From: an uncultured Saprospiraceae bacterium
Lineage (GTDB): Bacteria > Bacteroidota > Bacteroidia > Chitinophagales > Saprospiraceae
NCBI GenBank assembly: GCA_937921595.1
Contig: CAKZTD010000239.1
Location: forward strand, 1-64,000
Direction of reading: 5' to 3'
DNA length: 64,000 nucleotides
The notes under the pieces were generated by a model, which worked only from the letters and a program-made list of their open reading frames with translations, did not search any database and had not been told where the DNA came from. Every line of letters starts with the position of its first letter. Position 1 is the first letter of the stretch. The position numbers and the translations under genes are program-made. Below are positions 1 through 64,000 of the stretch, in pieces.

Positions 1-102
1 TCGAAGGTACAATTCACGCCAGAGGAATATCCGGGCTTAAAACATTATTTTGATCTTATTGTCGAAAAGCATGGAGAGCAAATCGTTCTTAAAAAAATCT
101 GA
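1..102 (+). CDS. C-terminal end of a DUF3857-type protein (5' truncated)
   Basis: The window opens inside a coding frame that runs 33 codons to TGA at 100-102. The tail contains EEYPGLKHYFDLIVE and ends IVLKKI. The complete protein encoded just downstream ends with a similar pattern (ELPADQYQKLRNFYKEI then VVLVKKKA), so this is most likely the last residues of a paralogous DUF3857/transglutaminase-like secreted protein, making a tandem pair. Only the C-terminus is visible, so domains and catalytic residues cannot be checked. An octamer-armed repeat begins directly after the stop codon. Confidence 0.55.
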   Translation, partial: SKVQFTPEEYPGLKHYFDLIVEKHGEQIVLKKI

Positions 103-244
103 TTAGCGAATTGAAAATGAGCGAATGAACAAATTGATAAATGAGTGAATGCCCTTCAAAATGTAAAAAGAAACAAGCTAAAGGCTTAGAGTTTCCACAA
201 TATTCACTCATTCACTCATTCACTCATTCACTCATTCACTCATT
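103..244. repeat. Octamer-armed inverted element, family A copy 1
   Basis: Left arm 103-149 is a run of degenerate 8-mers (TTAGCGAA, TGAGCGAA, TGAACAAA, TTGATAAA, TGAGTGAA, with one 7-nt spacer). The right arm 203-244 is five near-perfect copies of TTCACTCA, the reverse complement of TGAGTGAA. The core between them (about 150-202) contains ATGTAAAAAGAAACAAGCTA. A second copy with the core in opposite orientation lies at 2362-2473. The arms begin immediately after the upstream stop codon. Confidence 0.8.
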
Positions 245-356
245 GGGATAAGGAGCATTAAGTAAAATATTAGAAGTCAAGTTTTACCCGATAATGGTGT
301 GGCGACTAACTAAAAACGAATAATTAAATCGGTAGGTTTTTGAAAATACTATTTTT

Positions 357-2279
357 ATGAAAATGAAAAGTGTAATAAGTTGTGTGTTATTTGTGTTGTG
401 TTTTTTAACCTTTTCAATAAAAGGAAATGCTCAGGATAGTGATTATTCGACATTGTCAATTTCAAAAGAATTGATAAAGAACGCAAGGGAAGTCGTCCGT
501 TTAGACTACATGAAATTTGTGATAGAAAACCCAAAGTCTGCAACGCTTCATGTTAAGTATGCTGTTACAGTTTTGAATAGTACTAGTAAAGCGCACATTC
601 AATCGGTAGGCTATGATAAACACTCTAAGGTCACGAACCTTTCTGCAAAAGTCTATGATGCTTTTGGTAAGGAAGTTAGAAAAATAAAATCAAAAGATTT
701 TAAAGATCAAAGTTCTATCTCAAGCTTTTCAATATACGAAGACGATCGGGTAAAAGTGATAGAATTGCATCACAGCAGTTATCCTTATACCATAGAATTT
801 GAATATAAAAAGACCTTCAAAGGGTTACTTTCTTATCCTTCGAGTTATCTTCAGAGTTATGGTAAATCAGTTGAGAATTTTGAATATATCGTTGAAACAC
901 CAAATGATTTAGCGATTCGATTTCAAGCAGAGAATATCGATATAGAACCAGAAATAAAAAAAGGCGAAAAGAAAACGGTTTATTCTTGGAAAGCGAATAA
1001 TCTGGAAGCAATAGAATATGAGCCTTATGCTCCTTATCATGAGAAGATACGCCCTGTTGTTAAAGTTGCTCCGACTAAATTTCAATTCGATAAATATGAA
1101 GGAGATATGTCAACGTGGAATTCTTTTGGACAGTTTATGTATGATCTGAATAAAGGAAGAGATGAAGTCACTCCTGAGATGGCTCAGCAGATAAAAGAGA
1201 TGACAGCTAATGCTGAAAATGATCAAGAGAAGATCGAAATTTTATATCAATACCTACAAGATAATATGCGGTATGTAAGTGTTCAGTTAGGGATTGGTGG
1301 TTGGCAAACTTTTGATGCAAGGTACGTAGAGAAAAATAAATATGGCGATTGCAAAGCACTGTCAAACTTTATGAAATCTATTTTGAAAGAAGCAGGAATT
1401 CAGTCTTATCAAACTTTGATTTATAGTAACAATGATAATAAAATTGAAATGGATGAAGGGTTTGCTTTTCCTGGTTTTGCAAACCATGTGATTCTAAATG
1501 TACCTTCGGAAAATATGTGGTTGGAGTGTACAAGTACAAATTATCCACCAAATTATATCGGCTCTGGAAATCAAGATCGTCCTGTATTGATGCTTGCTGA
1601 AGATGGAGGAAAAATCCTTCGAACACCAGCGCCTTCCATTGAAGAAAATAAAAGAACAAGCACCGTAAATTTTAAAATCGATGGAAAGGGAGCAGCGGTT
1701 ATTCAAAAGCAAACCAAATACATTGGACCTCAACATGATTATTTTCGATACATCAGTAACAACCTTTCAACAGATGATATTGAAAAAAGATTTTTACAAA
1801 ATTCAGCTCTTCCAGCTTTTACAATAGATAAATTAGAAATTAAAAATGATGAAAAGAAACCAGTATCAATAGTAGATTTTCATTTGACCGTTCCAAGATA
1901 TTCTTCTAAAGCAGGGCGACGAATTTTTATTCCTTTAAACAAACTCAATCCTTTTGATGATGTTCCAAAAGTAATTGAGGAAAGGGTTCATCCTATTCAT
2001 GTGAAAGAAGCATATAAGGAAGAAGATACTTATACATTTAATATTCCTGGTGATTTCGAAATAGAGAGTATTCCTAATAAATCGATTAATCTAGAATCTG
2101 AATTTGGAAAATACCAGATCAATATAGAAGTGAAAGATCTTGAGATTACTTATACTCGGTTATTGGAAATTTATGCCATTGAATTACCAGCTGATCAGTA
2201 TCAAAAACTACGAAATTTTTACAAAGAAATAGCAAAAGCAGATGGAATGAAAGTGGTGCTAGTGAAGAAGAAGGCTTAG
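357..2279 (+). CDS. Secreted DUF3857 / transglutaminase-like protein
   Basis: A 640-residue protein with an N-terminal signal peptide (hydrophobic residues 5-20, likely cleavage after GNAQ). Residues about 50-250 match the DUF3857 beta-rich region, followed near 285-400 by a transglutaminase-like core. Its candidate catalytic Cys is C332 in KYGDCKALS and its His is H377 in FANHVIL; the third residue looks like Glu390 in MWLEC rather than the usual Asp. The remaining 240 residues are beta-rich. Such proteins are common in Bacteroidota; some may be cysteine peptidases or protein cross-linkers, but none is specifically known here. ATG codons at 357 and 363 are both usable. It follows a probable paralogue, suggesting tandem duplication. 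Confidence 0.8.
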   Translation: MKMKSVISCVLFVLCFLTFSIKGNAQDSDYSTLSISKELIKNAREVVRLDYMKFVIENPKSATLHVKYAVTVLNSTSKAHIQSVGYDKHSKVTNLSAKVYDAFGKEVRKIKSKDFKDQSSISSFSIYEDDRVKVIELHHSSYPYTIEFEYKKTFKGLLSYPSSYLQSYGKSVENFEYIVETPNDLAIRFQAENIDIEPEIKKGEKKTVYSWKANNLEAIEYEPYAPYHEKIRPVVKVAPTKFQFDKYEGDMSTWNSFGQFMYDLNKGRDEVTPEMAQQIKEMTANAENDQEKIEILYQYLQDNMRYVSVQLGIGGWQTFDARYVEKNKYGDCKALSNFMKSILKEAGIQSYQTLIYSNNDNKIEMDEGFAFPGFANHVILNVPSENMWLECTSTNYPPNYIGSGNQDRPVLMLAEDGGKILRTPAPSIEENKRTSTVNFKIDGKGAAVIQKQTKYIGPQHDYFRYISNNLSTDDIEKRFLQNSALPAFTIDKLEIKNDEKKPVSIVDFHLTVPRYSSKAGRRIFIPLNKLNPFDDVPKVIEERVHPIHVKEAYKEEDTYTFNIPGDFEIESIPNKSINLESEFGKYQINIEVKDLEITYTRLLEIYAIELPADQYQKLRNFYKEIAKADGMKVVLVKKKA

Positions 2280-2361
2280 AGGTTTTAATTCTTCTAAGTT
2301 GTTATCCATTCTTTTTGTAAAACTTTTATGTTCTGTGTTTTACCCAATGGTTCTTGTTAGA

Positions 2362-2473
2362 ATGAACAAATGAACAAATGAGCAAATAACGGAGGAACTC
2401 TAGGTTCTTAGCTTCTTTACATTTAAAAAGGGATTCACTCATTTATCAATTCACTCATTCGCTCATTTCTAAA
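2362..2473. repeat. Octamer-armed inverted element, family A copy 2
   Basis: Left arm 2363-2386 consists of TGAACAAA, TGAACAAA, TGAGCAAA. Right arm 2434-2473 consists of TTCACTCA, TTTATCAA, TTCACTCA, TTCGCTCA, TTTCTAAA. The core 2387-2433, read on the minus strand, aligns with the core of the copy at 103-244 (shared CCCTT, ATGTAAA, AAGCTAA, TTAGAG/CTAGAG blocks). The two elements are therefore homologous, with inverted cores but arms in the same orientation. Confidence 0.78.
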
Positions 2474-2551
2474 TTAGTCTTCAAAAGTGTACAGTAGTTT
2501 TAAATCTTCAGTAATAAGCCCTACCTTGCGCTTGAAACATCCTATTACCGC

Positions 2552-3316
2552 ATGGAAAGGAACCTACACAAGAGCCTTCAACAAGCAAAAGACAATGGCG
2601 AAAAGAGATTTGTCGTCCTCATCGACCCTGATAAAGTAAAACTTGGGCAGATGGATTCTATTCTCGATCTGGCTGTCAAAGCATCTGTCGATTACTTTTT
2701 TATCGGAGGAAGCCTGATTGTCAATAATATGCTCGATCACTGTCTCCTACGTATCAAAGAGGCTTGTAATATTCCGATGATCCTTTTCCCGGGAAACTCT
2801 TTCCAGTTGAGTTATAAAGCCGATGCAATCTTATTTTTATCCTTGATTTCTGGTCGGAACGCAGATTTACTAATTGGTAATCATGTGCTCGCAGCTCCTT
2901 ATCTAAAAATGAGTCCATTGGAGGTTATGCCGACCGGATACATGTTAATCGATGGTGGTGTAGCAACTACAGTTTCTTATATCAGTAATACTCAACCTAT
3001 TCCTGCGACCAAAGACGATGTGGCACTTTGTACAGCCTTGGCTGGTGAAATGCTTGGTCTGAAGTTTATCTATATGGATGCAGGTAGTGGTGCTAAAAAT
3101 CCTGTTGATACCTCTATGATCGATACGGTAAGTAGTGGTTTGAAAATTCCATTGATCGTCGGTGGCGGTATCCGAACGCCGGAGCAAGCACTCGAAAAAG
3201 CTAAAGCTGGAGCTGATGTTATCGTCGTTGGCAATGCGATTGAAAAAGATCCTAATTTGATTATTGAAATGGCGGAAGCGGTGCATTCGTTGAACCCTAG
3301 TGAAGCGATCAAATAA
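2552..3316 (+). CDS. Geranylgeranylglyceryl phosphate synthase-family protein
   Basis: A 254-residue TIM-barrel prenyltransferase of the GGGPS/PcrB family, which condenses a polyprenyl diphosphate with sn-glycerol-1-phosphate to form an ether-linked lipid. Family signatures are visible in order: VVLIDPDKV near 22-30, FPGNSFQLS near 80, YMDAGSGAKNP near 175-185, then VGGGIRTPEQA and AGADVIVVGNAIE near 205-230 as the phosphate-binding half of the barrel. Length is normal for the family. Group II bacterial members from Bacteroidota are known to accept geranylgeranyl diphosphate, but the chain length used here cannot be read from sequence. The start at ATG 2552 fits the conserved N-terminus. It stands alone between rsgA and a repeat element. 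Confidence 0.88.
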   Translation: MERNLHKSLQQAKDNGEKRFVVLIDPDKVKLGQMDSILDLAVKASVDYFFIGGSLIVNNMLDHCLLRIKEACNIPMILFPGNSFQLSYKADAILFLSLISGRNADLLIGNHVLAAPYLKMSPLEVMPTGYMLIDGGVATTVSYISNTQPIPATKDDVALCTALAGEMLGLKFIYMDAGSGAKNPVDTSMIDTVSSGLKIPLIVGGGIRTPEQALEKAKAGADVIVVGNAIEKDPNLIIEMAEAVHSLNPSEAIK

Positions 3317-3378
3317 CCAAGCTGTCAATAAGTTTTTCAAGCTCTTTCTGAACTAATCTCTCCTATCATGGGTTTTAC

Positions 3379-3386
3379 TATCTTTA
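3379..3386 (+). promoter_or_regulatory. Putative -7 promoter box for rsgA
   Basis: TATCTTTA, one mismatch from the Bacteroidota -7 consensus TAnnTTTG, lies 22 nt before the GTG start of rsgA. No convincing -33 TTG was seen at the right spacing, so this is a modest call. Confidence 0.4.
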
Positions 3387-3408
3387 CGCAGACTAGAATT
3401 ATAAAATT

Positions 3409-4353
3409 GTGGAAAAAGGAAAAGTAGTAAAATCAACAGGAATGTGGTATCATGTCGAGATCGAAGATCACTCGATTATTTCCTGTCGTATCATTGGTAA
3501 ATTTCGATTGAATGGACAAAAGCTTACCAACCCTGTTGCGGTTGGAGATGAAGTAGAGTTTGAAATGGAACAAGATGGAAAAGGAATTATAAAAAAAATT
3601 CTTCCTCGCAAAAATTATGTCGTTCGTCAGTCTCCTCGAAAAAAACACTACCTCCACCTTCTAGCCAGCAATGTTGATCAAGCTATCTTGATCATGACCA
3701 TTCGAAATCCTAATCTCAAACAAGGTTTTATCGATCGATTCCTTCTGATGACGGAGCCTTATAATATACCAACGACAATCGTTTTTAATAAAGCAGATTT
3801 ATTGGAAGAAGATGATTTGTTAATGTTCGAATATCTCAAAGATATTTATGAGGATATTGGCTATCCTGTTTTTAAAGTTTCGGCAATAGAAGGGGAGGGG
3901 ATCGAAAAATTAAGAGAGCATTTGGCGAATAAAATTTCTTTGATCGGTGGGCAGTCAGGAGTAGGGAAATCGACACTTATCAATGCTGTACTTCCGGGAA
4001 TAGATCTTCGGACCGATGATATTTCAGATTATACTGGGAAAGGCCAACATACCACGACCTTTGCGGAAATGTTTCAATTGCCAGGCGGAGGACAAATTAT
4101 AGATACACCGGGTATAAAAACGCTTGCCTTTAGTCACTTGGAACCTAAAGATATTACGCATAATTTTCGAGAGATTTTTGTTGCTTCGGAGCATTGTAAA
4201 TTTAGTAATTGCAGTCATCGAAATGAACCTAAATGCGCAGTCAAAGAAGGCGTCGAAGAAGGAACCATTAGCGAATTACGTTATGCCAATTATCTCCAGC
4301 TCATGGATGATACAGAAGGTCAAAACTATTGGGAGCGACATAAGGATATGTGA
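3409..4353 (+). CDS. rsgA: Ribosome small-subunit maturation GTPase RsgA
   Basis: A 314-residue circularly permuted GTPase that acts in late maturation of the 30S subunit. An N-terminal OB-fold (about 1-70) is followed by GTPase motifs in permuted order: G4 FNKAD near 120, then G1 GGQSGVGKST near 180, then G3 DTPG near 230. The C-terminal zinc-binding region shows the family's Cys/His spacing in CKFSNCSHRNEPKCAV. Translation starts at GTG 3409, since no ATG precedes the conserved MEKGKVVKSTG segment. A family B octamer element begins at the base after its stop codon. Confidence 0.95.
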   Translation: MEKGKVVKSTGMWYHVEIEDHSIISCRIIGKFRLNGQKLTNPVAVGDEVEFEMEQDGKGIIKKILPRKNYVVRQSPRKKHYLHLLASNVDQAILIMTIRNPNLKQGFIDRFLLMTEPYNIPTTIVFNKADLLEEDDLLMFEYLKDIYEDIGYPVFKVSAIEGEGIEKLREHLANKISLIGGQSGVGKSTLINAVLPGIDLRTDDISDYTGKGQHTTTFAEMFQLPGGGQIIDTPGIKTLAFSHLEPKDITHNFREIFVASEHCKFSNCSHRNEPKCAVKEGVEEGTISELRYANYLQLMDDTEGQNYWERHKDM

Positions 4354-4440
4354 AACAAGTGAACAACTAATTAAGTTAACAAGAGTTTAGATAATTACTA
4401 ATTTAATTACTTGCTGACTTGTTCGCTTAAATACTTGTTT
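4354..4440. repeat. Octamer-armed inverted element, family B
   Basis: Left arm 4354-4385 is four 8-mers (AACAAGTG, AACAACTA, ATTAAGTT, AACAAGAG). Right arm 4409-4440 is four 8-mers (ACTTGCTG, ACTTGTTC, GCTTAAAT, ACTTGTTT) that are reverse complements of the left-arm theme. The core is about 4386-4408. The element starts directly after the rsgA stop codon, and its right end abuts the -7 box of the next gene, so it may supply that gene's -33 region. Confidence 0.78.
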
Positions 4441-4442
4441 CG

Positions 4443-4450
4443 TACCTTTG
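4443..4450 (+). promoter_or_regulatory. -7 promoter box (TACCTTTG) for the small membrane protein
   Basis: TACCTTTG is a perfect match to TAnnTTTG and lies 16 nt before the ATG at 4467. A TTG about 20 nt upstream falls within the right arm of the preceding repeat element, so the element may contribute the -33 region. Confidence 0.6.
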
Positions 4451-4466
4451 TAAAAAAAATACCATC

Positions 4467-4631
4467 ATGTCTTATACATCACGTCATCGTTATAAAAATC
4501 GTAGAGAGAAATTCCAGCATACTAAAAAGAAAACTGGAATGGTGCTGATAGTGATTTTGATTGGTTTATTCTTTTTATCTATCTATTTTTGGGACAATCT
4601 TAAAGATTGGTACTCGATTACATTTGGGTAG
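4467..4631 (+). CDS. Small single-pass membrane protein (54 aa)
   Basis: A short frame from ATG 4467 to TAG 4631 encodes 54 residues: a strongly basic N-terminus (SRHRYKNRREKFQ then KKKTG, residues 5-24), one transmembrane segment (about residues 25-42, MVLIVILIGLFFLSIYFW) and a short tail. By the positive-inside rule the N-terminus should be cytoplasmic. A perfect Bacteroidota -7 box sits 16 nt before the start, which supports it being a real gene. I do not recognise the family; small basic single-pass proteins of this kind are common in Bacteroidota and often unannotated. Confidence 0.7.
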   Translation: MSYTSRHRYKNRREKFQHTKKKTGMVLIVILIGLFFLSIYFWDNLKDWYSITFG

Positions 4632-4808
4632 TTTCGGATTCTTCTCTATGAGACAATTCATATTCAAAAGCAATACGTTAATTTTTGTTTTGTCTTTTCC
4701 TTAGATTTAATCTGTTTTTTTTGAAAAAAAACGAATTGATCGTTGAAGTAAATTTATCAAAATACGTTTGCTTTTAACGTTATTCAAGAACAAGTAAAGA
4801 CCAATGAA

Positions 4809-5597
4809 TTGATTCCTCTTATTCCTTCTATAAAAAATCGATTTCCATTTTTACATTATACAGCGTTGCTACACCTTGTTGCCTTTGTTCTAGTTTGTTT
4901 GGCAATCATAATTGATGACCGAGAGCTTCTAGGTGTAAACGTATGGATTAAACCAGCTAAGTTTCTCGTTTCTACTTTTATCTTTTTATGGACCGTAGGC
5001 TGGTACCTTAAGTTTTATCCCTTTCGCGAGAAAACCAAAACCTGGATCGCTAATAGTTTTTCAATTTTAATGTTTGTTGAAAATTCAGTTATCTCCCTCC
5101 AAGCAGGAAGAGGAGTGAGGTCTCATTATAATATTTCATCTGCTTTTGATGCGACGCTATTTAGTGCTATGGGCTTAGCAATTGGATCGATTACCTTATT
5201 GGTCTTTTGGATTTTTATAAAATCCTTTTCATCGAAACTCCAATTGAATTCCGGAATGAAATGGAGTATTCGAATAGCTTGGTTCGCTTTCCTTTTTGCA
5301 AGTTTGGTTGGTAGTCTTATGATTCGTCAGCTTGCTCATAATGTTGGTGTTCCTGATGGAGGAGTTGGGCTGCCATTTCTCAATTGGAGTACAAGCGGAG
5401 GAGATTTACGAATCGCACATTTCTTTGGACTACATGCTATTCAGGTGATTCCTTTGTTTGCATTTTTTAGTTATAAAAAAATAGAATCAGCTATAACTGC
5501 AAGAAATTTAAGTATTGGGTTTGGCCTGTTATATTTAGGATGGATTGTCTTTGTCTTTCTTCAAGCGCAATCGGGACAACCATTGATGCCATCGTAA
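4809..5597 (+). CDS. Polytopic membrane protein of unknown function
   Basis: A 262-residue protein with about seven hydrophobic segments (roughly residues 14-37, 45-68, 75-95, 115-138, 150-172, 200-222 and 230-252). Conserved-looking polar spots inside the membrane region are KPAKF near 48 and RIAHFFGLHAIQ near 200-211. I do not recognise the family. The start is uncertain: an ATG at 4804 runs into a stop after one codon, and the first in-frame start is TTG at 4809, before SIKNRFPFLHYTA. No obvious operon partner; the next gene is convergent, with a hairpin between them. Confidence 0.7.
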   Translation: MIPLIPSIKNRFPFLHYTALLHLVAFVLVCLAIIIDDRELLGVNVWIKPAKFLVSTFIFLWTVGWYLKFYPFREKTKTWIANSFSILMFVENSVISLQAGRGVRSHYNISSAFDATLFSAMGLAIGSITLLVFWIFIKSFSSKLQLNSGMKWSIRIAWFAFLFASLVGSLMIRQLAHNVGVPDGGVGLPFLNWSTSGGDLRIAHFFGLHAIQVIPLFAFFSYKKIESAITARNLSIGFGLLYLGWIVFVFLQAQSGQPLMPS

Positions 5598-5607
5598 TTA
5601 AATGAGA

Positions 5608-5657
5608 ATTGGAAAAATCGAAAGTCACCTTAACAGACTTTTATAGAGTTTTCCAAT
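5608..5657. terminator. Hairpin between convergent genes
   Basis: ATTGGAAAA at 5608-5616 pairs with TTTTCCAAT at 5649-5657, with an inner GAAAGTC/GACTTT stem. It lies between two convergent genes and could terminate both, although no long T-run follows directly. Confidence 0.5.
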
Positions 5658-5678
5658 CCTTAAAAAATAACGAAACAC

Positions 5679-6227
5679 TTATTGTACTGCAACAACCTCT
5701 AGAATAACTTTCACTCCTCTCAATTCATATTTATTTTCTACTCCAATATAAAAGTCATCCATTTTTATGTTTTCCATGTATCCCGAGAAAGACCTGTAGC
5801 CAATAAATTTTTCACGATATTTGTAATGGCCATAATTTTTTAAGCCATCCGCATTTTTGCTTCCTTGCAAAAAGTAAATGTTGGTTTCCATTGCAGAATG
5901 GTAAGTGTCAATCTGATTTACAACTTCTGTATTTGATTTATTATCAGCGATTGCCTGAATGCTGGTGAGTAGCCCTTGGGCATTCGTCTGTTTTTGTTTT
6001 ACCTTTTTAGGTAAAACAGTTATTCGATAATAAAAACCTTTTGACTCTTTTGGTAGATCAACTGGAACAACCATTTTGGCTACTCCTTTCTTTAAGTTTA
6101 GGTCCTTGAATATCCCATCAAGAACAATTGTTTTTGATCCTTCAAACAGATCAGTATAAGTGTCTTGAGCGAAAAGAGTAGAAAGAGAGAATAGGATAAT
6201 CGATAATGATAAAATAAATGCTTTCAT
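5679..6227 (-). CDS. Secreted protein of unknown function
   Basis: A 182-residue protein with a clear signal peptide (hydrophobic core residues 4-17, likely cleavage after LFAQ). The mature part is basic and mixed alpha/beta, with LPKKVKQKQTNAQG and YKYREKFIGYRSFSGYMENIKMD-type segments. I do not recognise a family or catalytic motif. It is monocistronic, followed by a convergent hairpin, and upstream lies a 450-bp gene-free stretch. Possibly a periplasmic or surface protein. Confidence 0.7.
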   Translation of the reverse strand: MKAFILSLSIILFSLSTLFAQDTYTDLFEGSKTIVLDGIFKDLNLKKGVAKMVVPVDLPKESKGFYYRITVLPKKVKQKQTNAQGLLTSIQAIADNKSNTEVVNQIDTYHSAMETNIYFLQGSKNADGLKNYGHYKYREKFIGYRSFSGYMENIKMDDFYIGVENKYELRGVKVILEVVAVQ

Positions 6228-6673
6228 AATGTTATTGTTTTTTTTGATTCATAAGCAAGATGGTGTTTATCATTTATGAGATTAAAAATAAAGTATGAAA
6301 TAGTTAGAATTTGGTACGAATAGAAAAGAATAATGAAAATGCGATGGTTTAAATCATAATAATTTTTGTTTTTCATGGATAATTTGAACTTACTTTCTGT
6401 AATCAAATCAGACTTTTTTGATTTTTATTTTTGCTAAAAATATTTTGACATTTGCATCGAGAAAAAAAATAAGTGAGTGACGAATAGGATAAAAGATGCG
6501 TTTATTGGTAACCTTTAAGCAGAAAACAGTATTTACACTTAAGAATAAAATGTAGGAATAAAAATATATATGATATAAGTTATTGTCACGATCTCAGAAT
6601 ATTGATAGCATTAACTTTTAAAAGATGTCTCATATTTGATTTAATTATTCGAACAATAACCACACACCTAATC
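6228..6673. other. Gene-free AT-rich intergenic stretch
   Basis: This divergent region holds only short frames on both strands (for example one of 60 codons on the minus strand, rich in Phe/Ile/Tyr as expected of AT-rich noncoding DNA). It must contain the promoters for the two flanking genes, but I could not assign a convincing TAnnTTTG box. No repeat arms or hairpin with a T-run was seen. Confidence 0.5.
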
Positions 6674-7210
6674 ATGAGAAAAGTAATAACGTTAATTTTT
6701 ATTTTGACCACTTTTTTCTCCTACAGCCAAGAAATTTCAAGAAGTATTTATTCCGCTTCAGGAGGTAGTGTAAAAAGCGATCAAGGATATACGGTTGATT
6801 GGACGATGGGTACTCATTTTTCACAAATAGTTATAGACGAATTTCATATTACTGAAGGTTTTCAACAAGGAGATTATAAGAAAATATCTTCAGTTGAAGA
6901 CGTAATTGAAATAGCTGGAGCTAACCTTCAAACTGTTTTTCCACAAGAAAGTAAAAGTTTAAGTTGTTCTGTTTTTCCTATTCCTACTAGTGGGCAACTT
7001 TTCTTAAATATTGGTCAAGATGATTTTGAAACAGCAAAAATCACTGTGTATGACAGAATAGGAAAAGAGGTGATGCGAACACAAATTAATGCTGAAGACA
7101 AAGAAAAAGTTCAAATCACTGGTATCCAGAACTTGCCTCCCGGGGCTTATTTTATTCAAGTTTCTCCTTCAAATTTCCCTTCCCAAACATTAAAGTTTAT
7201 TAAAGTTTAA
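6674..7210 (+). CDS. Short secreted protein with T9SS type A sorting tail
   Basis: A 178-residue protein with signal peptide MRKVITLIFILTTFFSYSQ, a small beta-rich domain (SIYSASGGSVKS, VDWTMGTHF, EGFQQG), and a C-terminal type IX secretion sorting domain from about residue 100. The tail shows the usual order: SVFPIPTSGQLFLNI, ITVYDRIGKEV, GIQNLPPGAYFIQV, then LKFIKV. The family is exported by the T9SS and often attached to the surface. Start ATG 6674 is chosen over an upstream in-frame extension to 6602 because it places the signal peptide at the N-terminus. Many Bacteroidota proteins with this short N-terminal domain precede adhesin or tail-like proteins; the next gene is a secreted beta-helix protein. 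Confidence 0.82.
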   Translation: MRKVITLIFILTTFFSYSQEISRSIYSASGGSVKSDQGYTVDWTMGTHFSQIVIDEFHITEGFQQGDYKKISSVEDVIEIAGANLQTVFPQESKSLSCSVFPIPTSGQLFLNIGQDDFETAKITVYDRIGKEVMRTQINAEDKEKVQITGIQNLPPGAYFIQVSPSNFPSQTLKFIKV

Positions 7211-7224
7211 AACCATTTTTATTT

Positions 7225-7250
7225 TATTGGAACCTCTTCCAATATTTTTT
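7225..7250 (+). terminator. Rho-independent terminator
   Basis: ATTGGAA (7226-7232), a CCTC loop and TTCCAAT (7237-7243) are followed by ATTTTTT. It sits between the T9SS protein and the beta-helix gene, so these may be separate transcripts or partially coupled. Confidence 0.7.
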
Positions 7251-7286
7251 AACAGACGTTTTGACAAATCAAACGAATAAAAAAAT

Positions 7287-9383
7287 ATGCAAAAAAGTAC
7301 TTTCTATTCATTATTGATTGTATTACTATCAATGCCAATCCTCGTATCTGCTCAGGAAGCTTTCAGTTATCAGGCGGTAGTCCGAGATAGCCTAGGAGAT
7401 GTATTGCCAAATCAAGTAATTGGACTACGATCAAGTATTATTCAAAACCAAGACTTTTCACCAGCAATTTATATAGAGGAGCATGACATCAGTACGAATG
7501 ATTATGGAGTTGTGAATCTAAAAGTAGGAGAAGGAATTGTAAGTCTTGGAAATTTTGAAAATATAGATTGGGGACTTAAAAGTTTTCTAAAAATAGAAAT
7601 AGACATAGAAGGTGGTTCCAATTATACCTTGACCAGTGTTTCAGAAATTCTTTCAGCACCAAAAGCAATCTATGCGGAACGAGCGGGTAAAATTGATGGT
7701 ACTAGATTCGGACTCATTGTGACCGATTTTGGTGCTGTTGGAGATGGTGAGACGGATGATACAGATGCTTTTGAAGCGGCACTGGACAGTGCGTTAATTT
7801 ATGGATGTAAGGTCTTTGTACCTGTTGGAATTTATAAAATTACCCGAACATTGATTATTCAGGATGGAGTGTCTCTTATCGGGGAAGGCTCAGGAAGTGA
7901 TCCACTGGAAACACCTTATAATGGATCATTGATTTGGTATTATGGGAATGATTTTGCCATAAAAATAAATGGCCATAATACTAGAATCGAAGATGTAGTC
8001 ATTCGAGATAAAAGTGATGAACAAGCCAAAGGGGGGATTATTATAGAAGCAGATGGAAGGTTAGTAGAAAGTATTCATTTATCAGAAGTACTGATAAGTG
8101 GATTTGTAAATGGAACAGGATTCAAACTGGAAAGTAAAAATGCAGGAGGGATCACTTACTCTACTTTTGATAATGTGCGTATTCGTCATGGCAACATTGG
8201 GATACATCTTGTTCAGGATAATACCAGTTTTGTAAATTCTAATACTTGGAATAATTGTCAGGTTTCAGGAGGAGCATTTGATTATGGAGTATACATTGAT
8301 GGAGGGAATAACAATAATTTTAATGGATTGATTGTAGAACCTTATACCTCAATTAGCGGACATTTTTATGTAAATAAAGGACAGGTATATGGTTCTGAGA
8401 TTAGAATTGAAGGAGCACAACAAGATGAAACAGTTCCATTGATTTATTTTGACAGGAACACAAAGAACTCTACACTTACTGGAGTTTATGCTGGAGGCTT
8501 AACCATTGATAAAGGGAATAATTTTATTAATATGAGATCGGGTAGAGCCATTCATTATAAAAACTCAAGTTTTAATAAATTTTTGAATGCTACTTTTTTT
8601 ATGCCGGATGATCTTGCAATCCCAGACTGGGATCTAGATGGAAGTTATGAAAACCTAACGATTTTGGAACCTGAATTGACAGAAATACATAATGTATTGA
8701 AATTGGAAATTCCTTCGGGAGGGAAACTAAGATTAGAGCCTTCTCCTTTGTCGCGACCTAAAATTAAGGAGCTGTCTATTTATGATCAGGTGAATTTTGG
8801 GTTCCACGTAAAAACAGATGCACCCGAAATGGTGTATGCATTTACCAATGCGGAGAATGGATGGACCCGCTCGACTTTTCATAGTGGAGGAGGAGACTGG
8901 GAATTTGTTGGGATGAATGCTGCGGTGGATCGAAACCAACAGGGACGATTCGCGCTAGAGATCGATAATAATACAGGTAGCACCCAGAATGTATATATTA
9001 CTACACCAACTTTAAACTTTGGAAATCAATTGCCAACACTTGATGAGCCACCCTTGTTTTCTTCGGGAGGACAATTGTACGGTTTGTTGATTGATGCCTT
9101 TGCAGTGGCAGACATTCCTAATAATGGATTTCTTGATTTGCCTTTATCTGCAAATTATTTTGAAGTAAATGGAATAAATAAAGTATATCGAGTTAATCAT
9201 GTGACGGCTAATAGATTTCCACGAGGTAGTGTAATCACATTATTGTTTAACAATCCGGGAGTAAATATTTATAAGAGCGGATATCTAATCTTAAATGCTA
9301 ATATGACGACTGGTGAGAATAGCTCCCTGACTTTGATTTCAAATGGTAATGGAACCTGGCGTGAGGTGAGTAGGAATCAGTGA
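7287..9383 (+). CDS. Secreted pectate-lyase-superfamily beta-helix protein
   Basis: A 698-residue exported protein (signal peptide ending VSAQ). Residues about 23-135 match a domain frequent at the N-terminus of Bacteroidota surface proteins (FSYQAVVRDSLG, DYGVVNLKVGEG, APKAIYAERA). Then comes the start of a pectate_lyase_3-type right-handed beta-helix: VTDFGAVGDGETDDTDAF (about 150-167), KVFVPVGIYKITRTL, GVSLIGEG. The helix continues with Asn/Gly/Ile-rich repeats to about residue 470, and the C-terminal 230 residues form beta-rich domains resembling a tail-fibre or adhesin end. No T9SS sorting tail is visible. The fold is shared by polysaccharide lyases, hydrolases and phage tailspikes; catalytic specificity cannot be assigned. 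Its last seven bases overlap the end of the convergent next gene. Confidence 0.8.
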   Translation: MQKSTFYSLLIVLLSMPILVSAQEAFSYQAVVRDSLGDVLPNQVIGLRSSIIQNQDFSPAIYIEEHDISTNDYGVVNLKVGEGIVSLGNFENIDWGLKSFLKIEIDIEGGSNYTLTSVSEILSAPKAIYAERAGKIDGTRFGLIVTDFGAVGDGETDDTDAFEAALDSALIYGCKVFVPVGIYKITRTLIIQDGVSLIGEGSGSDPLETPYNGSLIWYYGNDFAIKINGHNTRIEDVVIRDKSDEQAKGGIIIEADGRLVESIHLSEVLISGFVNGTGFKLESKNAGGITYSTFDNVRIRHGNIGIHLVQDNTSFVNSNTWNNCQVSGGAFDYGVYIDGGNNNNFNGLIVEPYTSISGHFYVNKGQVYGSEIRIEGAQQDETVPLIYFDRNTKNSTLTGVYAGGLTIDKGNNFINMRSGRAIHYKNSSFNKFLNATFFMPDDLAIPDWDLDGSYENLTILEPELTEIHNVLKLEIPSGGKLRLEPSPLSRPKIKELSIYDQVNFGFHVKTDAPEMVYAFTNAENGWTRSTFHSGGGDWEFVGMNAAVDRNQQGRFALEIDNNTGSTQNVYITTPTLNFGNQLPTLDEPPLFSSGGQLYGLLIDAFAVADIPNNGFLDLPLSANYFEVNGINKVYRVNHVTANRFPRGSVITLLFNNPGVNIYKSGYLILNANMTTGENSSLTLISNGNGTWREVSRNQ

Positions 9384-10348
9384 TTTATTGATCTAAAATC
9401 CACGTGATAATGATCGTCGTGTCTTATGACTACCCGGTTTTTAGTAAATGGCAAATGTTTTAATTGTTGGCCTGTTTTCGTTTTTAAAAGATAAGGACGT
9501 AGGACGGGATCAAAGATGACTTTCTGAATGGCCAATCCATTTTGCTTTGCTGTTTTTTCTAAAGCTAAAAGATGCTTCGCCATTGTCTCGTAATCAATTT
9601 CTACATTTCCTTTTTTCCCTTTATTGTCAAACTCAAATCGATATCCCCAAAGATTGAAAAGATGATGTGAACGATAATGTTTTTCGTTTTTCAAAAGTGG
9701 CGTCATAAAGTCAACGCTCATTCCATTTCGATGTGTTCGATGTGGTAAGAATTGCCCGCCATGTTTGCGTCCAATTTCACCAACCACAAATGTAATCTTT
9801 GGACAAGATTCTTCGCAAATTTTATAACTGTCCATCATCGTTTGCCTAACTTTGTCATGAGCAAATGTTCGCCCTGCCAGATATCCAGGATAAGAATAGG
9901 TTGTAAAATTTTCTCCACGAAAATACATCCGTTTCGCATTTTGGACTGAACCCTGAGATACACTTCCTTGGGAAATACTCGGCTTATTGTTTTCAAAAAT
10001 CATCAAAGTGTTTGGAAAAAGATAGCCGAAGAAAAAGAGGATTAAAGTAGAAGTGCCTAGGATTTTAAAAAAGTGTTTAAACTTTCCGAATAGATATCGG
10101 ATAGTTAAAAACAACAAGAAATAATAAGGGATGACTATGAAATATCTACTAGAGCCTTTAAGCCATTCTCCGAAAGGATAAATAAAACTACTTTGTAAAT
10201 AACTAACAATTCGATCTGCGTCTTTACCTGCGTATTTCGCATAAGTAGGATCAGAAACAATCCATTCGCCAATAGTCGGCATCAGAAAATAAAAAATAGA
10301 AAAAAGTAAAGTGAAGAGAATTACAAAGCGACTTTTAAGATATTTCAT
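9377..10348 (-). CDS. Membrane-anchored murein endopeptidase-like (LAS/M74-type) protein
   Basis: A 323-residue protein with N-terminal transmembrane helices (about 8-26, 68-86 and 94-112) and an extracytoplasmic C-terminal domain. That domain carries LAS-peptidase metal-site features resembling penicillin-insensitive murein endopeptidase MepA: GEIGRKHGGQF, then HRTHRNGMSVDF (His and Asp ligands, about residues 217-228), and HDDHYHVDF near the C-terminus with the His-x-His ligand. This suggests a zinc D,D-endopeptidase cutting peptidoglycan cross-links, tethered to the inner membrane rather than soluble as in MepA. The assignment rests on motif spacing only. The gene ends convergently with a 7-bp overlap with the beta-helix gene. 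Confidence 0.7.
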   Translation of the reverse strand: MKYLKSRFVILFTLLFSIFYFLMPTIGEWIVSDPTYAKYAGKDADRIVSYLQSSFIYPFGEWLKGSSRYFIVIPYYFLLFLTIRYLFGKFKHFFKILGTSTLILFFFGYLFPNTLMIFENNKPSISQGSVSQGSVQNAKRMYFRGENFTTYSYPGYLAGRTFAHDKVRQTMMDSYKICEESCPKITFVVGEIGRKHGGQFLPHRTHRNGMSVDFMTPLLKNEKHYRSHHLFNLWGYRFEFDNKGKKGNVEIDYETMAKHLLALEKTAKQNGLAIQKVIFDPVLRPYLLKTKTGQQLKHLPFTKNRVVIRHDDHYHVDFRSINH

Positions 10349-10514
10349 AGCAGTAATTTAAGCTACTATCATTAACGCTTTTAAAAATGAAAATGTTATA
10401 AAAAAAGATTTGCCTGAGGCTTTTGAAGCTGCCTGAAAAATATTATTACTGAAATCAAGAGTGGAAGGCATTAACAATGGGCCCCTAAGAATTTAATTTT
10501 GACCTGAGTATAAA

Positions 10515-10566
10515 CGGTATTAGGTGTTCGGCATTAGAAGAGCCCGAAAACCTAATACCGAATGCT
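10515..10566. repeat. Octamer-type palindromic element, family C copy 1
   Basis: CGGTATTAGG (10515-10524) pairs with CCTAATACCG (10551-10560), with further GCATTAG/GAATGC pairing out of register. The core contains AGAAGAGCCCGA, which recurs inverted at 30774-30784 and in altered form at 26180-26238. Arms have an 8-nt period. It lies upstream of one minus-strand gene and downstream of the next. Confidence 0.75.
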
Positions 10567-10628
10567 GTTTCTTCTTAGTTTAAAGCAAATTATATTTAAC
10601 ATCTGATTGAGATTGTTCTATTGGAAAA

Positions 10629-11744
10629 CTACACTTCAAAAGTAATTTCCAAATCTCCATCTTTCGGATGAGCTTGGCAAGTCAAAATAAAACCATCCGC
10701 TACTTCGTCATCATCCAAAGCAAAACAAGCATCCATAGTTACACTCCCTTTTATCACTTTCGCCATGCAAGTAGAACAAGCACCAGAAGTACAAGAGTAA
10801 GGAGGCTCTTTTTTTAGCTCCAATAATTTGTCAAGGACTGTTTTATTATCATCGATCGTCATTTCGATTTTCTCTCCATCAAGGTGAACGATTACTTTGC
10901 TACCATTTCCAGAAGAAGTGGAAGCAGTGCTTGTTCCTTCAGCCGAATTTGCCGCATCATTAGTAAATCGTTCCGTATGAATTTTCTTAGAAGCGACCTC
11001 TCGGCTTTTTAGTACTTCTTCAACCGTATCAATCATCACTCCAGGGCCACAGATGAAATATTCCGCATCGTCTGTTCTTGGAGGATTTTGATTAAGAAAG
11101 TTCGTCGCATTTTCTTTATCAATTCTACCAATCTTTCCCTGCCAGTTAGCTACTGCTTTTTTGAAAAATCCACCAAGGCCACCTTTCTTTTCTTTGGTCG
11201 GTTGACTCAAAATGTGTTCAACAATAAATTGATCCGTATATCTTTTTTCTAACCGTTCGATCTCATTTTTGAAAATAATCGACTGTTCATTTCGATTACC
11301 ATATAAAAGAAAAACGGTACTCTGAGGTTCTACTTCCACGATGGTTTTTAGAATAGACATCAAAGGAGTAATTCCGCTACCCGCCGCGAAGAGGTAATAA
11401 GTTTTTCGATTATCTTCTTTGAGTTTAGTGAAAAATCGACCATCAGGAGGCATGACCTGAATTTCAGAACCCGCCTTGATGTTTTTATTGATGTGGGTAG
11501 AAACGAGTCCACCTTCCAATCGTTTTACAGAAACGGTAAAGTCTTTATCCAAAGGGCTGCTAGACATGGAGTAAGCACGTCGAACGTCTTTACCTTTGAT
11601 GTCAAAACGAAGGGTCGCATATTGCCCTTGGGTATATTGAAAAGTATCTTTAAGATCCTGTGGAATGTCAAAAGAAAGGGAAACGCATTCGTCGGTCTCC
11701 TTGATAACTTCCTTTACTTTAAGTGTATAAAATTGTGTACTCAT
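10629..11744 (-). CDS. PaaE-like flavin/[2Fe-2S] NAD(P)H oxidoreductase
   Basis: A 371-residue ferredoxin-NADP reductase family protein. Order: FAD-binding domain ([10 protein letters not shown], about residues 55-64, is the RxYSxSS flavin motif), NAD(P)-binding domain ([17 protein letters not shown] near 113-130, FLLYGNRNE near 147), an inserted Lys-rich segment ([13 protein letters not shown]), then a plant-type ferredoxin domain with [2Fe-2S] ligands in [11 protein letters not shown] and a fourth Cys in LTCQAHP. Best family match is subunit E of phenylacetyl-CoA epoxidase, but no other paa gene is nearby. It could serve as electron donor to another oxygenase such as the AlkB homologue at 14653. 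A hairpin lies in its short leader. Confidence 0.85.
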
Positions 11745-11750
11745 ATTAGT

Positions 11751-11779
11751 CAGAACAGATTTTTTAGCATTCTGTTCTG
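11751..11779 (-). promoter_or_regulatory. Leader hairpin of the PaaE-like gene
   Basis: CAGAACAGA (11751-11759) and TCTGTTCTG (11771-11779) form a 9-bp inverted repeat. On the minus strand it follows the -7-like box and ends 7 nt before the start codon, so it may be the first structure of the transcript or an operator. Function unknown. Confidence 0.5.
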
Positions 11780-11787
11780 CGAAAGTA
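11780..11787 (-). promoter_or_regulatory. Putative -7 box of the PaaE-like gene
   Basis: On the minus strand the bases read TACTTTCG, one mismatch from TAnnTTTG, 35 nt before the ATG. No clear -33 TTG was identified. Confidence 0.4.
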
Positions 11788-11805
11788 GAGAATTTTCGTA
11801 TAAGA

Positions 11806-11885
11806 TTTAAGATTTAAAAATTAGAATTTTGAGATTTTTATTTCGGCCTTTGGGTTTTGGAGAATTTTAAATCTTAAAATAGGAA
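11806..11885. repeat. Octamer-armed inverted element, TAAGATTT type
   Basis: The left arm has TAAGATTTAAGATTTAAAAA, a direct repeat around 7-8 nt. The right arm (about 11861-11885) has AATTTTAAATCTTAAAAT, its inverse. The core is around 11840-11860 (TTTCGGCCTTTGGGTTTTGG). It occupies the gap upstream of the PaaE-like gene beside a second element. Confidence 0.6.
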
Positions 11886-11954
11886 TGATTGGGAATAATA
11901 TTTAGAATAATAGTGGAAAATGTTTTCTAAAGTCATTCTCTGAAGGAGAGGACG

Positions 11955-12028
11955 CTATGTGTTCTTATGTGATTAATGTGATGAAACAAACATATTTTTT
12001 ATCACATTGATTACGAAAGAACACATGT
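11955..12028. repeat. Octamer-armed inverted element, ATGTGA type
   Basis: Left arm 11957-11983 reads as 8-mers ATGTGTTC, TTATGTGA, TTAATGTG. The right arm 12001-12027 (ATCACATTGATTACG then AAAGAACACATG) is its reverse complement with a few mismatches. The loop 11984-12000 is AT-rich. It lies 30 nt beyond the stop codon of the anti-sigma-like gene. Confidence 0.72.
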
Positions 12029-12058
12029 TTTGGAATTTCCATTGAAGGTTTAAACAAA

Positions 12059-12733
12059 TCAATAGACTCTTCCCATATTCAGAAAGCCAGTATCGACATC
12101 GACGCGATGACCTTTGACGGAATCTTTTAAATATCGAGTTATAATCTGTTCAATCCCCAGAGAATCATGGTTGCTGGCGAAATAATCAGAAACCCCTCTA
12201 GATAAATCAGCACTAGCTACTGGATCTTTACTGAAAACAATAGTACTGGATTTTATTGGAGAGCGATTTGTTCGGTTGAGTATATTTCTAACCTGAGGGA
12301 TTGCTGAAACGGTATCAATGATCGGATTGAGAATAGCCTCGACAGGGCTTTCTTTAAAAACTGTATCTGTATGATAAATGAAAATCTGGTCAGGATCGCT
12401 AGATTGATTCTCTTGCATTTGAGGAATGAAAAACAATAACAAAGCAAAAGCTGCGACTGCTTGCCATGCGGGAATTCTATATAAAAACAAAGGAGCAACC
12501 TTAGTTGGTTCTTTGGATTGTTTTAGACGCTGACGAAGCATGGATTTGATTTCCGGATTTGGTTTGGTCCGCTCTTGCTTGAAAATCATTGAACTTTGAA
12601 GCATAGCATGACGCATCCCATTGTATTCATCAGCACTATATTGCTGACCGACCCATTCCTTTTCCTCAGGTAGCAAATCTTGGTAGCTTTTGTTAGCTAA
12701 TAGATCTTCCATTTTATCTAGCTTGCGATTCAT
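12059..12733 (-). CDS. Anti-sigma-factor-like membrane protein
   Basis: A 224-residue protein with a cytoplasmic N-terminal region (about 1-80, with LLPEEKEWVGQQYS and a basic stretch), one transmembrane helix at about 86-103 (WQAVAAFALLLFFIP) and a periplasmic tail of 120 residues. It overlaps the 3' end of the ECF sigma gene: ATG 12733 lies inside the sigma frame, and a second ATG directly follows the sigma stop (12712), so translation is probably coupled. Topology and position fit a membrane anti-sigma factor, but no zinc-binding ASD motif (HxxxCxxC) is visible, so the assignment depends on context. Confidence 0.65.
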   Translation of the reverse strand: MNRKLDKMEDLLANKSYQDLLPEEKEWVGQQYSADEYNGMRHAMLQSSMIFKQERTKPNPEIKSMLRQRLKQSKEPTKVAPLFLYRIPAWQAVAAFALLLFFIPQMQENQSSDPDQIFIYHTDTVFKESPVEAILNPIIDTVSAIPQVRNILNRTNRSPIKSSTIVFSKDPVASADLSRGVSDYFASNHDSLGIEQIITRYLKDSVKGHRVDVDTGFLNMGRVY

Positions 12734-13331
12734 GTCTCTTTTTTTTTGAAAAATTAGGATTAAAATAATGCAGTTGCTCTGCGAGCTTACGGAGGGTATA
12801 ATACAATCTCGATTTCACAGTACCTTCCGGGCAGCCGAGTATTTCACTAATTTCCCGAATTGCTAAATCTTGTTGATAACGGAGTATAAAACATTGTCGA
12901 TGTGCAAAGTCTAATTTCTCCAAAGCATTTTGAAGATGCTGTTTGAATAATTGTTGATCAGTTTCAGATTCTAAAATAAGACCATCTCTAGCCATTGCGA
13001 TTTCAAAAAACTCAGGAAGCGCTTGCTCTGGTCGGCGTTCCATTCTACGATATTCGTTTTTACACATATTTCCTGCAACAGCATAGAGCCAAGTAGAAAA
13101 TCTTTGTTTGGTATCAAAGTAGGTTGCTTTTTCGATAACTTTTATAAAAAGCTCTTGTGTAAAATCATCTGCTCGATCCTGGTTCTGTCCAAGCATGCGA
13201 AAGAAATAGTAATGCATTTTTCCACTATAGCGGTTGTACAATTCATCGAAAGCACGCTCATTGCTCTTGACGACATAAGGCATCAATTCTTCATCTTTGA
13301 GTTGCTTGTATTTCTTTCTAAGGTTGAACAT
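12714..13331 (-). CDS. ECF RNA polymerase sigma factor
   Basis: A 205-residue sigma-70 family protein of the extracytoplasmic-function type. Region 2 spans about 22-95 (FDELYNRYSGKMHYYFFRM, DDFTQELFIKVIE, FSTWLYAVAGNMCKNEYRR). Region 4 spans about 130-185 with the helix-turn-helix LAIREISEILGCPEGTVKSR. Region 3 is absent, as expected. It is the first gene of a two-gene operon with a membrane protein that probably controls it. The C-terminus ends in a basic KKKRHESQAR. Target promoters are unknown. Confidence 0.92.
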   Translation of the reverse strand: MFNLRKKYKQLKDEELMPYVVKSNERAFDELYNRYSGKMHYYFFRMLGQNQDRADDFTQELFIKVIEKATYFDTKQRFSTWLYAVAGNMCKNEYRRMERRPEQALPEFFEIAMARDGLILESETDQQLFKQHLQNALEKLDFAHRQCFILRYQQDLAIREISEILGCPEGTVKSRLYYTLRKLAEQLHYFNPNFSKKKRHESQAR

Positions 13332-13388
13332 TAAAGTTAATTAGGAGTTAGAAGTTTAAAAATATAAATCATTTCTAATTCCAGGTTT

Positions 13389-14534
13389 TTAATTATGATT
13401 TTGTTTTGCTAAAAAGTTTGCGATTTCATCTTTTCGCTCACACTTGTCTCCGATCTGAACCAATAGGTCTTCTAGTTTTTTTGCTTTACTTGATTCTCCA
13501 CTCAATAAATAGTGTTTATATAAAACTGTCAAACAAGGAATGTATTGTTGATTCATATAATCTACGACGGATTGACTAAAATCGTTGTCTAAATTCGTCG
13601 TTAAATAATCTTTTAAAAATAAGTTTTCATAATTGTTTCTGATGACTGCTACATGATCGAATTTTTGTTCACAGTATTTAAACGCCAGACCAACGATGTA
13701 AAGTTGCTCATGATGTTTTTTTCTAAAACTTTTAGGAGAACTGATTCCGATGTAGACTGGGCGATCAGTGTGTTTGATAATGTGCTCCATTAATGCATCC
13801 CGATGTTTTTGATAGTTGCCAGAATCTTCTATCTTTTTATCAAAGGCTGGAATGTTTAATTGTTTGAATTTTTGAATACGATATTTATCAAAGGATAATA
13901 AAGAAACATTGACATTACTCACATCTGTTCTTACATCTTTTATCTTTTGCAAGAACCAGACAGGATAGGTGTCGTTGTCTCCGAAGGTAAGAAAAATGGC
14001 GTCTTTTTCAAGACCGATGATGGCATTGTAGTTCCAGGCAGAAAGCCCCTGGGAATACATTTCATGCTTATACCATTTTTCGAAAAAAGTTTTCATAGTT
14101 TCAGTATCGCCTTCTACTTCAGCTGTTGAAATAAAAGTATCCCAGGTAAGATAGTGGTCGGGATCAATGGCATAAGCTTTTTGTAAATGAGGGAAAGCTT
14201 TATCTCTGTCTCGTTCTTGTTTGTAAGAAACATAATGATATTCAAAAGTATTTGGGAGATTGTGTTTTAAGTCTTTTGCAATTTCATCCATATCGTATCG
14301 ACTGTCATCCGCTTCAGCAAATGCGTTATTCATTCGAGCTGCCGTATAGTAATTCTGCCATGCATTGGCATCTTTTTGAGATTTTTTGACTTCTTTTTCC
14401 CATAATTCCGCCTGCTGGCTATAATAGGCATAGTTTTTTTGGATCTTAGTAATAGAATAGATTTGCTCCGGTTGTTGAGCATAGATGGTCAAACCCGAGA
14501 GAGAAAAGATAAAAAGTAAAATAACCTGCTTCAT
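13389..14534 (-). CDS. Secreted helical-repeat protein with DUF2723-like motif
   Basis: A 381-residue protein with signal peptide (MKQVILLFIFSLSGLTIYAQ). Residues about 25-165 look like TPR-type helical repeats (LQKAYAIDPDHYLTWDTFIS). Around 175-215 is FLTFGDNDTYPVWFLQKI followed by VRTDVSNVNVSLL, which closely resembles the GDNDTxPxWxLQ...RTDVrVvNLSLL block in the soluble half of Bacteroidota DUF2723 membrane glycosyltransferases. Here the membrane half is absent. The block may be an independent substrate-handling domain, and its activity is unknown. Its stop lies 58 bp upstream of the ECF sigma start, so the three genes may be transcribed together, with this one first. Confidence 0.7.
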   Translation of the reverse strand: MKQVILLFIFSLSGLTIYAQQPEQIYSITKIQKNYAYYSQQAELWEKEVKKSQKDANAWQNYYTAARMNNAFAEADDSRYDMDEIAKDLKHNLPNTFEYHYVSYKQERDRDKAFPHLQKAYAIDPDHYLTWDTFISTAEVEGDTETMKTFFEKWYKHEMYSQGLSAWNYNAIIGLEKDAIFLTFGDNDTYPVWFLQKIKDVRTDVSNVNVSLLSFDKYRIQKFKQLNIPAFDKKIEDSGNYQKHRDALMEHIIKHTDRPVYIGISSPKSFRKKHHEQLYIVGLAFKYCEQKFDHVAVIRNNYENLFLKDYLTTNLDNDFSQSVVDYMNQQYIPCLTVLYKHYLLSGESSKAKKLEDLLVQIGDKCERKDEIANFLAKQNHN

Positions 14535-14652
14535 TCTGATGTTTTTTATTCTTCTACACCAGAATTTAGAATGGGTTCAATTTTATTTAAATATTTTTTT
14601 TATTTTACTATTCAGTTGGAAAAGTAATTTATTAAACTAAAGCATTCTGAAT

Positions 14653-15699
14653 ATGCGTGATGCTAAATATCTACTGGCCTACATTGCTCCTTTATCTGCG
14701 TTTTTGGGGATTTATTTTGGAGGAATATGGTCCTTTGGAGCAGTCTATGTTGCTTTCGGAATTATTCCATTATTAGAACTTGTCCTACCGTATTCAAAAG
14801 AAAATTTTGCAAAAGAAAAAGAAGAGAAAAGATCGGTCATCTTGTTTTTTGATGTTCTACTTTATCTAAATGTTCCCATTTTATATGCTGCGATTCTTTA
14901 TTATTTCATAACAATAGAAGCTGGAGGATTGACAACTTTTGAAACTGTTGGAATGACCTTGAATATAGGCGTATTGATTGGAACGATCGGAATTAATGTC
15001 GCACATGAGCTTGGCCATCGAACGACAAAGTTTGAACAATTTTTATCAAAAATGCTATTGTTGTCCGCCATGTATATGCATTTTATTATTGAACACAATC
15101 GTGGACATCATAAAAATGTTGCGACTCCTGAAGATCCTGCGTCGGCAAGATTAGGGGAAAGTATTTATGGTTTTTGGTTTCGTTCAATTACGCAAAGTTA
15201 TATAGGAGCATGGAAATTAGAAACTCAAAGATTGAAGCGTCAAGGAAAAGCAGTCATCAGTAGTGAAAATGACATGATTTGGTTTCAGATTATACAAGTG
15301 ATTTATTTGTTGACGGTAGGAGCTGTTTTTGGTTGGGCGATGATTCTTTATGCATTGGCAATAGCTTTGGGAGGAGTGATTTTATTGGAGACCGTAAACT
15401 ATATTGAACATTACGGATTGAGTAGAAAAAAATTAGCTTCTGGACGTTATGAAAATGTATTGCCGATTCATTCTTGGAATTCCAATCACGAACTGGGAAG
15501 GATTTTTTTATATGAACTGACTCGCCATTCTGACCATCATTTTAAAGCGACTAGAAAATATCAGGTGCTTCGACATTTTGAAGAGAGTCCTCAGTTGCCA
15601 TTGGGTTATCCTGCCTCGATGTTATTGGCTTTGTTGCCACCAGTTTGGTTCGGGTATATGAATGATAAGGTGAAGAAGTATTCAAAAGTGATAAGTTAA
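14653..15699 (+). CDS. alkB: AlkB-type alkane 1-monooxygenase
   Basis: A 348-residue integral-membrane di-iron oxygenase that hydroxylates the terminal carbon of alkanes or fatty acyl chains. All histidine boxes of the AlkB family are present: HELGHRTTKFE (H118, H122), EHNRGHHKNVATPEDPASAR (H148, H152, H153), NYIEHYG near 258, and RHSDHHFKATRKYQ (H292, H295, H296). About six transmembrane segments surround them. The PEDPASAR and NYIEHYGLSR signatures are specific to AlkB rather than generic fatty acid desaturases. No rubredoxin gene is adjacent; a PaaE-like reductase 3 kb away could supply electrons. The stop codon lies within a family B octamer arm. Confidence 0.92.
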   Translation: MRDAKYLLAYIAPLSAFLGIYFGGIWSFGAVYVAFGIIPLLELVLPYSKENFAKEKEEKRSVILFFDVLLYLNVPILYAAILYYFITIEAGGLTTFETVGMTLNIGVLIGTIGINVAHELGHRTTKFEQFLSKMLLLSAMYMHFIIEHNRGHHKNVATPEDPASARLGESIYGFWFRSITQSYIGAWKLETQRLKRQGKAVISSENDMIWFQIIQVIYLLTVGAVFGWAMILYALAIALGGVILLETVNYIEHYGLSRKKLASGRYENVLPIHSWNSNHELGRIFLYELTRHSDHHFKATRKYQVLRHFEESPQLPLGYPASMLLALLPPVWFGYMNDKVKKYSKVIS

Positions 15700-15730
15700 T
15701 AAGTTAGTAGAGGATTAAGTTAGCAATTGG
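15691..15730. repeat. Single family B octamer arm over the alkB stop codon
   Basis: Five consecutive 8-mers: ATAAGTTA, ATAAGTTA, GTAGAGGA, TTAAGTTA, GCAATTGG. The alkB TAA (15697-15699) lies inside the first units. No matching right arm was found nearby, so this is a solo arm or one half of a decayed element. Confidence 0.6.
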
Positions 15731-15806
15731 GGTAAATTAATCGATAGTGCGGAATAAAAAACTACACTCTTTCAAGTTTTAAAACAGAAGCCAAAAGCTA
15801 GGAGAA

Positions 15807-16003
15807 CGGCCTTATACTTTTTAGTAAAAATTAGTTCAAGATCCGTTAAGAATTATAAACTGTTTGAGCCGTATTAATGCTTAGGGTTAACTCAAGAACT
15901 AAAGTAATCAATGATCTAATAGTAAACCATAAACTCAAAGGCGAGTTTTTAGAATTTAGGATCTTGAACTGATTTTTGCGTTAAAAAAAGTATACAGCCT
16001 TGA
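15807..16003. repeat. Long imperfect inverted repeat between alkB and a GT39-like gene
   Basis: About 50 bases at 15807-15856 (with TTATACTTTTTAGT and TTAGTTCAAGATCC) recur inverted at about 15951-16003 (GGATCTTGAACTGA and AAAAAAAGTATAC). The 95-bp interior contains a weaker CTCAAA/TTTGAG pairing. No coding frame spans it. It looks like a non-coding palindromic element in the convergent gap; no second copy was found in this window. Confidence 0.65.
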
Positions 16004-16011
16004 GTTTTTTG

Positions 16012-16040
16012 TTTCTTTTTGTGTCAAAGACAAAAAGAAA
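16012..16040. terminator. Bidirectional terminator hairpin
   Basis: TTTCTTTTTGT (16012-16022) and ACAAAAAGAAA (16030-16040) form a perfect 11-bp stem around GTCAAAG, between convergent genes. Runs of T on both strands make it suitable as a two-way terminator. Confidence 0.6.
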
Positions 16041-16058
16041 ATTGATTTAAGATTTAAA

Positions 16059-17576
16059 TTACTCATTTGTAACTTTAAGCGCAGAAATCTCAAACATTTC
16101 ACAAGCCTTATATCCATCGATAGTTTTTGCTTCATAACGTTCATGGAAAGCTTTCTTAATTCCATTATTACAAATCATCACCTTGTCTCCAAGCTTTGCA
16201 GTTCTAAAATCTTTACACCCTTTGATATTAGTCCCAGCGCCACAAGAAGTAATCTCATAGTCATGTTGATCATTATATACACTTTCGTAAAAAAGGAAAT
16301 GCCGATTCATCACTTCATAATAGACATGGAATTTTTTTAACTCTGGTTGCTTCTTACGAAGTTTTTCAAAATACTCACCATAAATATCATCGCTTGCCCA
16401 ATGCTCTTTGAAATAGCATTTGTTTAAAATAATATCCTTGTAAGGGAGAAAGAAAATGCTAATCGAAAAGACAAAAGCAAAGGCTCCAAACTTAAGGTCG
16501 CTTAATTCAAGATGATTTTTGACGCTTTTTAAAATAACACTAATCCCCGTTCCTACAATGATCGCAAGCAAAGGAAAAATCGGTGCATTATACCAAGAAT
16601 TATAAGTGCCATTAGAAATGACAATGTGAAAAACCAAAGCAGTAACAGAAATTGCCAGGATGAATTTTGAGAGCGCTTTATCTTTTTGAACCCAAACCAA
16701 TAAAAGACTCAAGGGAATAAACCAGGCGTAATATTTAAAATTATTCGTAAATAATATTTTTGTAAAATGATAAGGCTCCGGCATTTTGTTATAAGCATAA
16801 GTATCTGCTGTATTGAAAAATCGAGGGAACAATTCATTGTCCCAAACAAGTTGTAAATACCCAGGGTAGAAATATTCTACACTCAAATAATATCCACCGA
16901 CTACTGCAAAAAAAGATAGCACCGCTAGCCAGAAATGTTTTTGACGAATGGTCGATAAAAAGTTTTTCGAAAGGATTGTAAAGATCAATAAACCCGGAGC
17001 GTAATACAAACCCGCAATACTTTTAGTCAATACTCCGCCAATAAGCATGGAGACAAATATCAAAAGATTTCGTTTACGCTTTTCTTCTGGGCCATTTAAA
17101 AACTTATAAAAATAAATCAATCCTGCCACCAAAAAGAAAATCAACAAAGCATCATGATCTCCTGTTCGAGAAACATGCCCTTTGACATAACCAGCCGAAG
17201 TTAGCAAGACCATAATTGAAAACAATCCTGCCCAAATATTTTTTAATTCTTTTGTAAAAAAGCGAATGATTAAAGTTACTGTCAATACAACCGCAATAGC
17301 GGAAGGAAGGCGAGCACCCAGTTCATTAAAACCAAAGAGTTTCATCGTAATCGCCTGAAACCAAACAAATAGCATCGGTTTAGTTTCCCAAGTCTCTGGA
17401 TTTCCAACAAAGAAACGACGAAGATAATGACCATTTTGAAGCATCTCGTAAGTATGAAGGGCATTCGTCGCTTCATCCCATCGGTACAATGCACCATGAT
17501 CGAGATGGAGGAATATCGGGAAATAGATCACTACTCCAAATAAAATGAAAAGGATTATTTTTTTATTTTTCTCCAC
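16059..17576 (-). CDS. Membrane glycosyltransferase, GT39/ArnT-like
   Basis: A 505-residue protein with about ten transmembrane helices in the N-terminal 370 residues and a C-terminal extracytoplasmic tail. The first loop has the acidic catalytic-type motif YRWDEATNA (about 31-39) and further TWETKPMLFVWFQA, typical of ArnT/PMT-fold GT-C enzymes that use polyprenyl-phosphate-linked sugars. GARLPSAIA follows as in that family. Substrate is unknown: lipid A, protein or surface glycan modification are possible. It diverges from the next membrane protein, and a polyprenyl-phosphate sugar synthase-like gene lies beyond, which together could form a lipid-linked sugar transfer module. Confidence 0.85.
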   Translation of the reverse strand: MEKNKKIILFILFGVVIYFPIFLHLDHGALYRWDEATNALHTYEMLQNGHYLRRFFVGNPETWETKPMLFVWFQAITMKLFGFNELGARLPSAIAVVLTVTLIIRFFTKELKNIWAGLFSIMVLLTSAGYVKGHVSRTGDHDALLIFFLVAGLIYFYKFLNGPEEKRKRNLLIFVSMLIGGVLTKSIAGLYYAPGLLIFTILSKNFLSTIRQKHFWLAVLSFFAVVGGYYLSVEYFYPGYLQLVWDNELFPRFFNTADTYAYNKMPEPYHFTKILFTNNFKYYAWFIPLSLLLVWVQKDKALSKFILAISVTALVFHIVISNGTYNSWYNAPIFPLLAIIVGTGISVILKSVKNHLELSDLKFGAFAFVFSISIFFLPYKDIILNKCYFKEHWASDDIYGEYFEKLRKKQPELKKFHVYYEVMNRHFLFYESVYNDQHDYEITSCGAGTNIKGCKDFRTAKLGDKVMICNNGIKKAFHERYEAKTIDGYKACEMFEISALKVTNE

Positions 17577-17651
17577 GTTTAGGTTCTCTTGGTTGCTTAC
17601 TAGATGCGAATTTTAAAAAAATAAAGTGTATTTTCGAATTAAGCGGACTTA

Positions 17652-19490
17652 ATGTCAAATATATTATTCTGCAAACATATGGAAAAACCAACCAATCGAT
17701 TAAGTCTATACGCACTCATCATTTGTGTACTCGCGATTCTCACCGTCTCTCTTTGCGAATCGAAATGGAATGAAACAGGAAATCGTGCTGTTCTAAGTTG
17801 GGATGTGACGGGATATTATTTTTACCTACCTGCTGGATTGATTTACAAAGATTTTAGAAAGTTGGAATTCAAGGATAGTATCATGCAAAAGTACAATCCG
17901 AGTAGTAGTTTTTATCAGGCATTTCAATTAGAAAATGGCGATTGGTTGTTGCAATATCCTATTGGATTGTCAGTCTTGTATTCGCCGGGATTTGCGATTG
18001 GGCATCTTGGTGCAAAAATAGGAGGCTACCCTCCCGACGGATTTTCGAAGCCCTATCAATTTGGAATATGGATTTGGAGTTTATTGATTGCTTTTTTAGG
18101 CTTGTTGTTACTGAGGAAGTTTTTGTTAAGCTATTTTTCAGATAAAGCGGTTGCGCTTACTTTATTGGTTTTGACCTTAGCTACAAATTATATGAACTAT
18201 GTAGCAATTGATGGTGCGATGGCACACAACTATGCATTTACATTGTATGCTGCGATATTGTTTTTTACTAAAAAATGGTATGACCATCCTAGTTTTAAAG
18301 GAAGTATAATCATAGGTCTTTTGGTCGGTTTAGCAGCCTTGGTTCGTCCAACGGATATCGTTATTGCGATTGTTCCTTTAGCTTTCGGAGTAGCCTCTTT
18401 AAAAATGATTCCGAATACATTTTCTTTTTTATTAAAACATTGGAGCAAATTGTTATTTGCTGTTTTGGTAATGGTAATGATCGGTAGTATTCAATTTGTT
18501 TATTGGAAAATATATAGCGGAGAATGGGTGTATTATACCTACAAAGAGTATGGTTTTTATTGGACAAGACCTTATTTGAAAGAATGCTTAATTAGTTTTC
18601 GAAAAGGATGGTTGGTGTACACTCCTGTTATGATTTTTGCATTGATTGGGTTTATCTTTTTATATAAAAAGTGGAGGCCTCTGTTTTGGTTTAGCTTAGC
18701 GTTTTTCGTAGTTAACACTTACATCATTTTTAGTTGGGATATCTGGTGGTACGGAGGAAGTTTTGGTCAACGAGCGATGGTAGAATCCTATGCAATTTTA
18801 GCCTTACCTTTAGCTGCTTTTAATGAATCGCTTATAAAGTCTTTTTGGAAAATCGTGATCATTCCAGTTTTCTTATTTTGTACTTGGCTCAATTTATTGC
18901 AAACCTATCAGCTACATTCAGACAATGGAGGAATGGATCCAGAGTTTATGACCGAAGCCTATTATTGGAGGATTTTTGGAAGAACAAGTGTCAATAATAC
19001 GGATCGAAAACTACTAGATACCGATGAAGATTTTATTAAAAAAAGGAATAATGTAAACGTTGTTTTAAAAGAAGATTTCGAATCTTATCGAGATACCAGT
19101 AATGTCAGAACAGGTATGGCTCCAAATAGTAATCGAGCAATATTTTTAAATTTCGACTTTCAAAAATCTCCGGTTTTGGAAATTGATAGAAACCAAATAA
19201 AAGGAAATTGGCTTAGAGTCAAAGGCAAGTTTTATGCACCTTGGAAGGAATGGGATATGTGGAAAATGCCACAATTGAAAATAGCGTTTTATGATGCAGA
19301 AGGAAAAGCTGTAAAAGAAAGATTTATCAGAATCTCCCGATTTCTACCAACAGAGGAATGGACAGAGATTTGGATAGATAGCAAAATACCTGAAGAATCG
19401 TTCGAAACCTTCAAGTTTTGGATAGACCAAACGGGTAGTAGGACGCATCTTTCAGCAGATGATTTTATAGTGGAAATTTTTGATGAGTAA
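17652..19490 (+). CDS. Polytopic membrane protein, probable GT-C-like glycosyltransferase
   Basis: A 612-residue protein with about eleven transmembrane helices over residues 17-430 and a soluble beta-rich C-terminal domain (about 460-612). An early loop contains LSWDVTGYYFYLPAGLIYKD, with an Asp placed as in GT-C folds, and LLQYPIGLSVLYSPGFAI follows. This arrangement resembles DUF2029/GT39-like bacterial mannosyltransferases, but I cannot assign a family firmly. ATGs at 17652 and 17679 are both plausible; a TATTTTCG box at 17629-17636 precedes both. It is followed after 33 bp by a GT2 polyprenyl-phosphate sugar synthase, supporting a role in lipid-linked sugar transfer. Confidence 0.68.
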   Translation: MSNILFCKHMEKPTNRLSLYALIICVLAILTVSLCESKWNETGNRAVLSWDVTGYYFYLPAGLIYKDFRKLEFKDSIMQKYNPSSSFYQAFQLENGDWLLQYPIGLSVLYSPGFAIGHLGAKIGGYPPDGFSKPYQFGIWIWSLLIAFLGLLLLRKFLLSYFSDKAVALTLLVLTLATNYMNYVAIDGAMAHNYAFTLYAAILFFTKKWYDHPSFKGSIIIGLLVGLAALVRPTDIVIAIVPLAFGVASLKMIPNTFSFLLKHWSKLLFAVLVMVMIGSIQFVYWKIYSGEWVYYTYKEYGFYWTRPYLKECLISFRKGWLVYTPVMIFALIGFIFLYKKWRPLFWFSLAFFVVNTYIIFSWDIWWYGGSFGQRAMVESYAILALPLAAFNESLIKSFWKIVIIPVFLFCTWLNLLQTYQLHSDNGGMDPEFMTEAYYWRIFGRTSVNNTDRKLLDTDEDFIKKRNNVNVVLKEDFESYRDTSNVRTGMAPNSNRAIFLNFDFQKSPVLEIDRNQIKGNWLRVKGKFYAPWKEWDMWKMPQLKIAFYDAEGKAVKERFIRISRFLPTEEWTEIWIDSKIPEESFETFKFWIDQTGSRTHLSADDFIVEIFDE

Positions 19491-19507
19491 TTTTAAAGAA
19501 TCTCTCT

Positions 19508-19515
19508 TATATTTG
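19508..19515 (+). promoter_or_regulatory. -7 box (TATATTTG) 8 nt before a start codon
   Basis: TATATTTG matches TAnnTTTG perfectly and ends 8 nt before ATG 19524. If used, the leader would be only a few bases long. It overlaps the short gap after the upstream gene, so this GT2 gene may have its own promoter. Confidence 0.55.
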
Positions 19516-19523
19516 CCATCGAA

Positions 19524-20243
19524 ATGAGTCAAAAATTATCCATCATCATTCCAGCCTATAATGAGGCCAAGACTATCCACTTAATTCTGGACAAGGTCAA
19601 AGCTGTTGTACTCCTCAATGATATCCAAAAAGAGATCATCATCGTCAATGATTTTTCCACAGATGGAACGACTCAGGCAATCGAAGAATATCAGGTAGCG
19701 CATCCAAATTTAAATATTCAATACTGCAGTCACGAAAAAAATAAAGGTAAAGGAGCGGCCCTTCATACCGGTATTCAAAAGGCAACTGGTGATTTTTTAA
19801 TCATCCAGGATGCGGATTTAGAATATGACCCGGAGGAATATAATTTATTATTAAAACCGATGATCCAAGGTAATGCTGATGTGGTCTATGGCTCAAGATT
19901 TATTGGCGGCAAACCACATCGGATTTTATTCTATTGGCATTCGATCGGAAACCGCTGGCTCACCAATCTCTCCAACATGTTTACGGATTTGAACCTCACA
20001 GATATGGAGACTTGTTACAAGCTTTTCAAAACGGAAATTATCCAAAATTTAGCACTAAAAGAAAATCGATTTGGCTTCGAACCGGAGGTCACTGCGAAAA
20101 TTTCTAGAATCAAAGATGTGAGAATTTACGAGGTCGGAATCTCCTATTACGGCCGGACTTATGAAGAAGGAAAGAAGATTGGTTGGCGAGATGGCTTTAG
20201 AGCGATTTGGTGTATTTTGAAATATAATCTTTGGGCGAAGTAA
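19524..20243 (+). CDS. GT2 polyprenyl-phosphate mannose synthase-like glycosyltransferase
   Basis: A 239-residue cytoplasmic GT-A glycosyltransferase of the dolichyl-phosphate mannose/glucose synthase type. Motifs: [13 protein letters not shown] at the N-terminus, [11 protein letters not shown] near 40-50, QDADLEYDP (the DxD-type metal site, about 94-102), [10 protein letters not shown] near 122-131, and ETCYKLF near 165. No membrane helices are present, so product is made on undecaprenyl phosphate at the membrane surface and probably used by GT-C enzymes; two candidates lie directly upstream. The donor sugar cannot be assigned. An octamer arm starts 8 bases after its stop codon. Confidence 0.88.
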
Positions 20244-20250
20244 TCATATG

Positions 20251-20856
20251 GTTATGTAGTGATGTTGTTATATAGTTATGTATAGCTTACTTTTGGTTTC
20301 ATCACAGAAATTAGAGACAGGATTTAATTTTAACTCTTGAAACGGACATAACTTTTGATATTTCTAGAGCTTCTTGTTTTATGTTTTTTGGGATATTTAT
20401 TTTAAGATCTGATTCTTCAAAAAGTTCTAACCAATACAATGTTTCATCAGCTTCTTCAACGACAATGCATATTTTAGCAAAACGTTCTTTATAAGATCTA
20501 GCTATGCATGTAGCTCTAAAATTGGCTCCTGTAGAAGTTACTGATCTCATAAGTTGTCTTCCAATAATTCTTATTGCCTCATTTTTATTAGGGATTTGGG
20601 TATAAAAATTAATGATTAAAATGGCTAACTTTTTTGTTCTTTTTCTAAACGTCTGATTAAAATCCGATTGATTCATAAGTGAAATATTTTAGTGTATACT
20701 TATAAGACTCCAAACCACCTCAAATTCCATAAAATAAAACCACTTTTTTCAAATTTTAACACTTTTTTCCACATAACCACATAACCACATCACCACATCA
20801 CCACATCACCACATTACCACATCACCACATCACCACATCATCACATCATCATATAA
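20251..20856. mobile_element. Octamer-armed element carrying a four-helix-bundle (IVP) gene
   Basis: Left arm 20251-20282 is four 8-mers (GTTATGTA, GTGATGTT, GTTATATA, GTTATGTA). Right arm 20769-20856 is eleven 8-mers (CCACATAA, then mostly CCACATCA, ending TCACATCA and TCATATAA), reverse complements of the left theme. Between them is one gene of the 23S rRNA intervening-sequence protein family on the minus strand. The right arm provides the stop codon of the neighbouring LysE-type gene. The layout recalls a 23S rRNA IVS: complementary arms with an S23/IVP frame in the loop. Confidence 0.65.
20311..20676 (-). CDS. Four-helix-bundle protein, 23S rRNA IVP family
   Basis: A 121-residue protein with the hallmarks of the IVP/S23 four-helix-bundle family: RQLMRSVTSTGANFRATCIARS (variant of QLLRSxxSIGANYxEAxxAxS, about 41-62), YKERFAKICIVVEEADETLYWLELF (about 63-87), and a C-terminal helix. 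Such frames occur inside 23S rRNA intervening sequences and as free genes in Bacteroidota; the related Avd protein assists diversity-generating retroelements, but no reverse transcriptase is here. Molecular function of free copies is unknown. It sits alone between inverted octamer arms. Start at ATG 20676 gives the usual family length. Confidence 0.88.
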   Translation of the reverse strand: MNQSDFNQTFRKRTKKLAILIINFYTQIPNKNEAIRIIGRQLMRSVTSTGANFRATCIARSYKERFAKICIVVEEADETLYWLELFEESDLKINIPKNIKQEALEISKVMSVSRVKIKSCL

Positions 20857-21466
20857 CCACCCTCCCAATTAAGACCATCCCAAAAAGAACCAATGCCACT
20901 CCCGTCACTCGACGTACCCAAATCAAATGATGAACCTCCAAATAATGCCTCAGTTTTTTAGCCAATATAACTTTTAGCGAATCCGTCACCATGATCGTTC
21001 CAAGGATTCCGGCGAAAAATAGAAACGATTGATGTGGCGTAAAATCATTGTCAGCGACAACCGTCGTCATCACCAATACCCAAAAGAAAACGGTAAATGG
21101 ATTTAAAGTATTAATGATGAAACCTTTGATCCATAGAGCGAGATAGGTACCTGTAATTTTTTTACTTTTATTAATATCCGGGGTAGGACTGAGGAGCGTA
21201 AAAAATCCAGTGATTATCAAAATAACTCCTCCAGCGATACCAACTGCCAATTCAAAATGTTCCCATTCTGTTACCGCTTTTACATGACTGAAACCATAGT
21301 AAACTGCAAGGATGAAAAGCAAGTCACTGACCCAGATTCCAAAGCCAATCATGGTGCCTGCTCGGAAGCCACGTTCCACTCCCGCTTGTATCAATGCAAA
21401 GACCAAGGGCCCGACGAGGATCGTTAGAAAAAGTCCATACTTGATTCCGCTAAGCAATGCGTCCAT
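20849..21466 (-). CDS. LysE/RhtB-family exporter
   Basis: A 205-residue inner-membrane protein with about six helices, matching the LysE-type translocator family that exports amino acids. Family features: LFLTILVGPLVFALIQAGVERGFRAG near the N-terminus with the conserved GP, ISDLLFIL-like WVSDLLFILAVYYG, and KGFIINTLNPFTVFFWVLVM with the NPK-like NPF turn. Substrate unknown. ATG 21466 is chosen because it gives the family's N-terminus (MDALLSGIKYG); a longer frame adds 20 atypical residues. Its last codons and TGA stop lie in the right arm of the adjacent octamer element (stop within TCATATAA read in reverse). A TATCTTTA box lies 4 nt upstream of the start. Confidence 0.82.
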   Translation of the reverse strand: MDALLSGIKYGLFLTILVGPLVFALIQAGVERGFRAGTMIGFGIWVSDLLFILAVYYGFSHVKAVTEWEHFELAVGIAGGVILIITGFFTLLSPTPDINKSKKITGTYLALWIKGFIINTLNPFTVFFWVLVMTTVVADNDFTPHQSFLFFAGILGTIMVTDSLKVILAKKLRHYLEVHHLIWVRRVTGVALVLFGMVLIGRVVI

Positions 21467-21470
21467 GCGA

Positions 21471-21478
21471 TAAAGATA
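21471..21478 (-). promoter_or_regulatory. -7-like box 4 nt before the LysE-type start
   Basis: On the minus strand TATCTTTA ends 4 nt before the ATG at 21466. If it is the functional promoter, the mRNA would be leaderless. It matches TAnnTTTG at 7 of 8 positions. Confidence 0.4.
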
Positions 21479-21489
21479 TATGCTTATAC

Positions 21490-21759
21490 TTAAGTTCCAA
21501 AAATGCCAACGGCAAGTTCTGCCCAAATGAGGAAAAATAATAACAAAAGAGTGATCCCGAGGACAATACGAATGCTTGGTTTATTTACTTTTCTTAACAT
21601 CAGATCAAATATTAGTCCTGTACCAAAAAGTAAAAGACCAGCCACGACAAAATCCATTAAATCCCAATTCACTTCATCTGAAAACTGCATCGCTATTAAT
21701 GGGATTAGCAATATCAATACTACTATTGATCCAATTATAAAAAGTCTTTTATTTTTCAT
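21490..21759 (-). CDS. Small three-helix membrane protein
   Basis: An 89-residue protein made of three hydrophobic segments (about 7-24, 36-53 and 64-84), with charged RKVNKPSIR before the last helix. It begins with KNKR and ends in GIFGT. Resembles unnamed small membrane proteins found across Bacteroidota; no functional motif is visible. It lies between YjbQ and the LysE-type gene on the same strand and may be co-transcribed with YjbQ (35-bp gap). Confidence 0.65.
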   Translation of the reverse strand: MKNKRLFIIGSIVVLILLIPLIAMQFSDEVNWDLMDFVVAGLLLFGTGLIFDLMLRKVNKPSIRIVLGITLLLLFFLIWAELAVGIFGT

Positions 21760-21794
21760 GGTTTTAAATCTATACTTCTAAAGTATAATGAACG

Positions 21795-22205
21795 CTAAGA
21801 ATAAACCGTCGCAACAACCTTTCGACTTCCGCCACGATTTCTAAATTCGCAAAGAAAAATTCCTTGCCAAGTGCCAAGATTTAATTGGCCGTTTGTAATC
21901 GGGATCGTTATGGAAGAACCCACGAGTGTTGCTTTGATATGAGCAGGCATGTCGTCAGGACCTTCGATGGTGTGCGTAAGGAAAGGCATATTCTCTGGTA
22001 CGATTTTATTAAAAATACTTTCATAGTCAACAAGGACATCAGGATCAGCCGCTTCGTTGATGGTCAGGCCTGCAGAAGTATGTTTAATGTAAAGCGTAAA
22101 AATTCCTGTTTCTGGGAAATTTGGAACATTTCCTAGTACTTCGCTTGTTATAATGTGGTAACCTCTGGCGTAAGGGCGTAATGAAAACTCGTATTGTTGG
22201 ATCAT
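21795..22205 (-). CDS. yjbQ: YjbQ/UPF0047 family protein
   Basis: A 136-residue protein of the YjbQ family (UPF0047). The family block HTSAGLTINEAADPDVLVD (about 47-65) and the second half DDMPAHIKATLVGSSITIPI then LGTWQGIFLCEFRNRGGSRKV are intact, including the conserved His residues that form the putative metal/phosphate site. Family members have weak thiamine-phosphate-synthase-like activity, but the cellular role is unsettled. Length is normal, and ATG 22205 gives the usual N-terminus. A short repeat shared with 48280 lies just upstream. Confidence 0.92.
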   Translation of the reverse strand: MIQQYEFSLRPYARGYHIITSEVLGNVPNFPETGIFTLYIKHTSAGLTINEAADPDVLVDYESIFNKIVPENMPFLTHTIEGPDDMPAHIKATLVGSSITIPITNGQLNLGTWQGIFLCEFRNRGGSRKVVATVYS

Positions 22206-22230
22206 ATTGACGTTTAATTTTTAGTAAGTA

Positions 22231-22263
22231 GACGTAAAGAATTATGTTTAATCTGTTTGATAT
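22231..22263. repeat. 33-bp repeat shared with 48280-48312
   Basis: GACGTAAAGAATTATGTTTA followed by ATCTGTTTGATAT occurs here and, with one base changed, at 48280-48312. Both are intergenic. The second copy is part of a 115-bp inverted structure; here no obvious right arm is seen. The rest of the gap to 22517 holds no recognisable element. Confidence 0.75.
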
Positions 22264-22517
22264 AAATCAAATTTCGTATAAAAATATGGTCTACTGATCG
22301 GAATATTCGAGATTTTAATGCCAAAACAATGTATATTTATGTACGAAACAATAAAATTGCATATCAACCTACTTCTATTTTCGCAATTTCACTCGTCCTC
22401 ACTAGATTCATTTTATTACAAAAACATACTTCAAGGTATTAACCTTTGAACGCACCAAAATTATGCAAAGCAACATCTTTGAATATAAGCTTTCTTATTT
22501 AACTAAAATCAACAACA

Positions 22518-24128
22518 ATGAAATTTAAAGTTCTTTCACTATTATTTGTAGTTACGTTTATGGCTTGTACAGAACGAAGCCAAACAGATTATAAAGTGGT
22601 TGCTCCAAAACCAAATAAATCAGTTCAAGCTCCACCACCTCCACCAGTAGTTAGTCAGGTTCCTCAAGAAGAAATTGAATTCAATACTGAAGAGTATGAT
22701 CTGATTAGAGAAAATGATTTCCGATCTGCAAAAGACAAACCACTCTCTACTTTCGGTATTGATGTAGACAATGCATCTTACAGTAATACCCGAAGGTTTT
22801 TGACTTCAGGACAGATGCCCCCCAAAGATGCGGTTCGGATTGAAGAGTTTGTAAACTATTTCAATTATGATTATAAAGAGCCAGAAGATGAACATCCATT
22901 TACTGTGGCGACTGAGATTTCAGAATGTCCTTGGAATACAGATCACCGTCTAGTTCATGTAGGACTAAAAGGAAAAGAGGTTTCAAAAGCTGAAATGCCA
23001 CCAAGTAATTTAGTTTTTCTAATTGATGTTTCTGGTTCTATGAATCAGCCTAATAAATTACCATTGTTAAAACAATCTTTGAGAATGTTGATCAAAGAGA
23101 TTCGTAATGATGATAGAATGGCGATGGTCGTTTATGCTGGAGCTTCCGGAGTCGTTTTAGAATCGGTACCTGGTTCGCAAAGGCGGGTGATGCGAAATGC
23201 ATTAAGTGAATTGAAAGCTGGAGGAGGAACTGCTGGTGCAGCTGGAATCCAAATGGCTTACGGTATTGCTCAAAAACATTTTATCAAAGGAGGAAACAAT
23301 AGAGTAATCTTAGCAACGGATGGTGATTTCAATGTTGGAGTGAGTAGTAACTCAGAGTTGATTCAGATTATAGAGCGAGAAAGAAGAAAAGGTGTTTACT
23401 TATCTGTTCTTGGATTTGGAACCGGTAATTATAAAGATGCTAAAATGGAGCAGATTGCGAATAACGGAAACGGAAATTATTTCTACATAGATAATATCGC
23501 CGAAGCTAAAAAAGTATTAGTTGACGAAATGACAAGAACGGTTTATGCGATTGCAAAAGATGTTAAATTGCAAGTAGAATTCAATCCAGCTCATGTCAAA
23601 GAATACCGTTTGATTGGTTATGAAAATCGATTGTTAAAAGATGAAGATTTTAAAAATGATGCAAAAGATTCTGGAGATTTAGGAGCAGGTCATACCGTGA
23701 CCGCGATGTATGAAGTAATCCCTGCGGATTCAGATGAAAGCATGGTTGCTGCTGATATTGATGATCTAAAATATCAAGATCGAAATGTAAAATCTTCTGC
23801 GAATAATGATCCTGATTTGATGACGATAAAACTTCGTTACAAACAACCGGATAGCGAAACGAGTATTCCTTTTGAATTAACAGCGAGAGACAATGGAATG
23901 AAACTCAAAGATGCTTCAGACAATTTTAAATTCTCTGCCTCTGTTGCAGGATTTGGAATGTTGCTTCGAGATTCTAAATACAAAGGAGGTGCAAGCTTTG
24001 ATAGCATCGAAGAATTAGCGCTCCAAGGAAAAGGGGAAGACGAAAAAGGATATAGAGAAGAATTTATCAGATTGATAGATTTGGCTCGTTCATTCAGAAC
24101 AGACACAAGCTTAGAGGCTGATAAATAA
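22518..24128 (+). CDS. von Willebrand factor type A lipoprotein (YfbK-like)
   Basis: A 536-residue lipoprotein: signal peptide with lipobox FMAC (Cys17). A Pro-rich linker (about 30-50) leads to the 'von_Willebrand' N-terminal domain (FGIDVDNASYSNTRRFL, about 77-93), then a VWA domain with an intact MIDAS (DVSGSMNQ, about 169-176; later TDGDFNVG), and a C-terminal DUF3520-type region with a conserved EFxxLI. Such proteins are peripheral membrane lipoproteins of unsettled role in the Bacteroidota and proteobacteria. It has its own strong terminator and no operon partner. Not to be confused with the CoxE-like VWA expected in the MoxR operon further on. Confidence 0.9.
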   Translation: MKFKVLSLLFVVTFMACTERSQTDYKVVAPKPNKSVQAPPPPPVVSQVPQEEIEFNTEEYDLIRENDFRSAKDKPLSTFGIDVDNASYSNTRRFLTSGQMPPKDAVRIEEFVNYFNYDYKEPEDEHPFTVATEISECPWNTDHRLVHVGLKGKEVSKAEMPPSNLVFLIDVSGSMNQPNKLPLLKQSLRMLIKEIRNDDRMAMVVYAGASGVVLESVPGSQRRVMRNALSELKAGGGTAGAAGIQMAYGIAQKHFIKGGNNRVILATDGDFNVGVSSNSELIQIIERERRKGVYLSVLGFGTGNYKDAKMEQIANNGNGNYFYIDNIAEAKKVLVDEMTRTVYAIAKDVKLQVEFNPAHVKEYRLIGYENRLLKDEDFKNDAKDSGDLGAGHTVTAMYEVIPADSDESMVAADIDDLKYQDRNVKSSANNDPDLMTIKLRYKQPDSETSIPFELTARDNGMKLKDASDNFKFSASVAGFGMLLRDSKYKGGASFDSIEELALQGKGEDEKGYREEFIRLIDLARSFRTDTSLEADK

Positions 24129-24146
24129 TAAGGCTTTTTCAAAAAG

Positions 24147-24190
24147 CAAAAGGTGAATTCCGGACACTCCGAAATTCACCTTTTGTTTTT
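24147..24190 (+). terminator. Rho-independent terminator of the VWA gene
   Basis: CAAAAGGTGAATT (24147-24159) and AATTCACCTTTTG (24173-24185) form a 13-bp stem around a CCGGACACTCCGA loop with its own CCGGA/TCCG-type pairing, followed by TTTTT. Confidence 0.9.
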
Positions 24191-24237
24191 AAACTGACTC
24201 CTCACAAGGCCGCAGGCCCTTCACTTCTCACTCCTGT
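24191..24237. repeat. Partial ACTCCTCA-type octamer arms
   Basis: The gap between the VWA terminator and the next convergent gene holds ACTCCTCA, an AAGGCCGCAGGCCC core able to fold on itself, then TCACTTCTCACTCCTG. It resembles the right arms at 29521-29553 and the direct repeats at 53130-53171, without an inverted partner. Confidence 0.5.
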
Positions 24238-25050
24238 TTACCTACTATAAGGCGGACACCGAATATCACCAAAGTAATAAACCAATCCAACTCCAAGGAA
24301 AACATAAATATCATTTGCATTAGATCCTCCTCTTTGGCGACCAGTTTGTCCAAGTTTAATTCCTTCAGCCGTAGGGATCGAAGGATCAGCAAGGTCGACA
24401 GCAATTTGACCATGTAAAGATTCTAGATCATCTAAGTCAGGATAAACCGTACTTACATCATCCAAGTAATCGGTAAATAATCTTCGAGAACTTAATTCAA
24501 AATTCAAACTCCACTCATAACTCAAATCCAATTTCAATCCTACACCATAAGCCATCGCTCCTTGAAGGGTAGAATACTCTTCACCTTTGAATTGTCCTTC
24601 CGTCCCTAATGGTCGCAAGTCAACCCACTCTCCTTGATATTCAGCTTGTGGTTCGAAATTGAAAACAGAAAATCCAGCAAAAAGATAAGGCGTATAAAAT
24701 TCATCTTTACTACCATGTGTATATGGCAAAAAGTTAAACTCTATCTGAGCCGCTCCATCAAGAACTCTTGATCGAAAATGTAGATTTCTGGTTTGTTGAA
24801 AAGTGTTTTTAGAATCAGCATCGTCAGCACTGACCATACCGTAATTAGCCGAAAATTTTAAACAAACTCTATTGTTAAAATTGTATCGACCAACCAATCC
24901 ACCTGCGAAAGCCGGTTTTAGATTAAATTCTGTGTTGAGGTCACCAAAGTAAGTTGAAGTACCAAGCCATCCTCCTGCTTCCCATCCCATCTGAGCCTGA
25001 GCCCCCAAAAACATCGATATAAATAGTAAAGTGAATAATCTTTCTTTCAA
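24238..25050 (-). CDS. Outer-membrane beta-barrel protein, DUF6089/PorG-like
   Basis: A 270-residue exported protein (signal peptide ending GAQAQ) composed of alternating amphipathic beta-strands. MGWEAGGWLGTSTYFGDLN at the mature N-terminus and LKPAFAGGLVGRYNFNNR, FLPYTHGSKDEFYTPYLFAGFSVFNF further on match the DUF6089 family, to which the T9SS assembly protein PorG belongs; the C-terminal strand pair ends IYVFLGVGLVYYFGD. This fits the T9SS cargo seen elsewhere in the window, but direct T9SS membership is inferred from family only. No operon partner; a 163-bp palindromic element lies just upstream of the start. Confidence 0.75.
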   Translation of the reverse strand: MKERLFTLLFISMFLGAQAQMGWEAGGWLGTSTYFGDLNTEFNLKPAFAGGLVGRYNFNNRVCLKFSANYGMVSADDADSKNTFQQTRNLHFRSRVLDGAAQIEFNFLPYTHGSKDEFYTPYLFAGFSVFNFEPQAEYQGEWVDLRPLGTEGQFKGEEYSTLQGAMAYGVGLKLDLSYEWSLNFELSSRRLFTDYLDDVSTVYPDLDDLESLHGQIAVDLADPSIPTAEGIKLGQTGRQRGGSNANDIYVFLGVGLVYYFGDIRCPPYSR

Positions 25051-25067
25051 AACTGTATTTTTTTATA

Positions 25068-25230
25068 GAAGTTTTTTAAGTATGTGCTCTTAGGTTATTT
25101 GTGAATGCTTGGTTTTTAAGACGAAACTCATTTTTATTTTCATAGCCATAGCTATGGGAATAAAAATAGCTGAAGTATTAAGAATCAATGATTTACAAGT
25201 AATCCATAAGTTCATGCTTAAACAACTTTT
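25068..25230. repeat. 163-bp palindromic element, copy 1
   Basis: Outer arms GAAGTTTTTTAAGTATG (25068-25084) and CATGCTTAAACAACTTTT (25213-25230) enclose a central stem built on CATAGC-CATA-GCTATG (25141-25156), with flanking ATTTT and GGGAATAAAAA. It aligns along its full 163 bases with 38644-38806, with identical length and compensatory substitutions in the stem. It sits 18 nt upstream of the PorG-like start codon. Confidence 0.82.
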
Positions 25231-25322
25231 AAAGACTAATTAATAGCCTTTTCGTTCATGAGACCGCAAAGTTAGTATAAAACGGGCAAACTCGCCACTT
25301 TGGTATGCGTTTTAAAGTTATC

Positions 25323-25407
25323 AAGCCAATAACAAGACAAGTTAACAATTGACGAAATTTACTTAACAGACAAATGTTCAAATATTGTTTTGCTAACTTG
25401 TTCGTCT
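25323..25407. repeat. Octamer-armed inverted element, family B
   Basis: Left arm 25323-25354: AAGCCAAT, AACAAGAC, AAGTTAAC, AATTGACG. Right arm 25376-25407: GTTCAAAT, ATTGTTTT, GCTAACTT, GTTCGTCT, reverse complements of the left theme. The core is about 25355-25375. It ends 7 bases before the stop codon of the RsmI-like gene. The preceding stretch to 25230 is otherwise featureless. Confidence 0.75.
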
Positions 25408-25413
25408 ATGTTC

Positions 25414-26121
25414 CTATCCTTGAATCAAAAATATAGCCGGAACTTTATGCAATTCAGGAGTTTTACTCATCTTCCAATCTTTTATCGTCTTAGTTTTTAC
25501 ATATTCTTGAGGAGTAGCAAGATCAGCAGCGATACAAAACCGAGTATTTGGAGCTAATGTTTTCACTGCTTGTTCAATAAGTTTATTGTTACGATAAGGT
25601 GTTTCAATAAAAATCTGAGTTTGCTTATGCTTGATAGAAAGTGATTCTAATCTTTTTAAATCTTTAGTCAATTCAAAAGGTTTTGGAGACAAATAACCTT
25701 GAAAAGCAAAGGATTGTCCATTCATACCCGAAGCCATCAAAGCCAAAAGAATAGAAGAAGGACCGACCAAAGGAACCACCTGGATACCTTGTTGATGAGC
25801 AATTTTTACAATATCTGCTCCTGGATCAGCCACTCCAGGGCAACCTGCTTCCGATAAAAGGCCAATATCATGACCTGCTTTCGCTGGTGCTAAAAAACTA
25901 TTTAATTCTTCTGGAAGTGTTCGTTTATTGAGTTCAAAAAATTCAAGCTCACTAAATGCTTTGACAGGAGTAGTTGATTTTATAAAATGACGAGCCGTTT
26001 TAGCTCTTTCAGCGATAAAATAATCCAAACGATGTAATATTTCAATCACATAGGCTGGGATCGTCTGAAGACTATCTTCTCCAAGCGGGGTAGGGATGAG
26101 GTATAATTTTCCTTTTGACAA
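25414..26121 (-). CDS. RsmI-like tetrapyrrole-methylase-fold methyltransferase
   Basis: A 235-residue SAM-dependent methyltransferase of the RsmI type, which in E. coli 2'-O-methylates C1402 of 16S rRNA. Features: KLYLIPTPLGEDSLQTIP at the start, LDYFIAERAKTARHFIK near 50, GLLSEAGCPGVADPGADIV near 105-125 and VVPLVGPSSILLALMASGMNGQSFAF near 130-160. Translation probably begins at TTG 26121, directly before SKGKLYLIP; the frame continues upstream to 26202 but there encodes residues overlapping a repeat element. Bacteroidota often carry a shortened RsmI paralogue like this, so the exact target may differ from C1402. Confidence 0.82.
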   Translation of the reverse strand: MSKGKLYLIPTPLGEDSLQTIPAYVIEILHRLDYFIAERAKTARHFIKSTTPVKAFSELEFFELNKRTLPEELNSFLAPAKAGHDIGLLSEAGCPGVADPGADIVKIAHQQGIQVVPLVGPSSILLALMASGMNGQSFAFQGYLSPKPFELTKDLKRLESLSIKHKQTQIFIETPYRNNKLIEQAVKTLAPNTRFCIAADLATPQEYVKTKTIKDWKMSKTPELHKVPAIFLIQG

Positions 26122-26179
26122 GATGTTAGATGTTTTGTGGTGGCAAATTACAAATAAGAATGATGATATCAAAAGAGGG

Positions 26180-26238
26180 AAACGGCATTCAGTATTCGGC
26201 ATTAGGAGAGTCCGAATGCCTAATGCTGAATGCCGTTT
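26180..26238. repeat. Octamer-type palindromic element, family C copy 2
   Basis: AACGGCATTCAG (26181-26192) and CTGAATGCCGTT (26226-26237) form a perfect 12-bp stem. Inner units TATTCGGC and ATTAGGAG mirror CCGAATGC and CTAATGCT, all spaced 8 nt apart. The core GGAGAGTCCGA resembles AGAAGAGCCCGA at 10515-10566. Confidence 0.82.
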
Positions 26239-26323
26239 TATTGTGACAAGGGACAGGTGTATTTAATTTCGTGAATTACTCAATTTATGTTATCCATTCT
26301 TTAGCTTCTTCATTTCAAAGACT

Positions 26324-26331
26324 TATCTTTG
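26324..26331 (+). promoter_or_regulatory. -7 box (TATCTTTG) deciding the scpA start
   Basis: TATCTTTG matches the -7 consensus perfectly and ends 6 nt before ATG 26338. An upstream TTG that would extend the frame lies inside this box and so is unlikely to be transcribed. The resulting mRNA would be leaderless or nearly so. Confidence 0.62.
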
Positions 26332-26337
26332 CGACAT

Positions 26338-27138
26338 ATGAATGCTGGATATACTATAAAATTAGCGCAATTTGAAGGTCCTTTTGATCTACTTCTCTTT
26401 TTCATTGAAAGAGATGAATTAGATATACACGATATTCCAATATCTGTTATTGCCAATGATTTTTTAGATTATATCAAAGCAATGGAATCTTTGAATATTG
26501 ACTTGGCCAGTGAATTTATTTTAGTAGCAGCGACCTTGATGAGAATCAAAGCCAAAATGTTGATTCCTCGCAAGCCAATTGATGAGGAAGGAAACGAAAT
26601 AGATCCTCGGGATGAATTAGTAAGACGTCTAATAGAATACAAGCGTTACAAAAGTGTTCTGGAGGAAATGAGGCAATTGGAAGAGGACCGTTCTTTCAGA
26701 TCTCCAAGAGGAAATACGGTCAGAGAATTAAAGAAGATTGCAGAACGTGCATTAGTGGATGTTGAATTGGAATCTTTGAATCTTTTTAAATTGATGCAAG
26801 CATTCGAACGAGTGTTGGCAAGAGTAGCAGATAAAAAACAAAAAACTGTTCACAAGGTATACGCCTATCGACATACTGTTCCGGGGCAACAGATTTATAT
26901 TTTGACTAGAGTACAGAAAGGAGCGAAGACCGATTTTAAAGCAATTTTTGGAAAATGTGAAGATCGTGTACATGCGATCGTTACCTTCCTTGCGCTTCTG
27001 GAATTACTCAATATGCAAAAGGTAAAATGTTTAACCGGAGGAATGGGAATCAATAATATTTGGTTGACTGTACCTGAAGAAGATGATCGTCCAGATGTAG
27101 TACATGAGGACTCGATCAAAAAAGAGGAGGAGGAATAG
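26338..27138 (+). CDS. scpA: Segregation and condensation protein A
   Basis: A 266-residue kleisin that bridges the SMC heads and, with ScpB, condenses and segregates the chromosome. The family N-terminus FEGPFDLLLFFIERDELDIHDIPISVIANDFLDYI is essentially canonical (about residues 11-46), followed by LASEFILVAATLMRIKAKMLIPRKP. The C-terminal winged helix includes HAIVTFLALLELLNMQKVK (about 217-236). scpB is not in the window. ATG 26338 is preferred over a TTG 9 bases upstream because of the promoter box. The gene stands alone and is followed immediately by a family B octamer element. Confidence 0.95.
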   Translation: MNAGYTIKLAQFEGPFDLLLFFIERDELDIHDIPISVIANDFLDYIKAMESLNIDLASEFILVAATLMRIKAKMLIPRKPIDEEGNEIDPRDELVRRLIEYKRYKSVLEEMRQLEEDRSFRSPRGNTVRELKKIAERALVDVELESLNLFKLMQAFERVLARVADKKQKTVHKVYAYRHTVPGQQIYILTRVQKGAKTDFKAIFGKCEDRVHAIVTFLALLELLNMQKVKCLTGGMGINNIWLTVPEEDDRPDVVHEDSIKKEEEE

Positions 27139-27141
27139 GGC

Positions 27142-27223
27142 AAGCCAACAAGTTGTTAAGTTAATAAGTTAGCAATTCGCTCTATTTATTGTTCACTTAT
27201 TAACTTAATACTTTGCTAACTTA
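27142..27223. repeat. Octamer-armed inverted element, family B, between scpA and the MoxR operon
   Basis: Left arm 27142-27173: AAGCCAAC, AAGTTGTT, AAGTTAAT, AAGTTAGC. Right arm 27192-27223: TTCACTTA, TTAACTTA, ATACTTTG, CTAACTTA. The two arms are reverse complements in theme, around an 18-bp core. The TAA stop of the DUF5682 gene (27221-27223, minus strand) is the end of the last octamer, and the left arm starts 4 bases after the scpA stop. Confidence 0.83.
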
Positions 27224-29476
27224 ATTCAGTCCCAACAACATCTTCGCCGTCGGCAATACCAGCTCAGCTCTTTCCATATTAAAAACTACTTCCATTTCAT
27301 TTTCTGATTCTTTTAGTTTTCCGCGTTTGGCAAGGTCCATCATCTTTTGACGTTCCGGACCAGAGAACTCTGAAAAGGTTCTTCTTAATAAAGGCAGTAA
27401 TTCTTGAAAAGTTGGAGACATAGATAAATCCTTGATCCATTCATCCAAGATATTCCAAAGAGCAGGTTGGTGAATCAGCAATAATCCGCTACCATATAAA
27501 AAACCTTCGATCCATTGAGCAGCATCCAGTGATTCATTGGCAGTCGATAAAGCGTAGCGCATTTGTGTTACGGTTTCATTGATGTCAAAATATTCTTTGT
27601 CGAACAAAATTCGGATGGAACCACCACGAAGCATACCACTTACTTTTTTCGTAGTTGAAATTTTGTGAAGGGCTTGATACCAATCTTTTAAATGTTTTTC
27701 TTCGTTTAAAATATTAAGCGATTGATTGACTTCGAGCAGGCGATCAAAAACTTCCTTGCTGGCTTCTTCATTTATTGAGATACAAGCAGTCGGTAAACCG
27801 ATACAAATTCTTGGGATGATATTTTCCAAAACTTGTTCAATCGCCTGAATGTCCATTTGCCGAGTGCTCCCATAACGGATGGCATTCACTAAGGCTGGCA
27901 ATGCTTCCATCAAATTGTGAACATCCTTAGTTAAAGCAGAAAGGTTTTTTAAATGTAAAACCAATTCTTTAACCGCATCAGGGAGATCAGCATTTAAGGT
28001 CGATTCGACTAGAGCAGTCAATTCAGGAAGTGTTTTTATTTCTTTGGCTTTCGAAACCACATAATTATTCGCTGCTGAAAAAACCGTGTTTCCCCACATC
28101 CCCGCTTCAATGACATCAATGGCAAAATCAGGTAACCATTCCAATTTCCAGATTTCTTTAAAACTTCCGGTTACTCTTTTTGAGATTTTCTGTTGAATGC
28201 CCCAGTGAATATCTAAGATGTTTAATCGGTGGAGCAGGTGACTTGCAAGGAGATGAGTAGGCTTTCGAAGATCTAATTCCTTGTCGATTGCTTCAGTAGA
28301 TTTTTTTTCTTTAGAAAGGCGAGCTGACTTGATTGTTTTTTCTAAATCCTGTTGTAATGGAACAACCGGGATCTCTGGCGGAACAGATCCCATGACATCT
28401 CCGATGACTAATTTTTTATCAATCAAATCCATTTTTGAGTCATAACCTTCACAAAAAATCGAAACAGCAGCTTCGTACATTTCGTCCATTCCCGGAACGG
28501 ATAAGCCTCGCATGGTTGAAAGTGTTTCTGCTAATCGAACCGCTTCAATGACATGAGCAGAAGAAGCATCTAATTCTTCTTTTCGAAAAAGGCGAGCAAC
28601 TTTCGTCATCCAATGAATGACAATATCTTTTCGATGTTGATATAATAATTGATAATAAGCAGGGGAAATCACGCCCGCTCGGTAACCACTTTGAAAAGAC
28701 AGGCGATCAAAAGTCCAAGGCACCCAAGTAGATTTTGTATTGACTTTTTTTATGCCTTTTAAAATCGCATTATCTGTTTTCGCAGGAAAGTAATGTACAT
28801 TTTGTAAAACAGGAGCATGCCAGGCACCACAGATTACTGCAACATTTTTAAAGCCCTCTTTCCATGCTTTTCGAATACTGTTGCGCATAAAAGCTTCTCG
28901 CTGTTGTTCTCTTCTAGATTTTGGCGGAAGGTTTTCCCGCATAGATCCGATGAGTTCTATAATCGCAGGAAAGATAGCTTCTGGATTTTCTTCTTGCTCA
29001 AACATCACTTCCCACCATCGTTCGCTATCCGTGTAGCCAGATGCTTTTGCAGCATAAGCCATCGGATCGCGATGCATTAATTTTTCTTCTTCCGAAAGTT
29101 CAGGTTCTTTTTCTACCATCACCTCAATAGACATTTGGATCTTCTCTTTTGCCATGTTGTTCAATCCGAAATGCAAACTCTGAGGTAGATCCATAAACTG
29201 AACTTGGATATTATTTTTTAAACAATATTTCATTGCCTGCCATTCCGGAGAAAAATCTGCGAAAGGAAAATAAGCAGCCTGCGTCAGATCTTTTGGATTG
29301 TAAACGAGTAGTGCAACCGGTGGTTCTAGTTTGACATTGCGAACGTACTCAATCAGTTTATCAGCATCTGGTGGCCCTTCGATCAATACGATGTCTGGCT
29401 GAAGAGCCTGCATGGCATTCAACATACTTTTGGTAGATCCTGGTCCGTGATGTCGTATTCCGAAAATTGTTACCAT
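27221..29476 (-). CDS. DUF5682 family protein of a MoxR-type operon
   Basis: A 751-residue cytoplasmic protein of the DUF5682 family, which is encoded beside MoxR-type AAA+ ATPases and DUF5691. The N-terminal region (VTIFGIRHHGPGSTKSML, LQPDIVLIEGPPDAD, about 2-40) and VAVICGAWHAPVL (about 211-223) have the two-motif layout of the TraB/TIKI/EreA-like superfamily (an early Gx-His and a later GxxH), so a metal-dependent hydrolase fold is possible; this is my inference. The long helical C-terminal half (about 340-751) has no recognised motif. It is the last gene of the operon, with an octamer element in the 79-bp gap before it; its stop codon lies in another. Confidence 0.82.
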   Translation of the reverse strand: MVTIFGIRHHGPGSTKSMLNAMQALQPDIVLIEGPPDADKLIEYVRNVKLEPPVALLVYNPKDLTQAAYFPFADFSPEWQAMKYCLKNNIQVQFMDLPQSLHFGLNNMAKEKIQMSIEVMVEKEPELSEEEKLMHRDPMAYAAKASGYTDSERWWEVMFEQEENPEAIFPAIIELIGSMRENLPPKSRREQQREAFMRNSIRKAWKEGFKNVAVICGAWHAPVLQNVHYFPAKTDNAILKGIKKVNTKSTWVPWTFDRLSFQSGYRAGVISPAYYQLLYQHRKDIVIHWMTKVARLFRKEELDASSAHVIEAVRLAETLSTMRGLSVPGMDEMYEAAVSIFCEGYDSKMDLIDKKLVIGDVMGSVPPEIPVVPLQQDLEKTIKSARLSKEKKSTEAIDKELDLRKPTHLLASHLLHRLNILDIHWGIQQKISKRVTGSFKEIWKLEWLPDFAIDVIEAGMWGNTVFSAANNYVVSKAKEIKTLPELTALVESTLNADLPDAVKELVLHLKNLSALTKDVHNLMEALPALVNAIRYGSTRQMDIQAIEQVLENIIPRICIGLPTACISINEEASKEVFDRLLEVNQSLNILNEEKHLKDWYQALHKISTTKKVSGMLRGGSIRILFDKEYFDINETVTQMRYALSTANESLDAAQWIEGFLYGSGLLLIHQPALWNILDEWIKDLSMSPTFQELLPLLRRTFSEFSGPERQKMMDLAKRGKLKESENEMEVVFNMERAELVLPTAKMLLGLN

Positions 29477-29484
29477 GTATTTAC

Positions 29485-29553
29485 AGTGGTGAGAGGTGAG
29501 GAGTGGGGGTGAGGGCTTTTAGTTCACTCTTTACCTCTCACTCCTCACCTCTG
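29485..29553. repeat. Octamer-armed inverted element, GGTGAGGA type
   Basis: Left arm about 29487-29513: TGGTGAGA, GGTGAGGA, GTGGGGGT. Right arm about 29523-29553: TCACTCTT, TACCTCTC, ACTCCTCA, CCTCTG. The arms are complementary across a short core (GGGCTTTTAGT). It fills the gap between the MoxR and DUF5682 genes. Confidence 0.72.
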
Positions 29554-29555
29554 TT

Positions 29556-30656
29556 TTATAGTAATTCCTTACAAGCTCGATATAAATCCTTCCAATCCTT
29601 CCGCTCTTTCACAATCGTCTCCAAGTATTCCTGCCAAATCATTTTATCTTGAATCGGATCTTTAACAATTGCTCCTGTGATACTCGCTGCCAAATCATTC
29701 GCTTTTAAAGTACCATCACCAAAGTGAGCAGCTAGAGCTTGTCCACTATTGATTACGGAAATCGCTTCCGCTGTACTCAAGGTAGCGCTTGGTGTTTTTA
29801 ATTTTGTTCGACCATCGGTTGTTGCTCCATTCCGTAATTCTCTAAAGATCATGACCAATCTTTGGATCTCTTTTACCGAAGCAGCTTTTGCAGGAATATC
29901 AAGTGATGCACCAATTTTTGTAACTCTGGTTTGAACTATTTTTACTTCTTCATCTAGTGTTTTTGGAAGTGGCATCACCACGGTATTGAAACGTCGACGC
30001 AGGGCACTCGATAATTCATTTACCCCTTTGTCTCGATCATTGGCTGTAGCTATAATATTAAAACCTGGTATTGCTTGTACTTCCATGCTCAACTCAGGAA
30101 CAGGTAATATTTTTTCAGAAAGAACGGTGATCAAGGTGTCTTGTACATCAGAAGGAATCCGAGTTAATTCTTCCACTCTTGCTATCTTCCCATTTTGCAT
30201 TGCTTTTAAAACAGGACTGGAAACAACGGCTTCCATTGAAGGACCTTTGGATAAAAGCTGAGCATAATTCCAACCATATCGTAGCGAGTCTTCATTCATA
30301 CCTGCTGACCCTTGAACCAATAATTTAGAGTCGCCACTAATCGCTGCTGCTAAATGTTCCGAGACCCAAGTCTTTGCTGTTCCAGGAATACCGATAAGCA
30401 AAAGTGCTCGATCTGTAACTAAAGTCGCTACAGCAATTTCGATCAGTCTTCTGTTTCCAAAATACTTAGGTTCGATTTCCGTACCATCTTCGAGTGTTCC
30501 ACCCATCAAATAAGTAACGACTGCCCAAGGAGATAAATTCCAATTCTTAGGTCGTTGGCGGTCATCAATTTTCTGTAGTTTCTTCAACTCGTCAGCATAT
30601 GCATCTTCCGCATGAGGACGTAATACTTGCGGTGTTTCTTTTTTCTTTTTTGCCAT
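29556..30656 (-). CDS. MoxR-type AAA+ ATPase
   Basis: A 366-residue AAA+ ATPase of a MoxR subfamily. Walker A is GIPGTAKT (89-96). The Walker B position reads ARVEELTRIPSDVQ (159-172), where the usual Asp-Glu is Glu-Glu, apparently typical of this subfamily. Sensor 1 ATANDRDKG follows near 205-213, and an Arg finger region LSSALRRRFNTVVMP near 217-231. MoxR proteins usually act with a VWA-domain partner to mature or remodel target complexes; none is encoded in this operon. Neighbours are DUF5691 upstream and DUF5682 downstream, all minus strand. An octamer element lies in each flanking gap. Confidence 0.9.
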   Translation of the reverse strand: MAKKKKETPQVLRPHAEDAYADELKKLQKIDDRQRPKNWNLSPWAVVTYLMGGTLEDGTEIEPKYFGNRRLIEIAVATLVTDRALLLIGIPGTAKTWVSEHLAAAISGDSKLLVQGSAGMNEDSLRYGWNYAQLLSKGPSMEAVVSSPVLKAMQNGKIARVEELTRIPSDVQDTLITVLSEKILPVPELSMEVQAIPGFNIIATANDRDKGVNELSSALRRRFNTVVMPLPKTLDEEVKIVQTRVTKIGASLDIPAKAASVKEIQRLVMIFRELRNGATTDGRTKLKTPSATLSTAEAISVINSGQALAAHFGDGTLKANDLAASITGAIVKDPIQDKMIWQEYLETIVKERKDWKDLYRACKELL

Positions 30657-30669
30657 GAAGTTTTGTTAT

Positions 30670-30885
30670 ATAATCAAGTCAACAAGCTAGTAATTTATGC
30701 GAATCAGGGTTTAAAATATCGTTGTTTTTTTTGTTCAAAACTAAGAAAAACGACATTAGGTGTTCGGTGTTTGGGCTCTTCTAATGCCGAACACCTAATA
30801 CCGCTAACGTTCAGACTCTAAGCTTATAGACATTTTGTAAATACCTTTCAAACCTAATTCGCATAACTTATTCACTATTGCTTTC
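30670..30885. repeat. Family B element split by a nested family C element
   Basis: Left side (about 30673-30712): ATCAAGTC, AACAAGCT, AGTAATTT, then TTATGCGAATCAGGGTTT. Right side (30851-30885): AACCTAATTCGCATAA followed by CTTATTCACTATTGC, the inverse of the left. The right side runs over the TAA stop (30868-30870) of the DUF5691 gene. Between the halves lies a complete family C palindrome (30751-30813). Confidence 0.68.
30751..30813. repeat. Octamer-type palindromic element, family C copy 3 (nested)
   Basis: Left units ACATTAGG, TGTTCGGT, GTTTGGGC and right units TCTAATGC, CGAACACC, TAATACCG mirror each other with an 8-nt period. The core GGGCTCTTC is the inverse of GAAGAGCCC at 10537-10545, so this copy is in the opposite orientation. 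Confidence 0.78.
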
Positions 30886-32433
30886 TAATTCTTGAATGAA
30901 GTCTTTTCTAAATTTTAGAATCGATAAAAAAGTATCAATTTCTTTTTCCCAACTATTCCACGCATTGGAATGAGTAGACCAGCCTTTTGACAATTGATCA
31001 AAAAGTTTTGGATTTGTATGTACTGCTGCTTTTTTTAGAATTGGCCTTAGGTGCCAGCCACTCCAGTAATGAGAAGTCTCTCCTGCAATCCATTTTTGCA
31101 TGGCATGAATGAATGCCTTTGATAAAGTTTCTTGCCAAGGTAAATTTACATTTCTTAACAACAAAGACAAAGGAGATTCTTCATCAATTAAACTATTTTT
31201 TTTATTTATGTGGATGATAGCAATTTTGTTAAAGACTTCTGGACTAATAATATTGAATAGCTGAAGTGGATTGAAATGTTGCCAACGTGCTTTTTGAAAA
31301 TTGTCTAACCAAAAGAGTAGAATCTCCTCTGCCCAGCTCATGTTTTTATGCTGTATCGTTGCTTCTGTAACCGCTTGCAACATTAATTCTGACCATTCAG
31401 ATCGTACAAATAATTGTAAGGTTTCTCCGGTTTCTTTATTAAAATGTTTCTCCCAAAAATATGGAGGAACAATAGCTATCATCTGACCTAGGCGGCTCGC
31501 TTTTACACCTCCTTTGAACCAGCGAGTGGAAGGATCAATGCCGTCACGGATCATGTCATCGGTTAATTCCTCAGGAAGTTTAATACTCAGTTTTTCTTTT
31601 TTAGAAGAAGCTTTTGTTTTAAATTCCATCATCTCTACAATTTGTTCAAACATACGTTTACAAAGTCTGGATTGAGGAATACTCGCCAATGCTTTGGCTG
31701 CAGGTTTTCTTATTTCCTTTCGACTATTATCAAGGCACTCTTCTAGAAAGACTTCGTCTTCGTTAGAAGTATTAATTTCTAAAGTTTTAATAAACAGTGC
31801 TTTACTTTGAAGATCATCTTGATCCCAAGTGGATTTCAAAAGTTCAATGACTTCTTTAGAATTTTGACTTCGGAGATATTCTAATAATTGAACGCGTTGT
31901 GCTCTGGTTCCCGTTTCCCAAATGGAAATATCAGGTTGAAAAGAAAGGGTTTGCCATTCTGGATTTTGTTCAATTAGCCAATGACCTCTTTTTCCAATTG
32001 CAGATTTGAGTATAGACCAAAATGCTGAATTAGTCAAAGACTGATCAAGGAGATTAGGGATGAAATCTAAAGGGATTAGTTTATTGTTTTTCGCAAGGTG
32101 GATAATGAATTCAGGAAGTAGGTCTTCGTATTTGCCTTTTAAAATAAGCTTGAGATGATTTCTGGATTTTTTAGAGCAGGCTATTCCTTTTTCTTTTGGA
32201 GATTTTTCAGGAATTGCTTTGTCCCATGATTTAGGAAAACCTCCGGTTTTTTGCATTAAAGAAAACAAGGCGGCCCCTTGTAATATTAAATGAGCTGGAT
32301 CTTTTGAAGTGTCGATGCCAAGGTTTGAAAGTGCTGATTTACTCTCTTCAGAAAGCTTGGAGCGATCTGTTCCGATCAATGCAACTTTTACTAATTCGTT
32401 CCAGGGCATGAATATGATTTTATATTCATGCAA
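30868..32433 (-). CDS. DUF5691 family protein of a MoxR-type operon
   Basis: A 521-residue cytoplasmic helical protein of the DUF5691 family, which co-occurs with MoxR AAA+ and DUF5682. The N-terminus MPWNELVKVALIGTDRS is characteristic of the family; an upstream extension MHEYKIIF suggests the true start may be the internal ATG eight codons on. The middle has HEAT-like helical repeats (LEYLRSQNSKEVIELL, SRKEIRKPAAKALASIPQS). No catalytic motif is visible. It is the first gene of the operon, followed after 211 bp of repeat DNA by the AAA+ gene. Its stop codon lies in a repeat arm. Confidence 0.8.
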   Translation of the reverse strand: MHEYKIIFMPWNELVKVALIGTDRSKLSEESKSALSNLGIDTSKDPAHLILQGAALFSLMQKTGGFPKSWDKAIPEKSPKEKGIACSKKSRNHLKLILKGKYEDLLPEFIIHLAKNNKLIPLDFIPNLLDQSLTNSAFWSILKSAIGKRGHWLIEQNPEWQTLSFQPDISIWETGTRAQRVQLLEYLRSQNSKEVIELLKSTWDQDDLQSKALFIKTLEINTSNEDEVFLEECLDNSRKEIRKPAAKALASIPQSRLCKRMFEQIVEMMEFKTKASSKKEKLSIKLPEELTDDMIRDGIDPSTRWFKGGVKASRLGQMIAIVPPYFWEKHFNKETGETLQLFVRSEWSELMLQAVTEATIQHKNMSWAEEILLFWLDNFQKARWQHFNPLQLFNIISPEVFNKIAIIHINKKNSLIDEESPLSLLLRNVNLPWQETLSKAFIHAMQKWIAGETSHYWSGWHLRPILKKAAVHTNPKLFDQLSKGWSTHSNAWNSWEKEIDTFLSILKFRKDFIQELESNSE

Positions 32434-32471
32434 GGTAAAAAACTTAGAATAAAAAAGAGTAGAAAGAACAG

Positions 32472-33731
32472 CTAAGGTTTAATTTCGTAGCGAGTAGGGC
32501 GTGATAGATTTTTTGTTTTGTTATTTGTCGGATTGAATTTATTTTTTAAAAAATCTCTCATCGGTTTTTCAATATAATTATAAGAAAGGTAGGCTGCGAA
32601 AATCGTTGCGATAGTAAAAACAAGTAAACCAGTAATTGCCAACCAAAGAGGAGGTGCAGCAGGTGTGTTTACTGCAAAATCAATCGACGCATTTGCATCA
32701 GTTAAAATATTTGCGTCAGCAGCTTTCCAATAACCTCTTAATATATAATAGCATAAGATGATGGGAAAATGAATCATATAAATAGAGTAAGAGATGTCGC
32801 CAAGGAATTGAAAACTTTTAAAACTTAACATCTTTTTGCCAAGGCCATTATTGTAAGCGACCATTAGTATGAATGGAGCAAATAGCAATATGGAAACAAT
32901 GTCCGGCATGATATTAAAGCTCCAGGAAACTATAAATAAAAATGCTAATCCAAAGAGAGCACTAGAACGAGAAAACCATGAATGACCCCAGTTTTTTTCG
33001 AAAGCTAGGTAAACGAGCATGCCTAATAGGAAGCCACCAATACAACGCATAAACCCTGAGCCGACCATGACATCTACGGTGTTGAGTAATTCCGATCGCA
33101 ATCCCATATAGCTTACTCTCTCTGCAAATTGTGCAGGTTGGAAATAAAACATAATGGAGAGATAAGCACCAATTATAAAAAGGATAGCACCGTATTTAAA
33201 CAGTTGCCTCTTCCTTGTTAATATTAAAATGAAAAGAGGGAATAAAGCGTAAGTCCACCATTCTACACTGATAGACCAAGACGGCGTATTCCAAGTCGGT
33301 TCTGGAAAGAATCCGGTCGTTTGTAATAGAAATACGTTTGCTATAATTGCACTAGAGTCCAGGCTGAGTTGTAAAAAATGGGGGAGTGTATCAAAGATCG
33401 CTGTATTCTTTATAAATAAAAATAAACCTACCATGATCAGTAGACTAGCCAAGTGTAAGGGATACAATCGCGCAAATCGGGCTAACATAAATTTCTTAAA
33501 TGTTGGCCATTGAAAACCATTGCTAAATTTTTTCTGATAAACGTGGGTGATAATAAAACCACTCAACACAAAAAAGAAATCCACCATGATATACCATTTG
33601 TTAATCAGGAAGCTTTGCTCCGGATCAACGACAGGCGTTATCAGTACTTGATAGTGGTATATAACCACCATAAGTGCTGCTATTCCTCGTAGAGGTGTAA
33701 GAGATGGTATGTAGTTTTGTCTCATGTACAT
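32472..33731 (-). CDS. Acyltransferase-3 family membrane protein (OafA/YrhL-like)
   Basis: A 419-residue inner-membrane O-acyltransferase with about ten helices. The family start LTPLRGIAALMVVIYHYQ carries the conserved Arg and His (about residues 12-27), and YSIYMIHFPIILCYY near 310-325 and the terminal SYNYIEKPMRDFLKN are typical. Such enzymes O-acetylate or succinylate surface polysaccharides, O-antigen or peptidoglycan; no extra SGNH domain is present here. Start at ATG 33731 or the ATG two codons later. Neighbour is a GT2 gene on the same strand, consistent with surface glycan modification. Confidence 0.88.
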   Translation of the reverse strand: MYMRQNYIPSLTPLRGIAALMVVIYHYQVLITPVVDPEQSFLINKWYIMVDFFFVLSGFIITHVYQKKFSNGFQWPTFKKFMLARFARLYPLHLASLLIMVGLFLFIKNTAIFDTLPHFLQLSLDSSAIIANVFLLQTTGFFPEPTWNTPSWSISVEWWTYALFPLFILILTRKRQLFKYGAILFIIGAYLSIMFYFQPAQFAERVSYMGLRSELLNTVDVMVGSGFMRCIGGFLLGMLVYLAFEKNWGHSWFSRSSALFGLAFLFIVSWSFNIMPDIVSILLFAPFILMVAYNNGLGKKMLSFKSFQFLGDISYSIYMIHFPIILCYYILRGYWKAADANILTDANASIDFAVNTPAAPPLWLAITGLLVFTIATIFAAYLSYNYIEKPMRDFLKNKFNPTNNKTKNLSRPTRYEIKP

Positions 33732-33943
33732 AACTTGTCAAACAGGATAATACGTAATGTATCATCTGAAAATTAAATGGTGATTGGGACAGATGGTAAT
33801 GGGGTTATCTGAACTTTTCGGATGAAATAATCCGAAAGATAGTGGTGTTGTGTAGGTTGTAAACTGATGCTCTAAATAATTAAAAAACAAGGAGCATTAA
33901 GTTAACTAGTTTATCAAGTAGAAGAGTTATGCTTTGATATTGA

Positions 33944-34951
33944 TCAACAAAATACGAAAAAATCTTTGTTTTTCAATAACTCAAGCGTTTTCAACTGTTG
34001 GTTAATGCTAGTGATTGCTTCCTTCGCAGCTATTGCAATGATTAATTGGAAAGAGGTCGATTCTTGTAGTGAGTTGACTGACTCAATTTTTACATTATAA
34101 ATATCCTTTCCAATCTTCTTGGGATTGTCTGTAATCCAACGAAATGTAATGTTATGTTGATTTAAAATCTTTGCTATTTCTTTTCCTTTTCTCCCTGTTC
34201 CCCAAAGAATAATTTGTTTTTGAGGCGAATAATCAAGTGCTAAAAAGTGCCGTATTTTTAAATCAAAGAAATGTACATCCGCATAATTCGGGTCATTTCG
34301 AGAGGTGCGAGCTTGATAATCTCTCCAGTGATGGAGAATTTCAGGGATGGTTTTTATTTTTAAATTATTTTTATAAAAACGAAAAACTAAGTCGTAATCT
34401 TCTGGATATACGTCCAATTCGAAAGCTTCACATCTGTCCAGGTCTTCTCGGAATATCATCCAGCAAGGAGAAGGGATAACACATTCTTTGTAAATATCGG
34501 AGAAGTTATTTTCCAGGAGACTTAACTCATTCAACCAGTTTTGGTATTTTATATATCCATTACCGAGTGTTTCTGCTGAAAAATAGCGAACCAAACCTGT
34601 TGTAATATGACCAGGTCCTGCCTCTAATAATTTAGATTTTAATTTTTCTAATTTAGAAGAAGACATAACATCATCAGCGTCCATTCTACTGATCAATTGT
34701 CCCTTGCTCTCTAGGTATGCTCTTCGTAAAGCGGGAATAATCCCATGTGCATTGTTTTTAAATACTTTAATTCTGCTATCCTTATCAGCGTAACTTTTTA
34801 AAATATTATAGCTCTGATCTGTAGAATAATCATCGATAGCGATCAATTCCCATTGTTTTTCCGACTGACCTAAGATAGAATCAAGGCACTCTTTCAAATA
34901 AGGAACGGCATTTTTGACAGGAAGAAGGACGGAAATAATAGGTTCAGACAT
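33944..34951 (-). CDS. GT2 glycosyltransferase with extra C-terminal Rossmann-like domain
   Basis: A 335-residue protein. Residues 1-230 form a GT-A glycosyltransferase 2 domain: ISVLLPVKNAVPYLKECLDSI, AIDDYSTDQSYNIL, SRMDADD (about 90-96) as the DxD site, and VYPEDYDLVFRFYK near 180-193. A C-terminal extension (about 240-335) begins QKQIILWGTGRKGKEIAKIL, a nucleotide-binding-like glycine motif, followed by FRWITDNPKKIG, resembling small Rossmann domains found fused to glycan enzymes. The acceptor is unknown. The 210-bp gap before the acyltransferase gene contains no clear gene; it has an isolated GCATTAAG-TTAACTAG octamer pair near 33893. Confidence 0.8.
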   Translation of the reverse strand: MSEPIISVLLPVKNAVPYLKECLDSILGQSEKQWELIAIDDYSTDQSYNILKSYADKDSRIKVFKNNAHGIIPALRRAYLESKGQLISRMDADDVMSSSKLEKLKSKLLEAGPGHITTGLVRYFSAETLGNGYIKYQNWLNELSLLENNFSDIYKECVIPSPCWMIFREDLDRCEAFELDVYPEDYDLVFRFYKNNLKIKTIPEILHHWRDYQARTSRNDPNYADVHFFDLKIRHFLALDYSPQKQIILWGTGRKGKEIAKILNQHNITFRWITDNPKKIGKDIYNVKIESVNSLQESTSFQLIIAIAAKEAITSINQQLKTLELLKNKDFFVFC

Positions 34952-35166
34952 AGATTGTATAATCGATGAAGCGATTTTATAGTATTGGAAATCAGGTTAA
35001 AATCAATAAAAACGCATAAAACGCAAGCTTTTGCCAAAGATATACATTTCAATTTTTTTAAAACAATGCCTTCAGAGCAAAACCTCAATTGTTGTTGATT
35101 TGTTTTTAAGATGAAAAAAAGATAATTATAGACCACCTTTTAGTTTTTCTAATAATAAAAAAGGTG

Positions 35167-35174
35167 TATCTTTG
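35167..35174 (+). promoter_or_regulatory. -7 box (TATCTTTG) of the atpD-atpC operon
   Basis: TATCTTTG matches TAnnTTTG and lies 52 nt before atpD. Directly upstream, CACCTTTT (35133-35140) and AAAAGGTG (35159-35166) form an inverted repeat over the expected -33 region, which could be coincidental or regulatory. Confidence 0.6.
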
Positions 35175-35199
35175 CAGCGTTTTTTAGAAAACCTATTAA

Positions 35200-36744
<1,545 letters not shown>

Positions 36745-36782
36745 TCAATTAAAAATAACAATAATTCAATTAAGAATTGATT

Positions 36783-37031
36783 ATGAATATTACTGTATTA
36801 ACACCAGATCAGGAAGTTTATCAAGGAGAAATTACTTCTGTAAAAGTACCTGGAATCGGTGGACAATTTGAAATCCTTAGGAATCACGCACCAATCGTTT
36901 CTGCACTTGCAGAAGGTCCAGTTCGATTGAAAATTAGTGGTGGTCAAGATATGAACTTCTCGATCGAGAAGGGATTTATTGAGGTTCTAAATAATGAAGT
37001 ATCTTTATTAGTACAAGGATATAAAGAATAA
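36783..37031 (+). CDS. atpC: ATP synthase F1 epsilon subunit (short form)
   Basis: An 82-residue epsilon subunit. The beta-sandwich domain is complete (ITVLTPDQEVYQGEITSVKVPG, GQFEILRNHAPIVSALAEGPV, IEKGFIEVLNNEVSLLV), but the C-terminal two-helix domain found in most epsilon subunits is missing. The short form is common in Bacteroidota; without the helices, epsilon cannot act as the extended inhibitory latch. ATG 36783 is preferred to an upstream TTG. Immediately follows atpD (38 bp) and ends at a terminator. Confidence 0.95.
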   Translation: MNITVLTPDQEVYQGEITSVKVPGIGGQFEILRNHAPIVSALAEGPVRLKISGGQDMNFSIEKGFIEVLNNEVSLLVQGYKE

Positions 37032-37054
37032 AAACACTTAAGTCATTTTGCTTT

Positions 37055-37093
37055 TTGGGGGATAAAAACGTAGTTTTTTATCCCCCTTTTTTT
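37055..37093 (+). terminator. Rho-independent terminator of atpD-atpC
   Basis: GGGGGATAAAAA (from 37057) and TTTTTTATCCCCC (to 37086) form a strong stem followed by TTTTTTT. Confidence 0.92.
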
Positions 37094-37181
37094 ATTTGTT
37101 TTTTTGAGTCTATCGGTCTATGGCAGGTAAACTATTTCCTTCGTTTGATTGGTCTAAGAACTATAAATTACAATGAGAAAA

Positions 37182-37207
37182 GCCCTTTCCGCCGTGACAG
37201 AAAGGGC
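37182..37207 (-). terminator. Terminator of the aminopeptidase P gene
   Basis: GCCCTTTC (37182-37189) and GAAAGGGC (37200-37207) form a stem; on the minus strand the hairpin is followed by TTTTCTC. It lies 44 bases past the stop codon. Confidence 0.75.
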
Positions 37208-37250
37208 CTGATCATATAAAAATGACTAAAGACTATACGAGTTTGACTTT

Positions 37251-38552
37251 TTAACTCAAAACATTCGCATTCATAATCTCTTCAATAGCTTCAGCTTCTA
37301 AGGGGATGTTTTCCATTAAATCATAAGGACCATTATCGGTTACTAAAACATCATTCTCTAATCGAATACCAATATTCTCTTGAGGTATATATATGCCTGG
37401 TTCAACGGTGAAGACCATTCCTGCTTGTATAGGAGCATATCGATTGCTTAGGTCATGCACATCTAAACCAAGGTGGTGAGAAGTGCCATGCATAAAGTAT
37501 TTTTTATAAGCGGGATAATCTTTGTTTTGATTTTTAATATCTGTTTTATCAAGGAGTCCTAATTGGAGTAATTCACTTTCCATCATTCTACCGACTTCCT
37601 TATGGTATTCTTCGATCATAGTACCAGGGACTAACATCTGAGTCGCTTCTTTCATGACCGTTAAAACGGAATTGTAAACTGCTTTCTGCCTTGGAGAAAA
37701 CTGTCCGTTTACAGGAATAGATCGCGTTAAGTCAGCAGCATAATTTGCATACTCCGCTCCGAAATCCAGCAATAAGATATCACCATCATTACAGATTTTA
37801 TTATTCTCTCCGTAGTGAAGAACACAAGCGTTTTTTCCACTTGCGACTATTGGAGGATAAGCATGTCCACTTGCTCGGTTTCTTACAAATTCATGGATGA
37901 TCTCTGCTTCTACCTCATATTCCATTACACCTGGTCGTACAAATTCCAAAACTCTATGAAATGCTTTTTCTGTAATATTACAGGCTTGTTGGATCAATTC
38001 AATTTCATGTTTTGATTTGAGCATTGCCATCTTTCTAAGGATGGGTTGTGATCTGTGATATTGATGAGCAGGGTAGCGGTTTTGAAGCTGTTTAGTGGCT
38101 CTTAAATCCCTAGACTGGATCTCCGATACATATCGATCGTTTTCATTATTGTTGACATAAATATTTTCTGCTAAAAGAATCAGCTCATGAAGAATATTAT
38201 CCATTTCATCTAGCCAATATATTTTTTCAATTCCTGAAATGGCGCTAGCTTCTTCCTTGGTAAATTTATGACCTTCCCAAGTTGCAATAAATTGATCTGT
38301 CTTTTTTATGAAAGCGACTTCTTGAAAACCTTCTTTAATACAATCTGGAAAAAGAATTAAAACCGTTTCTTCTTGGTCAAGACCACAGAGACTAAATAAG
38401 GAAGAATTTTGTCGAAAAGGATGATATTGATCCCCGTTGCGAGGCATCATATCATTAGATTGGAAAATAGCTATTGAGTCCGATTTTAATTGACTAGTAA
38501 ATCGCCTCCTGTTTAACCGGAATAGATCCGGGTTAATCGGTGCATATTTCAT
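37251..38552 (-). CDS. pepP: Xaa-Pro aminopeptidase (aminopeptidase P)
   Basis: A 433-residue M24B metallopeptidase that removes N-terminal residues before proline. An N-terminal creatinase-like domain (about 1-170) precedes the pita-bread catalytic domain. Metal-site motifs are complete: LLLDFGAEYANYAADLTRS (both Asp ligands, near 260-276), HGTSHHLGLDVHD (His ligand, near 351-363), FTVEPGIYIP (Glu, near 382) and GIRLENDVLVTDNG (Glu, near 401). Family length normal; cytoplasmic, no signal peptide. Monocistronic with its own terminator, and a 163-bp palindromic element lies upstream. Confidence 0.94.
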   Translation of the reverse strand: MKYAPINPDLFRLNRRRFTSQLKSDSIAIFQSNDMMPRNGDQYHPFRQNSSLFSLCGLDQEETVLILFPDCIKEGFQEVAFIKKTDQFIATWEGHKFTKEEASAISGIEKIYWLDEMDNILHELILLAENIYVNNNENDRYVSEIQSRDLRATKQLQNRYPAHQYHRSQPILRKMAMLKSKHEIELIQQACNITEKAFHRVLEFVRPGVMEYEVEAEIIHEFVRNRASGHAYPPIVASGKNACVLHYGENNKICNDGDILLLDFGAEYANYAADLTRSIPVNGQFSPRQKAVYNSVLTVMKEATQMLVPGTMIEEYHKEVGRMMESELLQLGLLDKTDIKNQNKDYPAYKKYFMHGTSHHLGLDVHDLSNRYAPIQAGMVFTVEPGIYIPQENIGIRLENDVLVTDNGPYDLMENIPLEAEAIEEIMNANVLS

Positions 38553-38643
38553 GGTGTTGTTTTTTGTTTAGTGTTTGGAGATTTTATTGATAAAACCAAT
38601 TATCGATAATTTCTTCAAACCACTTTGTGTATGTTCAGTGTCA

Positions 38644-38806
38644 GAAGTTGTTCAAGAATATGTTCTGAAATTAGTTGTAAGTGCTTGATTTCTAGAACGA
38701 AGCTAGTTTTTCTTTTCGTAGCTGTAGCTACGGGAATAAAAACAGCTGAAGTTATTAGGAATCAATGACTTGTAAATAATTCATCAATTTATTTTTGAAC
38801 AACTTC
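38644..38806. repeat. 163-bp palindromic element, copy 2
   Basis: Outer arms GAAGTTGTTCAA (38644-38655) and TTGAACAACTTC (38795-38806) are exact inverses. The centre is CGTAGC-TGTA-GCTACG (38717-38732). It aligns throughout with 25068-25230. Where the other copy has CATAGC/GCTATG, this one has CGTAGC/GCTACG, so both sides of the stem changed together. The rest of the 520-bp gap 38553-39075 holds no gene. Confidence 0.85.
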
Positions 38807-39010
38807 TCAATGTAATACGCTCACTCCTAACTGCTCTATTGGTTTGTGTAATAGTAATAAAGAATGACAATAAACAGTCAAGATTTTTATTTAGATAACC
38901 GGGAGGTATTGTGGTTTTCTCGTGGATAAGCTTATTACAATACTATTAAAAAATGTTTGTATTGGCAAGGGAGTATAGGATTGTATAAATGCATTAAAAT
39001 TCAATGTAAT

Positions 39011-39041
39011 AGTCAAAGTATTGATAATCAATATTTTGACT
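39011..39041. other. 31-bp near-perfect palindrome
   Basis: AGTCAAAGTATTGAT (39011-39025) and ATCAATATTTTGACT (39027-39041) are inverse except at one position, with a single-base centre. A one-base loop is too tight for RNA, so a DNA operator is more likely than a terminator. It lies just past the stop of the YkvA gene. Confidence 0.5.
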
Positions 39042-39075
39042 GCTCTCAAGGGGAATGTTAAAGTTTAAAACTTAC

Positions 39076-39462
39076 TTAGAGCTGTTTATCTATTACTTTC
39101 AAATCGTCTTCATTCAAATCTTTAAACCATTTTTTTAATTGGGCTCGTGCATTTAATCTTACTTCATTATTGACATAACAAGCAATAGTAACTAGTCCAA
39201 AACTCAATACGCCGATATCATCTGTGTATCCGATGATAGGCGTCAAATCGGGTAGTGCGTCGATAGGCGATATAAAATAACCTAGGGTACCGATGATCAC
39301 ATTTTTTGCCCAAGAAGGGGTGTCGCTTCTCTTGTAAGCATAGAAAAGTAATAGTACAGTATAAATAGTTTGTTGACCAGCTTTGGTTGCAAACTTTTTA
39401 ATCTTATTCCACATACCCAACTCACTAAAGCCCTTTGCATGCTTTTTGAAAGGATTCTTCAT
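39076..39462 (-). CDS. YkvA/DUF1232 family protein
   Basis: A 128-residue protein with the DUF1232 core: KNVIIGTLGYFISPIDALPDLTPIIGYTDDIGVLSFGL (about 56-93), where SPIDxIPD and GYxDD are diagnostic. The N-terminus is basic. Family members are small membrane-associated proteins of unknown function, common next to envelope genes. A divergent ExbD gene lies upstream across 200 bp with no recognisable element. Confidence 0.85.
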   Translation of the reverse strand: MKNPFKKHAKGFSELGMWNKIKKFATKAGQQTIYTVLLLFYAYKRSDTPSWAKNVIIGTLGYFISPIDALPDLTPIIGYTDDIGVLSFGLVTIACYVNNEVRLNARAQLKKWFKDLNEDDLKVIDKQL

Positions 39463-39660
39463 TTATCTAATTATTGTTTCATAACCAATTTATAAAAAAA
39501 TAAACGCTTGTCAAATATTTTAAGATTTCCGTAGGACAATCTTCGACGAATCAAATATGAAACTCAAGCTATCAATCCACCAAAAATACCTCTTAACCAC
39601 ATCTTAGTAGTAATCCGTCGTCGAAAACAGATTTATTCATTTTTTCTAAAAAATAAATTT

Positions 39661-40209
39661 ATGACAAATTCTAGAAAACGACGAAAACACGACCAGTCTG
39701 TAAATGCAGGATCAATGGCAGATATTGCCTTTCTATTGCTTATCTTTTTTTTGGTAACCACGACTATTTTAAATGAAACAGGAATCAGAGTTGTTCTTCC
39801 GGTTTGGGATGAAAATCCAATATCAACTCCTCTTCCTCCTCGAAATGTATTAAACATCTTAGTCAATTCTAGTAATAAATTACTCATCGAGAAAGAACTA
39901 GCAGAAGTAGGAACGATCAAAGAAAGAACTAAAGAATTTATAATGAATCCTCAGGGCTTGAGTACCTTGCCTGCTAGTCCTAAAAAAGCAGTGGTGTCTT
40001 TACAAAATGACAGAGGTACTTCTTATCAAACTTACATCGAAGTCTATAATGAAGTAAAGGCAGCGTACAATGAATTGTGGGATGTTGCAGCTAAGAGACG
40101 CTTCGGAAAAAGTTATGCAGATTTAAATAGAGAAGATAAACAAGATGTGAGGAAAGATATTCCTTTAGTGATTTCGGAAGCAAATCCTACGGATCATCAA
40201 ATGAAATAA
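39661..40209 (+). CDS. ExbD/TolR family protein, orphan
   Basis: A 182-residue ExbD/TolR homologue: basic N-terminus, a single transmembrane helix about residues 20-40 (NAGSMADIAFLLLIFFLVTTTI with the essential Asp in the helix, MADIAF), and a periplasmic domain of about 140 residues. ExbD works with ExbB/TonB to energise outer-membrane transport, but no exbB or tonB is adjacent, so it must pair with components encoded elsewhere. The periplasmic domain is longer than in E. coli and ends in a charged tail. The stop codon overlaps the first bases of a palindromic element. Confidence 0.88.
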   Translation: MTNSRKRRKHDQSVNAGSMADIAFLLLIFFLVTTTILNETGIRVVLPVWDENPISTPLPPRNVLNILVNSSNKLLIEKELAEVGTIKERTKEFIMNPQGLSTLPASPKKAVVSLQNDRGTSYQTYIEVYNEVKAAYNELWDVAAKRRFGKSYADLNREDKQDVRKDIPLVISEANPTDHQMK

Positions 40210-40373
40210 GAGCATTTTGGGTAATTGGTCTTTGAGTCGAAAAGCAGTAATTTTTTGATTAGACGAGGGTTAAAAACCGGAGTTTAGCCGTAGTTAAATG
40301 AGGATTTTTAGAACGAAGTATTATCAAAAAAGTGCGGTTTGCAGACCGATTACTAAACTCCCAACATGCTCTA
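40208..40373. repeat. Long palindromic element related to the 163-bp family
   Basis: Outer arms AAGAGCATTTTGGG and CCCAACATGCTCT enclose inner arms GCAGTAATTTTTTGATTAGA and TTATCAAAAAAGTGC. It contains ATTTTTAGAACGAAGT, close to ATTTCTAGAACGAAGC in the 163-bp element, and TTTAGCCGTAGTTAAA at its centre. Similar length (166 bp), so it may be a diverged member. Confidence 0.55.
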
Positions 40374-40384
40374 AAAGAAAGAAC

Positions 40385-40425
40385 AAAAAAGAGGCTGTCA
40401 TTTATTAAAAATAGACAGCCTCTTT
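40385..40425 (-). terminator. Terminator of the polysaccharide deacetylase gene
   Basis: AAAGAGGCTGTC and GACAGCCTCTTT form a 12-bp stem; on the minus strand it is followed by a T-run. It lies about 40 bases past the deacetylase stop. Confidence 0.88.
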
Positions 40426-40461
40426 AAATCGTATAATATATTAAACATTGCCAATTTGAGA

Positions 40462-41115
40462 TCAGGCGGTTTTGCCATAACTGATCTTATGCGCTAGCGC
40501 TTCAGCATCTAACGCTCTAAACTCATATCCCTGTTCCTGAAAATGCTGAAGCACCTTAGGAAGAACATACTGAAGCTTTTCAAAAGACTTAACGCTATCA
40601 TGGAAAACGATGATAGAACCTCCTTTAGCTTTTGAAACTACATTAAATAAACATTGATCTTTCGAAATGGCAGGATCAAAATCTCCACTGAGAATATCCC
40701 ACATGATGATCTTATAATGTCTTTGTAAAAATTGAGCTTGCTTAGGTTTCAATCGACCATATGGTGGTCTGAATAAATCAGACTGAACCAGTCGGGCACA
40801 ATTTCGAACATTGTGAAAATACTGAATGTTGTCGCTGCTCCATCCGCTCATGTGATTATTGGTGTGGTTACCAATAGCATGACCTTGGTTAAGAACTTGT
40901 TGAAAAACATCGGAATGTTTTTTAACATTATCGCCAACACAAAAGAAAGTACCTTTTGCATTATAAGATTCAAGTTGTTCTAAAACCCATGGAGTTACTT
41001 CTGGAATTGGGCCATCATCGAAAGTCAGGTAAAGTATTTTTTCATTGGTTGGGGCTTTCCAATAGAAGTTTGGAAAGAGATTTTGGATAAACTTTGGTGT
41101 TTTTACTAGATACAT
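40462..41115 (-). CDS. Polysaccharide deacetylase (NodB-like, CE4)
   Basis: A 217-residue metal-dependent deacetylase acting on N-acetylated sugars, probably peptidoglycan or surface glycan. Motif 1 YLTFDDGP (about 29-36, catalytic Asp), motif 2 HAIGNHTNNHMSG (about 77-89, two His metal ligands), motif 3 FRPPYGRLKPKQ (about 114-125) and motif 4 IIVFHDS (His near 174) are all present. There is no signal peptide or membrane helix, so it would be cytoplasmic or exported by another route, which is notable for a CE4 enzyme but frequent in Bacteroidota. Confidence 0.9.
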   Translation of the reverse strand: MYLVKTPKFIQNLFPNFYWKAPTNEKILYLTFDDGPIPEVTPWVLEQLESYNAKGTFFCVGDNVKKHSDVFQQVLNQGHAIGNHTNNHMSGWSSDNIQYFHNVRNCARLVQSDLFRPPYGRLKPKQAQFLQRHYKIIMWDILSGDFDPAISKDQCLFNVVSKAKGGSIIVFHDSVKSFEKLQYVLPKVLQHFQEQGYEFRALDAEALAHKISYGKTA

Positions 41116-41265
41116 CTCTTTGATTAACTAAAACAGATTAAGAAAAATCGGGTGTGAATTTTTGAATCGACTTGAATGTTTTAGTGTAGTTGACCAGTTT
41201 GGGACTTACTTCTTTAAAGTCTTCGCGATATGTTCAAAAATTTTACAACCTGTTCTAAAAAAGCT

Positions 41266-41273
41266 TAACTTTG
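41266..41273 (+). promoter_or_regulatory. -7 box (TAACTTTG) of gltX
   Basis: TAACTTTG matches TAnnTTTG and lies 132 nt before the gltX ATG, which gives an unusually long leader for this genome. A hairpin begins 4 nt downstream. Confidence 0.6.
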
Positions 41274-41276
41274 TGT

Positions 41277-41308
41277 CCCCTAAATAATAGTGGAACTATT
41301 TTGAGGGG
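41277..41308 (+). promoter_or_regulatory. Hairpin at the 5' end of the gltX leader
   Basis: CCCCT (41277-41281) with AATAG (41286-41290) pairs with CTATT (41296-41300) and AGGGG (41304-41308). Two weaker hairpins follow (AACG/CGTT near 41335, AATCG/CGATT near 41350). The leader may be structured, but no known tRNA-synthetase leader class is recognisable. Confidence 0.4.
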
Positions 41309-41405
41309 GATTATTGTTGGAATCTTAATCTAGTAACGCTGTGACGTTTAAAATCGCTGCTATATAACGATTAAAAAATCAATCAAATTTTAAATAACAA
41401 AATCA

Positions 41406-42944
41406 ATGAGTTCAGTTCGTGTTCGTTTTGCTCCCAGTCCTACCGGTGCACTTCATATTGGAGGTGTCCGAACAGCTTTGTATAATTATCTTTTAGCCAA
41501 GAAAACTGGCGGTACTTTTATTCTCAGAATAGAAGATACAGATGAGACTAGATACGTTCCGGGAGCGGAAGATTATATTGTTCATGCTTTGAAATGGTGT
41601 GGTATTCTTCCGACAGAAGGTCCTGGCATTGGTGGAGATTATGGCCCTTATCGACAGTCAGAACGGAAAGCTATGTATGGTAAATATGCACAGCAATTGA
41701 TTGACGGTGGAAATGCTTATTACGCTTTTGATACATCAGATGAACTAAATGCGCTTCGTAAAGAATATGAAAGTCGAAAAGAAACTTTTCGTTATGATAG
41801 TTCAACGAGAGATCAGTTGAAAAATAGTTTGACGCTTTCAGAGTCAGAAGTAAAAGAACGATTAGAAAGTGGTGAGCCTTATACCATTCGATTGAAAATT
41901 CCTCGTGACGAATCCATTCAATTTAATGATCTGGTTCGAGGTTCTGTTACTTTTCAAAGTAATGAAGTTGATGATAAGATCATGTTGAAAGGTGGAGGTA
42001 TGCCGACGTATCATTTGGCGAATATTGTTGATGATCATTTTATGAAAATCTCTCATGTTATTCGTGGAGAAGAGTGGCTGTCTAGTACACCTCATCATGT
42101 CTATTTATATCGTTTTTTAGGATGGGAAGATACCATGCCTGAATTTGCACATTTGCCGTTGATTTTGAAACCAACAGGTAAAGGTAAATTAGGAAAAAGA
42201 GATGGAGCTAAGTTTGGTTTTCCAGTATTCCCATTGTCTTGGGAAGGTGCAACAGAAGAAGATTCTTTTGAAGGTTTTAAAGAGTTTGGTTTTGATCCTG
42301 CAGCTGTTTTAAATTTCCTAGCGTTTTTAGGATGGAACCCAGGAACAGAACAAGAAATCTTTTCTTTAGATGAATTAGCAGAAGCTTTTTCAGTCGAAAG
42401 AATTGGAAAATCAGGAGCTAAGTTCGATTATGAAAAAGCGAAATGGTATAACCAACAATACCTGATGGCGAAGAATGGCGAAGAGTTAGCAGTAATGGTT
42501 CGACCTTTTGTAGAAGCAAAAGGCTATGAAGTTTCTGATGATTATTTGGCGAAGGTTTGCGAGATGATGAAAGAACGAGTAAGCTTGATTCCTGATTTTG
42601 TAGAAAATGGATATTACTTATTTGAAGGCGTAAAAGAGTATGATGAAAAGACCATCAGAAAAAAATGGAAGCCAGAACGTCAAGAATCTTTTGATCAGTT
42701 AGCAATATTGATAAATAACGCAGATCCTTTCAATGCAGAAAAATTAGAAGCAGTAGTCAAAGGTTTTGTCAGCGATACAGGTCTTTCTTTTGGAGATGTA
42801 TTTCCAATCCTAAGAATTGCAATCTCGGGAACTATGAAAGGACCTTCTGTGTTTGACATGGTAGCGCTGCTCGGAAAAGAAGAAGTAGCGAGTCGTTTGA
42901 AAAAAGCCTATGCCTATTTTAATGAAGTAAGTCAAGCTGTTTAG
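41406..42944 (+). CDS. gltX: Glutamate--tRNA ligase
   Basis: A 512-residue class I aminoacyl-tRNA synthetase charging tRNA-Glu. HIGH motif in APSPTGALHIGGVRTALYN (residues 9-27), ILRIEDTDETR near 38-48, HVIRGEEWLSSTP near 217-229, and the KMSKS-equivalent KLGKRDGAK near 259-267. C-terminal anticodon-binding helices are complete. Its leader is long and structured. A small acidic protein follows 56 bp downstream on the same strand. Confidence 0.97.
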   Translation: MSSVRVRFAPSPTGALHIGGVRTALYNYLLAKKTGGTFILRIEDTDETRYVPGAEDYIVHALKWCGILPTEGPGIGGDYGPYRQSERKAMYGKYAQQLIDGGNAYYAFDTSDELNALRKEYESRKETFRYDSSTRDQLKNSLTLSESEVKERLESGEPYTIRLKIPRDESIQFNDLVRGSVTFQSNEVDDKIMLKGGGMPTYHLANIVDDHFMKISHVIRGEEWLSSTPHHVYLYRFLGWEDTMPEFAHLPLILKPTGKGKLGKRDGAKFGFPVFPLSWEGATEEDSFEGFKEFGFDPAAVLNFLAFLGWNPGTEQEIFSLDELAEAFSVERIGKSGAKFDYEKAKWYNQQYLMAKNGEELAVMVRPFVEAKGYEVSDDYLAKVCEMMKERVSLIPDFVENGYYLFEGVKEYDEKTIRKKWKPERQESFDQLAILINNADPFNAEKLEAVVKGFVSDTGLSFGDVFPILRIAISGTMKGPSVFDMVALLGKEEVASRLKKAYAYFNEVSQAV

Positions 42945-43000
42945 CAAGCGATTGAATTTGTTTATATTTCACTAATTCATACCAGATAAAATTTTTGATC

Positions 43001-43195
43001 ATGCCAAAGAAAAAACTAAATACAGGGAAGCCAGAGGTTCATAAGGATCTAGAAGGTTTGGACATTAAAATCAATGAATTTGGTGAAATCGTAACAAACT
43101 TCAAAGTCGATAAGATCAATGAGTTTCTTAATGAAAATGTAGAAGATAAAAAATTGAATGGAACGGACAATGAAACTTATCTTGAAGAAGAATAA
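43001..43195 (+). CDS. Small acidic conserved protein
   Basis: A 64-residue hydrophilic protein: basic start MPKKKLNTGKPEVHKDLEGL, then DIKINEFGEIVTNFKVDKINEFLN (about 24-47) and a very acidic tail ending LEEE. The spacing and composition resemble a small Bacteroidota family often found in single copy near housekeeping genes, but I cannot name it. ATG 43001 is preferred to an in-frame TTG two codons earlier. Probably co-transcribed with gltX. Confidence 0.65.
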   Translation: MPKKKLNTGKPEVHKDLEGLDIKINEFGEIVTNFKVDKINEFLNENVEDKKLNGTDNETYLEEE

Positions 43196-43249
43196 GTTAT
43201 GTCCTTAGTCATTTTGGCTAATCCATAGGTTTTGATTTCTACTTTTTGA

Positions 43250-43310
43250 AAAACGGTGTTTGATATTCGAAATTCGGGATTCCTGAAAACCGGATAGCGA
43301 ACACCGTTTT
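43250..43310. repeat. Octamer-type palindromic element, family C copy 4
   Basis: AAAACGGTGTT (43250-43260) and AACACCGTTTT (43300-43310) are exact inverses. Between them, 8-nt units GTGTTTGA, TATTCGAA, ATTCGGGA are mirrored by TTCCTGAA, AACCGGAT, AGCGAACA. Core GGGATTCC. Confidence 0.75.
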
Positions 43311-43434
43311 CTAATTTTAGCGAATGTTGGTAAACGCTCTTTTCTTTCTTTTTATAAAAGAAAACCCCTATTTTCACCTACCATGCAACCCTCTTAACAT
43401 TTACCTGTCTTTCTAATCAAACACTCCTGACTAA

Positions 43435-43992
43435 TTGGAATACAACGAAATACACCGGGAAATAGTCGAAGAGTGCAAAAATGGTTCTCCCAAAGCCCAA
43501 TTCGAATTATACCAGCTTTATTCGAAAGCAATGTATAATATCTGCCTGAGAATGGCAAAAAACGAAATGGATGCGGAAGACCTTTTGCAAAACTCTTTTG
43601 TAGACATCTTTACGAAATTGGATTCTTTCCGATTTCAGTCCTCTGTAGGGGCATGGATCAAGCGGATTGTCGTGAACAACTGCATCAACTTTTTAAAGAA
43701 AAAGCGGTTGTACTTTGAAGAGATTGATGATCGGATGGGGAACATTGTAGAAGAATCATCTACGGAAGAGCCTACGCTTAGCGTTGAAACGATAAAAAGA
43801 GCTGTATTTCAATTACCGGATGGATACCGGGTAGTCTTTTCACTTTACTTAATGGAAGGCTATGATCATAAGGAAATAGCAGACATTTTAAATATATCTG
43901 TAGCGACGTCAAAATCGCAATTTAGCAGAGCGAAGAAAAAGTTAAGAGAATTATTGCTTTCTGAGGAATCTTCCAGTAGAATCAATAATTAG
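43435..43992 (+). CDS. ECF RNA polymerase sigma factor
   Basis: A 185-residue ECF sigma factor. Region 2 (about 20-90): FELYQLYSKAMYNICLRMAKN, AEDLLQNSFVDIFTKLDSF, VGAWIKRIVVNNCINFLKK. Region 4 (about 120-175): LPDGYRVVFSLYLMEGYDHKEIADILNISVATSKSQFSRAKKKL, with a typical helix-turn-helix. The start is TTG 43435; no in-frame ATG precedes the conserved N-terminus. First gene of a three-gene operon with a membrane protein and a secreted solenoid protein, a layout repeated in many Bacteroidota. Confidence 0.92.
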   Translation: MEYNEIHREIVEECKNGSPKAQFELYQLYSKAMYNICLRMAKNEMDAEDLLQNSFVDIFTKLDSFRFQSSVGAWIKRIVVNNCINFLKKKRLYFEEIDDRMGNIVEESSTEEPTLSVETIKRAVFQLPDGYRVVFSLYLMEGYDHKEIADILNISVATSKSQFSRAKKKLRELLLSEESSSRINN

Positions 43993-44082
43993 CATTTACA
44001 AAGACAGCTTATTTAGAATAATCATTTTGGTAGAAATTCTAAATATTCAATCTGAAGTATTTTTTGTTAGACTAATCAAAAG

Positions 44083-44628
44083 ATGATGAATAAAGATAAA
44101 TTAGAAAAATTTATCATTGAGCGGCGAGATGCCTTCGATGATAAGGAACCCCCGAAGATGGCTTGGGGGAAGATCCAACAAGAACTCCAAAAAGATAATA
44201 AGACTCCTCGTCGAATTTCTCTTTGGAAGTTTACTAGAATTGCTGCAGCTATCGTTCTTCTCGTCGGTCTTGGTGTCGTCATTGGTAGACAATCTTCTTC
44301 TTCAGAGATTGCTAGTGTCGAAGAAAGTTATCCAGAATTCATAGAAGCAAAATCCTATTACGAATTTGAAGTTAATGAGAAATTAGCTCAGCTAGCTCGT
44401 TACAGTCATGATAGTTCGTTAGATGAGGATATGTCCCAATTGGATTCTTTTATGGAAGAGTTGAAGATGGAATTAGAGGAAGCACCCAAAGGATCAGAAG
44501 AGAAAATCATCAATGCGATGATCACTAACTACCAAACAAAACTAGATATTTTGGAGAAAGTTTTAGACTCCGCAAAATCAGCTAATCAAGTAAACGAAAA
44601 CACAAAAGATGATGAAGTTAATATTTAA
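44083..44628 (+). CDS. Anti-sigma-like membrane protein
   Basis: A 181-residue protein: cytoplasmic N-terminal 45 residues rich in Glu/Lys (LEKFIIERRDAFDDKEPP, MAWGKIQQELQK), one transmembrane helix about 49-66 (FTRIAAAIVLLVGLGVVIG), and a periplasmic coiled-coil-prone tail (YYEFEVNEKLAQLARYS, MEELKMELEEAPKG). It follows an ECF sigma gene by 90 bp, so it is probably its anti-sigma factor, although no zinc-binding ASD motif is seen. The tail may sense envelope stress. It overlaps the start of the next gene by 20 bp. Confidence 0.72.
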   Translation: MMNKDKLEKFIIERRDAFDDKEPPKMAWGKIQQELQKDNKTPRRISLWKFTRIAAAIVLLVGLGVVIGRQSSSSEIASVEESYPEFIEAKSYYEFEVNEKLAQLARYSHDSSLDEDMSQLDSFMEELKMELEEAPKGSEEKIINAMITNYQTKLDILEKVLDSAKSANQVNENTKDDEVNI

Positions 44629-45745
44629 AAACACACTGCTACTTTTCTTGCTTATTGGACTGATAGCAGTAGATGCACAAGGAACTACTGTTTCAAACCC
44701 TGATAAATCAGAGTTTACAAAGACGATAAAAAAGAATTTTAATATGAAGGCAGACGGTGATGTTACCCTTGTCAATAAGTATGGTGATATCAACTTGAAA
44801 ACCTGGAATCGTAATGAAGTAAATATAGAAATAACGATTACAGTAAATGCAAAAAGTGAATCCTATGCGAATGAAACATTCGAACGAATTGATATCAATT
44901 TTTCAGATGGTTCTGACTATGTGAAAGCGGAGACAAACATTGAGTCAGCGAATAAATCTAGTTGGTGGGGGGGTGGAAATGATAGTAAGAGTGATTTTAG
45001 AATTGATTATGTCGTCAGTATGCCGGATGCAGCAAGTTTGAATCTTAATAATAAATACGGAAACTCAAACATTGAAGCTGTTGGAGGAGATGCTAATATT
45101 ATAGTCAAATATGGGGATTTTAATTTGGCATCGGTTGGAGCAGATACTAAAATTAATTTGGGCTACGGCAATGCAAAAATTGGAAAAATCAATGGAGCTG
45201 AAGTTGAAGTCAAGTACAGCAAAATCAAATTGCAAGAAGCTAGGCAGATGACTATCGATAGTAAATACTCTAAGATTTATGTGGAGAAAGCAACCAAAGT
45301 AAAGTGTTCATCGAAATATGATAACTATGATTTTGGTGAATTAACGGAGTTGAGTAATCAGGGTAAATACGATCATTTCGAAATTGAAAAAATTGAAAAG
45401 ATTACTGCTTTTTCAAAGTATACAGATTTTGAAATAGATGAGCTGTCTCAAGAAGGAACTTTTGAATTAAAGTATGGAGGTATGAAAGTTGAAAACCTTA
45501 AAAAAGGATTTGATAAAATACTTTTAGATTGTGAGTATACTGATTGTAAAATTTATATGGATGATGATGTCGATTTTGAGTTAGATGTAGTTACCAATTA
45601 TGCTTCAGTCAGTCATCCTTCAGGCATGGATATTTCATATGAAAAAAAGAAAAGCTCAAGCCATGAAGTTCAAGGTCATCGTGGAAGTAAAAACGGTGGG
45701 AAGATCAAAGTTAGATTGAGTTATGGTGGAATAAAAGTGAGATAG
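44609..45745 (+). CDS. Secreted KY-repeat beta-solenoid protein (DUF4097-like)
   Basis: A 378-residue protein with signal peptide (ending VDAQG). Residues about 40-378 form some thirteen repeats of roughly 20 residues, each centred on a Lys/Gly-Tyr pair: NKYGDINLKTWN, NKYGNSNIEAVG, VKYGDFNLASVG, LGYGNAKIGKIN, VKYSKIKLQEAR, SKYSKIYVEKAT, SKYDNYDFGELT, GKYDHFEIEKIE, SKYTDFEIDELS, LKYGGMKVENLK and more degenerate ones to LSYGGIKVR. The pattern predicts a right-handed beta-solenoid like DUF4097/DUF2807 adhesin-like proteins. An SWWGGGND insertion lies near 117. It is the last gene of the ECF operon and ends at a terminator, so it is probably the envelope target or sensor. Confidence 0.78.
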   Translation: MMKLIFKNTLLLFLLIGLIAVDAQGTTVSNPDKSEFTKTIKKNFNMKADGDVTLVNKYGDINLKTWNRNEVNIEITITVNAKSESYANETFERIDINFSDGSDYVKAETNIESANKSSWWGGGNDSKSDFRIDYVVSMPDAASLNLNNKYGNSNIEAVGGDANIIVKYGDFNLASVGADTKINLGYGNAKIGKINGAEVEVKYSKIKLQEARQMTIDSKYSKIYVEKATKVKCSSKYDNYDFGELTELSNQGKYDHFEIEKIEKITAFSKYTDFEIDELSQEGTFELKYGGMKVENLKKGFDKILLDCEYTDCKIYMDDDVDFELDVVTNYASVSHPSGMDISYEKKKSSSHEVQGHRGSKNGGKIKVRLSYGGIKVR

Positions 45746-45752
45746 ATTATTC

Positions 45753-45789
45753 AAAAAAGGAGCAGGTATTTATATCTGCTCCTTTTTTG
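45753..45789 (+). terminator. Terminator of the ECF operon
   Basis: AAAAAAGGAGCAG and CTGCTCCTTTTTT form a 13-bp stem with a short loop (GTATTTATAT) and a T-run. Confidence 0.92.
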
Positions 45790-45801
45790 TGTATTAAGTA
45801 C

Positions 45802-45840
45802 TCCTTTTTTCAAATGTATATTAATATACAAAAGGAAGGT
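45802..45840. other. Extended palindrome TGTATATTAATATACA
   Basis: The 16-base perfect palindrome TGTATATTAATATACA (45815-45830) is flanked by CCTTTT and AAAAGG, extending to about 39 bases. It lies between a terminator and the next promoter region. An operator or second terminator are both possible. Confidence 0.45.
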
Positions 45841-46017
45841 TATTCTACAATCGACAAATAAAATTTTATAAATTTAGTAAATCTTATCTGAAGGAATATT
45901 GTTGACACATATCTTATTCCTGTTTCTAAAGGCTAATTTCTAGTCCTAAATATTCATATATTTTTCATTTTTTTTGGAACAGGATGAATTCTTTCACCTT
46001 ACAAAACCCTCTTTGCT

Positions 46018-48180
46018 ATGAAAAGAACATTTACATTAAGTACTCTTTTTGCTATTTTATTTACAACAATTTCTTTTGCACAAAATGAATTAAAAGTAAT
46101 CAATCCTGATTGGGGTTGGGGAAATTATGGTGTGCAAGGAACAATAGAAGAGGCCGAATTTCAGATTGAACCCAAAGGCCTTTATATGGAAGTGGGCATG
46201 TTTTTGACATTCTCCGCTCAAGGAACATCCCTTGAAGGTCAAGATGGAATCGAGATTGTTTTTGATTTTAACCTTCCCGCTGGATCTATTGTTCATGATT
46301 CATGGCTCTGGATGAATGATACATTAATTGTTCAAGCCGATATTTTAGATATTTCTCAAGCGACTGCAGTTTATGAAGATATTGTGGACAGAAACCTTGA
46401 TCCTTCATTACTTTATAGGAAGGAAAATGGAACATATCAATTACGCATATTTCCATTGCAAGGAGGCGAATCCAGGAAAGTAAAAGTTACCTTTCTTACA
46501 CCAACTATTTGGAATGAGGATAAGGTAGAAGCTTGGTTACCATTGGAGTTTTTAGAAAATTCTGAAATTCCTTTGACTACTTTTAATATCATAAGTATTG
46601 CAGATGATGCCTGGGGAGAACCTACTTTGTCAGGGGCAGAGAATGTTGAATTTGAAAGTGTTACTGATCCTGACGCTGGAGACATTTGGTTTACAAGTGT
46701 CGAAGAATCAAATTTTAGTAAACCTATAAAGTTTGCTCTGGAAAGTCCATTAGGTACTGAAGGAACCTTTGTTAGTAAATTTGAAGATGAAAATGAAGAT
46801 AATTTTTATCAGGTTGTATATGTGCCTCCTGTTTTACCTTCGTCTTTGGATCCGAAAAATGTCGCTATCGTTTTTGATCATGATGCTGATAATTCAAATA
46901 TTGATAAAGAAGAGATATTTAATTTCGTAAAACAAAGTTTGGAATCTAACTTAAAAGAGGAGGATCATTTAAACCTTTTTTATTCGAACAATTCGCAAGT
47001 AGATATGGCCTCTGACACCTGGGTGTCATGTGATTCAAGTTCTTTAGCTCAACTCTTTTCTAATCTCACAGATCCTATTGGGATTAGCTCAAATTTTGTT
47101 GAAACGGTTACTACTTCAATTGAATTTGTATTACAGAATAACGAAGCAGCAGATATAATTCTTTTAACGAATAGTAGTGAGTCATTCTCTTATAGTTCAC
47201 AGGTAGAATCCTGGGTTGAAATGATAGGAGGAGCAGATGTGAAAATACACATTGTTAATTATCAAACGCTAAATTACTGGTGGGATGAAGGGTGGAATGC
47301 TCCTCCTGAGTTATGGTTTTCGCATAAAAATTTATACGAAGATTTAAGTTTGTCTACAGGTGGAAGTCTGGTTAGTAGTTTGGAGAGTGGAGTGAATACT
47401 TGGGAGGCTATTTCAAACACAATTGGAACACTGAAAAACTCATCCTATAGTTTTGATTTGGATGTAGATATCGCTTCAGGATTTTCATATGCTCCTTTTT
47501 ATCAAACCTACCAAGGTCAATCCTCAAATCTAAATCAACCAATTCTTCAAGTTGGAAAATATCTAGGAGATTTTCCAATGACCTTAGAGTTTTCAGCTTA
47601 TAATGATGGAGTCTTTGTTTTTGATTCTGTAACTATTGAATCCGCAAATGTCAATGAATGGGATAGCTTAGGTAGAGAGATATGGACTGGACATTTAATT
47701 CGATCTCTTGAAGGAAGTGCAAGCAATGATATTGATGTTCAAAACATTGTAGATATAAGTTTAGAAGAAAGAGTCTTGTCAAAATATACTGCATTTCTTG
47801 CATTGGAATTAGCGCAAGGAGGAGAGCCTTGTATTGGGTGTTGGCATTTTGATGAACCTATTGTAATCACAACAGAAGAAGTTGAAGAGGAGTTGGGGGT
47901 AGATGTAAGTATATCTCCAAATCCATTTTCTGACTATTGTCAAATTCATTTTGAATTACTTGGAGATGAAAATATAGATGATCTGAAAGCTCACATTTTT
48001 GACACTTATGGAAACGTGGTGAGTACTTTAAATTTAGATGAACTCATGTATGCTGGAAGTTCGCAATTAAATTGGGAAGGTAAGGATAGTAATGGACGAA
48101 AACTACCCGCTGGAATTTATCATTTGATTGTACAAACAAAGCAACAAGTAGCTTCATTTAAACTTGTATTAATTAAATAG
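46018..48180 (+). CDS. VIT/VWA-like secreted protein with T9SS sorting tail
   Basis: A 720-residue exported protein (signal peptide ending FAQ). Residues about 40-165 are a vault/VIT domain (GIEIVFDFNLPAGSIVHDSWLWM, VYEDIVDRNLDPSLLYRKENGTYQLRIFPLQGG, SRKVKVTF). A VWA-like domain follows (about 280-450), but its MIDAS-like motif reads IVFDHDADNS rather than DxSxS, so metal binding is doubtful. The C-terminal region ends with a type A sorting domain: VSISPNPFSDYCQIHFELLG, AHIFDTYGNVVSTL, GRKLPAGIYHLIVQT, SFKLVLIK. It should be secreted by the T9SS to the surface. Monocistronic with its own terminator. Confidence 0.88.
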   Translation: MKRTFTLSTLFAILFTTISFAQNELKVINPDWGWGNYGVQGTIEEAEFQIEPKGLYMEVGMFLTFSAQGTSLEGQDGIEIVFDFNLPAGSIVHDSWLWMNDTLIVQADILDISQATAVYEDIVDRNLDPSLLYRKENGTYQLRIFPLQGGESRKVKVTFLTPTIWNEDKVEAWLPLEFLENSEIPLTTFNIISIADDAWGEPTLSGAENVEFESVTDPDAGDIWFTSVEESNFSKPIKFALESPLGTEGTFVSKFEDENEDNFYQVVYVPPVLPSSLDPKNVAIVFDHDADNSNIDKEEIFNFVKQSLESNLKEEDHLNLFYSNNSQVDMASDTWVSCDSSSLAQLFSNLTDPIGISSNFVETVTTSIEFVLQNNEAADIILLTNSSESFSYSSQVESWVEMIGGADVKIHIVNYQTLNYWWDEGWNAPPELWFSHKNLYEDLSLSTGGSLVSSLESGVNTWEAISNTIGTLKNSSYSFDLDVDIASGFSYAPFYQTYQGQSSNLNQPILQVGKYLGDFPMTLEFSAYNDGVFVFDSVTIESANVNEWDSLGREIWTGHLIRSLEGSASNDIDVQNIVDISLEERVLSKYTAFLALELAQGGEPCIGCWHFDEPIVITTEEVEEELGVDVSISPNPFSDYCQIHFELLGDENIDDLKAHIFDTYGNVVSTLNLDELMYAGSSQLNWEGKDSNGRKLPAGIYHLIVQTKQQVASFKLVLIK

Positions 48181-48202
48181 CCTTTTTATAAAATTGGTAA
48201 TG

Positions 48203-48235
48203 GCCGCACAACCTTTTGGTTGGTGCGGCTTTTTT
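48203..48235 (+). terminator. Terminator of the VIT/VWA gene
   Basis: GCCGCAC (48203-48209) and GTGCGGC (48223-48229), with inner AACC/GGTT pairing, precede a T-run. Confidence 0.88.
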
Positions 48236-48279
48236 GTATATTCGCAAAGCTTAAAAAATAATTTCAGAGCGAATATGAA

Positions 48280-48395
48280 GACGTAAAGAATTATGTTCAA
48301 TCTGTTTGATATTCTGAAGTTTTCATAAACGATTGACTGTAAGGAAATCGTGGTGAAAAATTTGGGATATCTTGAAAAGACAGATTAAACTTAAT
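48280..48395. repeat. 115-bp inverted element containing the repeat shared with 22231
   Basis: The left end GACGTAAAGAATTATGTTCA plus ATCTGTTTGATAT matches 22231-22263 at all but one base. The right end, about 48360-48395 (GATATCTTGAAAAGACAGAT then TAAACTTAATTTAGTC), is an imperfect inverse of the left. It lies in the leader region of the beta-CASP nuclease gene. Confidence 0.65.
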
Positions 48396-48423
48396 TTAGT
48401 CCAATAACTTAAACATACAATAA

Positions 48424-49833
48424 ATGAAAGTTAAATTTTGTGGAGCAGCTCAGGTAGTTACAGGATCCAGCCATTTAATCACATTAGATAATGGATTTAA
48501 GATACTTTTAGATTGCGGACTTTATCAAGGAAGAGCAAAGAACATGGAGAATTTCAATTCCAATTGGTATTTTAACCCAAGGGATATTGATTGCCTAATC
48601 CTTTCTCATGCACACATCGATCATAGTGGTCGTATTCCTAAATTAGTTAAGGATGGATTCAGAGGACATATCATTTGTACCCATGCGACGAGAAGCCTTT
48701 GTGCAATTATGCTTTTGGATAGTGCAAAGATTCAGGAACGTGATGCAGAATATTGGAATCGAAGACAGCTTAAAAAGAAGAAGAAAAGTAAAAGAGAGAA
48801 ACAAAGGACGCCTCTTTATACAACGGATGATGTCGCTGAAACGATGAAATTATTTATGGGAGTTTCCTATGAAAAATGGTATCGCCTCAACGAAGATGTT
48901 GAAGTATTTTTTAGAGATGCTGGACATATTTTAGGGAGTGCTAGTGTGAGTCTTCGGATTCAAGAAGGAGGAGAAACGAAGATGCTTGGTTTTACTGGAG
49001 ATATTGGTCGACCTGATCGTCCGATCCTAAGAGATCCGATTCCAATGCCTGAAGTTGATTACCTAATTTGCGAATCTACTTATGGCGCAAAAGATCATAC
49101 TGCTAAACCTGCAGAGACCGAACGATTTTTAGATATTATCAAAAAGACCTGCGTAGAGAAAAGAGGGAAGTTGATCATTCCTGCTTTCAGTGTCGGAAGA
49201 ACTCAGGAGATTGTATACATGCTTGATCGACTGGAAACACAGGGCAAGCTTCCTCGGATTCCTGTTTATGTTGATAGTCCTTTAGCAGTAAATGCTACGA
49301 CTGTTTTTGGCTCTCATCCAGAATGTTTTGATGAAAATCTAAATGAATATTTGCTAATAGATGATAACCCTTTTGGTTTCAATAGACTGACCTATGTTCG
49401 TTCCGTAGATCTATCTAAAAAACTAAATGAAACAAAAGATGCTTGTATTATCATAAGTTCTTCTGGAATGATGAACGCTGGTCGAGTAAAACACCATCTT
49501 TTTAATAATATCGATAATGAGAAAAACACTATTCTTATTGTTGGATATTGCTCTCCAGATACTCCTGGAGGAATGCTTAGAAATGGTATTCAGGAGATCA
49601 AACTATTTGGAGAAATTAAGGCTGTAAATGCCGAAATCGAAATCATGGATTCCTTTTCAGCTCATGCAGACCGGACGGAAATTTTGACCTTTTTGGAAAA
49701 TCAAAAGAAATTGAAACATTTGTTTTTAGTTCATGGAGAATTGAAGAGTCAGGAGGCTTTGAAAAAACTGATGCTGGAAAAGGGGTTTGATAACATTCAT
49801 ATTCCACGACTTAAACAGCAGTTTGATTTGTAG
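48424..49833 (+). CDS. beta-CASP metallo-beta-lactamase-fold RNase
   Basis: A 469-residue nuclease of the MBL/beta-CASP family (CPSF73-like). Motif 2 is LSHAHIDHSGRIPKL (H62, H64, D66, H67), DAGHILGSASV near 166-176 carries another ligand, GDIGRPDRPIL near 196-206, and the beta-CASP block GRTQEIVYML near 255-265 with YVDSPLAVNAT following. The tail IPAFSVGR and SFSAHADRTEIL (about 415-426) contains the C-terminal His. Proteins of this class in bacteria act as endo- or 5'-exoribonucleases in mRNA or rRNA processing; the specific substrate is not known. A short repeat-bearing leader precedes it. Confidence 0.92.
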   Translation: MKVKFCGAAQVVTGSSHLITLDNGFKILLDCGLYQGRAKNMENFNSNWYFNPRDIDCLILSHAHIDHSGRIPKLVKDGFRGHIICTHATRSLCAIMLLDSAKIQERDAEYWNRRQLKKKKKSKREKQRTPLYTTDDVAETMKLFMGVSYEKWYRLNEDVEVFFRDAGHILGSASVSLRIQEGGETKMLGFTGDIGRPDRPILRDPIPMPEVDYLICESTYGAKDHTAKPAETERFLDIIKKTCVEKRGKLIIPAFSVGRTQEIVYMLDRLETQGKLPRIPVYVDSPLAVNATTVFGSHPECFDENLNEYLLIDDNPFGFNRLTYVRSVDLSKKLNETKDACIIISSSGMMNAGRVKHHLFNNIDNEKNTILIVGYCSPDTPGGMLRNGIQEIKLFGEIKAVNAEIEIMDSFSAHADRTEILTFLENQKKLKHLFLVHGELKSQEALKKLMLEKGFDNIHIPRLKQQFDL

Positions 49834-50068
49834 AAGAGCTAGGTGAAACAGAATGACTATTACTTGACACAATCGCATTCATTGTGGATTGTTTTCAGCG
49901 TTTAGCCGATCAATGTCGTTGTATTCGTATGAATGATCTTAGCTTTTGTTAAATTGTAGTTAAACTAAGAGCTATAAAATAGAATCATACTAAATCGGAT
50001 GGGAATTGTGTTATATCCCCCGGAATTCAAAAGAACTTTAGAAGGAAACCAAGAAAGAAATTTATCTA
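49834..50068. other. Gene-free stretch with small hairpins
   Basis: Two simple inverted repeats are visible: CACAAT/ATTGTG (49868-49886) and AGCTTTTGTTAAA with GTTAAACTAAGAGCT (about 49940-49972). No frame longer than a few dozen codons and no clear promoter box. Function unknown. Confidence 0.4.
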
Positions 50069-51592
50069 ATGGAAAAGCAAAATATACTTGTCTATTTGTT
50101 TTCAGGCTTACTACTTGTCTTAATGATCTCGGCGTGTAATAAGTTTGATGAACTCGATAACTTAGAAGTTGTCAATTATGATGCAGAATTTGCGATTCCT
50201 CTTTTCCAAGGAAAGGCGTCGTTTCAGGATGTCTTAGAAAATTTCGACGAGGAAACTTTCATCACCATCTTACCTGATGGATTGATTCAGCTGAATTATA
50301 AAGGAAACGTTGTTGCAACTTCCAGTGCAGATATTTTTGGCAACCTACCCGCGTGGCCATTTCCGGTATTCGATACCCTTGTTGGTCTTGAGTTTAATAG
50401 TACTGAAAACTTAGATGTCGATTTAGCTATTTTAAAATCTGGACTTTTAGATTGGGGATTTCAAACGGAACATGGAGAACCACTAACGGTTACTGTATCT
50501 ATTCCTAATGCAACAAAAGATGGAGAAATATTTCAGCGAAGTAGGAATATTTCAGCAGGAGTTTTAATACATGTTGAGCCACCAATTGACATTACAGGAT
50601 ACCAAATTACACCAACTAATGATAGTGTTTTTGTAAGATATCAAGCCTTTCGACCTAATGTAGGTTATGCGGATACCTTGACTAATTTCTTTATTCGATT
50701 TACTGAATTCGAAGCATCTTATGTTGAGGGATATTTAGGAACTGATTTATATGAACTTCCAAGAGATACAATTGAGATTGAATTCTTTGAAAACTGGAAA
50801 AGAGGAGATGTTTACTTTACAGAACCCAAAATAAAGATAGGGGTTGAAAATGCTTTTGGTTTTCCAGTAAGATCTAAAACTAATATTCTTTCTATTATAA
50901 CGATCAACGGAGATTCAATTGGTTTAGAAAGCCCTTTTATTCAGGATGGAATTGACTTTGCTTATCCAAGTTTGGATGAGATTGGTGAGGTAAAAACGAC
51001 TAATTTTTTCTTTGATAATGACAATTCAAATATAGCAGAGATTATTGGTGCAGGGCCGGTTTCTGTAGACTACGACATGGATGCAATTCCTAACCCAGAT
51101 CAAGATACAGCGATTCGTGGCTTCCTTACGGACTCTAGTTATTTTAGGGTTCAAGTGGAAGTAGAATTGCCAATGTATGGTACGGCTGAAGGTTTCGAAG
51201 CTAGAGATACGTTTAGTATTGATCTTGGTGATCAAGATAAAGTAGATTATGTAGAGTTTAAATTAATCACCGATAATGGAATCCCTGTGGAAGTTGGAAT
51301 ACAGGCCTATTTTGCTAATGAAGCTGGTGTTATATTAGATTCCTTGTTTGCTCCAGCTCAAGCTGTTTTTGATGCTGCTCCGGTTGATGGAGAGGGCGAG
51401 GTGACCAGCCGTGTTGAAAAAACATCTTTTATAACTTTCGATAGCGAACGTTTTGAAAATATAAAATCCGCCAAAAATGTTTTTCTCAATGCTTCTTTTT
51501 CTTCCACTAATAATGGAACAGAAGAGGTGAAAATCTATTCTGATCAGGATGTAGAGTTTAGAATGGGTATGAAAATTGGTATTAAGGAGTAA
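50069..51592 (+). CDS. Lipoprotein of unknown function
   Basis: A 507-residue lipoprotein: signal peptide with lipobox MISAC (Cys23), followed by a long beta-rich mature part without recognisable motifs (NYDAEFAIPLFQGKASFQDVLENF near 35-58; IEIEFFENWKRGDVYFTEPKIKIGVEN near 230-255). Composition is acidic and Asp/Phe/Ile-rich. It probably sits on the outer membrane. It is transcribed with the next gene (122 bp apart), an outer-membrane DUF5723-like protein, a common pairing in Bacteroidota. Confidence 0.72.
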   Translation: MEKQNILVYLFSGLLLVLMISACNKFDELDNLEVVNYDAEFAIPLFQGKASFQDVLENFDEETFITILPDGLIQLNYKGNVVATSSADIFGNLPAWPFPVFDTLVGLEFNSTENLDVDLAILKSGLLDWGFQTEHGEPLTVTVSIPNATKDGEIFQRSRNISAGVLIHVEPPIDITGYQITPTNDSVFVRYQAFRPNVGYADTLTNFFIRFTEFEASYVEGYLGTDLYELPRDTIEIEFFENWKRGDVYFTEPKIKIGVENAFGFPVRSKTNILSIITINGDSIGLESPFIQDGIDFAYPSLDEIGEVKTTNFFFDNDNSNIAEIIGAGPVSVDYDMDAIPNPDQDTAIRGFLTDSSYFRVQVEVELPMYGTAEGFEARDTFSIDLGDQDKVDYVEFKLITDNGIPVEVGIQAYFANEAGVILDSLFAPAQAVFDAAPVDGEGEVTSRVEKTSFITFDSERFENIKSAKNVFLNASFSSTNNGTEEVKIYSDQDVEFRMGMKIGIKE

Positions 51593-51714
51593 GTACGAGA
51601 CACAAAATTATTAAAATATTATTTTGATAATTCTGTATAAGTATTTAAAAATGAGAAAACGGGTATTGTATAACAAGTCGCAATACTTTTCAAAAAAACT
51701 AAATAATATTTGCA

Positions 51715-53034
51715 ATGCTGAAAAAGCTAATCTTTGTTTTTTTCTTTGCCACTTCTGTATGTTCGCTATTCGCACAACAAGAATTAAGTCTACATTTTCT
51801 TAGAAATACTTGGCAGTCTAGTAAGACTAATCCTGCTTTTATAACGGAACATAGAGTCCATTATGGAATGCCAAATTTGTATTTCAATATTTCACATTCT
51901 GGCCCTTCTTATAACGATGTTGTGATCAGTCGAAATGGTGAAAATGTATTAGATATCAGTAGAGTATTAAATTCGCTTTCTGATAATAATCAACTTTTTA
52001 CCAATCTGGAATTGGAAACCATGAGTACTTCTTTTGGAATCAAAAATATTCGCTTTAGTGTGAGTCATGCTTTCAAAATGAATACTTATCTTGATTATTC
52101 AAAAGACATGGTAGAGCTGGCTTGGAATGGAAATTCTCAGTTTATAGGAGAGACCATTCAGATCGGCCCAGACTTTCAAGCTTTCGCATATAATGAATTT
52201 GCTCTTGGAGCAGCTATGAAAATTTTAAACGTTTCTGCTGGAGCCAAATTAAAAATACTAACGGGTATCGGAGATGTTTCGACAAGTCGTACAGATGCAA
52301 GTCTTTATACCGATCCTGATATTTATCAATTAACTTTCAATACCGATTATAAAATCAATACTTCTTCTTTTTTAGCTTATGACGGAAATGGTGATTTTGA
52401 ATTAGATTTTGGGAAGATTACAGCAGAACGATTGTTTTCCAAAAACCTAGGTTTAGCTGTTGATTTAGGAGCTGCTTTCAAATTGGGCAATGTTGAAGTT
52501 GCAGCTAGTGTTGTTGACTTGGGATATATTTCTTGGAAAAAGAATGCTACAAATTATACGAGTCAAGGATCTCATACTTACGAAGGTTTAGATGTTTCTG
52601 ATATCATCAATGATGAATCCATCACTTTCGAAGAAACGATTGATACTTTAGCCGAAGTTTTTAATTTTGATGAGACCTCAGCATCTTATAATACCATGCT
52701 TCCTACAAAGTTATATCTTAGTGGATCTTATGACATTAATAAGATGTTCAAAGTCGGAGGTTTATTTTATACAGAAGTATACCGAGGCAAATTGTTTCCT
52801 GCTTTCGCAGCAAGCGGAACGGTGAAGCTTGGTAAGATCGCGTCACTTGGAATGGTATATTCTATTAGAAATCAAACCTACGATAATGTAGGATTGAATG
52901 CAACAATCAAGTTAGGTCCTGTGCAAATATTTGCGGTAACTGATAATGTTATTGCGGCGTTTAAACCTTATGATAGCAGAAATGTAAATGCAAGAATAGG
53001 TATCAATACCATCTTCAATAAAAAGAAAAAATAA
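51715..53034 (+). CDS. DUF5723-like outer-membrane protein
   Basis: A 439-residue exported protein (signal peptide ending LFAQQ). The N-terminus LHFLRNTWQSSKTNPAFITEHRVHYGMPNLYFN fits the DUF5723 family. Regularly alternating amphipathic strands with aromatic ends run to a C-terminal strand VNARIGINTIF and a Lys-rich tail, consistent with an outer-membrane barrel. No enzymatic motif is visible. It follows the lipoprotein gene and ends at a terminator before a dense repeat region. Confidence 0.78.
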   Translation: MLKKLIFVFFFATSVCSLFAQQELSLHFLRNTWQSSKTNPAFITEHRVHYGMPNLYFNISHSGPSYNDVVISRNGENVLDISRVLNSLSDNNQLFTNLELETMSTSFGIKNIRFSVSHAFKMNTYLDYSKDMVELAWNGNSQFIGETIQIGPDFQAFAYNEFALGAAMKILNVSAGAKLKILTGIGDVSTSRTDASLYTDPDIYQLTFNTDYKINTSSFLAYDGNGDFELDFGKITAERLFSKNLGLAVDLGAAFKLGNVEVAASVVDLGYISWKKNATNYTSQGSHTYEGLDVSDIINDESITFEETIDTLAEVFNFDETSASYNTMLPTKLYLSGSYDINKMFKVGGLFYTEVYRGKLFPAFAASGTVKLGKIASLGMVYSIRNQTYDNVGLNATIKLGPVQIFAVTDNVIAAFKPYDSRNVNARIGINTIFNKKKK

Positions 53035-53056
53035 AATCCAAATAGGATTTACACCA

Positions 53057-53122
53057 TAAAAAAGTCATTGAATATTAGTCATTCCTTTCCGAAGAGAATC
53101 ACTAATATCCAATGACTTTTTC
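53057..53122. terminator. Terminator after the DUF5723-like gene
   Basis: AAAAAAGTCATTGAATATTA pairs with TAATATCCAATGACTTTTTC, separated by a 24-base loop, and is followed by TTTTTC. A strong intrinsic terminator for the plus strand. Confidence 0.85.
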
Positions 53123-53129
53123 AATTTAT

Positions 53130-53171
53130 CCTCACTCCTCACTCCTTACTCCTTACTCCTCACTCCTCACT
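53130..53171. repeat. Six direct 7-bp repeats CCTCACT
   Basis: Six tandem copies (CCTCACT, CCTCACT, CCTTACT, CCTTACT, CCTCACT, CCTCACT). Unlike the other arms the period is 7, and no inverted partner was found. It runs into the hairpin array that follows. Confidence 0.85.
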
Positions 53172-53291
53172 ATTCCGAAGGAATCTATCCCTTCAAACGA
53201 GCGCAGCAAGTTTGAACAACCACTATCGCCGCAGGCGATCTATCCCTATCCCGATTTATCGGGATCTATCCCTATCCCGACTTATCGAAAT
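53172..53291. repeat. Array of small hairpins separated by CTATCCC
   Basis: Five short inverted repeats follow one another: ATTCC-GAA-GGAAT (53172-53184), TTCAAAC/GTTTGAA (53192-53216), ATCGCC-GCA-GGCGAT (53225-53239), CCCGAT-TT-ATCGGG (53250-53263) and CCCGA-CTTA-TCG (53276-53287). They are separated by copies of ATCTATCCC or CTATCCC. It ends against the stop codon of the metal-transport ATPase gene, and a related CCCGACTTAT motif continues into that gene's last codons. Confidence 0.75.
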
Positions 53292-54035
53292 CTATTCCTC
53301 CATCATACCCGACTTATGCAATATCGGCAACTGGCCTCCATACGCCTTCGCAATGTTTTCCTGAGTGAAAGTAGTTTTCGTATCCCCATGAGAAATCAAT
53401 CGCTGGTTAAGCAATATGACTTTATCAAAATAACGGTCAACACTAGAAAGATCATGATGGACTACTAATAAAGTTTTTCCTTCTTCTGCCAATTTTTTTA
53501 AAATCTGAATAATCTTTTCTTCTGTAGTCATATCCACTCCAACAAAAGGCTCATCAAAAAGAAATATATCTGCCTTCTGACAAAGTGCTCTAGCTAAGAA
53601 CACTCTTTGTTGTTGGCCACCTGAAAGCTCTCCAATTTGACGGTCCTTAAAATGAGTCATTCCAGTTTCTTCTAATGCATACATTGCAATCTCTTTATCC
53701 TCTTTATTGATTCGACTAAAAACTTTCTTGTGTGGATACCGACCCATTAAGACAATATCGAAAACTGTGGCAGGGAAATTCCAATCCACATCATTTTTTT
53801 GAGGAACATAAACGACCTCTTTTCTTTGCTTCTTGATATCACCTCCATTAACTAGAATGCTTCCAGTATTAATATCAATCAGCCCAAGAATCGATTTAAA
53901 CAAAGTAGATTTTCCAGCTCCATTAGGACCAATCACACCGTGAATTTTTCCAGCATCAATGTTCAAAAAGATGTTGGTCAAAACACGTTTCTTCTCATAA
54001 GAAACTGACAATCCTTTAATTTCTATTGAGTACAT
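53292..54035 (-). CDS. Metal ABC transporter ATP-binding protein
   Basis: A 247-residue ABC ATPase of the zinc/manganese (ZnuC/MntB/TroB) branch. Walker A GPNGAGKSTLFK (about 37-48), Q-loop VPQKNDVDWNFPATVFDI near 82-100, signature ELSGGQQQRVFLARAL near 145-160, Walker B IFLFDEPFVGVD near 167-178, H-loop VVHHD near 202. It follows the binding protein gene by 118 bp in the same direction. The usual third component, a membrane permease, is not encoded next; instead a hairpin array follows, and the last residues (ILHKSGMMEE) are encoded by sequence similar to that array. Confidence 0.9.
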   Translation of the reverse strand: MYSIEIKGLSVSYEKKRVLTNIFLNIDAGKIHGVIGPNGAGKSTLFKSILGLIDINTGSILVNGGDIKKQRKEVVYVPQKNDVDWNFPATVFDIVLMGRYPHKKVFSRINKEDKEIAMYALEETGMTHFKDRQIGELSGGQQQRVFLARALCQKADIFLFDEPFVGVDMTTEEKIIQILKKLAEEGKTLLVVHHDLSSVDRYFDKVILLNQRLISHGDTKTTFTQENIAKAYGGQLPILHKSGMMEE

Positions 54036-54153
54036 AATTCATTTTTTAGTGTTAAAGGGCTCTTTCAAGTTTAAATCGACGTAGGAGGTTGTAACTTGGA
54101 AGTTGAGTATAAAGGCAAGTTTGTAACTTGCCAAAGAGGCATTTTTAGAATTT

Positions 54154-55149
54154 CTAATTATCCAGTTTTCGAACAACAATATAGAATCCACCAACAAATA
54201 AAAGTCCAATCAAAGCATAAAGCCAGTAAGTACTTACTGGAGTTTTTTGCTGTTCTGTGACTGCTAGATTTTCCATGAGTAATCCTCGAACAATGGTATC
54301 CGTATTATGCTTCAACATATCGATATAAGTTGGGGCATCACTATCTTTATCTCCAATAGAATCGGCAAATAATTCACCACCGATTGCAACATTATTATCG
54401 CTTGCAACTTGCTTCAGTAGTTTTGGGTTAATGGTGCTTTCGATAAAAACAGCAGGAACCTTACTTGATTGAATTATTTTATTGAGTCGACTGATATCTG
54501 AGGTACGAACTTCAGCATCGGTTGAAACGCCCATGATGGCTTCAAGTTGAATTCCGTAATGCCGGCCATAATATTGAAAGGCATCATGGGAGGTAATTAA
54601 AATTCTTTTATCCTTAGGAATAGTTTTTATTTTATTAAAAATGTATTGATCTAGCTCTTGTAATTGTAAAAGATAGGACGCGTAGTTTTTTTCAAAAGAC
54701 TCCCGATGTTCCGGAGCCAACTGAACGAAAGCATCCTTGATGTTTTTAATATAAACGTAAGCATTACTCACGTCCATCCAAGCATGTGGATCGGTTGCAT
54801 TTTGGTAGGTTAAACTAGTGATAGGTTTAATGCCTTCAGTTACTAAAACGCTTCTTGCTTTTGTACCTGAGTTTTCAATTAACTCGTTGAGCCAGCCTTC
54901 GAAAGTTAAGCCATTTTTTAAAATCAAATCAGCTCTGGCAACCATTTTAGCATCTGTAGGATTTGGGTCATAAAGATGTGGATCACCTCCAATAGGAACG
55001 ATGCATTGAATATCTAAATGATCACCTCCAATGTTTTTTGCCATATCCATAATCATGGATGCAGTTGCTAATACTTTTGGTTTTTCTTGACTATACCCAG
55101 GAATCGAAAAAAATAAAAATGGGATGATTAATAAAAAAAGTCTCTTCAT
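54154..55149 (-). CDS. TroA/ZnuA-like metal-binding protein with C-terminal membrane anchor
   Basis: A 331-residue substrate-binding protein of the cluster A-I metal family. Signal peptide MKRLFLLIIPFLFFSIPGYSQ, then the two-lobed fold with metal ligands at H58 (GGDPHLYDP), H122 (TDPHAWMD), H188 (TSHDAFQYY) and D263 (FADSIGD), the same set as TroA (three His plus one Asp) rather than the His2-Glu-Asp set of Mn-specific MntC/PsaA. Unusually, a transmembrane helix lies at the C-terminus (about 310-327, LYALIGLLFVGGFYIVV) with basic RKLDN after it, so the protein is probably anchored to the inner membrane at that end rather than as a lipoprotein. One base follows the regulator stop codon. Confidence 0.88.
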   Translation of the reverse strand: MKRLFLLIIPFLFFSIPGYSQEKPKVLATASMIMDMAKNIGGDHLDIQCIVPIGGDPHLYDPNPTDAKMVARADLILKNGLTFEGWLNELIENSGTKARSVLVTEGIKPITSLTYQNATDPHAWMDVSNAYVYIKNIKDAFVQLAPEHRESFEKNYASYLLQLQELDQYIFNKIKTIPKDKRILITSHDAFQYYGRHYGIQLEAIMGVSTDAEVRTSDISRLNKIIQSSKVPAVFIESTINPKLLKQVASDNNVAIGGELFADSIGDKDSDAPTYIDMLKHNTDTIVRGLLMENLAVTEQQKTPVSTYWLYALIGLLFVGGFYIVVRKLDN

Positions 55150-55150
55150 G

Positions 55151-55810
55151 CTAAGATTTTTGAACTAGAATATTATGACTCACTTTGTAAGATAAAATAT
55201 GAGTATTGGAATTATTTAAAACTGCTTTTGTAGATTTATCGTAATCGAAATGCTCGATAATTTTAATGGTCGATCCCAAAGAAATTCCAATTTTATCGAG
55301 ATACTGTAAAAAAGGAGAAGAGGATTCCTGAACCCCAACAACGGTTCCCGTTTCTTCGACACTTAATTCTGATAAAGGAAAAGAATGACGGAAAGTGAAT
55401 TTACCTTCTGCGTCAGGGATAGGATCTCCGTGTGGATCAAACTTAGGATGATCAAGGAAATTGTCGAGGCGATTGATTAATTCTTCAGATTGGATATGTT
55501 CCATCTCTTCAGCGATGTCATGAATTTCATCCCAGGCAAAATTTAATTTATCAACTAAGAATACTTCCCACAACCGATGTTTTCTGATAAGAGAAGTCGC
55601 AACTTTATTTCCTTTGGATGTTAAAGTGACGCCTTTGTATTTTTCGTAATTGATATATTTCTTTTCAGAAAGTCGTTTCAACATATCTGTTACAGAAGCA
55701 GCGCTAGTACTCATTTTTTTAGAGATACCATTAGTACTTGCTGAAGGTTTTCCTTTTTCAATAAGTTTGAAAATGGCTTTAAGGTAATTTTCTTCCGTAT
55801 GAGAAATCAT
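55151..55810 (-). CDS. DtxR/MntR-family metal-dependent repressor
   Basis: A 219-residue regulator of the DtxR family. The N-terminal winged helix contains ISHTEENYLKAIFKL and STSAASVTDMLKRLSEKKYINYEKYKG, followed by the dimerisation/metal domain with HRLWEVFLVDKLNFAWDEIHDIAEEMEH (His and Glu ligands) and SEELINRLDNFLDHPKFDPHGDPIP. The C-terminal 70 residues form an SH3/FeoA-like domain. ATG 55810 gives the family N-terminus; an ATG at 55855 would add 15 residues and place the start 9 nt after the -7 box. First gene of the metal-uptake operon, with a perfect 24-bp palindrome at its promoter, so it is probably autoregulatory. Confidence 0.92.
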   Translation of the reverse strand: MISHTEENYLKAIFKLIEKGKPSASTNGISKKMSTSAASVTDMLKRLSEKKYINYEKYKGVTLTSKGNKVATSLIRKHRLWEVFLVDKLNFAWDEIHDIAEEMEHIQSEELINRLDNFLDHPKFDPHGDPIPDAEGKFTFRHSFPLSELSVEETGTVVGVQESSSPFLQYLDKIGISLGSTIKIIEHFDYDKSTKAVLNNSNTHILSYKVSHNILVQKS

Positions 55811-55864
55811 GTAGGTTCGCTGTTTGTTAAAAGCATAAACTACTTTTTGTAGCATAGCTTAAAA

Positions 55865-55872
55865 CAAAGATA
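55865..55872 (-). promoter_or_regulatory. -7 box (TATCTTTG) of the metal-uptake operon
   Basis: On the minus strand TATCTTTG matches TAnnTTTG and lies directly downstream of the operator palindrome, so repressor bound there would block the promoter. The leader to ATG 55810 would be about 50 nt. Confidence 0.72.
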
Positions 55873-55874
55873 GT

Positions 55875-55898
55875 AATTTTTAGACTAGTCTAAAAATT
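55875..55898. promoter_or_regulatory. 24-bp palindromic DtxR/MntR-type operator
   Basis: AATTTTTAGACT followed by AGTCTAAAAATT is perfectly self-complementary. It sits between the expected -33 region and the -7 box of the regulator gene, the usual place for autorepression, and its TTTAGACT half-sites resemble known DtxR/MntR-family boxes. Metal specificity is not decided by sequence. Confidence 0.8.
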
Positions 55899-55955
55899 TT
55901 ATTTTGCTCACAGAAAAAATAATGCTTTTAATCACTCACTCTGCACTTCTGAGTA

Positions 55956-56312
55956 TTAGAGATCCCAAAATCGTCGAGGTCGGTTATATACAATTTTAGT
56001 TTCCTTAGCTGTTTGTAAGAAATACCAAATCAATACACCTGCCACAGGAAGGTAAGCGTAAAGTCCAATAAGTTTGATCCAGATAGGAAGGCTGATCAGT
56101 AAAACAATCATTGTTTTTAAAAAATGAATCTTCTTAATATGTTGATAAACCATTAGTAAATGTATAGCACTGACTACTTGCCATATGCCCAAAAATAATA
56201 GTAAAGTGTTCGTCCATTTCAAGCCACTTTCAAAAAGAGCAAGCAAAATAATCGCTGCGATTAAAATCACCTGTCCTAAGAGATCCACTTTCATTCTTGA
56301 TAAACTAATCAT
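55956..56312 (-). CDS. Small three-helix membrane protein, paralogue of its neighbour
   Basis: A 118-residue protein with about four hydrophobic segments (roughly 12-28, 33-55, 62-78, 84-105). LLLFLGIWQVVSAIHLLMVY resembles VIGIWQVISAFVLTL in the neighbouring 148-residue protein, so the two are probably duplicates. It is the downstream member of the pair (22-bp gap). No functional motif recognised. Confidence 0.65.
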   Translation of the reverse strand: MISLSRMKVDLLGQVILIAAIILLALFESGLKWTNTLLLFLGIWQVVSAIHLLMVYQHIKKIHFLKTMIVLLISLPIWIKLIGLYAYLPVAGVLIWYFLQTAKETKIVYNRPRRFWDL

Positions 56313-56334
56313 ACTTTTATTTTTGAATAAATCA

Positions 56335-56781
56335 TTAATATAACTCTTCGCTATCCAATATATCTTCCATTTCTATTTTTAAATCTTCATTCTGACTTGG
56401 ATTTAAAATGGCTTCATTATAATGAATTTGAGTAATTACATAATACCAAATTGCAAAGACCATTGGGACAATGACCAAGCCTACTATGAATAGGAATACA
56501 CTTTCTGGTATTGCTCGGTTTGAAACCAACGCAACTCCGCAAGCTAAGAGAATAAAAAAAGAAACAACAGCTAGAAGGTAAGTTACTCTTCTCTTGTTTC
56601 CTGAAAGAGTAAGAACAAAGGCGCTAATCACTTGCCATATTCCAATTACGATTTGCATCAAAAGAGCAAGAAATAAAAAACTGTGAACAATCATACCTAA
56701 AAGTCCAACTGTAAAATAAACTCCTAGAATGATGCGCTGTACAATTAGATCTACTTTTAAAAATCGAATGCCTGCATTCAT
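56335..56781 (-). CDS. Four-helix membrane protein, paralogue of its neighbour
   Basis: A 148-residue protein with about four transmembrane segments (8-27, 30-50, 65-85, 95-118). VDLIVQRIILGVYFTVGLLGMIV is followed by LLMQIVIGIWQVISAFVLTLSGNKRR and an acidic tail (MEDILDSEEL). Resembles the adjacent 118-residue protein in the GIWQVxSA stretch. Family unknown. Divergent from the nitroreductase gene. Confidence 0.65.
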   Translation of the reverse strand: MNAGIRFLKVDLIVQRIILGVYFTVGLLGMIVHSFLFLALLMQIVIGIWQVISAFVLTLSGNKRRVTYLLAVVSFFILLACGVALVSNRAIPESVFLFIVGLVIVPMVFAIWYYVITQIHYNEAILNPSQNEDLKIEMEDILDSEELY

Positions 56782-56881
56782 GATATTAGCTTTTGATTCA
56801 AATACAAGATAAGCGAAAAAACATTTACTTTCAATATTTTCTGAAAGTTATGAACTGTTTATTTTTGCAAGACTCATTTTG

Positions 56882-56889
56882 TATATTCG
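56882..56889 (+). promoter_or_regulatory. Putative -7 box of the nitroreductase gene
   Basis: TATATTCG, one base from TAnnTTTG, 29 nt before ATG 56919. A similar TATATTCG lies upstream of the beta-CASP gene near 48237, so this variant may be functional in this genome. Confidence 0.35.
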
Positions 56890-56918
56890 CAGACTACAAG
56901 AATTTAATAAAAGAAACA

Positions 56919-57491
56919 ATGAATATAGATCAATTAAATAACCTCATTCGAAAACGTCGGTCGATCTTCCCTCCAATGTATGATGGAACGGCTATCTCCG
57001 ATGAAACGATTAATACGATTTTAGAAAATGCGAATTGGGCTCCAAATCATAAGCATACGGAACCTTGGAGATTTAAAGTAATGAAGGGAGCATACCTTGA
57101 AAAGCTAAGTAAATTTCAAGGAGATTTTTATAAGACGCACACTCCAGAAGATAAATTTTCTGAAAAAAAATATGAAAAGACGATTAAGAAACCCCTTCAA
57201 TGTGCTTGTGTAATTGCAATATGCATGTATCGAGACCCCGCTCAGAGCATCCCCGAATGGGAAGAAATAGCAGCAGTGTCTTGTGCCGTTCAAAATATGT
57301 GGCTAAGTGCAACGGCACTTGGAATCGGAGCATATTGGAGTTCTCCGAAATCTATCCATGCTGCACAGGATTTATTGGATTTAAAAGATGGAGAGCAATG
57401 TTTGGGCTTTTTCTATATGGGGAATTATAAAGGGGCTGATTTACCAGGGAAACGAAGTCCTTTGGAAACGAAGGTATCCTGGCTAAAGTAA
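56919..57491 (+). CDS. Nitroreductase-family flavoprotein
   Basis: A 190-residue FMN-dependent nitroreductase homologue. The start of the fold is typical: LNNLIRKRRSIFPPMYDG, then ILENANWAPNHKHTEPWRFKVM (about 34-55) with the phosphate-binding pattern of RxS/NHxxxEPWR, and YWSSPKSIHAAQDLLDLKDGEQCLGFFYMGN (about 141-171). Physiological substrate unknown; members reduce nitroaromatics, flavins or quinones with NAD(P)H. ATG 56919 is chosen because upstream in-frame sequence lacks family similarity. Confidence 0.9.
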   Translation: MNIDQLNNLIRKRRSIFPPMYDGTAISDETINTILENANWAPNHKHTEPWRFKVMKGAYLEKLSKFQGDFYKTHTPEDKFSEKKYEKTIKKPLQCACVIAICMYRDPAQSIPEWEEIAAVSCAVQNMWLSATALGIGAYWSSPKSIHAAQDLLDLKDGEQCLGFFYMGNYKGADLPGKRSPLETKVSWLK

Positions 57492-57620
57492 TTAATTTGC
57501 ATGATAAAAATACTGATTTTGTAAAGTATTGATTTTCAGACGGTTTGGCCTTTTTTTATGGTTTTTCTGTAAAGCATCCTTCTCCTCTGAATACTAAAAT
57601 GAAATATCTACCATTCTGAG

Positions 57621-57651
57621 TTGGTCAAAATGCAAAATTCTCGTACTTTTG
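57621..57651 (+). promoter_or_regulatory. Promoter of the pyrophosphatase gene
   Basis: TTGG at 57621-57624 and TACTTTTG at 57644-57651, separated by 19 nt, form the clearest complete Bacteroidota promoter in the window, 97 nt before the start codon. Confidence 0.7.
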
Positions 57652-57747
57652 GCATCCGTAATTATATATTTGCTACATTAGTGGCATTGCAGAATTTAAT
57701 TTCATATAAGAATAACTAATATTTTTTAACAAAACGATAATAATCAA

Positions 57748-59958
57748 ATGGGTGAAACAATTACTTATATCATTCCTGTTTTAGGTGTAGTAGCATTGCT
57801 ATTTACCTATTGGAAGTCTGCTTGGGTTTCTAAGCAAGAAGTTGGAACGGAAAAAATGGCCACTATTGCCAAAAATATCTCTGATGGAGCAATGGCCTTC
57901 TTAAGAGCAGAGTATAGAGTACTTGCAATTTTTGTAGTAGTAGTAGCATGCTTAATGGCGTGGAGTGGAACTCAACCAGGATCATCTCCATTAGTTGCTT
58001 TGTCTTTTATTCTTGGAGCTATTTGTTCTGCTTTAGCAGGGTTCATAGGAATGAAAGTAGCGACTAAAGCAAATGTAAGAACAACAAATGCAGCAAGAAC
58101 TAGTCTTGGAAAAGCACTTGAAGTTGCTTTTAGCGGTGGAGCTGTTATGGGGATGGGAGTTGTTGGTCTTGGAGTACTTGGATTAGGAACTTTATTCCTT
58201 CTATATAGTAAGATGTTTGTTGACGCTCAAGGAGCGATTGAAGTAGGAAAAGTAATCACTGTTTTAACAGGGTTTTCTTTTGGAGCGTCTTCTATCGCAT
58301 TATTTGCGAGAGTAGGTGGAGGTATCTATACCAAAGCAGCAGATGTTGGAGCTGACCTTGTAGGAAAAGTTGAAGCAGGTATCCCTGAGGATCATCCTTT
58401 GAATCCAGCAACTATTGCAGATAATGTTGGAGATAATGTAGGTGATGTTGCCGGTATGGGAGCTGACCTTTTTGAATCATATGTAGGATCTATCATTGGT
58501 ACAATGGTATTGGGTGCAGCATTTATGCTTGTTCCGGGTTGGGCAGATCAATTTAGTGGTATGTCGGCAATTCTTTTACCATTAGTGCTTGCAGGTACAG
58601 GTATTATTACTTCTATCATTGGTACTTTCTTTGTAAAAGTAAAAGATGGTGGAGATCCTCAAAAAGCTTTAAACCTTGGGGAATTTATCTCTGCAGGTTT
58701 GATGTTGGCAGCTACTTTTGGAATTGTACAATGGATGCTTCCTGAAGCATGGTCGCTTACAGATGCTTTTACTGGAAAGGTTTCCGACTATTCTTCAATG
58801 GGTGTGTTTTGGGCAGTATTGTTTGGTTTAGCAGCTGGCCTTTTGATCGGTATGGTTACTGAGTATTACACAGGTACAGGAGGTAAGCCAGTTCAATCTA
58901 TCGTAGATCAATCTGTAACAGGTGCAGCAACAAATATCATTGCTGGTCTTGGAGTAGGAATGATTTCTACAGCAATTCCAATTCTTATCCTAGCAGCAGC
59001 GATCATTGCAGCACATCACTTTGCTGGCCTCTATGGTATCGCAATTGCAGCAGTTGGAATGCTTTCTAATACAGGTATCCAATTAGCAGTTGATGCTTAC
59101 GGACCAATTGCAGATAATGCGGGTGGTATTGCAGAGATGGCTGAGTTACCAAAAGAAGTAAGACAAAAAACAGATAAATTAGATGCAGTAGGAAATACGA
59201 CAGCAGCAATCGGAAAAGGTTTTGCGATTGGTTCTGCAGCATTGACTACATTGGCATTATTTGCAGCATTTATTACTGCATATAATGTAGCTAATCCAGA
59301 TGCACAATTAGCTGGTATCAATATTATGAATCCAAAAGTAATGGCAGCATTATTAGTTGGAGGGATGTTACCATTCTTATTTTCTGCTCTTTCAATGAAT
59401 GCGGTAGGTCGTGCAGCAATGGACATGATCCAGGAAGTTAGACGTCAGTTTAAAGATATTCCTGAATTGAAAGCGGCTCTTGGTGTCATGAAGAAAAATG
59501 ACGGTAAAGAAATGAATGAATGGTCTAAAGAAGACAGACAGATTTTCGATGCAGCAGATGGAAAACCAGAATACGATAAATGTGTAGATATTTCAACTAA
59601 AGCATCTATTCGTGAAATGATGTTACCTGGCTTGATCGCAGTGACTTCTCCAGTAATCGTTGGTTTCGTAGGAGGAGCAGAAATGCTTGGTGGTTTATTA
59701 GCTGGTGTAACAGTTTGTGGTGTTTTGATGGCGATTTTCCAATCAAACGCTGGTGGAGCTTGGGATAATGCTAAGAAGATGTTTGAGGAAGGTGTGAAAA
59801 TCAATGGTGAGATGTATTACAAAGGATCAGATGCTCACAAGGCAACTGTAGTAGGTGATACTGTTGGTGATCCTTTTAAAGATACTTCTGGGCCATCATT
59901 GAATATCTTATTGAAATTGATGTCTGTAGTTGCATTAGTAATTGCGCCATTTATCTAG
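57748..59958 (+). CDS. hppA: K+-dependent membrane pyrophosphatase (Na+ and/or H+ pump)
   Basis: A 736-residue membrane-integral pyrophosphatase with about 16 helices that couples PPi hydrolysis to ion pumping. The PPi-binding site is intact: [56 protein letters not shown] (about 192-247) and later [21 protein letters not shown] (about 703-723). The residue discriminating K+ dependence, within [15 protein letters not shown] (about 488-502), is Ala, so the enzyme should be K+-dependent; K+-dependent Bacteroidota enzymes often pump Na+, alone or with H+. It is a monocistronic gene with a good promoter and terminator. Confidence 0.95.
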
Positions 59959-59980
59959 TCGATAATATTTAATTGATATT

Positions 59981-60017
59981 CAAAAGAGCCTTGTCATTTA
60001 TTGATAAGGCTCTTTTG
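59981..60017 (+). terminator. Terminator of the pyrophosphatase gene
   Basis: CAAAAGAGCCTTGTCA and TGATAAGGCTCTTTTG form a stem of about 15 bp with a small loop, followed by T-rich sequence. Confidence 0.88.
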
Positions 60018-60103
60018 TATTTCAAGCCTTTTTTAAACATAAATTCAATGGATTTTTCAGCAATAGATGAGCCTGAAACGTGTCTTTAAGACGACTTAAA
60101 AGC

Positions 60104-60165
60104 AATGTTTGACGATACTAAAGCATCGTGGCAAAAAATAAAATTTGCCAATTTTGTCGAACATT
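60104..60165. other. Three-stem (cloverleaf-like) fold in the gap before the protease gene
   Basis: An outer stem AATGTTTGAC/GTCGAACATT (60104-60113 with 60156-60165) encloses two hairpins, ACGAT/ATCGT (60112-60129) and GGCAAA/TTTGCC (60130-60149). The gap 60018-60332 holds no gene. The structure could be an RNA or a decayed palindromic element; no conserved function is recognisable. Confidence 0.45.
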
Positions 60166-60332
60166 AAATATCTTTGATCGAAAAGGCGTTATAATTAAGT
60201 TAAAAAGTTAGTTTGGCTTGATTATAGCCGAACAATTAGTATAAAATAAGGTATATTTAAAGGGGAGATTTCTACTAGTTTATTCTCCTCAAAGTTTATC
60301 CTACTTATTTAAAATTAAAAATAGACGATATT

Positions 60333-62453
60333 ATGAAAGTGAGAGGTCCGATTTTCTTTTCCGTGATAGCAGGAGTAGTAGCCCTGGGGATGTACCTTCC
60401 TAGCGTTTTTCCACCAGTAGATAATGCTGAAAAAGAAGCTGTATTGATGCAGACGATGTTAAGTGGCTTAGAGCAACTGCATTTTAGTCCTGTAGTTTTG
60501 GATGATGATTTTTCAAAACGAGCATATGATTTATATGTTGAAAGAATTGATGCTGGTCGTCGATGGTTAACTCAAGAAGATGTTGATATATTATCAAAAT
60601 TCAAATTAGAAATTGATAATCAAGCGGAAAAAGGAACTTACGAGTTTTTTGATCTTTCAGAAAAAATACTCAATAGTGGAATAAAAAAAGCAGAAGGTTT
60701 TTATAAAGACCTACTTGCTCAACCATTTGATTTTTCAAAAGATGAGTTAATCGAATTGAAAGGTGATAAAAAAGAATACGCAAAAGATGATGCCCAATTA
60801 AAAGATTACTGGAGAAAATCTCTAAAGTATGATGTGATGGGACGTTATTTTGATAAAATAAAAGACCAAGAAAAGTTAGAAGAAGGAGAAGAAAAGAAAA
60901 CAGAAGAAGTATTGGAAGAAGAAGCAAGAACTGCAGTGCTTGAAATGTATGAAGATGTTTTTGAAAGATTAAGTAAGCTCCGTCGTTCTGATCGTCTAAG
61001 TGATTATCTAAATGCGATTACCAATGTTTATGACCCTCATACTGGATATTTCGCACCAAAGGATAAAGAAAATTTTGACATCTCAATGTCAGGAGCATTA
61101 GAAGGTATTGGGGCAAGATTGCAAACAGATGGTGACTATACAAAAGTTACAGAGATTGTTCCTGGTGGCCCCGCATGGAAAGGAAAAGAATTAGAGGCTA
61201 ATGATTTGATAACTGAAGTTACTCAAGAGGATGAAGATCCAGTAAATGTTACAGGATTTAGAATTGACGATGTTGTAAAACTAATCAGAGGTAAAAAAGG
61301 AACTGTTGTAAAACTTACTGTTAAAAAAGTAGATGGTGCTCTTGAAGTTATTTCTATTACTAGAGACTTAGTAGTGACTTCTGAAAGTTATGCAAAATCC
61401 GTAATTCTTGATTATCCAGGAACTGCTGAAAATGTAGGTTATATCAATTTGCCAAGATTTTATGCTGACTTCAATAGAAAAGGTGGTCGTAGTTGTTCAG
61501 TTGATGTAGCAAAAGAAATCGAAAAATTAAATGAGCAGAATGTTGAAAGCATCATTTTGGATTTAAGAAATAATGGAGGAGGTTCTTTAAGAGATGTAGT
61601 AAGAATGTCTGGATTGTTTATCGAAGAAGGTCCTATCGTTCAAGTAAAAGGAAGAGAGCGTGCTGCAGAAGTTTTAGAAGATCATGACAACCGAGTTCAA
61701 TATGATGGAAAACTAATTGTAATGGTCAATCAGTTTAGTGCTTCAGCATCAGAGATTCTGGCAGCAGCATTACAAGATTATGGTCGTGCAGTGATTGTAG
61801 GTAGTAAGTCTACTTTCGGAAAAGGAACGGTGCAAAGATTTATCGATCTTGATCGTGCGATCAGAGGTTACAATGAAGTGAAGCCATTAGGTAGTATCAA
61901 ATTGACTATTCAAAAATTCTATAGAGTAAACGGAGGTTCTACTCAATTAAAAGGAGTTGAATCAGATATCGTTTTACCAGACAGATATCACTATATCGAA
62001 GTAGGGGAGAAAGATCACGATTTCCCAATGGAGTGGAATAAAATTGATGAAGTAGATTATTCTCAAAGTGTAGCAAGTTTGGATGGCATGGAAAGCTGGA
62101 AAGAAGCAAGTGCTAAAAGAATTCAAGAAGATAAAACTTTTCAGTTGATTCTTGAAAATGCTCAGCGTTTGAAAGATTCTCGAGAAGATACAGACTATAG
62201 TTTAAACTACGAGAATTATGCTGCTGAAATGAAGGCGCTAGAAGAAGAAGGTAAAAAGTACGAAGACATGTTTCCAGAGATCGAAGGACTTGAAATTAAG
62301 AACATGGAAGTAGATATAGAATATATCAACGAAGATGAGTCTCGTGTAGCTAGAAATGAAGAATGGATGAAATCACTCAAAAAAGATGTATACATCAAAG
62401 AGGTGCTTTCTATCTTGAAAGATATGGATGATCCAAAATATGCTAAAGAATAA
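60333..62453 (+). CDS. Carboxy-terminal processing protease (Prc/Tsp-like, S41)
   Basis: A 706-residue periplasmic serine protease of the CtpA/Prc family. After an N-terminal membrane/signal segment, a long helical region leads to a PDZ domain (about 240-335: GALEGIGARLQTDGDYTKVTEIVPGGPA) and the protease domain DLRNNGGGSLRDVV (about 411-424), SASASEI (469-475; catalytic Ser is probably the middle Ser471) and FGKGT with Lys497. A C-terminal DUF3340-like extension is present, as in Prc, which degrades or trims lipoproteins and cell-wall enzymes. Ends at a strong terminator. Confidence 0.9.
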   Translation: MKVRGPIFFSVIAGVVALGMYLPSVFPPVDNAEKEAVLMQTMLSGLEQLHFSPVVLDDDFSKRAYDLYVERIDAGRRWLTQEDVDILSKFKLEIDNQAEKGTYEFFDLSEKILNSGIKKAEGFYKDLLAQPFDFSKDELIELKGDKKEYAKDDAQLKDYWRKSLKYDVMGRYFDKIKDQEKLEEGEEKKTEEVLEEEARTAVLEMYEDVFERLSKLRRSDRLSDYLNAITNVYDPHTGYFAPKDKENFDISMSGALEGIGARLQTDGDYTKVTEIVPGGPAWKGKELEANDLITEVTQEDEDPVNVTGFRIDDVVKLIRGKKGTVVKLTVKKVDGALEVISITRDLVVTSESYAKSVILDYPGTAENVGYINLPRFYADFNRKGGRSCSVDVAKEIEKLNEQNVESIILDLRNNGGGSLRDVVRMSGLFIEEGPIVQVKGRERAAEVLEDHDNRVQYDGKLIVMVNQFSASASEILAAALQDYGRAVIVGSKSTFGKGTVQRFIDLDRAIRGYNEVKPLGSIKLTIQKFYRVNGGSTQLKGVESDIVLPDRYHYIEVGEKDHDFPMEWNKIDEVDYSQSVASLDGMESWKEASAKRIQEDKTFQLILENAQRLKDSREDTDYSLNYENYAAEMKALEEEGKKYEDMFPEIEGLEIKNMEVDIEYINEDESRVARNEEWMKSLKKDVYIKEVLSILKDMDDPKYAKE

Positions 62454-62486
62454 AATCCATATTTAATAAAGCCTGATCAGGTTCTT

Positions 62487-62526
62487 AAAAGACCTTTCAA
62501 AGTACTACCTTTGAAAGGTCTTTTTT
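62487..62526 (+). terminator. Terminator of the C-terminal processing protease gene
   Basis: AAAAGACCTTTCAAAG and CTTTGAAAGGTCTTTTTT form a 16-bp stem with a TACTAC loop and T-run. Confidence 0.92.
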
Positions 62527-62637
62527 GATGAAACAGATAAGTGGAGAATAGAATTAATTGCAATACTATATCTGTCAAAGGCAAAAAAAATGATTTAATA
62601 CTTAATATTCAATACCTTATTTTAATACATAGAACAT

Positions 62638-64000
62638 TTGAATTACCTCACAATAGAAAAGGTTACTAAGACCTACGGCGAAAAAGTACTCTTTCGGGAT
62701 ATCGACCTCCATATAAACCATGGCGATAAAGTAGCTCTGGTAGCCCAAAATGGTACAGGTAAAACGACCCTGCTTAGATTGATAGCAGGTGAAGAAAAGG
62801 GAGAGGGAGAACAAAGTAGAGTGTTCGTCCATAAAAATATCCGCATTGGATATCTAAGGCAAGAGCCAAATTTCCCAAATGACTGGACTGTGATGGAAAC
62901 TATTTTTGAAAGTGAAAACCCAATGATCAATGCGGTTCGTCAATATGAGGAAGCTTTACTCTTTCCCGAAGATGAAACGAAGATGCAGTCAGCCTTGACC
63001 ATTATGGAAGATCTCAAAGCCTGGGATTTTGAATCGAAGATCAAAGAGATTCTGTTTAAACTAAATATCACTGAACTTGAAAAGACGGTTGGAACATTAT
63101 CAGGAGGTCAACAAAAACGATTGGCTTTAGCGAAGTTGTTGATCGATGAGCCAGAGTTTCTCATTTTGGATGAGCCTACAAATCATCTGGATTTAGATAT
63201 GATCGAATGGTTAGAGGATTATCTGAGTCAAGCCAATCGAACGCTTTTTATGGTGACGCATGATCGCTATTTTTTAGAAAGAGTTTGTAATGTCATTGTT
63301 GAATTGGATCAAGGTAATTTGTATAAATATCAAGGTAATTACACAGATTTCTTAGAAAAGAAAGCAACGCGACATGAGAATGAAGGTATAGGTCTGGAGA
63401 AGGCGCAGAAGCTGATGAAAAAGGAGTTGGAATGGATCCGCCGGGCGCCTAAAGCTCGTGGGACTAAAGCTAAATCAAGAATAGATGCATTTGATGTTAT
63501 CAAAGAAAAAGCAACCAATAAAGTAGATGATCAAAAAGTCCAAATAGAGATTAAAGGTACTCGATTAGGAAGCAAAATTTTAGAAGTCAATTACATTAAC
63601 AAAGCTTATGATGATAAGGTCTTGGTCAAAGATTTTTTCTACAAGTTTAAAAAGAATGAAAGAGTTGGAATCGTTGGGAAAAACGGCGTTGGAAAATCAA
63701 CATTCCTAAAGTTAATCACCAAAGAAATCCGACCAGATTCCGGAACCGTTGTGATTGGAGGTACTGTTCAGTTTGGGCACTTTACTCAGGATGGTATCCA
63801 ACTGAAACAAGATAAAAGAGTCATTGAAGTAATCACAGACATTGCAGAATTTATTCCTTTGGCCAAAGGTTTGAAATTGAGTGCAAGTAAACTTTTAGAA
63901 CGATTTCTTTTCAGTAAAAATCATCAACAAGTTTATGTTAGCCAATTGAGTGGAGGAGAGCGACGGCGATTATACCTTTTGACTGTTTTGATGAAAAATC
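62638..64000 (+). CDS. ABC-F family ATPase (Uup-like), 3' end beyond window
   Basis: A frame from TTG 62638 runs off the window after 454 codons. It contains two ABC domains: the first with Walker A AQNGTGKTTLLR, signature LSGGQQKRLALAKLL and Walker B LDEPTNHLDLDM; the second with Walker A VGKNGVGKSTFLK and signature LSGGERRRLYLLT. A linker (about 240-300, RAPKARGTKAKSRID) separates them as in ABC-F translation factors. Uup-type proteins act on the ribosome or in DNA transposition control. The C-terminal region is not visible. No ATG fits; TTG is the most likely start, giving NYLTIEKVTKTYGEK. Confidence 0.9.
   Translation, partial: MNYLTIEKVTKTYGEKVLFRDIDLHINHGDKVALVAQNGTGKTTLLRLIAGEEKGEGEQSRVFVHKNIRIGYLRQEPNFPNDWTVMETIFESENPMINAVRQYEEALLFPEDETKMQSALTIMEDLKAWDFESKIKEILFKLNITELEKTVGTLSGGQQKRLALAKLLIDEPEFLILDEPTNHLDLDMIEWLEDYLSQANRTLFMVTHDRYFLERVCNVIVELDQGNLYKYQGNYTDFLEKKATRHENEGIGLEKAQKLMKKELEWIRRAPKARGTKAKSRIDAFDVIKEKATNKVDDQKVQIEIKGTRLGSKILEVNYINKAYDDKVLVKDFFYKFKKNERVGIVGKNGVGKSTFLKLITKEIRPDSGTVVIGGTVQFGHFTQDGIQLKQDKRVIEVITDIAEFIPLAKGLKLSASKLLERFLFSKNHQQVYVSQLSGGERRRLYLLTVLMKN

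Follow-up and report, generated by a model that had tools for sequence, protein, structure and literature searches.

Inverted arrays of 7- and 8-nucleotide repeats with and without an IVP gene in a Saprospiraceae genome: a putative class of small mobile elements

In REP/RAYT systems, hairpins are dispersed in trans by a single-copy gene that is itself flanked by like hairpins. Short tandem units are also described near a gene of a different kind: the intervening sequence (IVS) of Coxiella has two to three tandem heptamers, their number varying among strains, upstream of the open reading frame (ORF) for S23p, also termed IVP (available part of PMC4990558). IVS mobility has been proposed, and in the same available text S23p/IVP is a protein without known function (PMC4990558). 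Its Pfam family, PF05635, has a noted homology to Avd (available part of PMC10053308). Two Xanthomonas genomes have 70 and 75 inverted pairs of GGGAATC heptamers, located near the upstream ORF and frequently flanked by ORFs of the same direction; 83% of the repeats occupy the same place in two species, and, in the part of the paper available, they are reported not to accompany mobile elements (PMC4692102).

Repeat sites in the window

The window, a stretch of 64,000 nucleotides from an uncultured Saprospiraceae bacterium, holds 12 sites that an earlier note described as intergenic and built on one plan, with tandem octamers in two inverted arms. All 12 are present where it placed them (Table 1), and they lie between called ORFs except for 26180-26238, which overlaps the called start of the ORF at 25414-26202 by 23 bases; two of the 12 touch a stop codon. 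Rfam gave no gathering match within the window.

Each site was split into two arms and compared with 300 first-order Markov shuffles. The inverted arms were borne out: at 10 sites no shuffle matched their score, whereas 4 did at 2362 and 11 did at 25323. For the best-lag score, 10 sites had 0 to 6 matching shuffles, 25323 (a weak case) had 29, and 11955, which is not periodic, had 133. Six sites (103, 2362, 4354, 20251, 25323, and 27142) have 8 as their best lag, and five (10515, 26180, 29485, 30751, and 43250) have 7. Because lags of 7 occur as well as lags of 8, the single constant 8-nt period that had been claimed is wrong: six of the 12 sites have period 8 (one weakly), five have period 7, and one is a plain palindrome. 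The units of the GCATTCAG and GGTGAGGA families are heptamers, not octamers. The plan that families with different units have in common does exceed chance in the shuffle tests.

A sample of 348 kb from the 8.04-Mb genome, with the window in it, had 52 noncoding inverted repeats. Of these, 13 had a lag match of at least 0.5, four at lag 6 (all one local family), four at lag 7, and five at lag 8. A strict tandem count on the same 348 kb, which is less clean, gave eight noncoding clusters at lag 8, three at lag 7, and six each at lags 6 and 12.

The 606-bp site (20251-20856) contains a PF05635 gene, encoding the 23S rRNA intervening-sequence protein (IVP/S23p); the short sites of the window have no ORF inside. 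The predicted structure of this IVP has an AF2 pLDDT of 96.9, and 2rld is the sole solved fold that matches it at E <= 0.001. Its neighbors encode a glycosyltransferase and a LysE-type protein. The element has two features expected of an IVS, the S23p/PF05635 ORF and inverted repeats at its ends that could pair into a stem; it sits in intergenic DNA and not in helix 9, 25, or 45 of 23S rRNA, as an IVS would. The draft genome has four IVP genes, all with arm-like flanks by eye.

Table 1. Elements, arms, and other features located in the window
Feature	Position	Strand	Basis or remark
TGAGTGAA-family element, left outer end unrecognizable	103..309	+	in copy alignment as W103; right limit by eye
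TGAGTGAA-family element with outer inverted repeats	2294..2503	-	read against 21-copy consensus; outer limits approximate, by eye
AAGTTAAC-family ORF-less element	4354..4440		begins one base past stop codon; period tests; absent in G001 ortholog gap
Heptamer-family (GGTATTC) ORF-less element, period 7	10515..10566		shuffle test, copy comparison
Palindrome, no significant 7/8 periodicity, membership doubtful	11955..12028		shuffle test
IVP element with a PF05635 gene flanked by inverted octamer arrays (CCACATCA on +)	20246..20860	-	between two convergent genes; ortholog in same place in G002
Degenerate octamer arm, ~4 units, inverted to long arm	20246..20281		inverted-repeat score 21 with 20771-20806
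IVP gene, 121 aa, PF05635 23S_rRNA_IVP, four-helix bundle	20311..20676	-	Pfam E 6.7e-9
Promoter-like motif ATGGAATT-N11-GGAGTCT, inside element, upstream of IVP start	20705..20730	-	motif scan of genome
Octamer arm, 11.5 copies of CCACATCA	20769..20860		TRF, 90% matches
AAGTTAAC-like ORF-less element, weak periodicity	25323..25407		shuffle and ortholog tests
Heptamer-family ORF-less element, period 7	26180..26238		shuffle test, copy comparison
AAGTTAAC-family ORF-less element between convergent stops	27142..27223		shuffle test, copy comparison
GGTGAGGA ORF-less element, period 7	29485..29553		shuffle test, copy comparison
Heptamer-family ORF-less element, period 7	30751..30813		shuffle test, copy comparison
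Heptamer-family ORF-less element, period 7	43250..43310		AAAAAC...GTTTT edges resemble two-way terminator

Arrays around IVP genes in other genomes

Arms bracket most of the IVP genes that we examined, in several phyla. With few exceptions the arms have a period of 7 or 8, and the period shows clustering on the protein tree. At the genus and family level (44 of 46 loci, L009 and L043 being left out, and L005, L012, and L028, which have in-frame stops, being read with a shortened ORF), the inverted-repeat score exceeded 95% of the null at 25 of the 44 loci and 99% at 12; locus L001 reached only the 90th percentile. In the named set (77 of 80 loci, three having been dropped for short flanks), 45 loci exceeded the 95% level, compared with 4 of 114 control ORFs, and 32 did not. 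A 7/8 array (>=18/24) was present in at least one flank of 66 of the 77 loci versus 12 of the 114 control ORFs, and in both flanks of 31 versus one; 11 loci lacked a clear array. At >=19/24, the 154 IVP flanks yielded lag 7 in 13 cases, lag 8 in 55, lags 14-16 in 59, and the remaining lags between 3 and 20 in a total of 4. Plasmids gave a similar picture: in the 12 of 34 records examined, 11 IVP loci had a 7- or 8-nt array (>=18/24) in a flank, with a low inverted score (10 to 15) in four or five of the 12.

Period calls and the protein tree were based on 114 of 121 proteins (90 to 160 aa); four of the 114 loci were called 6, 9, or 10, and 20 had no call. The label "period 8" requires 17 changes on the tree versus 37.6 when shuffled, a value that none of 500 shuffles reached, and label 7 alone clusters weakly (18 of 500 shuffles as low). 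Among 32 IVP pairs that are at least 75% identical, 14 have both flanks in common; therefore, the 77 named loci are not independent. IVPs that stay in place were seen in Hymenobacter, Dyadobacter, Chryseobacterium, and others. The other 18 pairs have no flank in common, perhaps merely because of distance.

Overall, the data do not support joint change of the two arms. A process that builds both arms at once had been proposed for the window sites, but array lengths of the two arms were uncorrelated (rho 0.001 at 50 loci, in an analysis that took in 74 of the 77 named loci). Nor did the comparison between genomes favor it: across 14 orthologous element pairs, arms fit their own partner better in six, equally in four, and worse in four. 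The IVP element of the window and its G002 ortholog are compatible with joint change, as one case. Array growth would be ordinary replication slippage, affecting a single arm each time. Slippage could also be the whole story, with 7/8-mers arising as simple repeats, selection keeping the hairpins as terminators or mRNA ends, and the IVP gene being a passenger. The independent lengths of the two arms fit this account, as do the tandem clusters at lags 6 and 12 in the 348-kb sample and the AAAAAC...GTTTT edges of the heptamer elements, which look like two-way terminators. We nevertheless consider it quite improbable: such arrays are rare beside the control ORFs, and the cores common to copies and the empty sites described below indicate insertion.

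Insertion, short copies, and a motif common to IVP and ssDNA genes

Judged by sequence comparison, empty sites reveal that these elements insert. The Nostoc plasmids pC052_D and pNsp_c each provide the other's empty site; no target-site duplication is clear at one site, and the other has a possible ATG, with ~40 extra bases past the right arm. By eye, eight of the window sites are empty in congeners that could be aligned (43250 was not included in this comparison, and no ortholog could be aligned for 103 or 10515). In orthologous IVP elements, the arms form the ends, and the edges of IVP elements lie near stop and start codons. Where both neighbors were found (70 loci), 62 elements lie in same-strand gene pairs, 55 in sense and 7 in antisense orientation. 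In one relative (L132), which matches LSU rRNA end to end, an IVP ORF with heptamer arms lies inside the 23S rRNA gene; the same kind of element, inserted in this gene, would be the known rRNA IVS.

The idea that the arms serve as stop-codon cassettes was rejected. The 120 arms of the named set have 1.07 stops per unit inward versus 0.42 outward, and for all 192 arms, units with a stop numbered 139 inward versus 120.5 from shuffled units, and 78 versus 63.8 outward. Since shuffled units already predict most stop-bearing arms, the signal is mostly composition.

The short ORF-less copies have spread in high copy number, in species-specific bursts; unit-pair matches number 282 here, compared with counts of 3, 2, 12, and 3 for four congeners. 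For TGAGTGAA, an inverted unit pair was present in 25 of 40 retrieved loci. A further scan gave 23 matches, and once a duplicate and a second orientation had been removed, 21 copies could be aligned (window site 103 and 20 of the 40 loci, with 2362 not among them); these copies have core and flanks in common. The site first seen at 2362-2473 is the inner part of a larger TGAGTGAA element, and three ortholog gaps lack it. The earlier view that copying alone is insufficient does not hold within a family, where the 21 copies and the excess over congeners show that copying suffices; what different families have in common is the plan of the PF05635 elements. A whole-genome count of AAGTTAAC was set aside as uninformative because the reversed control was higher (400 versus 358).

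Three of the five units initially listed (AAGTTAAC, the GCATTCAG heptamer, and CCACATCA) match arms of a resident IVP by eye, and none of the four IVP genes of the draft genome has a TGAGTGAA or GGTGAGGA unit. The missing TGAGTGAA partner would suit a reading of the short elements as classical MITEs of an ordinary transposase, with the octamer arms only an internal hairpin and an indirect link to IVP. So would the TGAGTGAA consensus, where the arms are subterminal to outer inverted repeats, TAAxxTACTATACACTTTT, recognizable by eye in about a dozen of the 21 rows. Such terminal repeats outside the arms are confined to this family: by eye, AAGTTAAC copies have no common outer repeat, heptamer copies have only short A/T edges and sometimes a common flank, and in orthologous IVP elements the arms are the ends. 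We regard the MITE reading as possible but doubtful.

The promoter-like motif of Table 1 occurs at 12 sites in 8.04 Mb versus none in the reversed control, and in this genus it is common to some IVP genes and ssDNA-handling genes. Upstream of IVP it is confined to this genus (8 of 44 loci at <=3 mismatches, one of them a weak distal match; 1 of the 77 named loci, a genus member), and the exact motif is absent in two of four congeners. Names for the 13 motif loci of the congeners rest on resemblance, and one locus (L278) has no ORF. One of the two Y1_Tnp genes of this genome is under the same motif, which could be taken to favor a REP/RAYT system in which a Y1 transposase moves the hairpins. 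This is very unlikely, as no 7/8 array lies within ~1.5 kb of either Y1 gene (best 13 to 15/24), and the 75%-complete genome G002 contains IVP genes but gave no Y1 match.

Proposed explanation and comparison with known systems

Mirrored 7/8 arms, with an IVP gene in some elements, point to a widespread, little-noticed kind of mobile element. We favor, with moderate confidence, the interpretation that the sites belong to a class of putative small mobile elements defined by inverted 7/8-nt arrays, the full form carrying a PF05635 gene and the short ORF-less forms having the same arms. A ring-forming IVP would recognize the arms, perhaps one unit per subunit, its target being ssDNA or RNA folded as a hairpin. 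It may help insertion, also in trans on short ORF-less copies, with cutting and joining carried out by host ssDNA/transformation enzymes or by another transposase. A bolder version, which we offer as a speculative possibility, is a transposase-free class moving as ssDNA hairpins in natural transformation or ssDNA repair: a pentameric IVP ring, made with ComM, SSB, and RecJ, would read one 7/8-nt unit per subunit on each arm, delivery would be in sense to stop-start junctions, ORF-less copies would be mobilized in trans, and the class would also take in rRNA IVSs and the Xanthomonas/Nostoc heptamer repeats.

If true, this explanation would join the role of S23p/IVP, the origin of rRNA intervening sequences, and the intergenic heptamer/octamer repeats of bacteria. 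Among the matches listed from the open-licence literature (titles and abstract openings), none ties IVP genes to intergenic 7/8-nt inverted arrays, and the earlier note's remark that the class has no name agrees with the absence of a named one among the matches listed there. The likeness to REP/RAYT systems lies in hairpins dispersed in trans; the partner gene differs, as it does not encode a Y1 transposase. Avd of diversity-generating retroelements (4dwl, 8ub7) has the four-helix-bundle fold of the window IVP (TM 0.63-0.70), but the match is weak, with a Foldseek E of 0.06 or worse, no better than plant four-helix inhibitors. No reverse transcriptase lies beside the window IVP gene, and the genome's single RVT_1 gene lies on another contig (C122).

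The TAACTGA repeats of Beggiatoaceae resemble the window sites in being intergenic heptamer arrays near starts and stops; unlike them, they are direct repeats, with one inverted case in the available part of the paper (PMC4679880). The Xanthomonas/Nostoc GGGAATC repeats are likewise heptamer tandems, with inverted pairs; the available part of their description presents them as G-quadruplex repeats, stable in place (PMC4692102). The terms S23, four helix, and intervening sequence have no occurrences in the text of PMC4679880 or in that of PMC4692102; for the Xanthomonas/Nostoc repeats, we predict a link to IVP. The IVSs of Coxiella and Leptospira, as far as the available text describes them (PMC4990558), are like the window element in their PF05635-type ORF and in terminal inverted repeats forming a stem. 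Unlike an IVS, the window element and nearly all of the relatives examined lie between protein genes and not in rRNA, their tandem arrays form arms on both sides, and ORF-less copies are numerous.

Inverted arrays around PF05635 genes

At the twelve window sites listed in the earlier note, here named by their first position, inverted arms score above shuffles in every case, more weakly at 2362 and 25323; the constant 8-nt period that the note claimed was found at six sites only, and five have period 7. Tested site by site against shuffles, periodicity is clear at ten sites, weak at 25323, and absent at 11955. Site 20251 carries a gene for a 23S rRNA intervening-sequence protein (IVP, PF05635), and by eye all four PF05635 genes in this genome have arm-like flanks.

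Repeats of the window and arms of the IVP loci in this genome (L001 to L003 and the window element)
Feature	Window position	Unit or form	Match	Window sites with the unit
IVP ORF	within 20251-20856		Pfam 23S_rRNA_IVP, PF05635, E 6.7e-9, 36.4 bits (cut-off 33.8)	
Window IVP arms		CCACATCA	flank match at percentile 99.2 of null	20251
L001 IVP arms		heptamer ATTCGGT	flank match at percentile 90.4 of null	10515, 26180, 30751, 43250 (L001-type)
L002 IVP arms		family with lag 6, AATCAAAA	flank match at percentile 100 of null	
L003 IVP arms		octamer AAGTTAAC	flank match at percentile 97.8 of null	4354, 25323, 27142
Heptamer run	53129-53171	TCCTCAC x6, halves not inverted		
Tandem repeat after the run	53237-53299	26 bp		
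Separate noncoding repeat	25066-25231	long imperfect inverted arms; missing from orthologous gaps of four relatives (by eye)	parts match several G004 places and one G003 place at 74-80%	

PF05635 is present in 54 of the 61 genomes sampled from the family. When each left flank at 44 genus or family loci is compared with inverted right flanks, the mean score is 21.9 for the flank of the same locus and 11.7 for those of other loci; 25 loci exceed the 95% null point and 12 the 99% point. The same bracketing is seen in a set of named loci (77 of 80 used), many of them orthologs and not independent. They come mostly from Bacteroidota, with one or two loci each from Balneolota, Nitrospirota, Nitrospinota, Planctomycetota, Verrucomicrobiota, Chloroflexota, and Acidobacteriota, and several are from metagenome-assembled genomes. 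Here, the inverted-flank score passes the 95% point at 45 of 77 IVP loci versus 4 of 114 control ORFs of those loci, and the 99% point at 17 versus 1. Arrays of period 7 or 8 (at least 18 of 24 matches) lie in at least one flank of 66 IVP loci and 12 controls, and in both flanks of 31 and 1, respectively. No inverted arms were detected by the flank test at two named loci, L126 and L121.

The arrays follow a period rule: at a threshold of at least 19 of 24, the 154 flanks gave 55 cases of lag 8, 13 of lag 7, and 59 of lags 14-16 in all, while the remaining lags between 3 and 20 gave 4 in total. Across 114 loci, 64 were called as period 8 and 26 as period 7, one or two each as 6, 9, and 10, and 20 had no call. 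On a tree of the 114 IVP proteins, built from few columns and with many forks left open, the period 8 label changes 17 times versus 37.6 when shuffled (0 of 500 shuffles as low), and the clustering of label 7 by itself is weak (18 of 500 as low). Twelve plasmid loci were fetched from 34 matching records, mostly from cyanobacteria but also from Azospirillum and Gemmatirosa. An array of at least 18 of 24 is present at 11 of the twelve (ten heptamer, one octamer); for inversion, seven loci score at least 26, one scores 15, and the other four 10 to 12. On two cyanobacterial plasmids (L127 and L131), IVP genes lie between cas6 and cas4, and their heptamer units differ.

Insertion and orientation

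The elements are insertions. On the syntenic Nostoc plasmids pC052_D and pNsp_c, different IVP elements occupy neighbouring gaps, each plasmid offering the empty site for the element of the other. Judged by eye, one element has inserted within a stop codon and preserves the stop, and the second at an overlapping stop-start, with about 40 extra bases beyond its right arm. Of 11 window sites compared with stretches of four congeners (G001-G004; identity about 70%), nine could be aligned to between one and four of these relatives, and at eight of these the element is missing, by eye, wherever the relative's gap is short. Two of the four relatives have more than 1.3 kb of other sequence at site 25323, G003 carries a different, plain palindrome at 2362, and the degenerate run of G001 at 26180 is of a different kind.

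The ninth site is the window IVP element, with an orthologous copy in G002 (67% identity) whose octamer is CCACTTAA versus CCACATCA in the window, in register. Short arm matched against long arm scores 24 and 16.5 within these two elements and 15 and 10 across them, the 16.5 falling inside the range of its own shuffles. The proposal that both arms are built or extended together found no general support in 14 orthologous element pairs including this one (6 better, 4 ties, 4 worse), and the length of the array in one arm shows no correlation with that in the other. In the G002 ortholog, the IVP gene is apparently broken and the long octamer arm intact.

Neighbouring genes lie on one strand at 62 of the 70 named IVP loci where both were found, versus 116 of 185 other neighbouring pairs, and at these 62 loci the IVP gene runs in the sense direction 55 times and antisense 7 times. 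Based on rough ORF calls, the edges of the elements fall a median of -2.5 bp from the upstream or downstream stop (76 edges) and 0 bp from the start (65 edges). This orientation and edge bias may reflect target choice, selection, or a need for read-through expression. The window IVP element lies between convergent genes. In several Flavobacteriaceae (L047, L048, L050-L052, L056), the stop codon before the IVP element belongs to seemingly the same gene (by eye, from similar coding ends).

Short relatives, a common motif, and a possible mechanism

In the best-supported reading, the arms would be the recognition and end structure for the IVP, which would bind them; short ORF-less copies would have moved in trans, and the repeats may lengthen by slippage. 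The data show the bracketing, the period rule, insertion, orientation, and the motif described below; binding, action in trans, an ssDNA route, and enzymes for cutting and joining are inferred. With up to two mismatches, GAGTGAATGAGTGAAT has 282 matches in this genome against 14 for the reversed control; the four congeners have 3, 2, 12, and 3 (controls 12, 1, 1, and 3), and one array can contribute several matches to these counts. For the heptamer pair the counts are 315 here (control 40) and 30, 15, 101, and 50 in the congeners (controls 22, 47, 42, and 61); its copies have short A/T edges, terminator-like, and sometimes a common TTCTTAGTTTA flank. At L002 and L096, complete ORF-less hairpin elements lie on both sides of the IVP gene in the same orientation, composite-like by eye.

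The TGAGTGAA unit forms an inverted pair in 25 of 40 fetched places. In an alignment of 20 of these with window site 103 (21 rows, one family), the arms consist of octamers and an asymmetric core, some 50 nt long, is conserved; the consensus also has outer inverted repeats some 20 bp long (TAAxxTACTATACACTTTT), which can be made out by eye in about 12 of the 21 rows. By form this family is a MITE, and for it movement by an ordinary transposase through the outer repeats is equally likely; no outer repeat was seen by eye in five AAGTTAAC copies.

A motif, ATGGAATT-N11-GGAGTCT, precedes the window IVP gene within the element. Allowing gaps of 8 to 16, the pattern has 12 sites in 8.04 Mb, all with spacing 11, versus 0 in the reversed control. 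Downstream lie three of the four IVP genes and genes for an Mg_chelatase-family ATPase, SSB, a DHH/DHHA1 protein, DUF3276/PurA-like, Y1 transposase, ORF6N, PDDEXK_3, DUF2851, and one small protein without a match; we read the ATPase as ComM-type and the DHH/DHHA1 protein as RecJ-type. In two congeners the motif has 7 and 6 sites, one of them an IVP site with spacing 10; the genes that follow are, by resemblance, of the same kinds plus a helicase, and one site has no ORF. The motif is absent from the other two congeners. As a group these genes look like a regulon for competence or ssDNA repair, a name that is our inference. Across three genomes of the genus (L259-L283), the motif marks a small set of ssDNA-related genes, and small Y1_Tnp, ORF6N, and PDDEXK_3 genes have it in common with IVP genes. 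By eye, radC lies beside the motif-preceded DUF3276/PurA-like gene at L254.

Relation to rRNA intervening sequences and other heptamer repeats

AlphaFold2 predicts the window IVP as a confident four-helix bundle (pLDDT 96.9). Its sole solved structure match at E of 0.001 or below is S23-family 2rld, which is also its sole sequence match, with five chains. The PF05635 family is not known to have a catalytic motif for cleaving DNA. The next structure matches, at E 0.03 and worse, are Xcc0516 (2gsc) and the DGR Avd protein, among plant four-helix inhibitors; PMC4990558 reports a pentameric ring for Xcc0516.

An S23p-bearing insert with inverted ends in rRNA genes is an already known kind. At Azospirillum locus L132, which matches bacterial LSU rRNA over its full length (1522.6 bits), an IVP match inside the rRNA is flanked by heptamer arms. 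For the Coxiella intervening sequence, PMC4990558 reports two or three tandem heptamers, depending on strain, upstream of the S23p ORF, ends that lie inside an inverted-repeat stem, and mobility as a hypothesis only. Therefore, the window IVP element and rRNA intervening sequences are of one common architecture in different locations.

Among the literature matches listed, there was no earlier description of IVP elements as an intergenic form that combines 7/8-nt inverted arrays, a clade-linked period, ORF-less relatives in high copy, and a motif in common with ssDNA genes. The terms S23, four helix, and intervening sequence are absent from the available text of PMC4692102, on heptamer repeats of Xanthomonas and Nostoc. 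As described there, those repeats form inverted pairs near upstream ORFs, and their places are stable.
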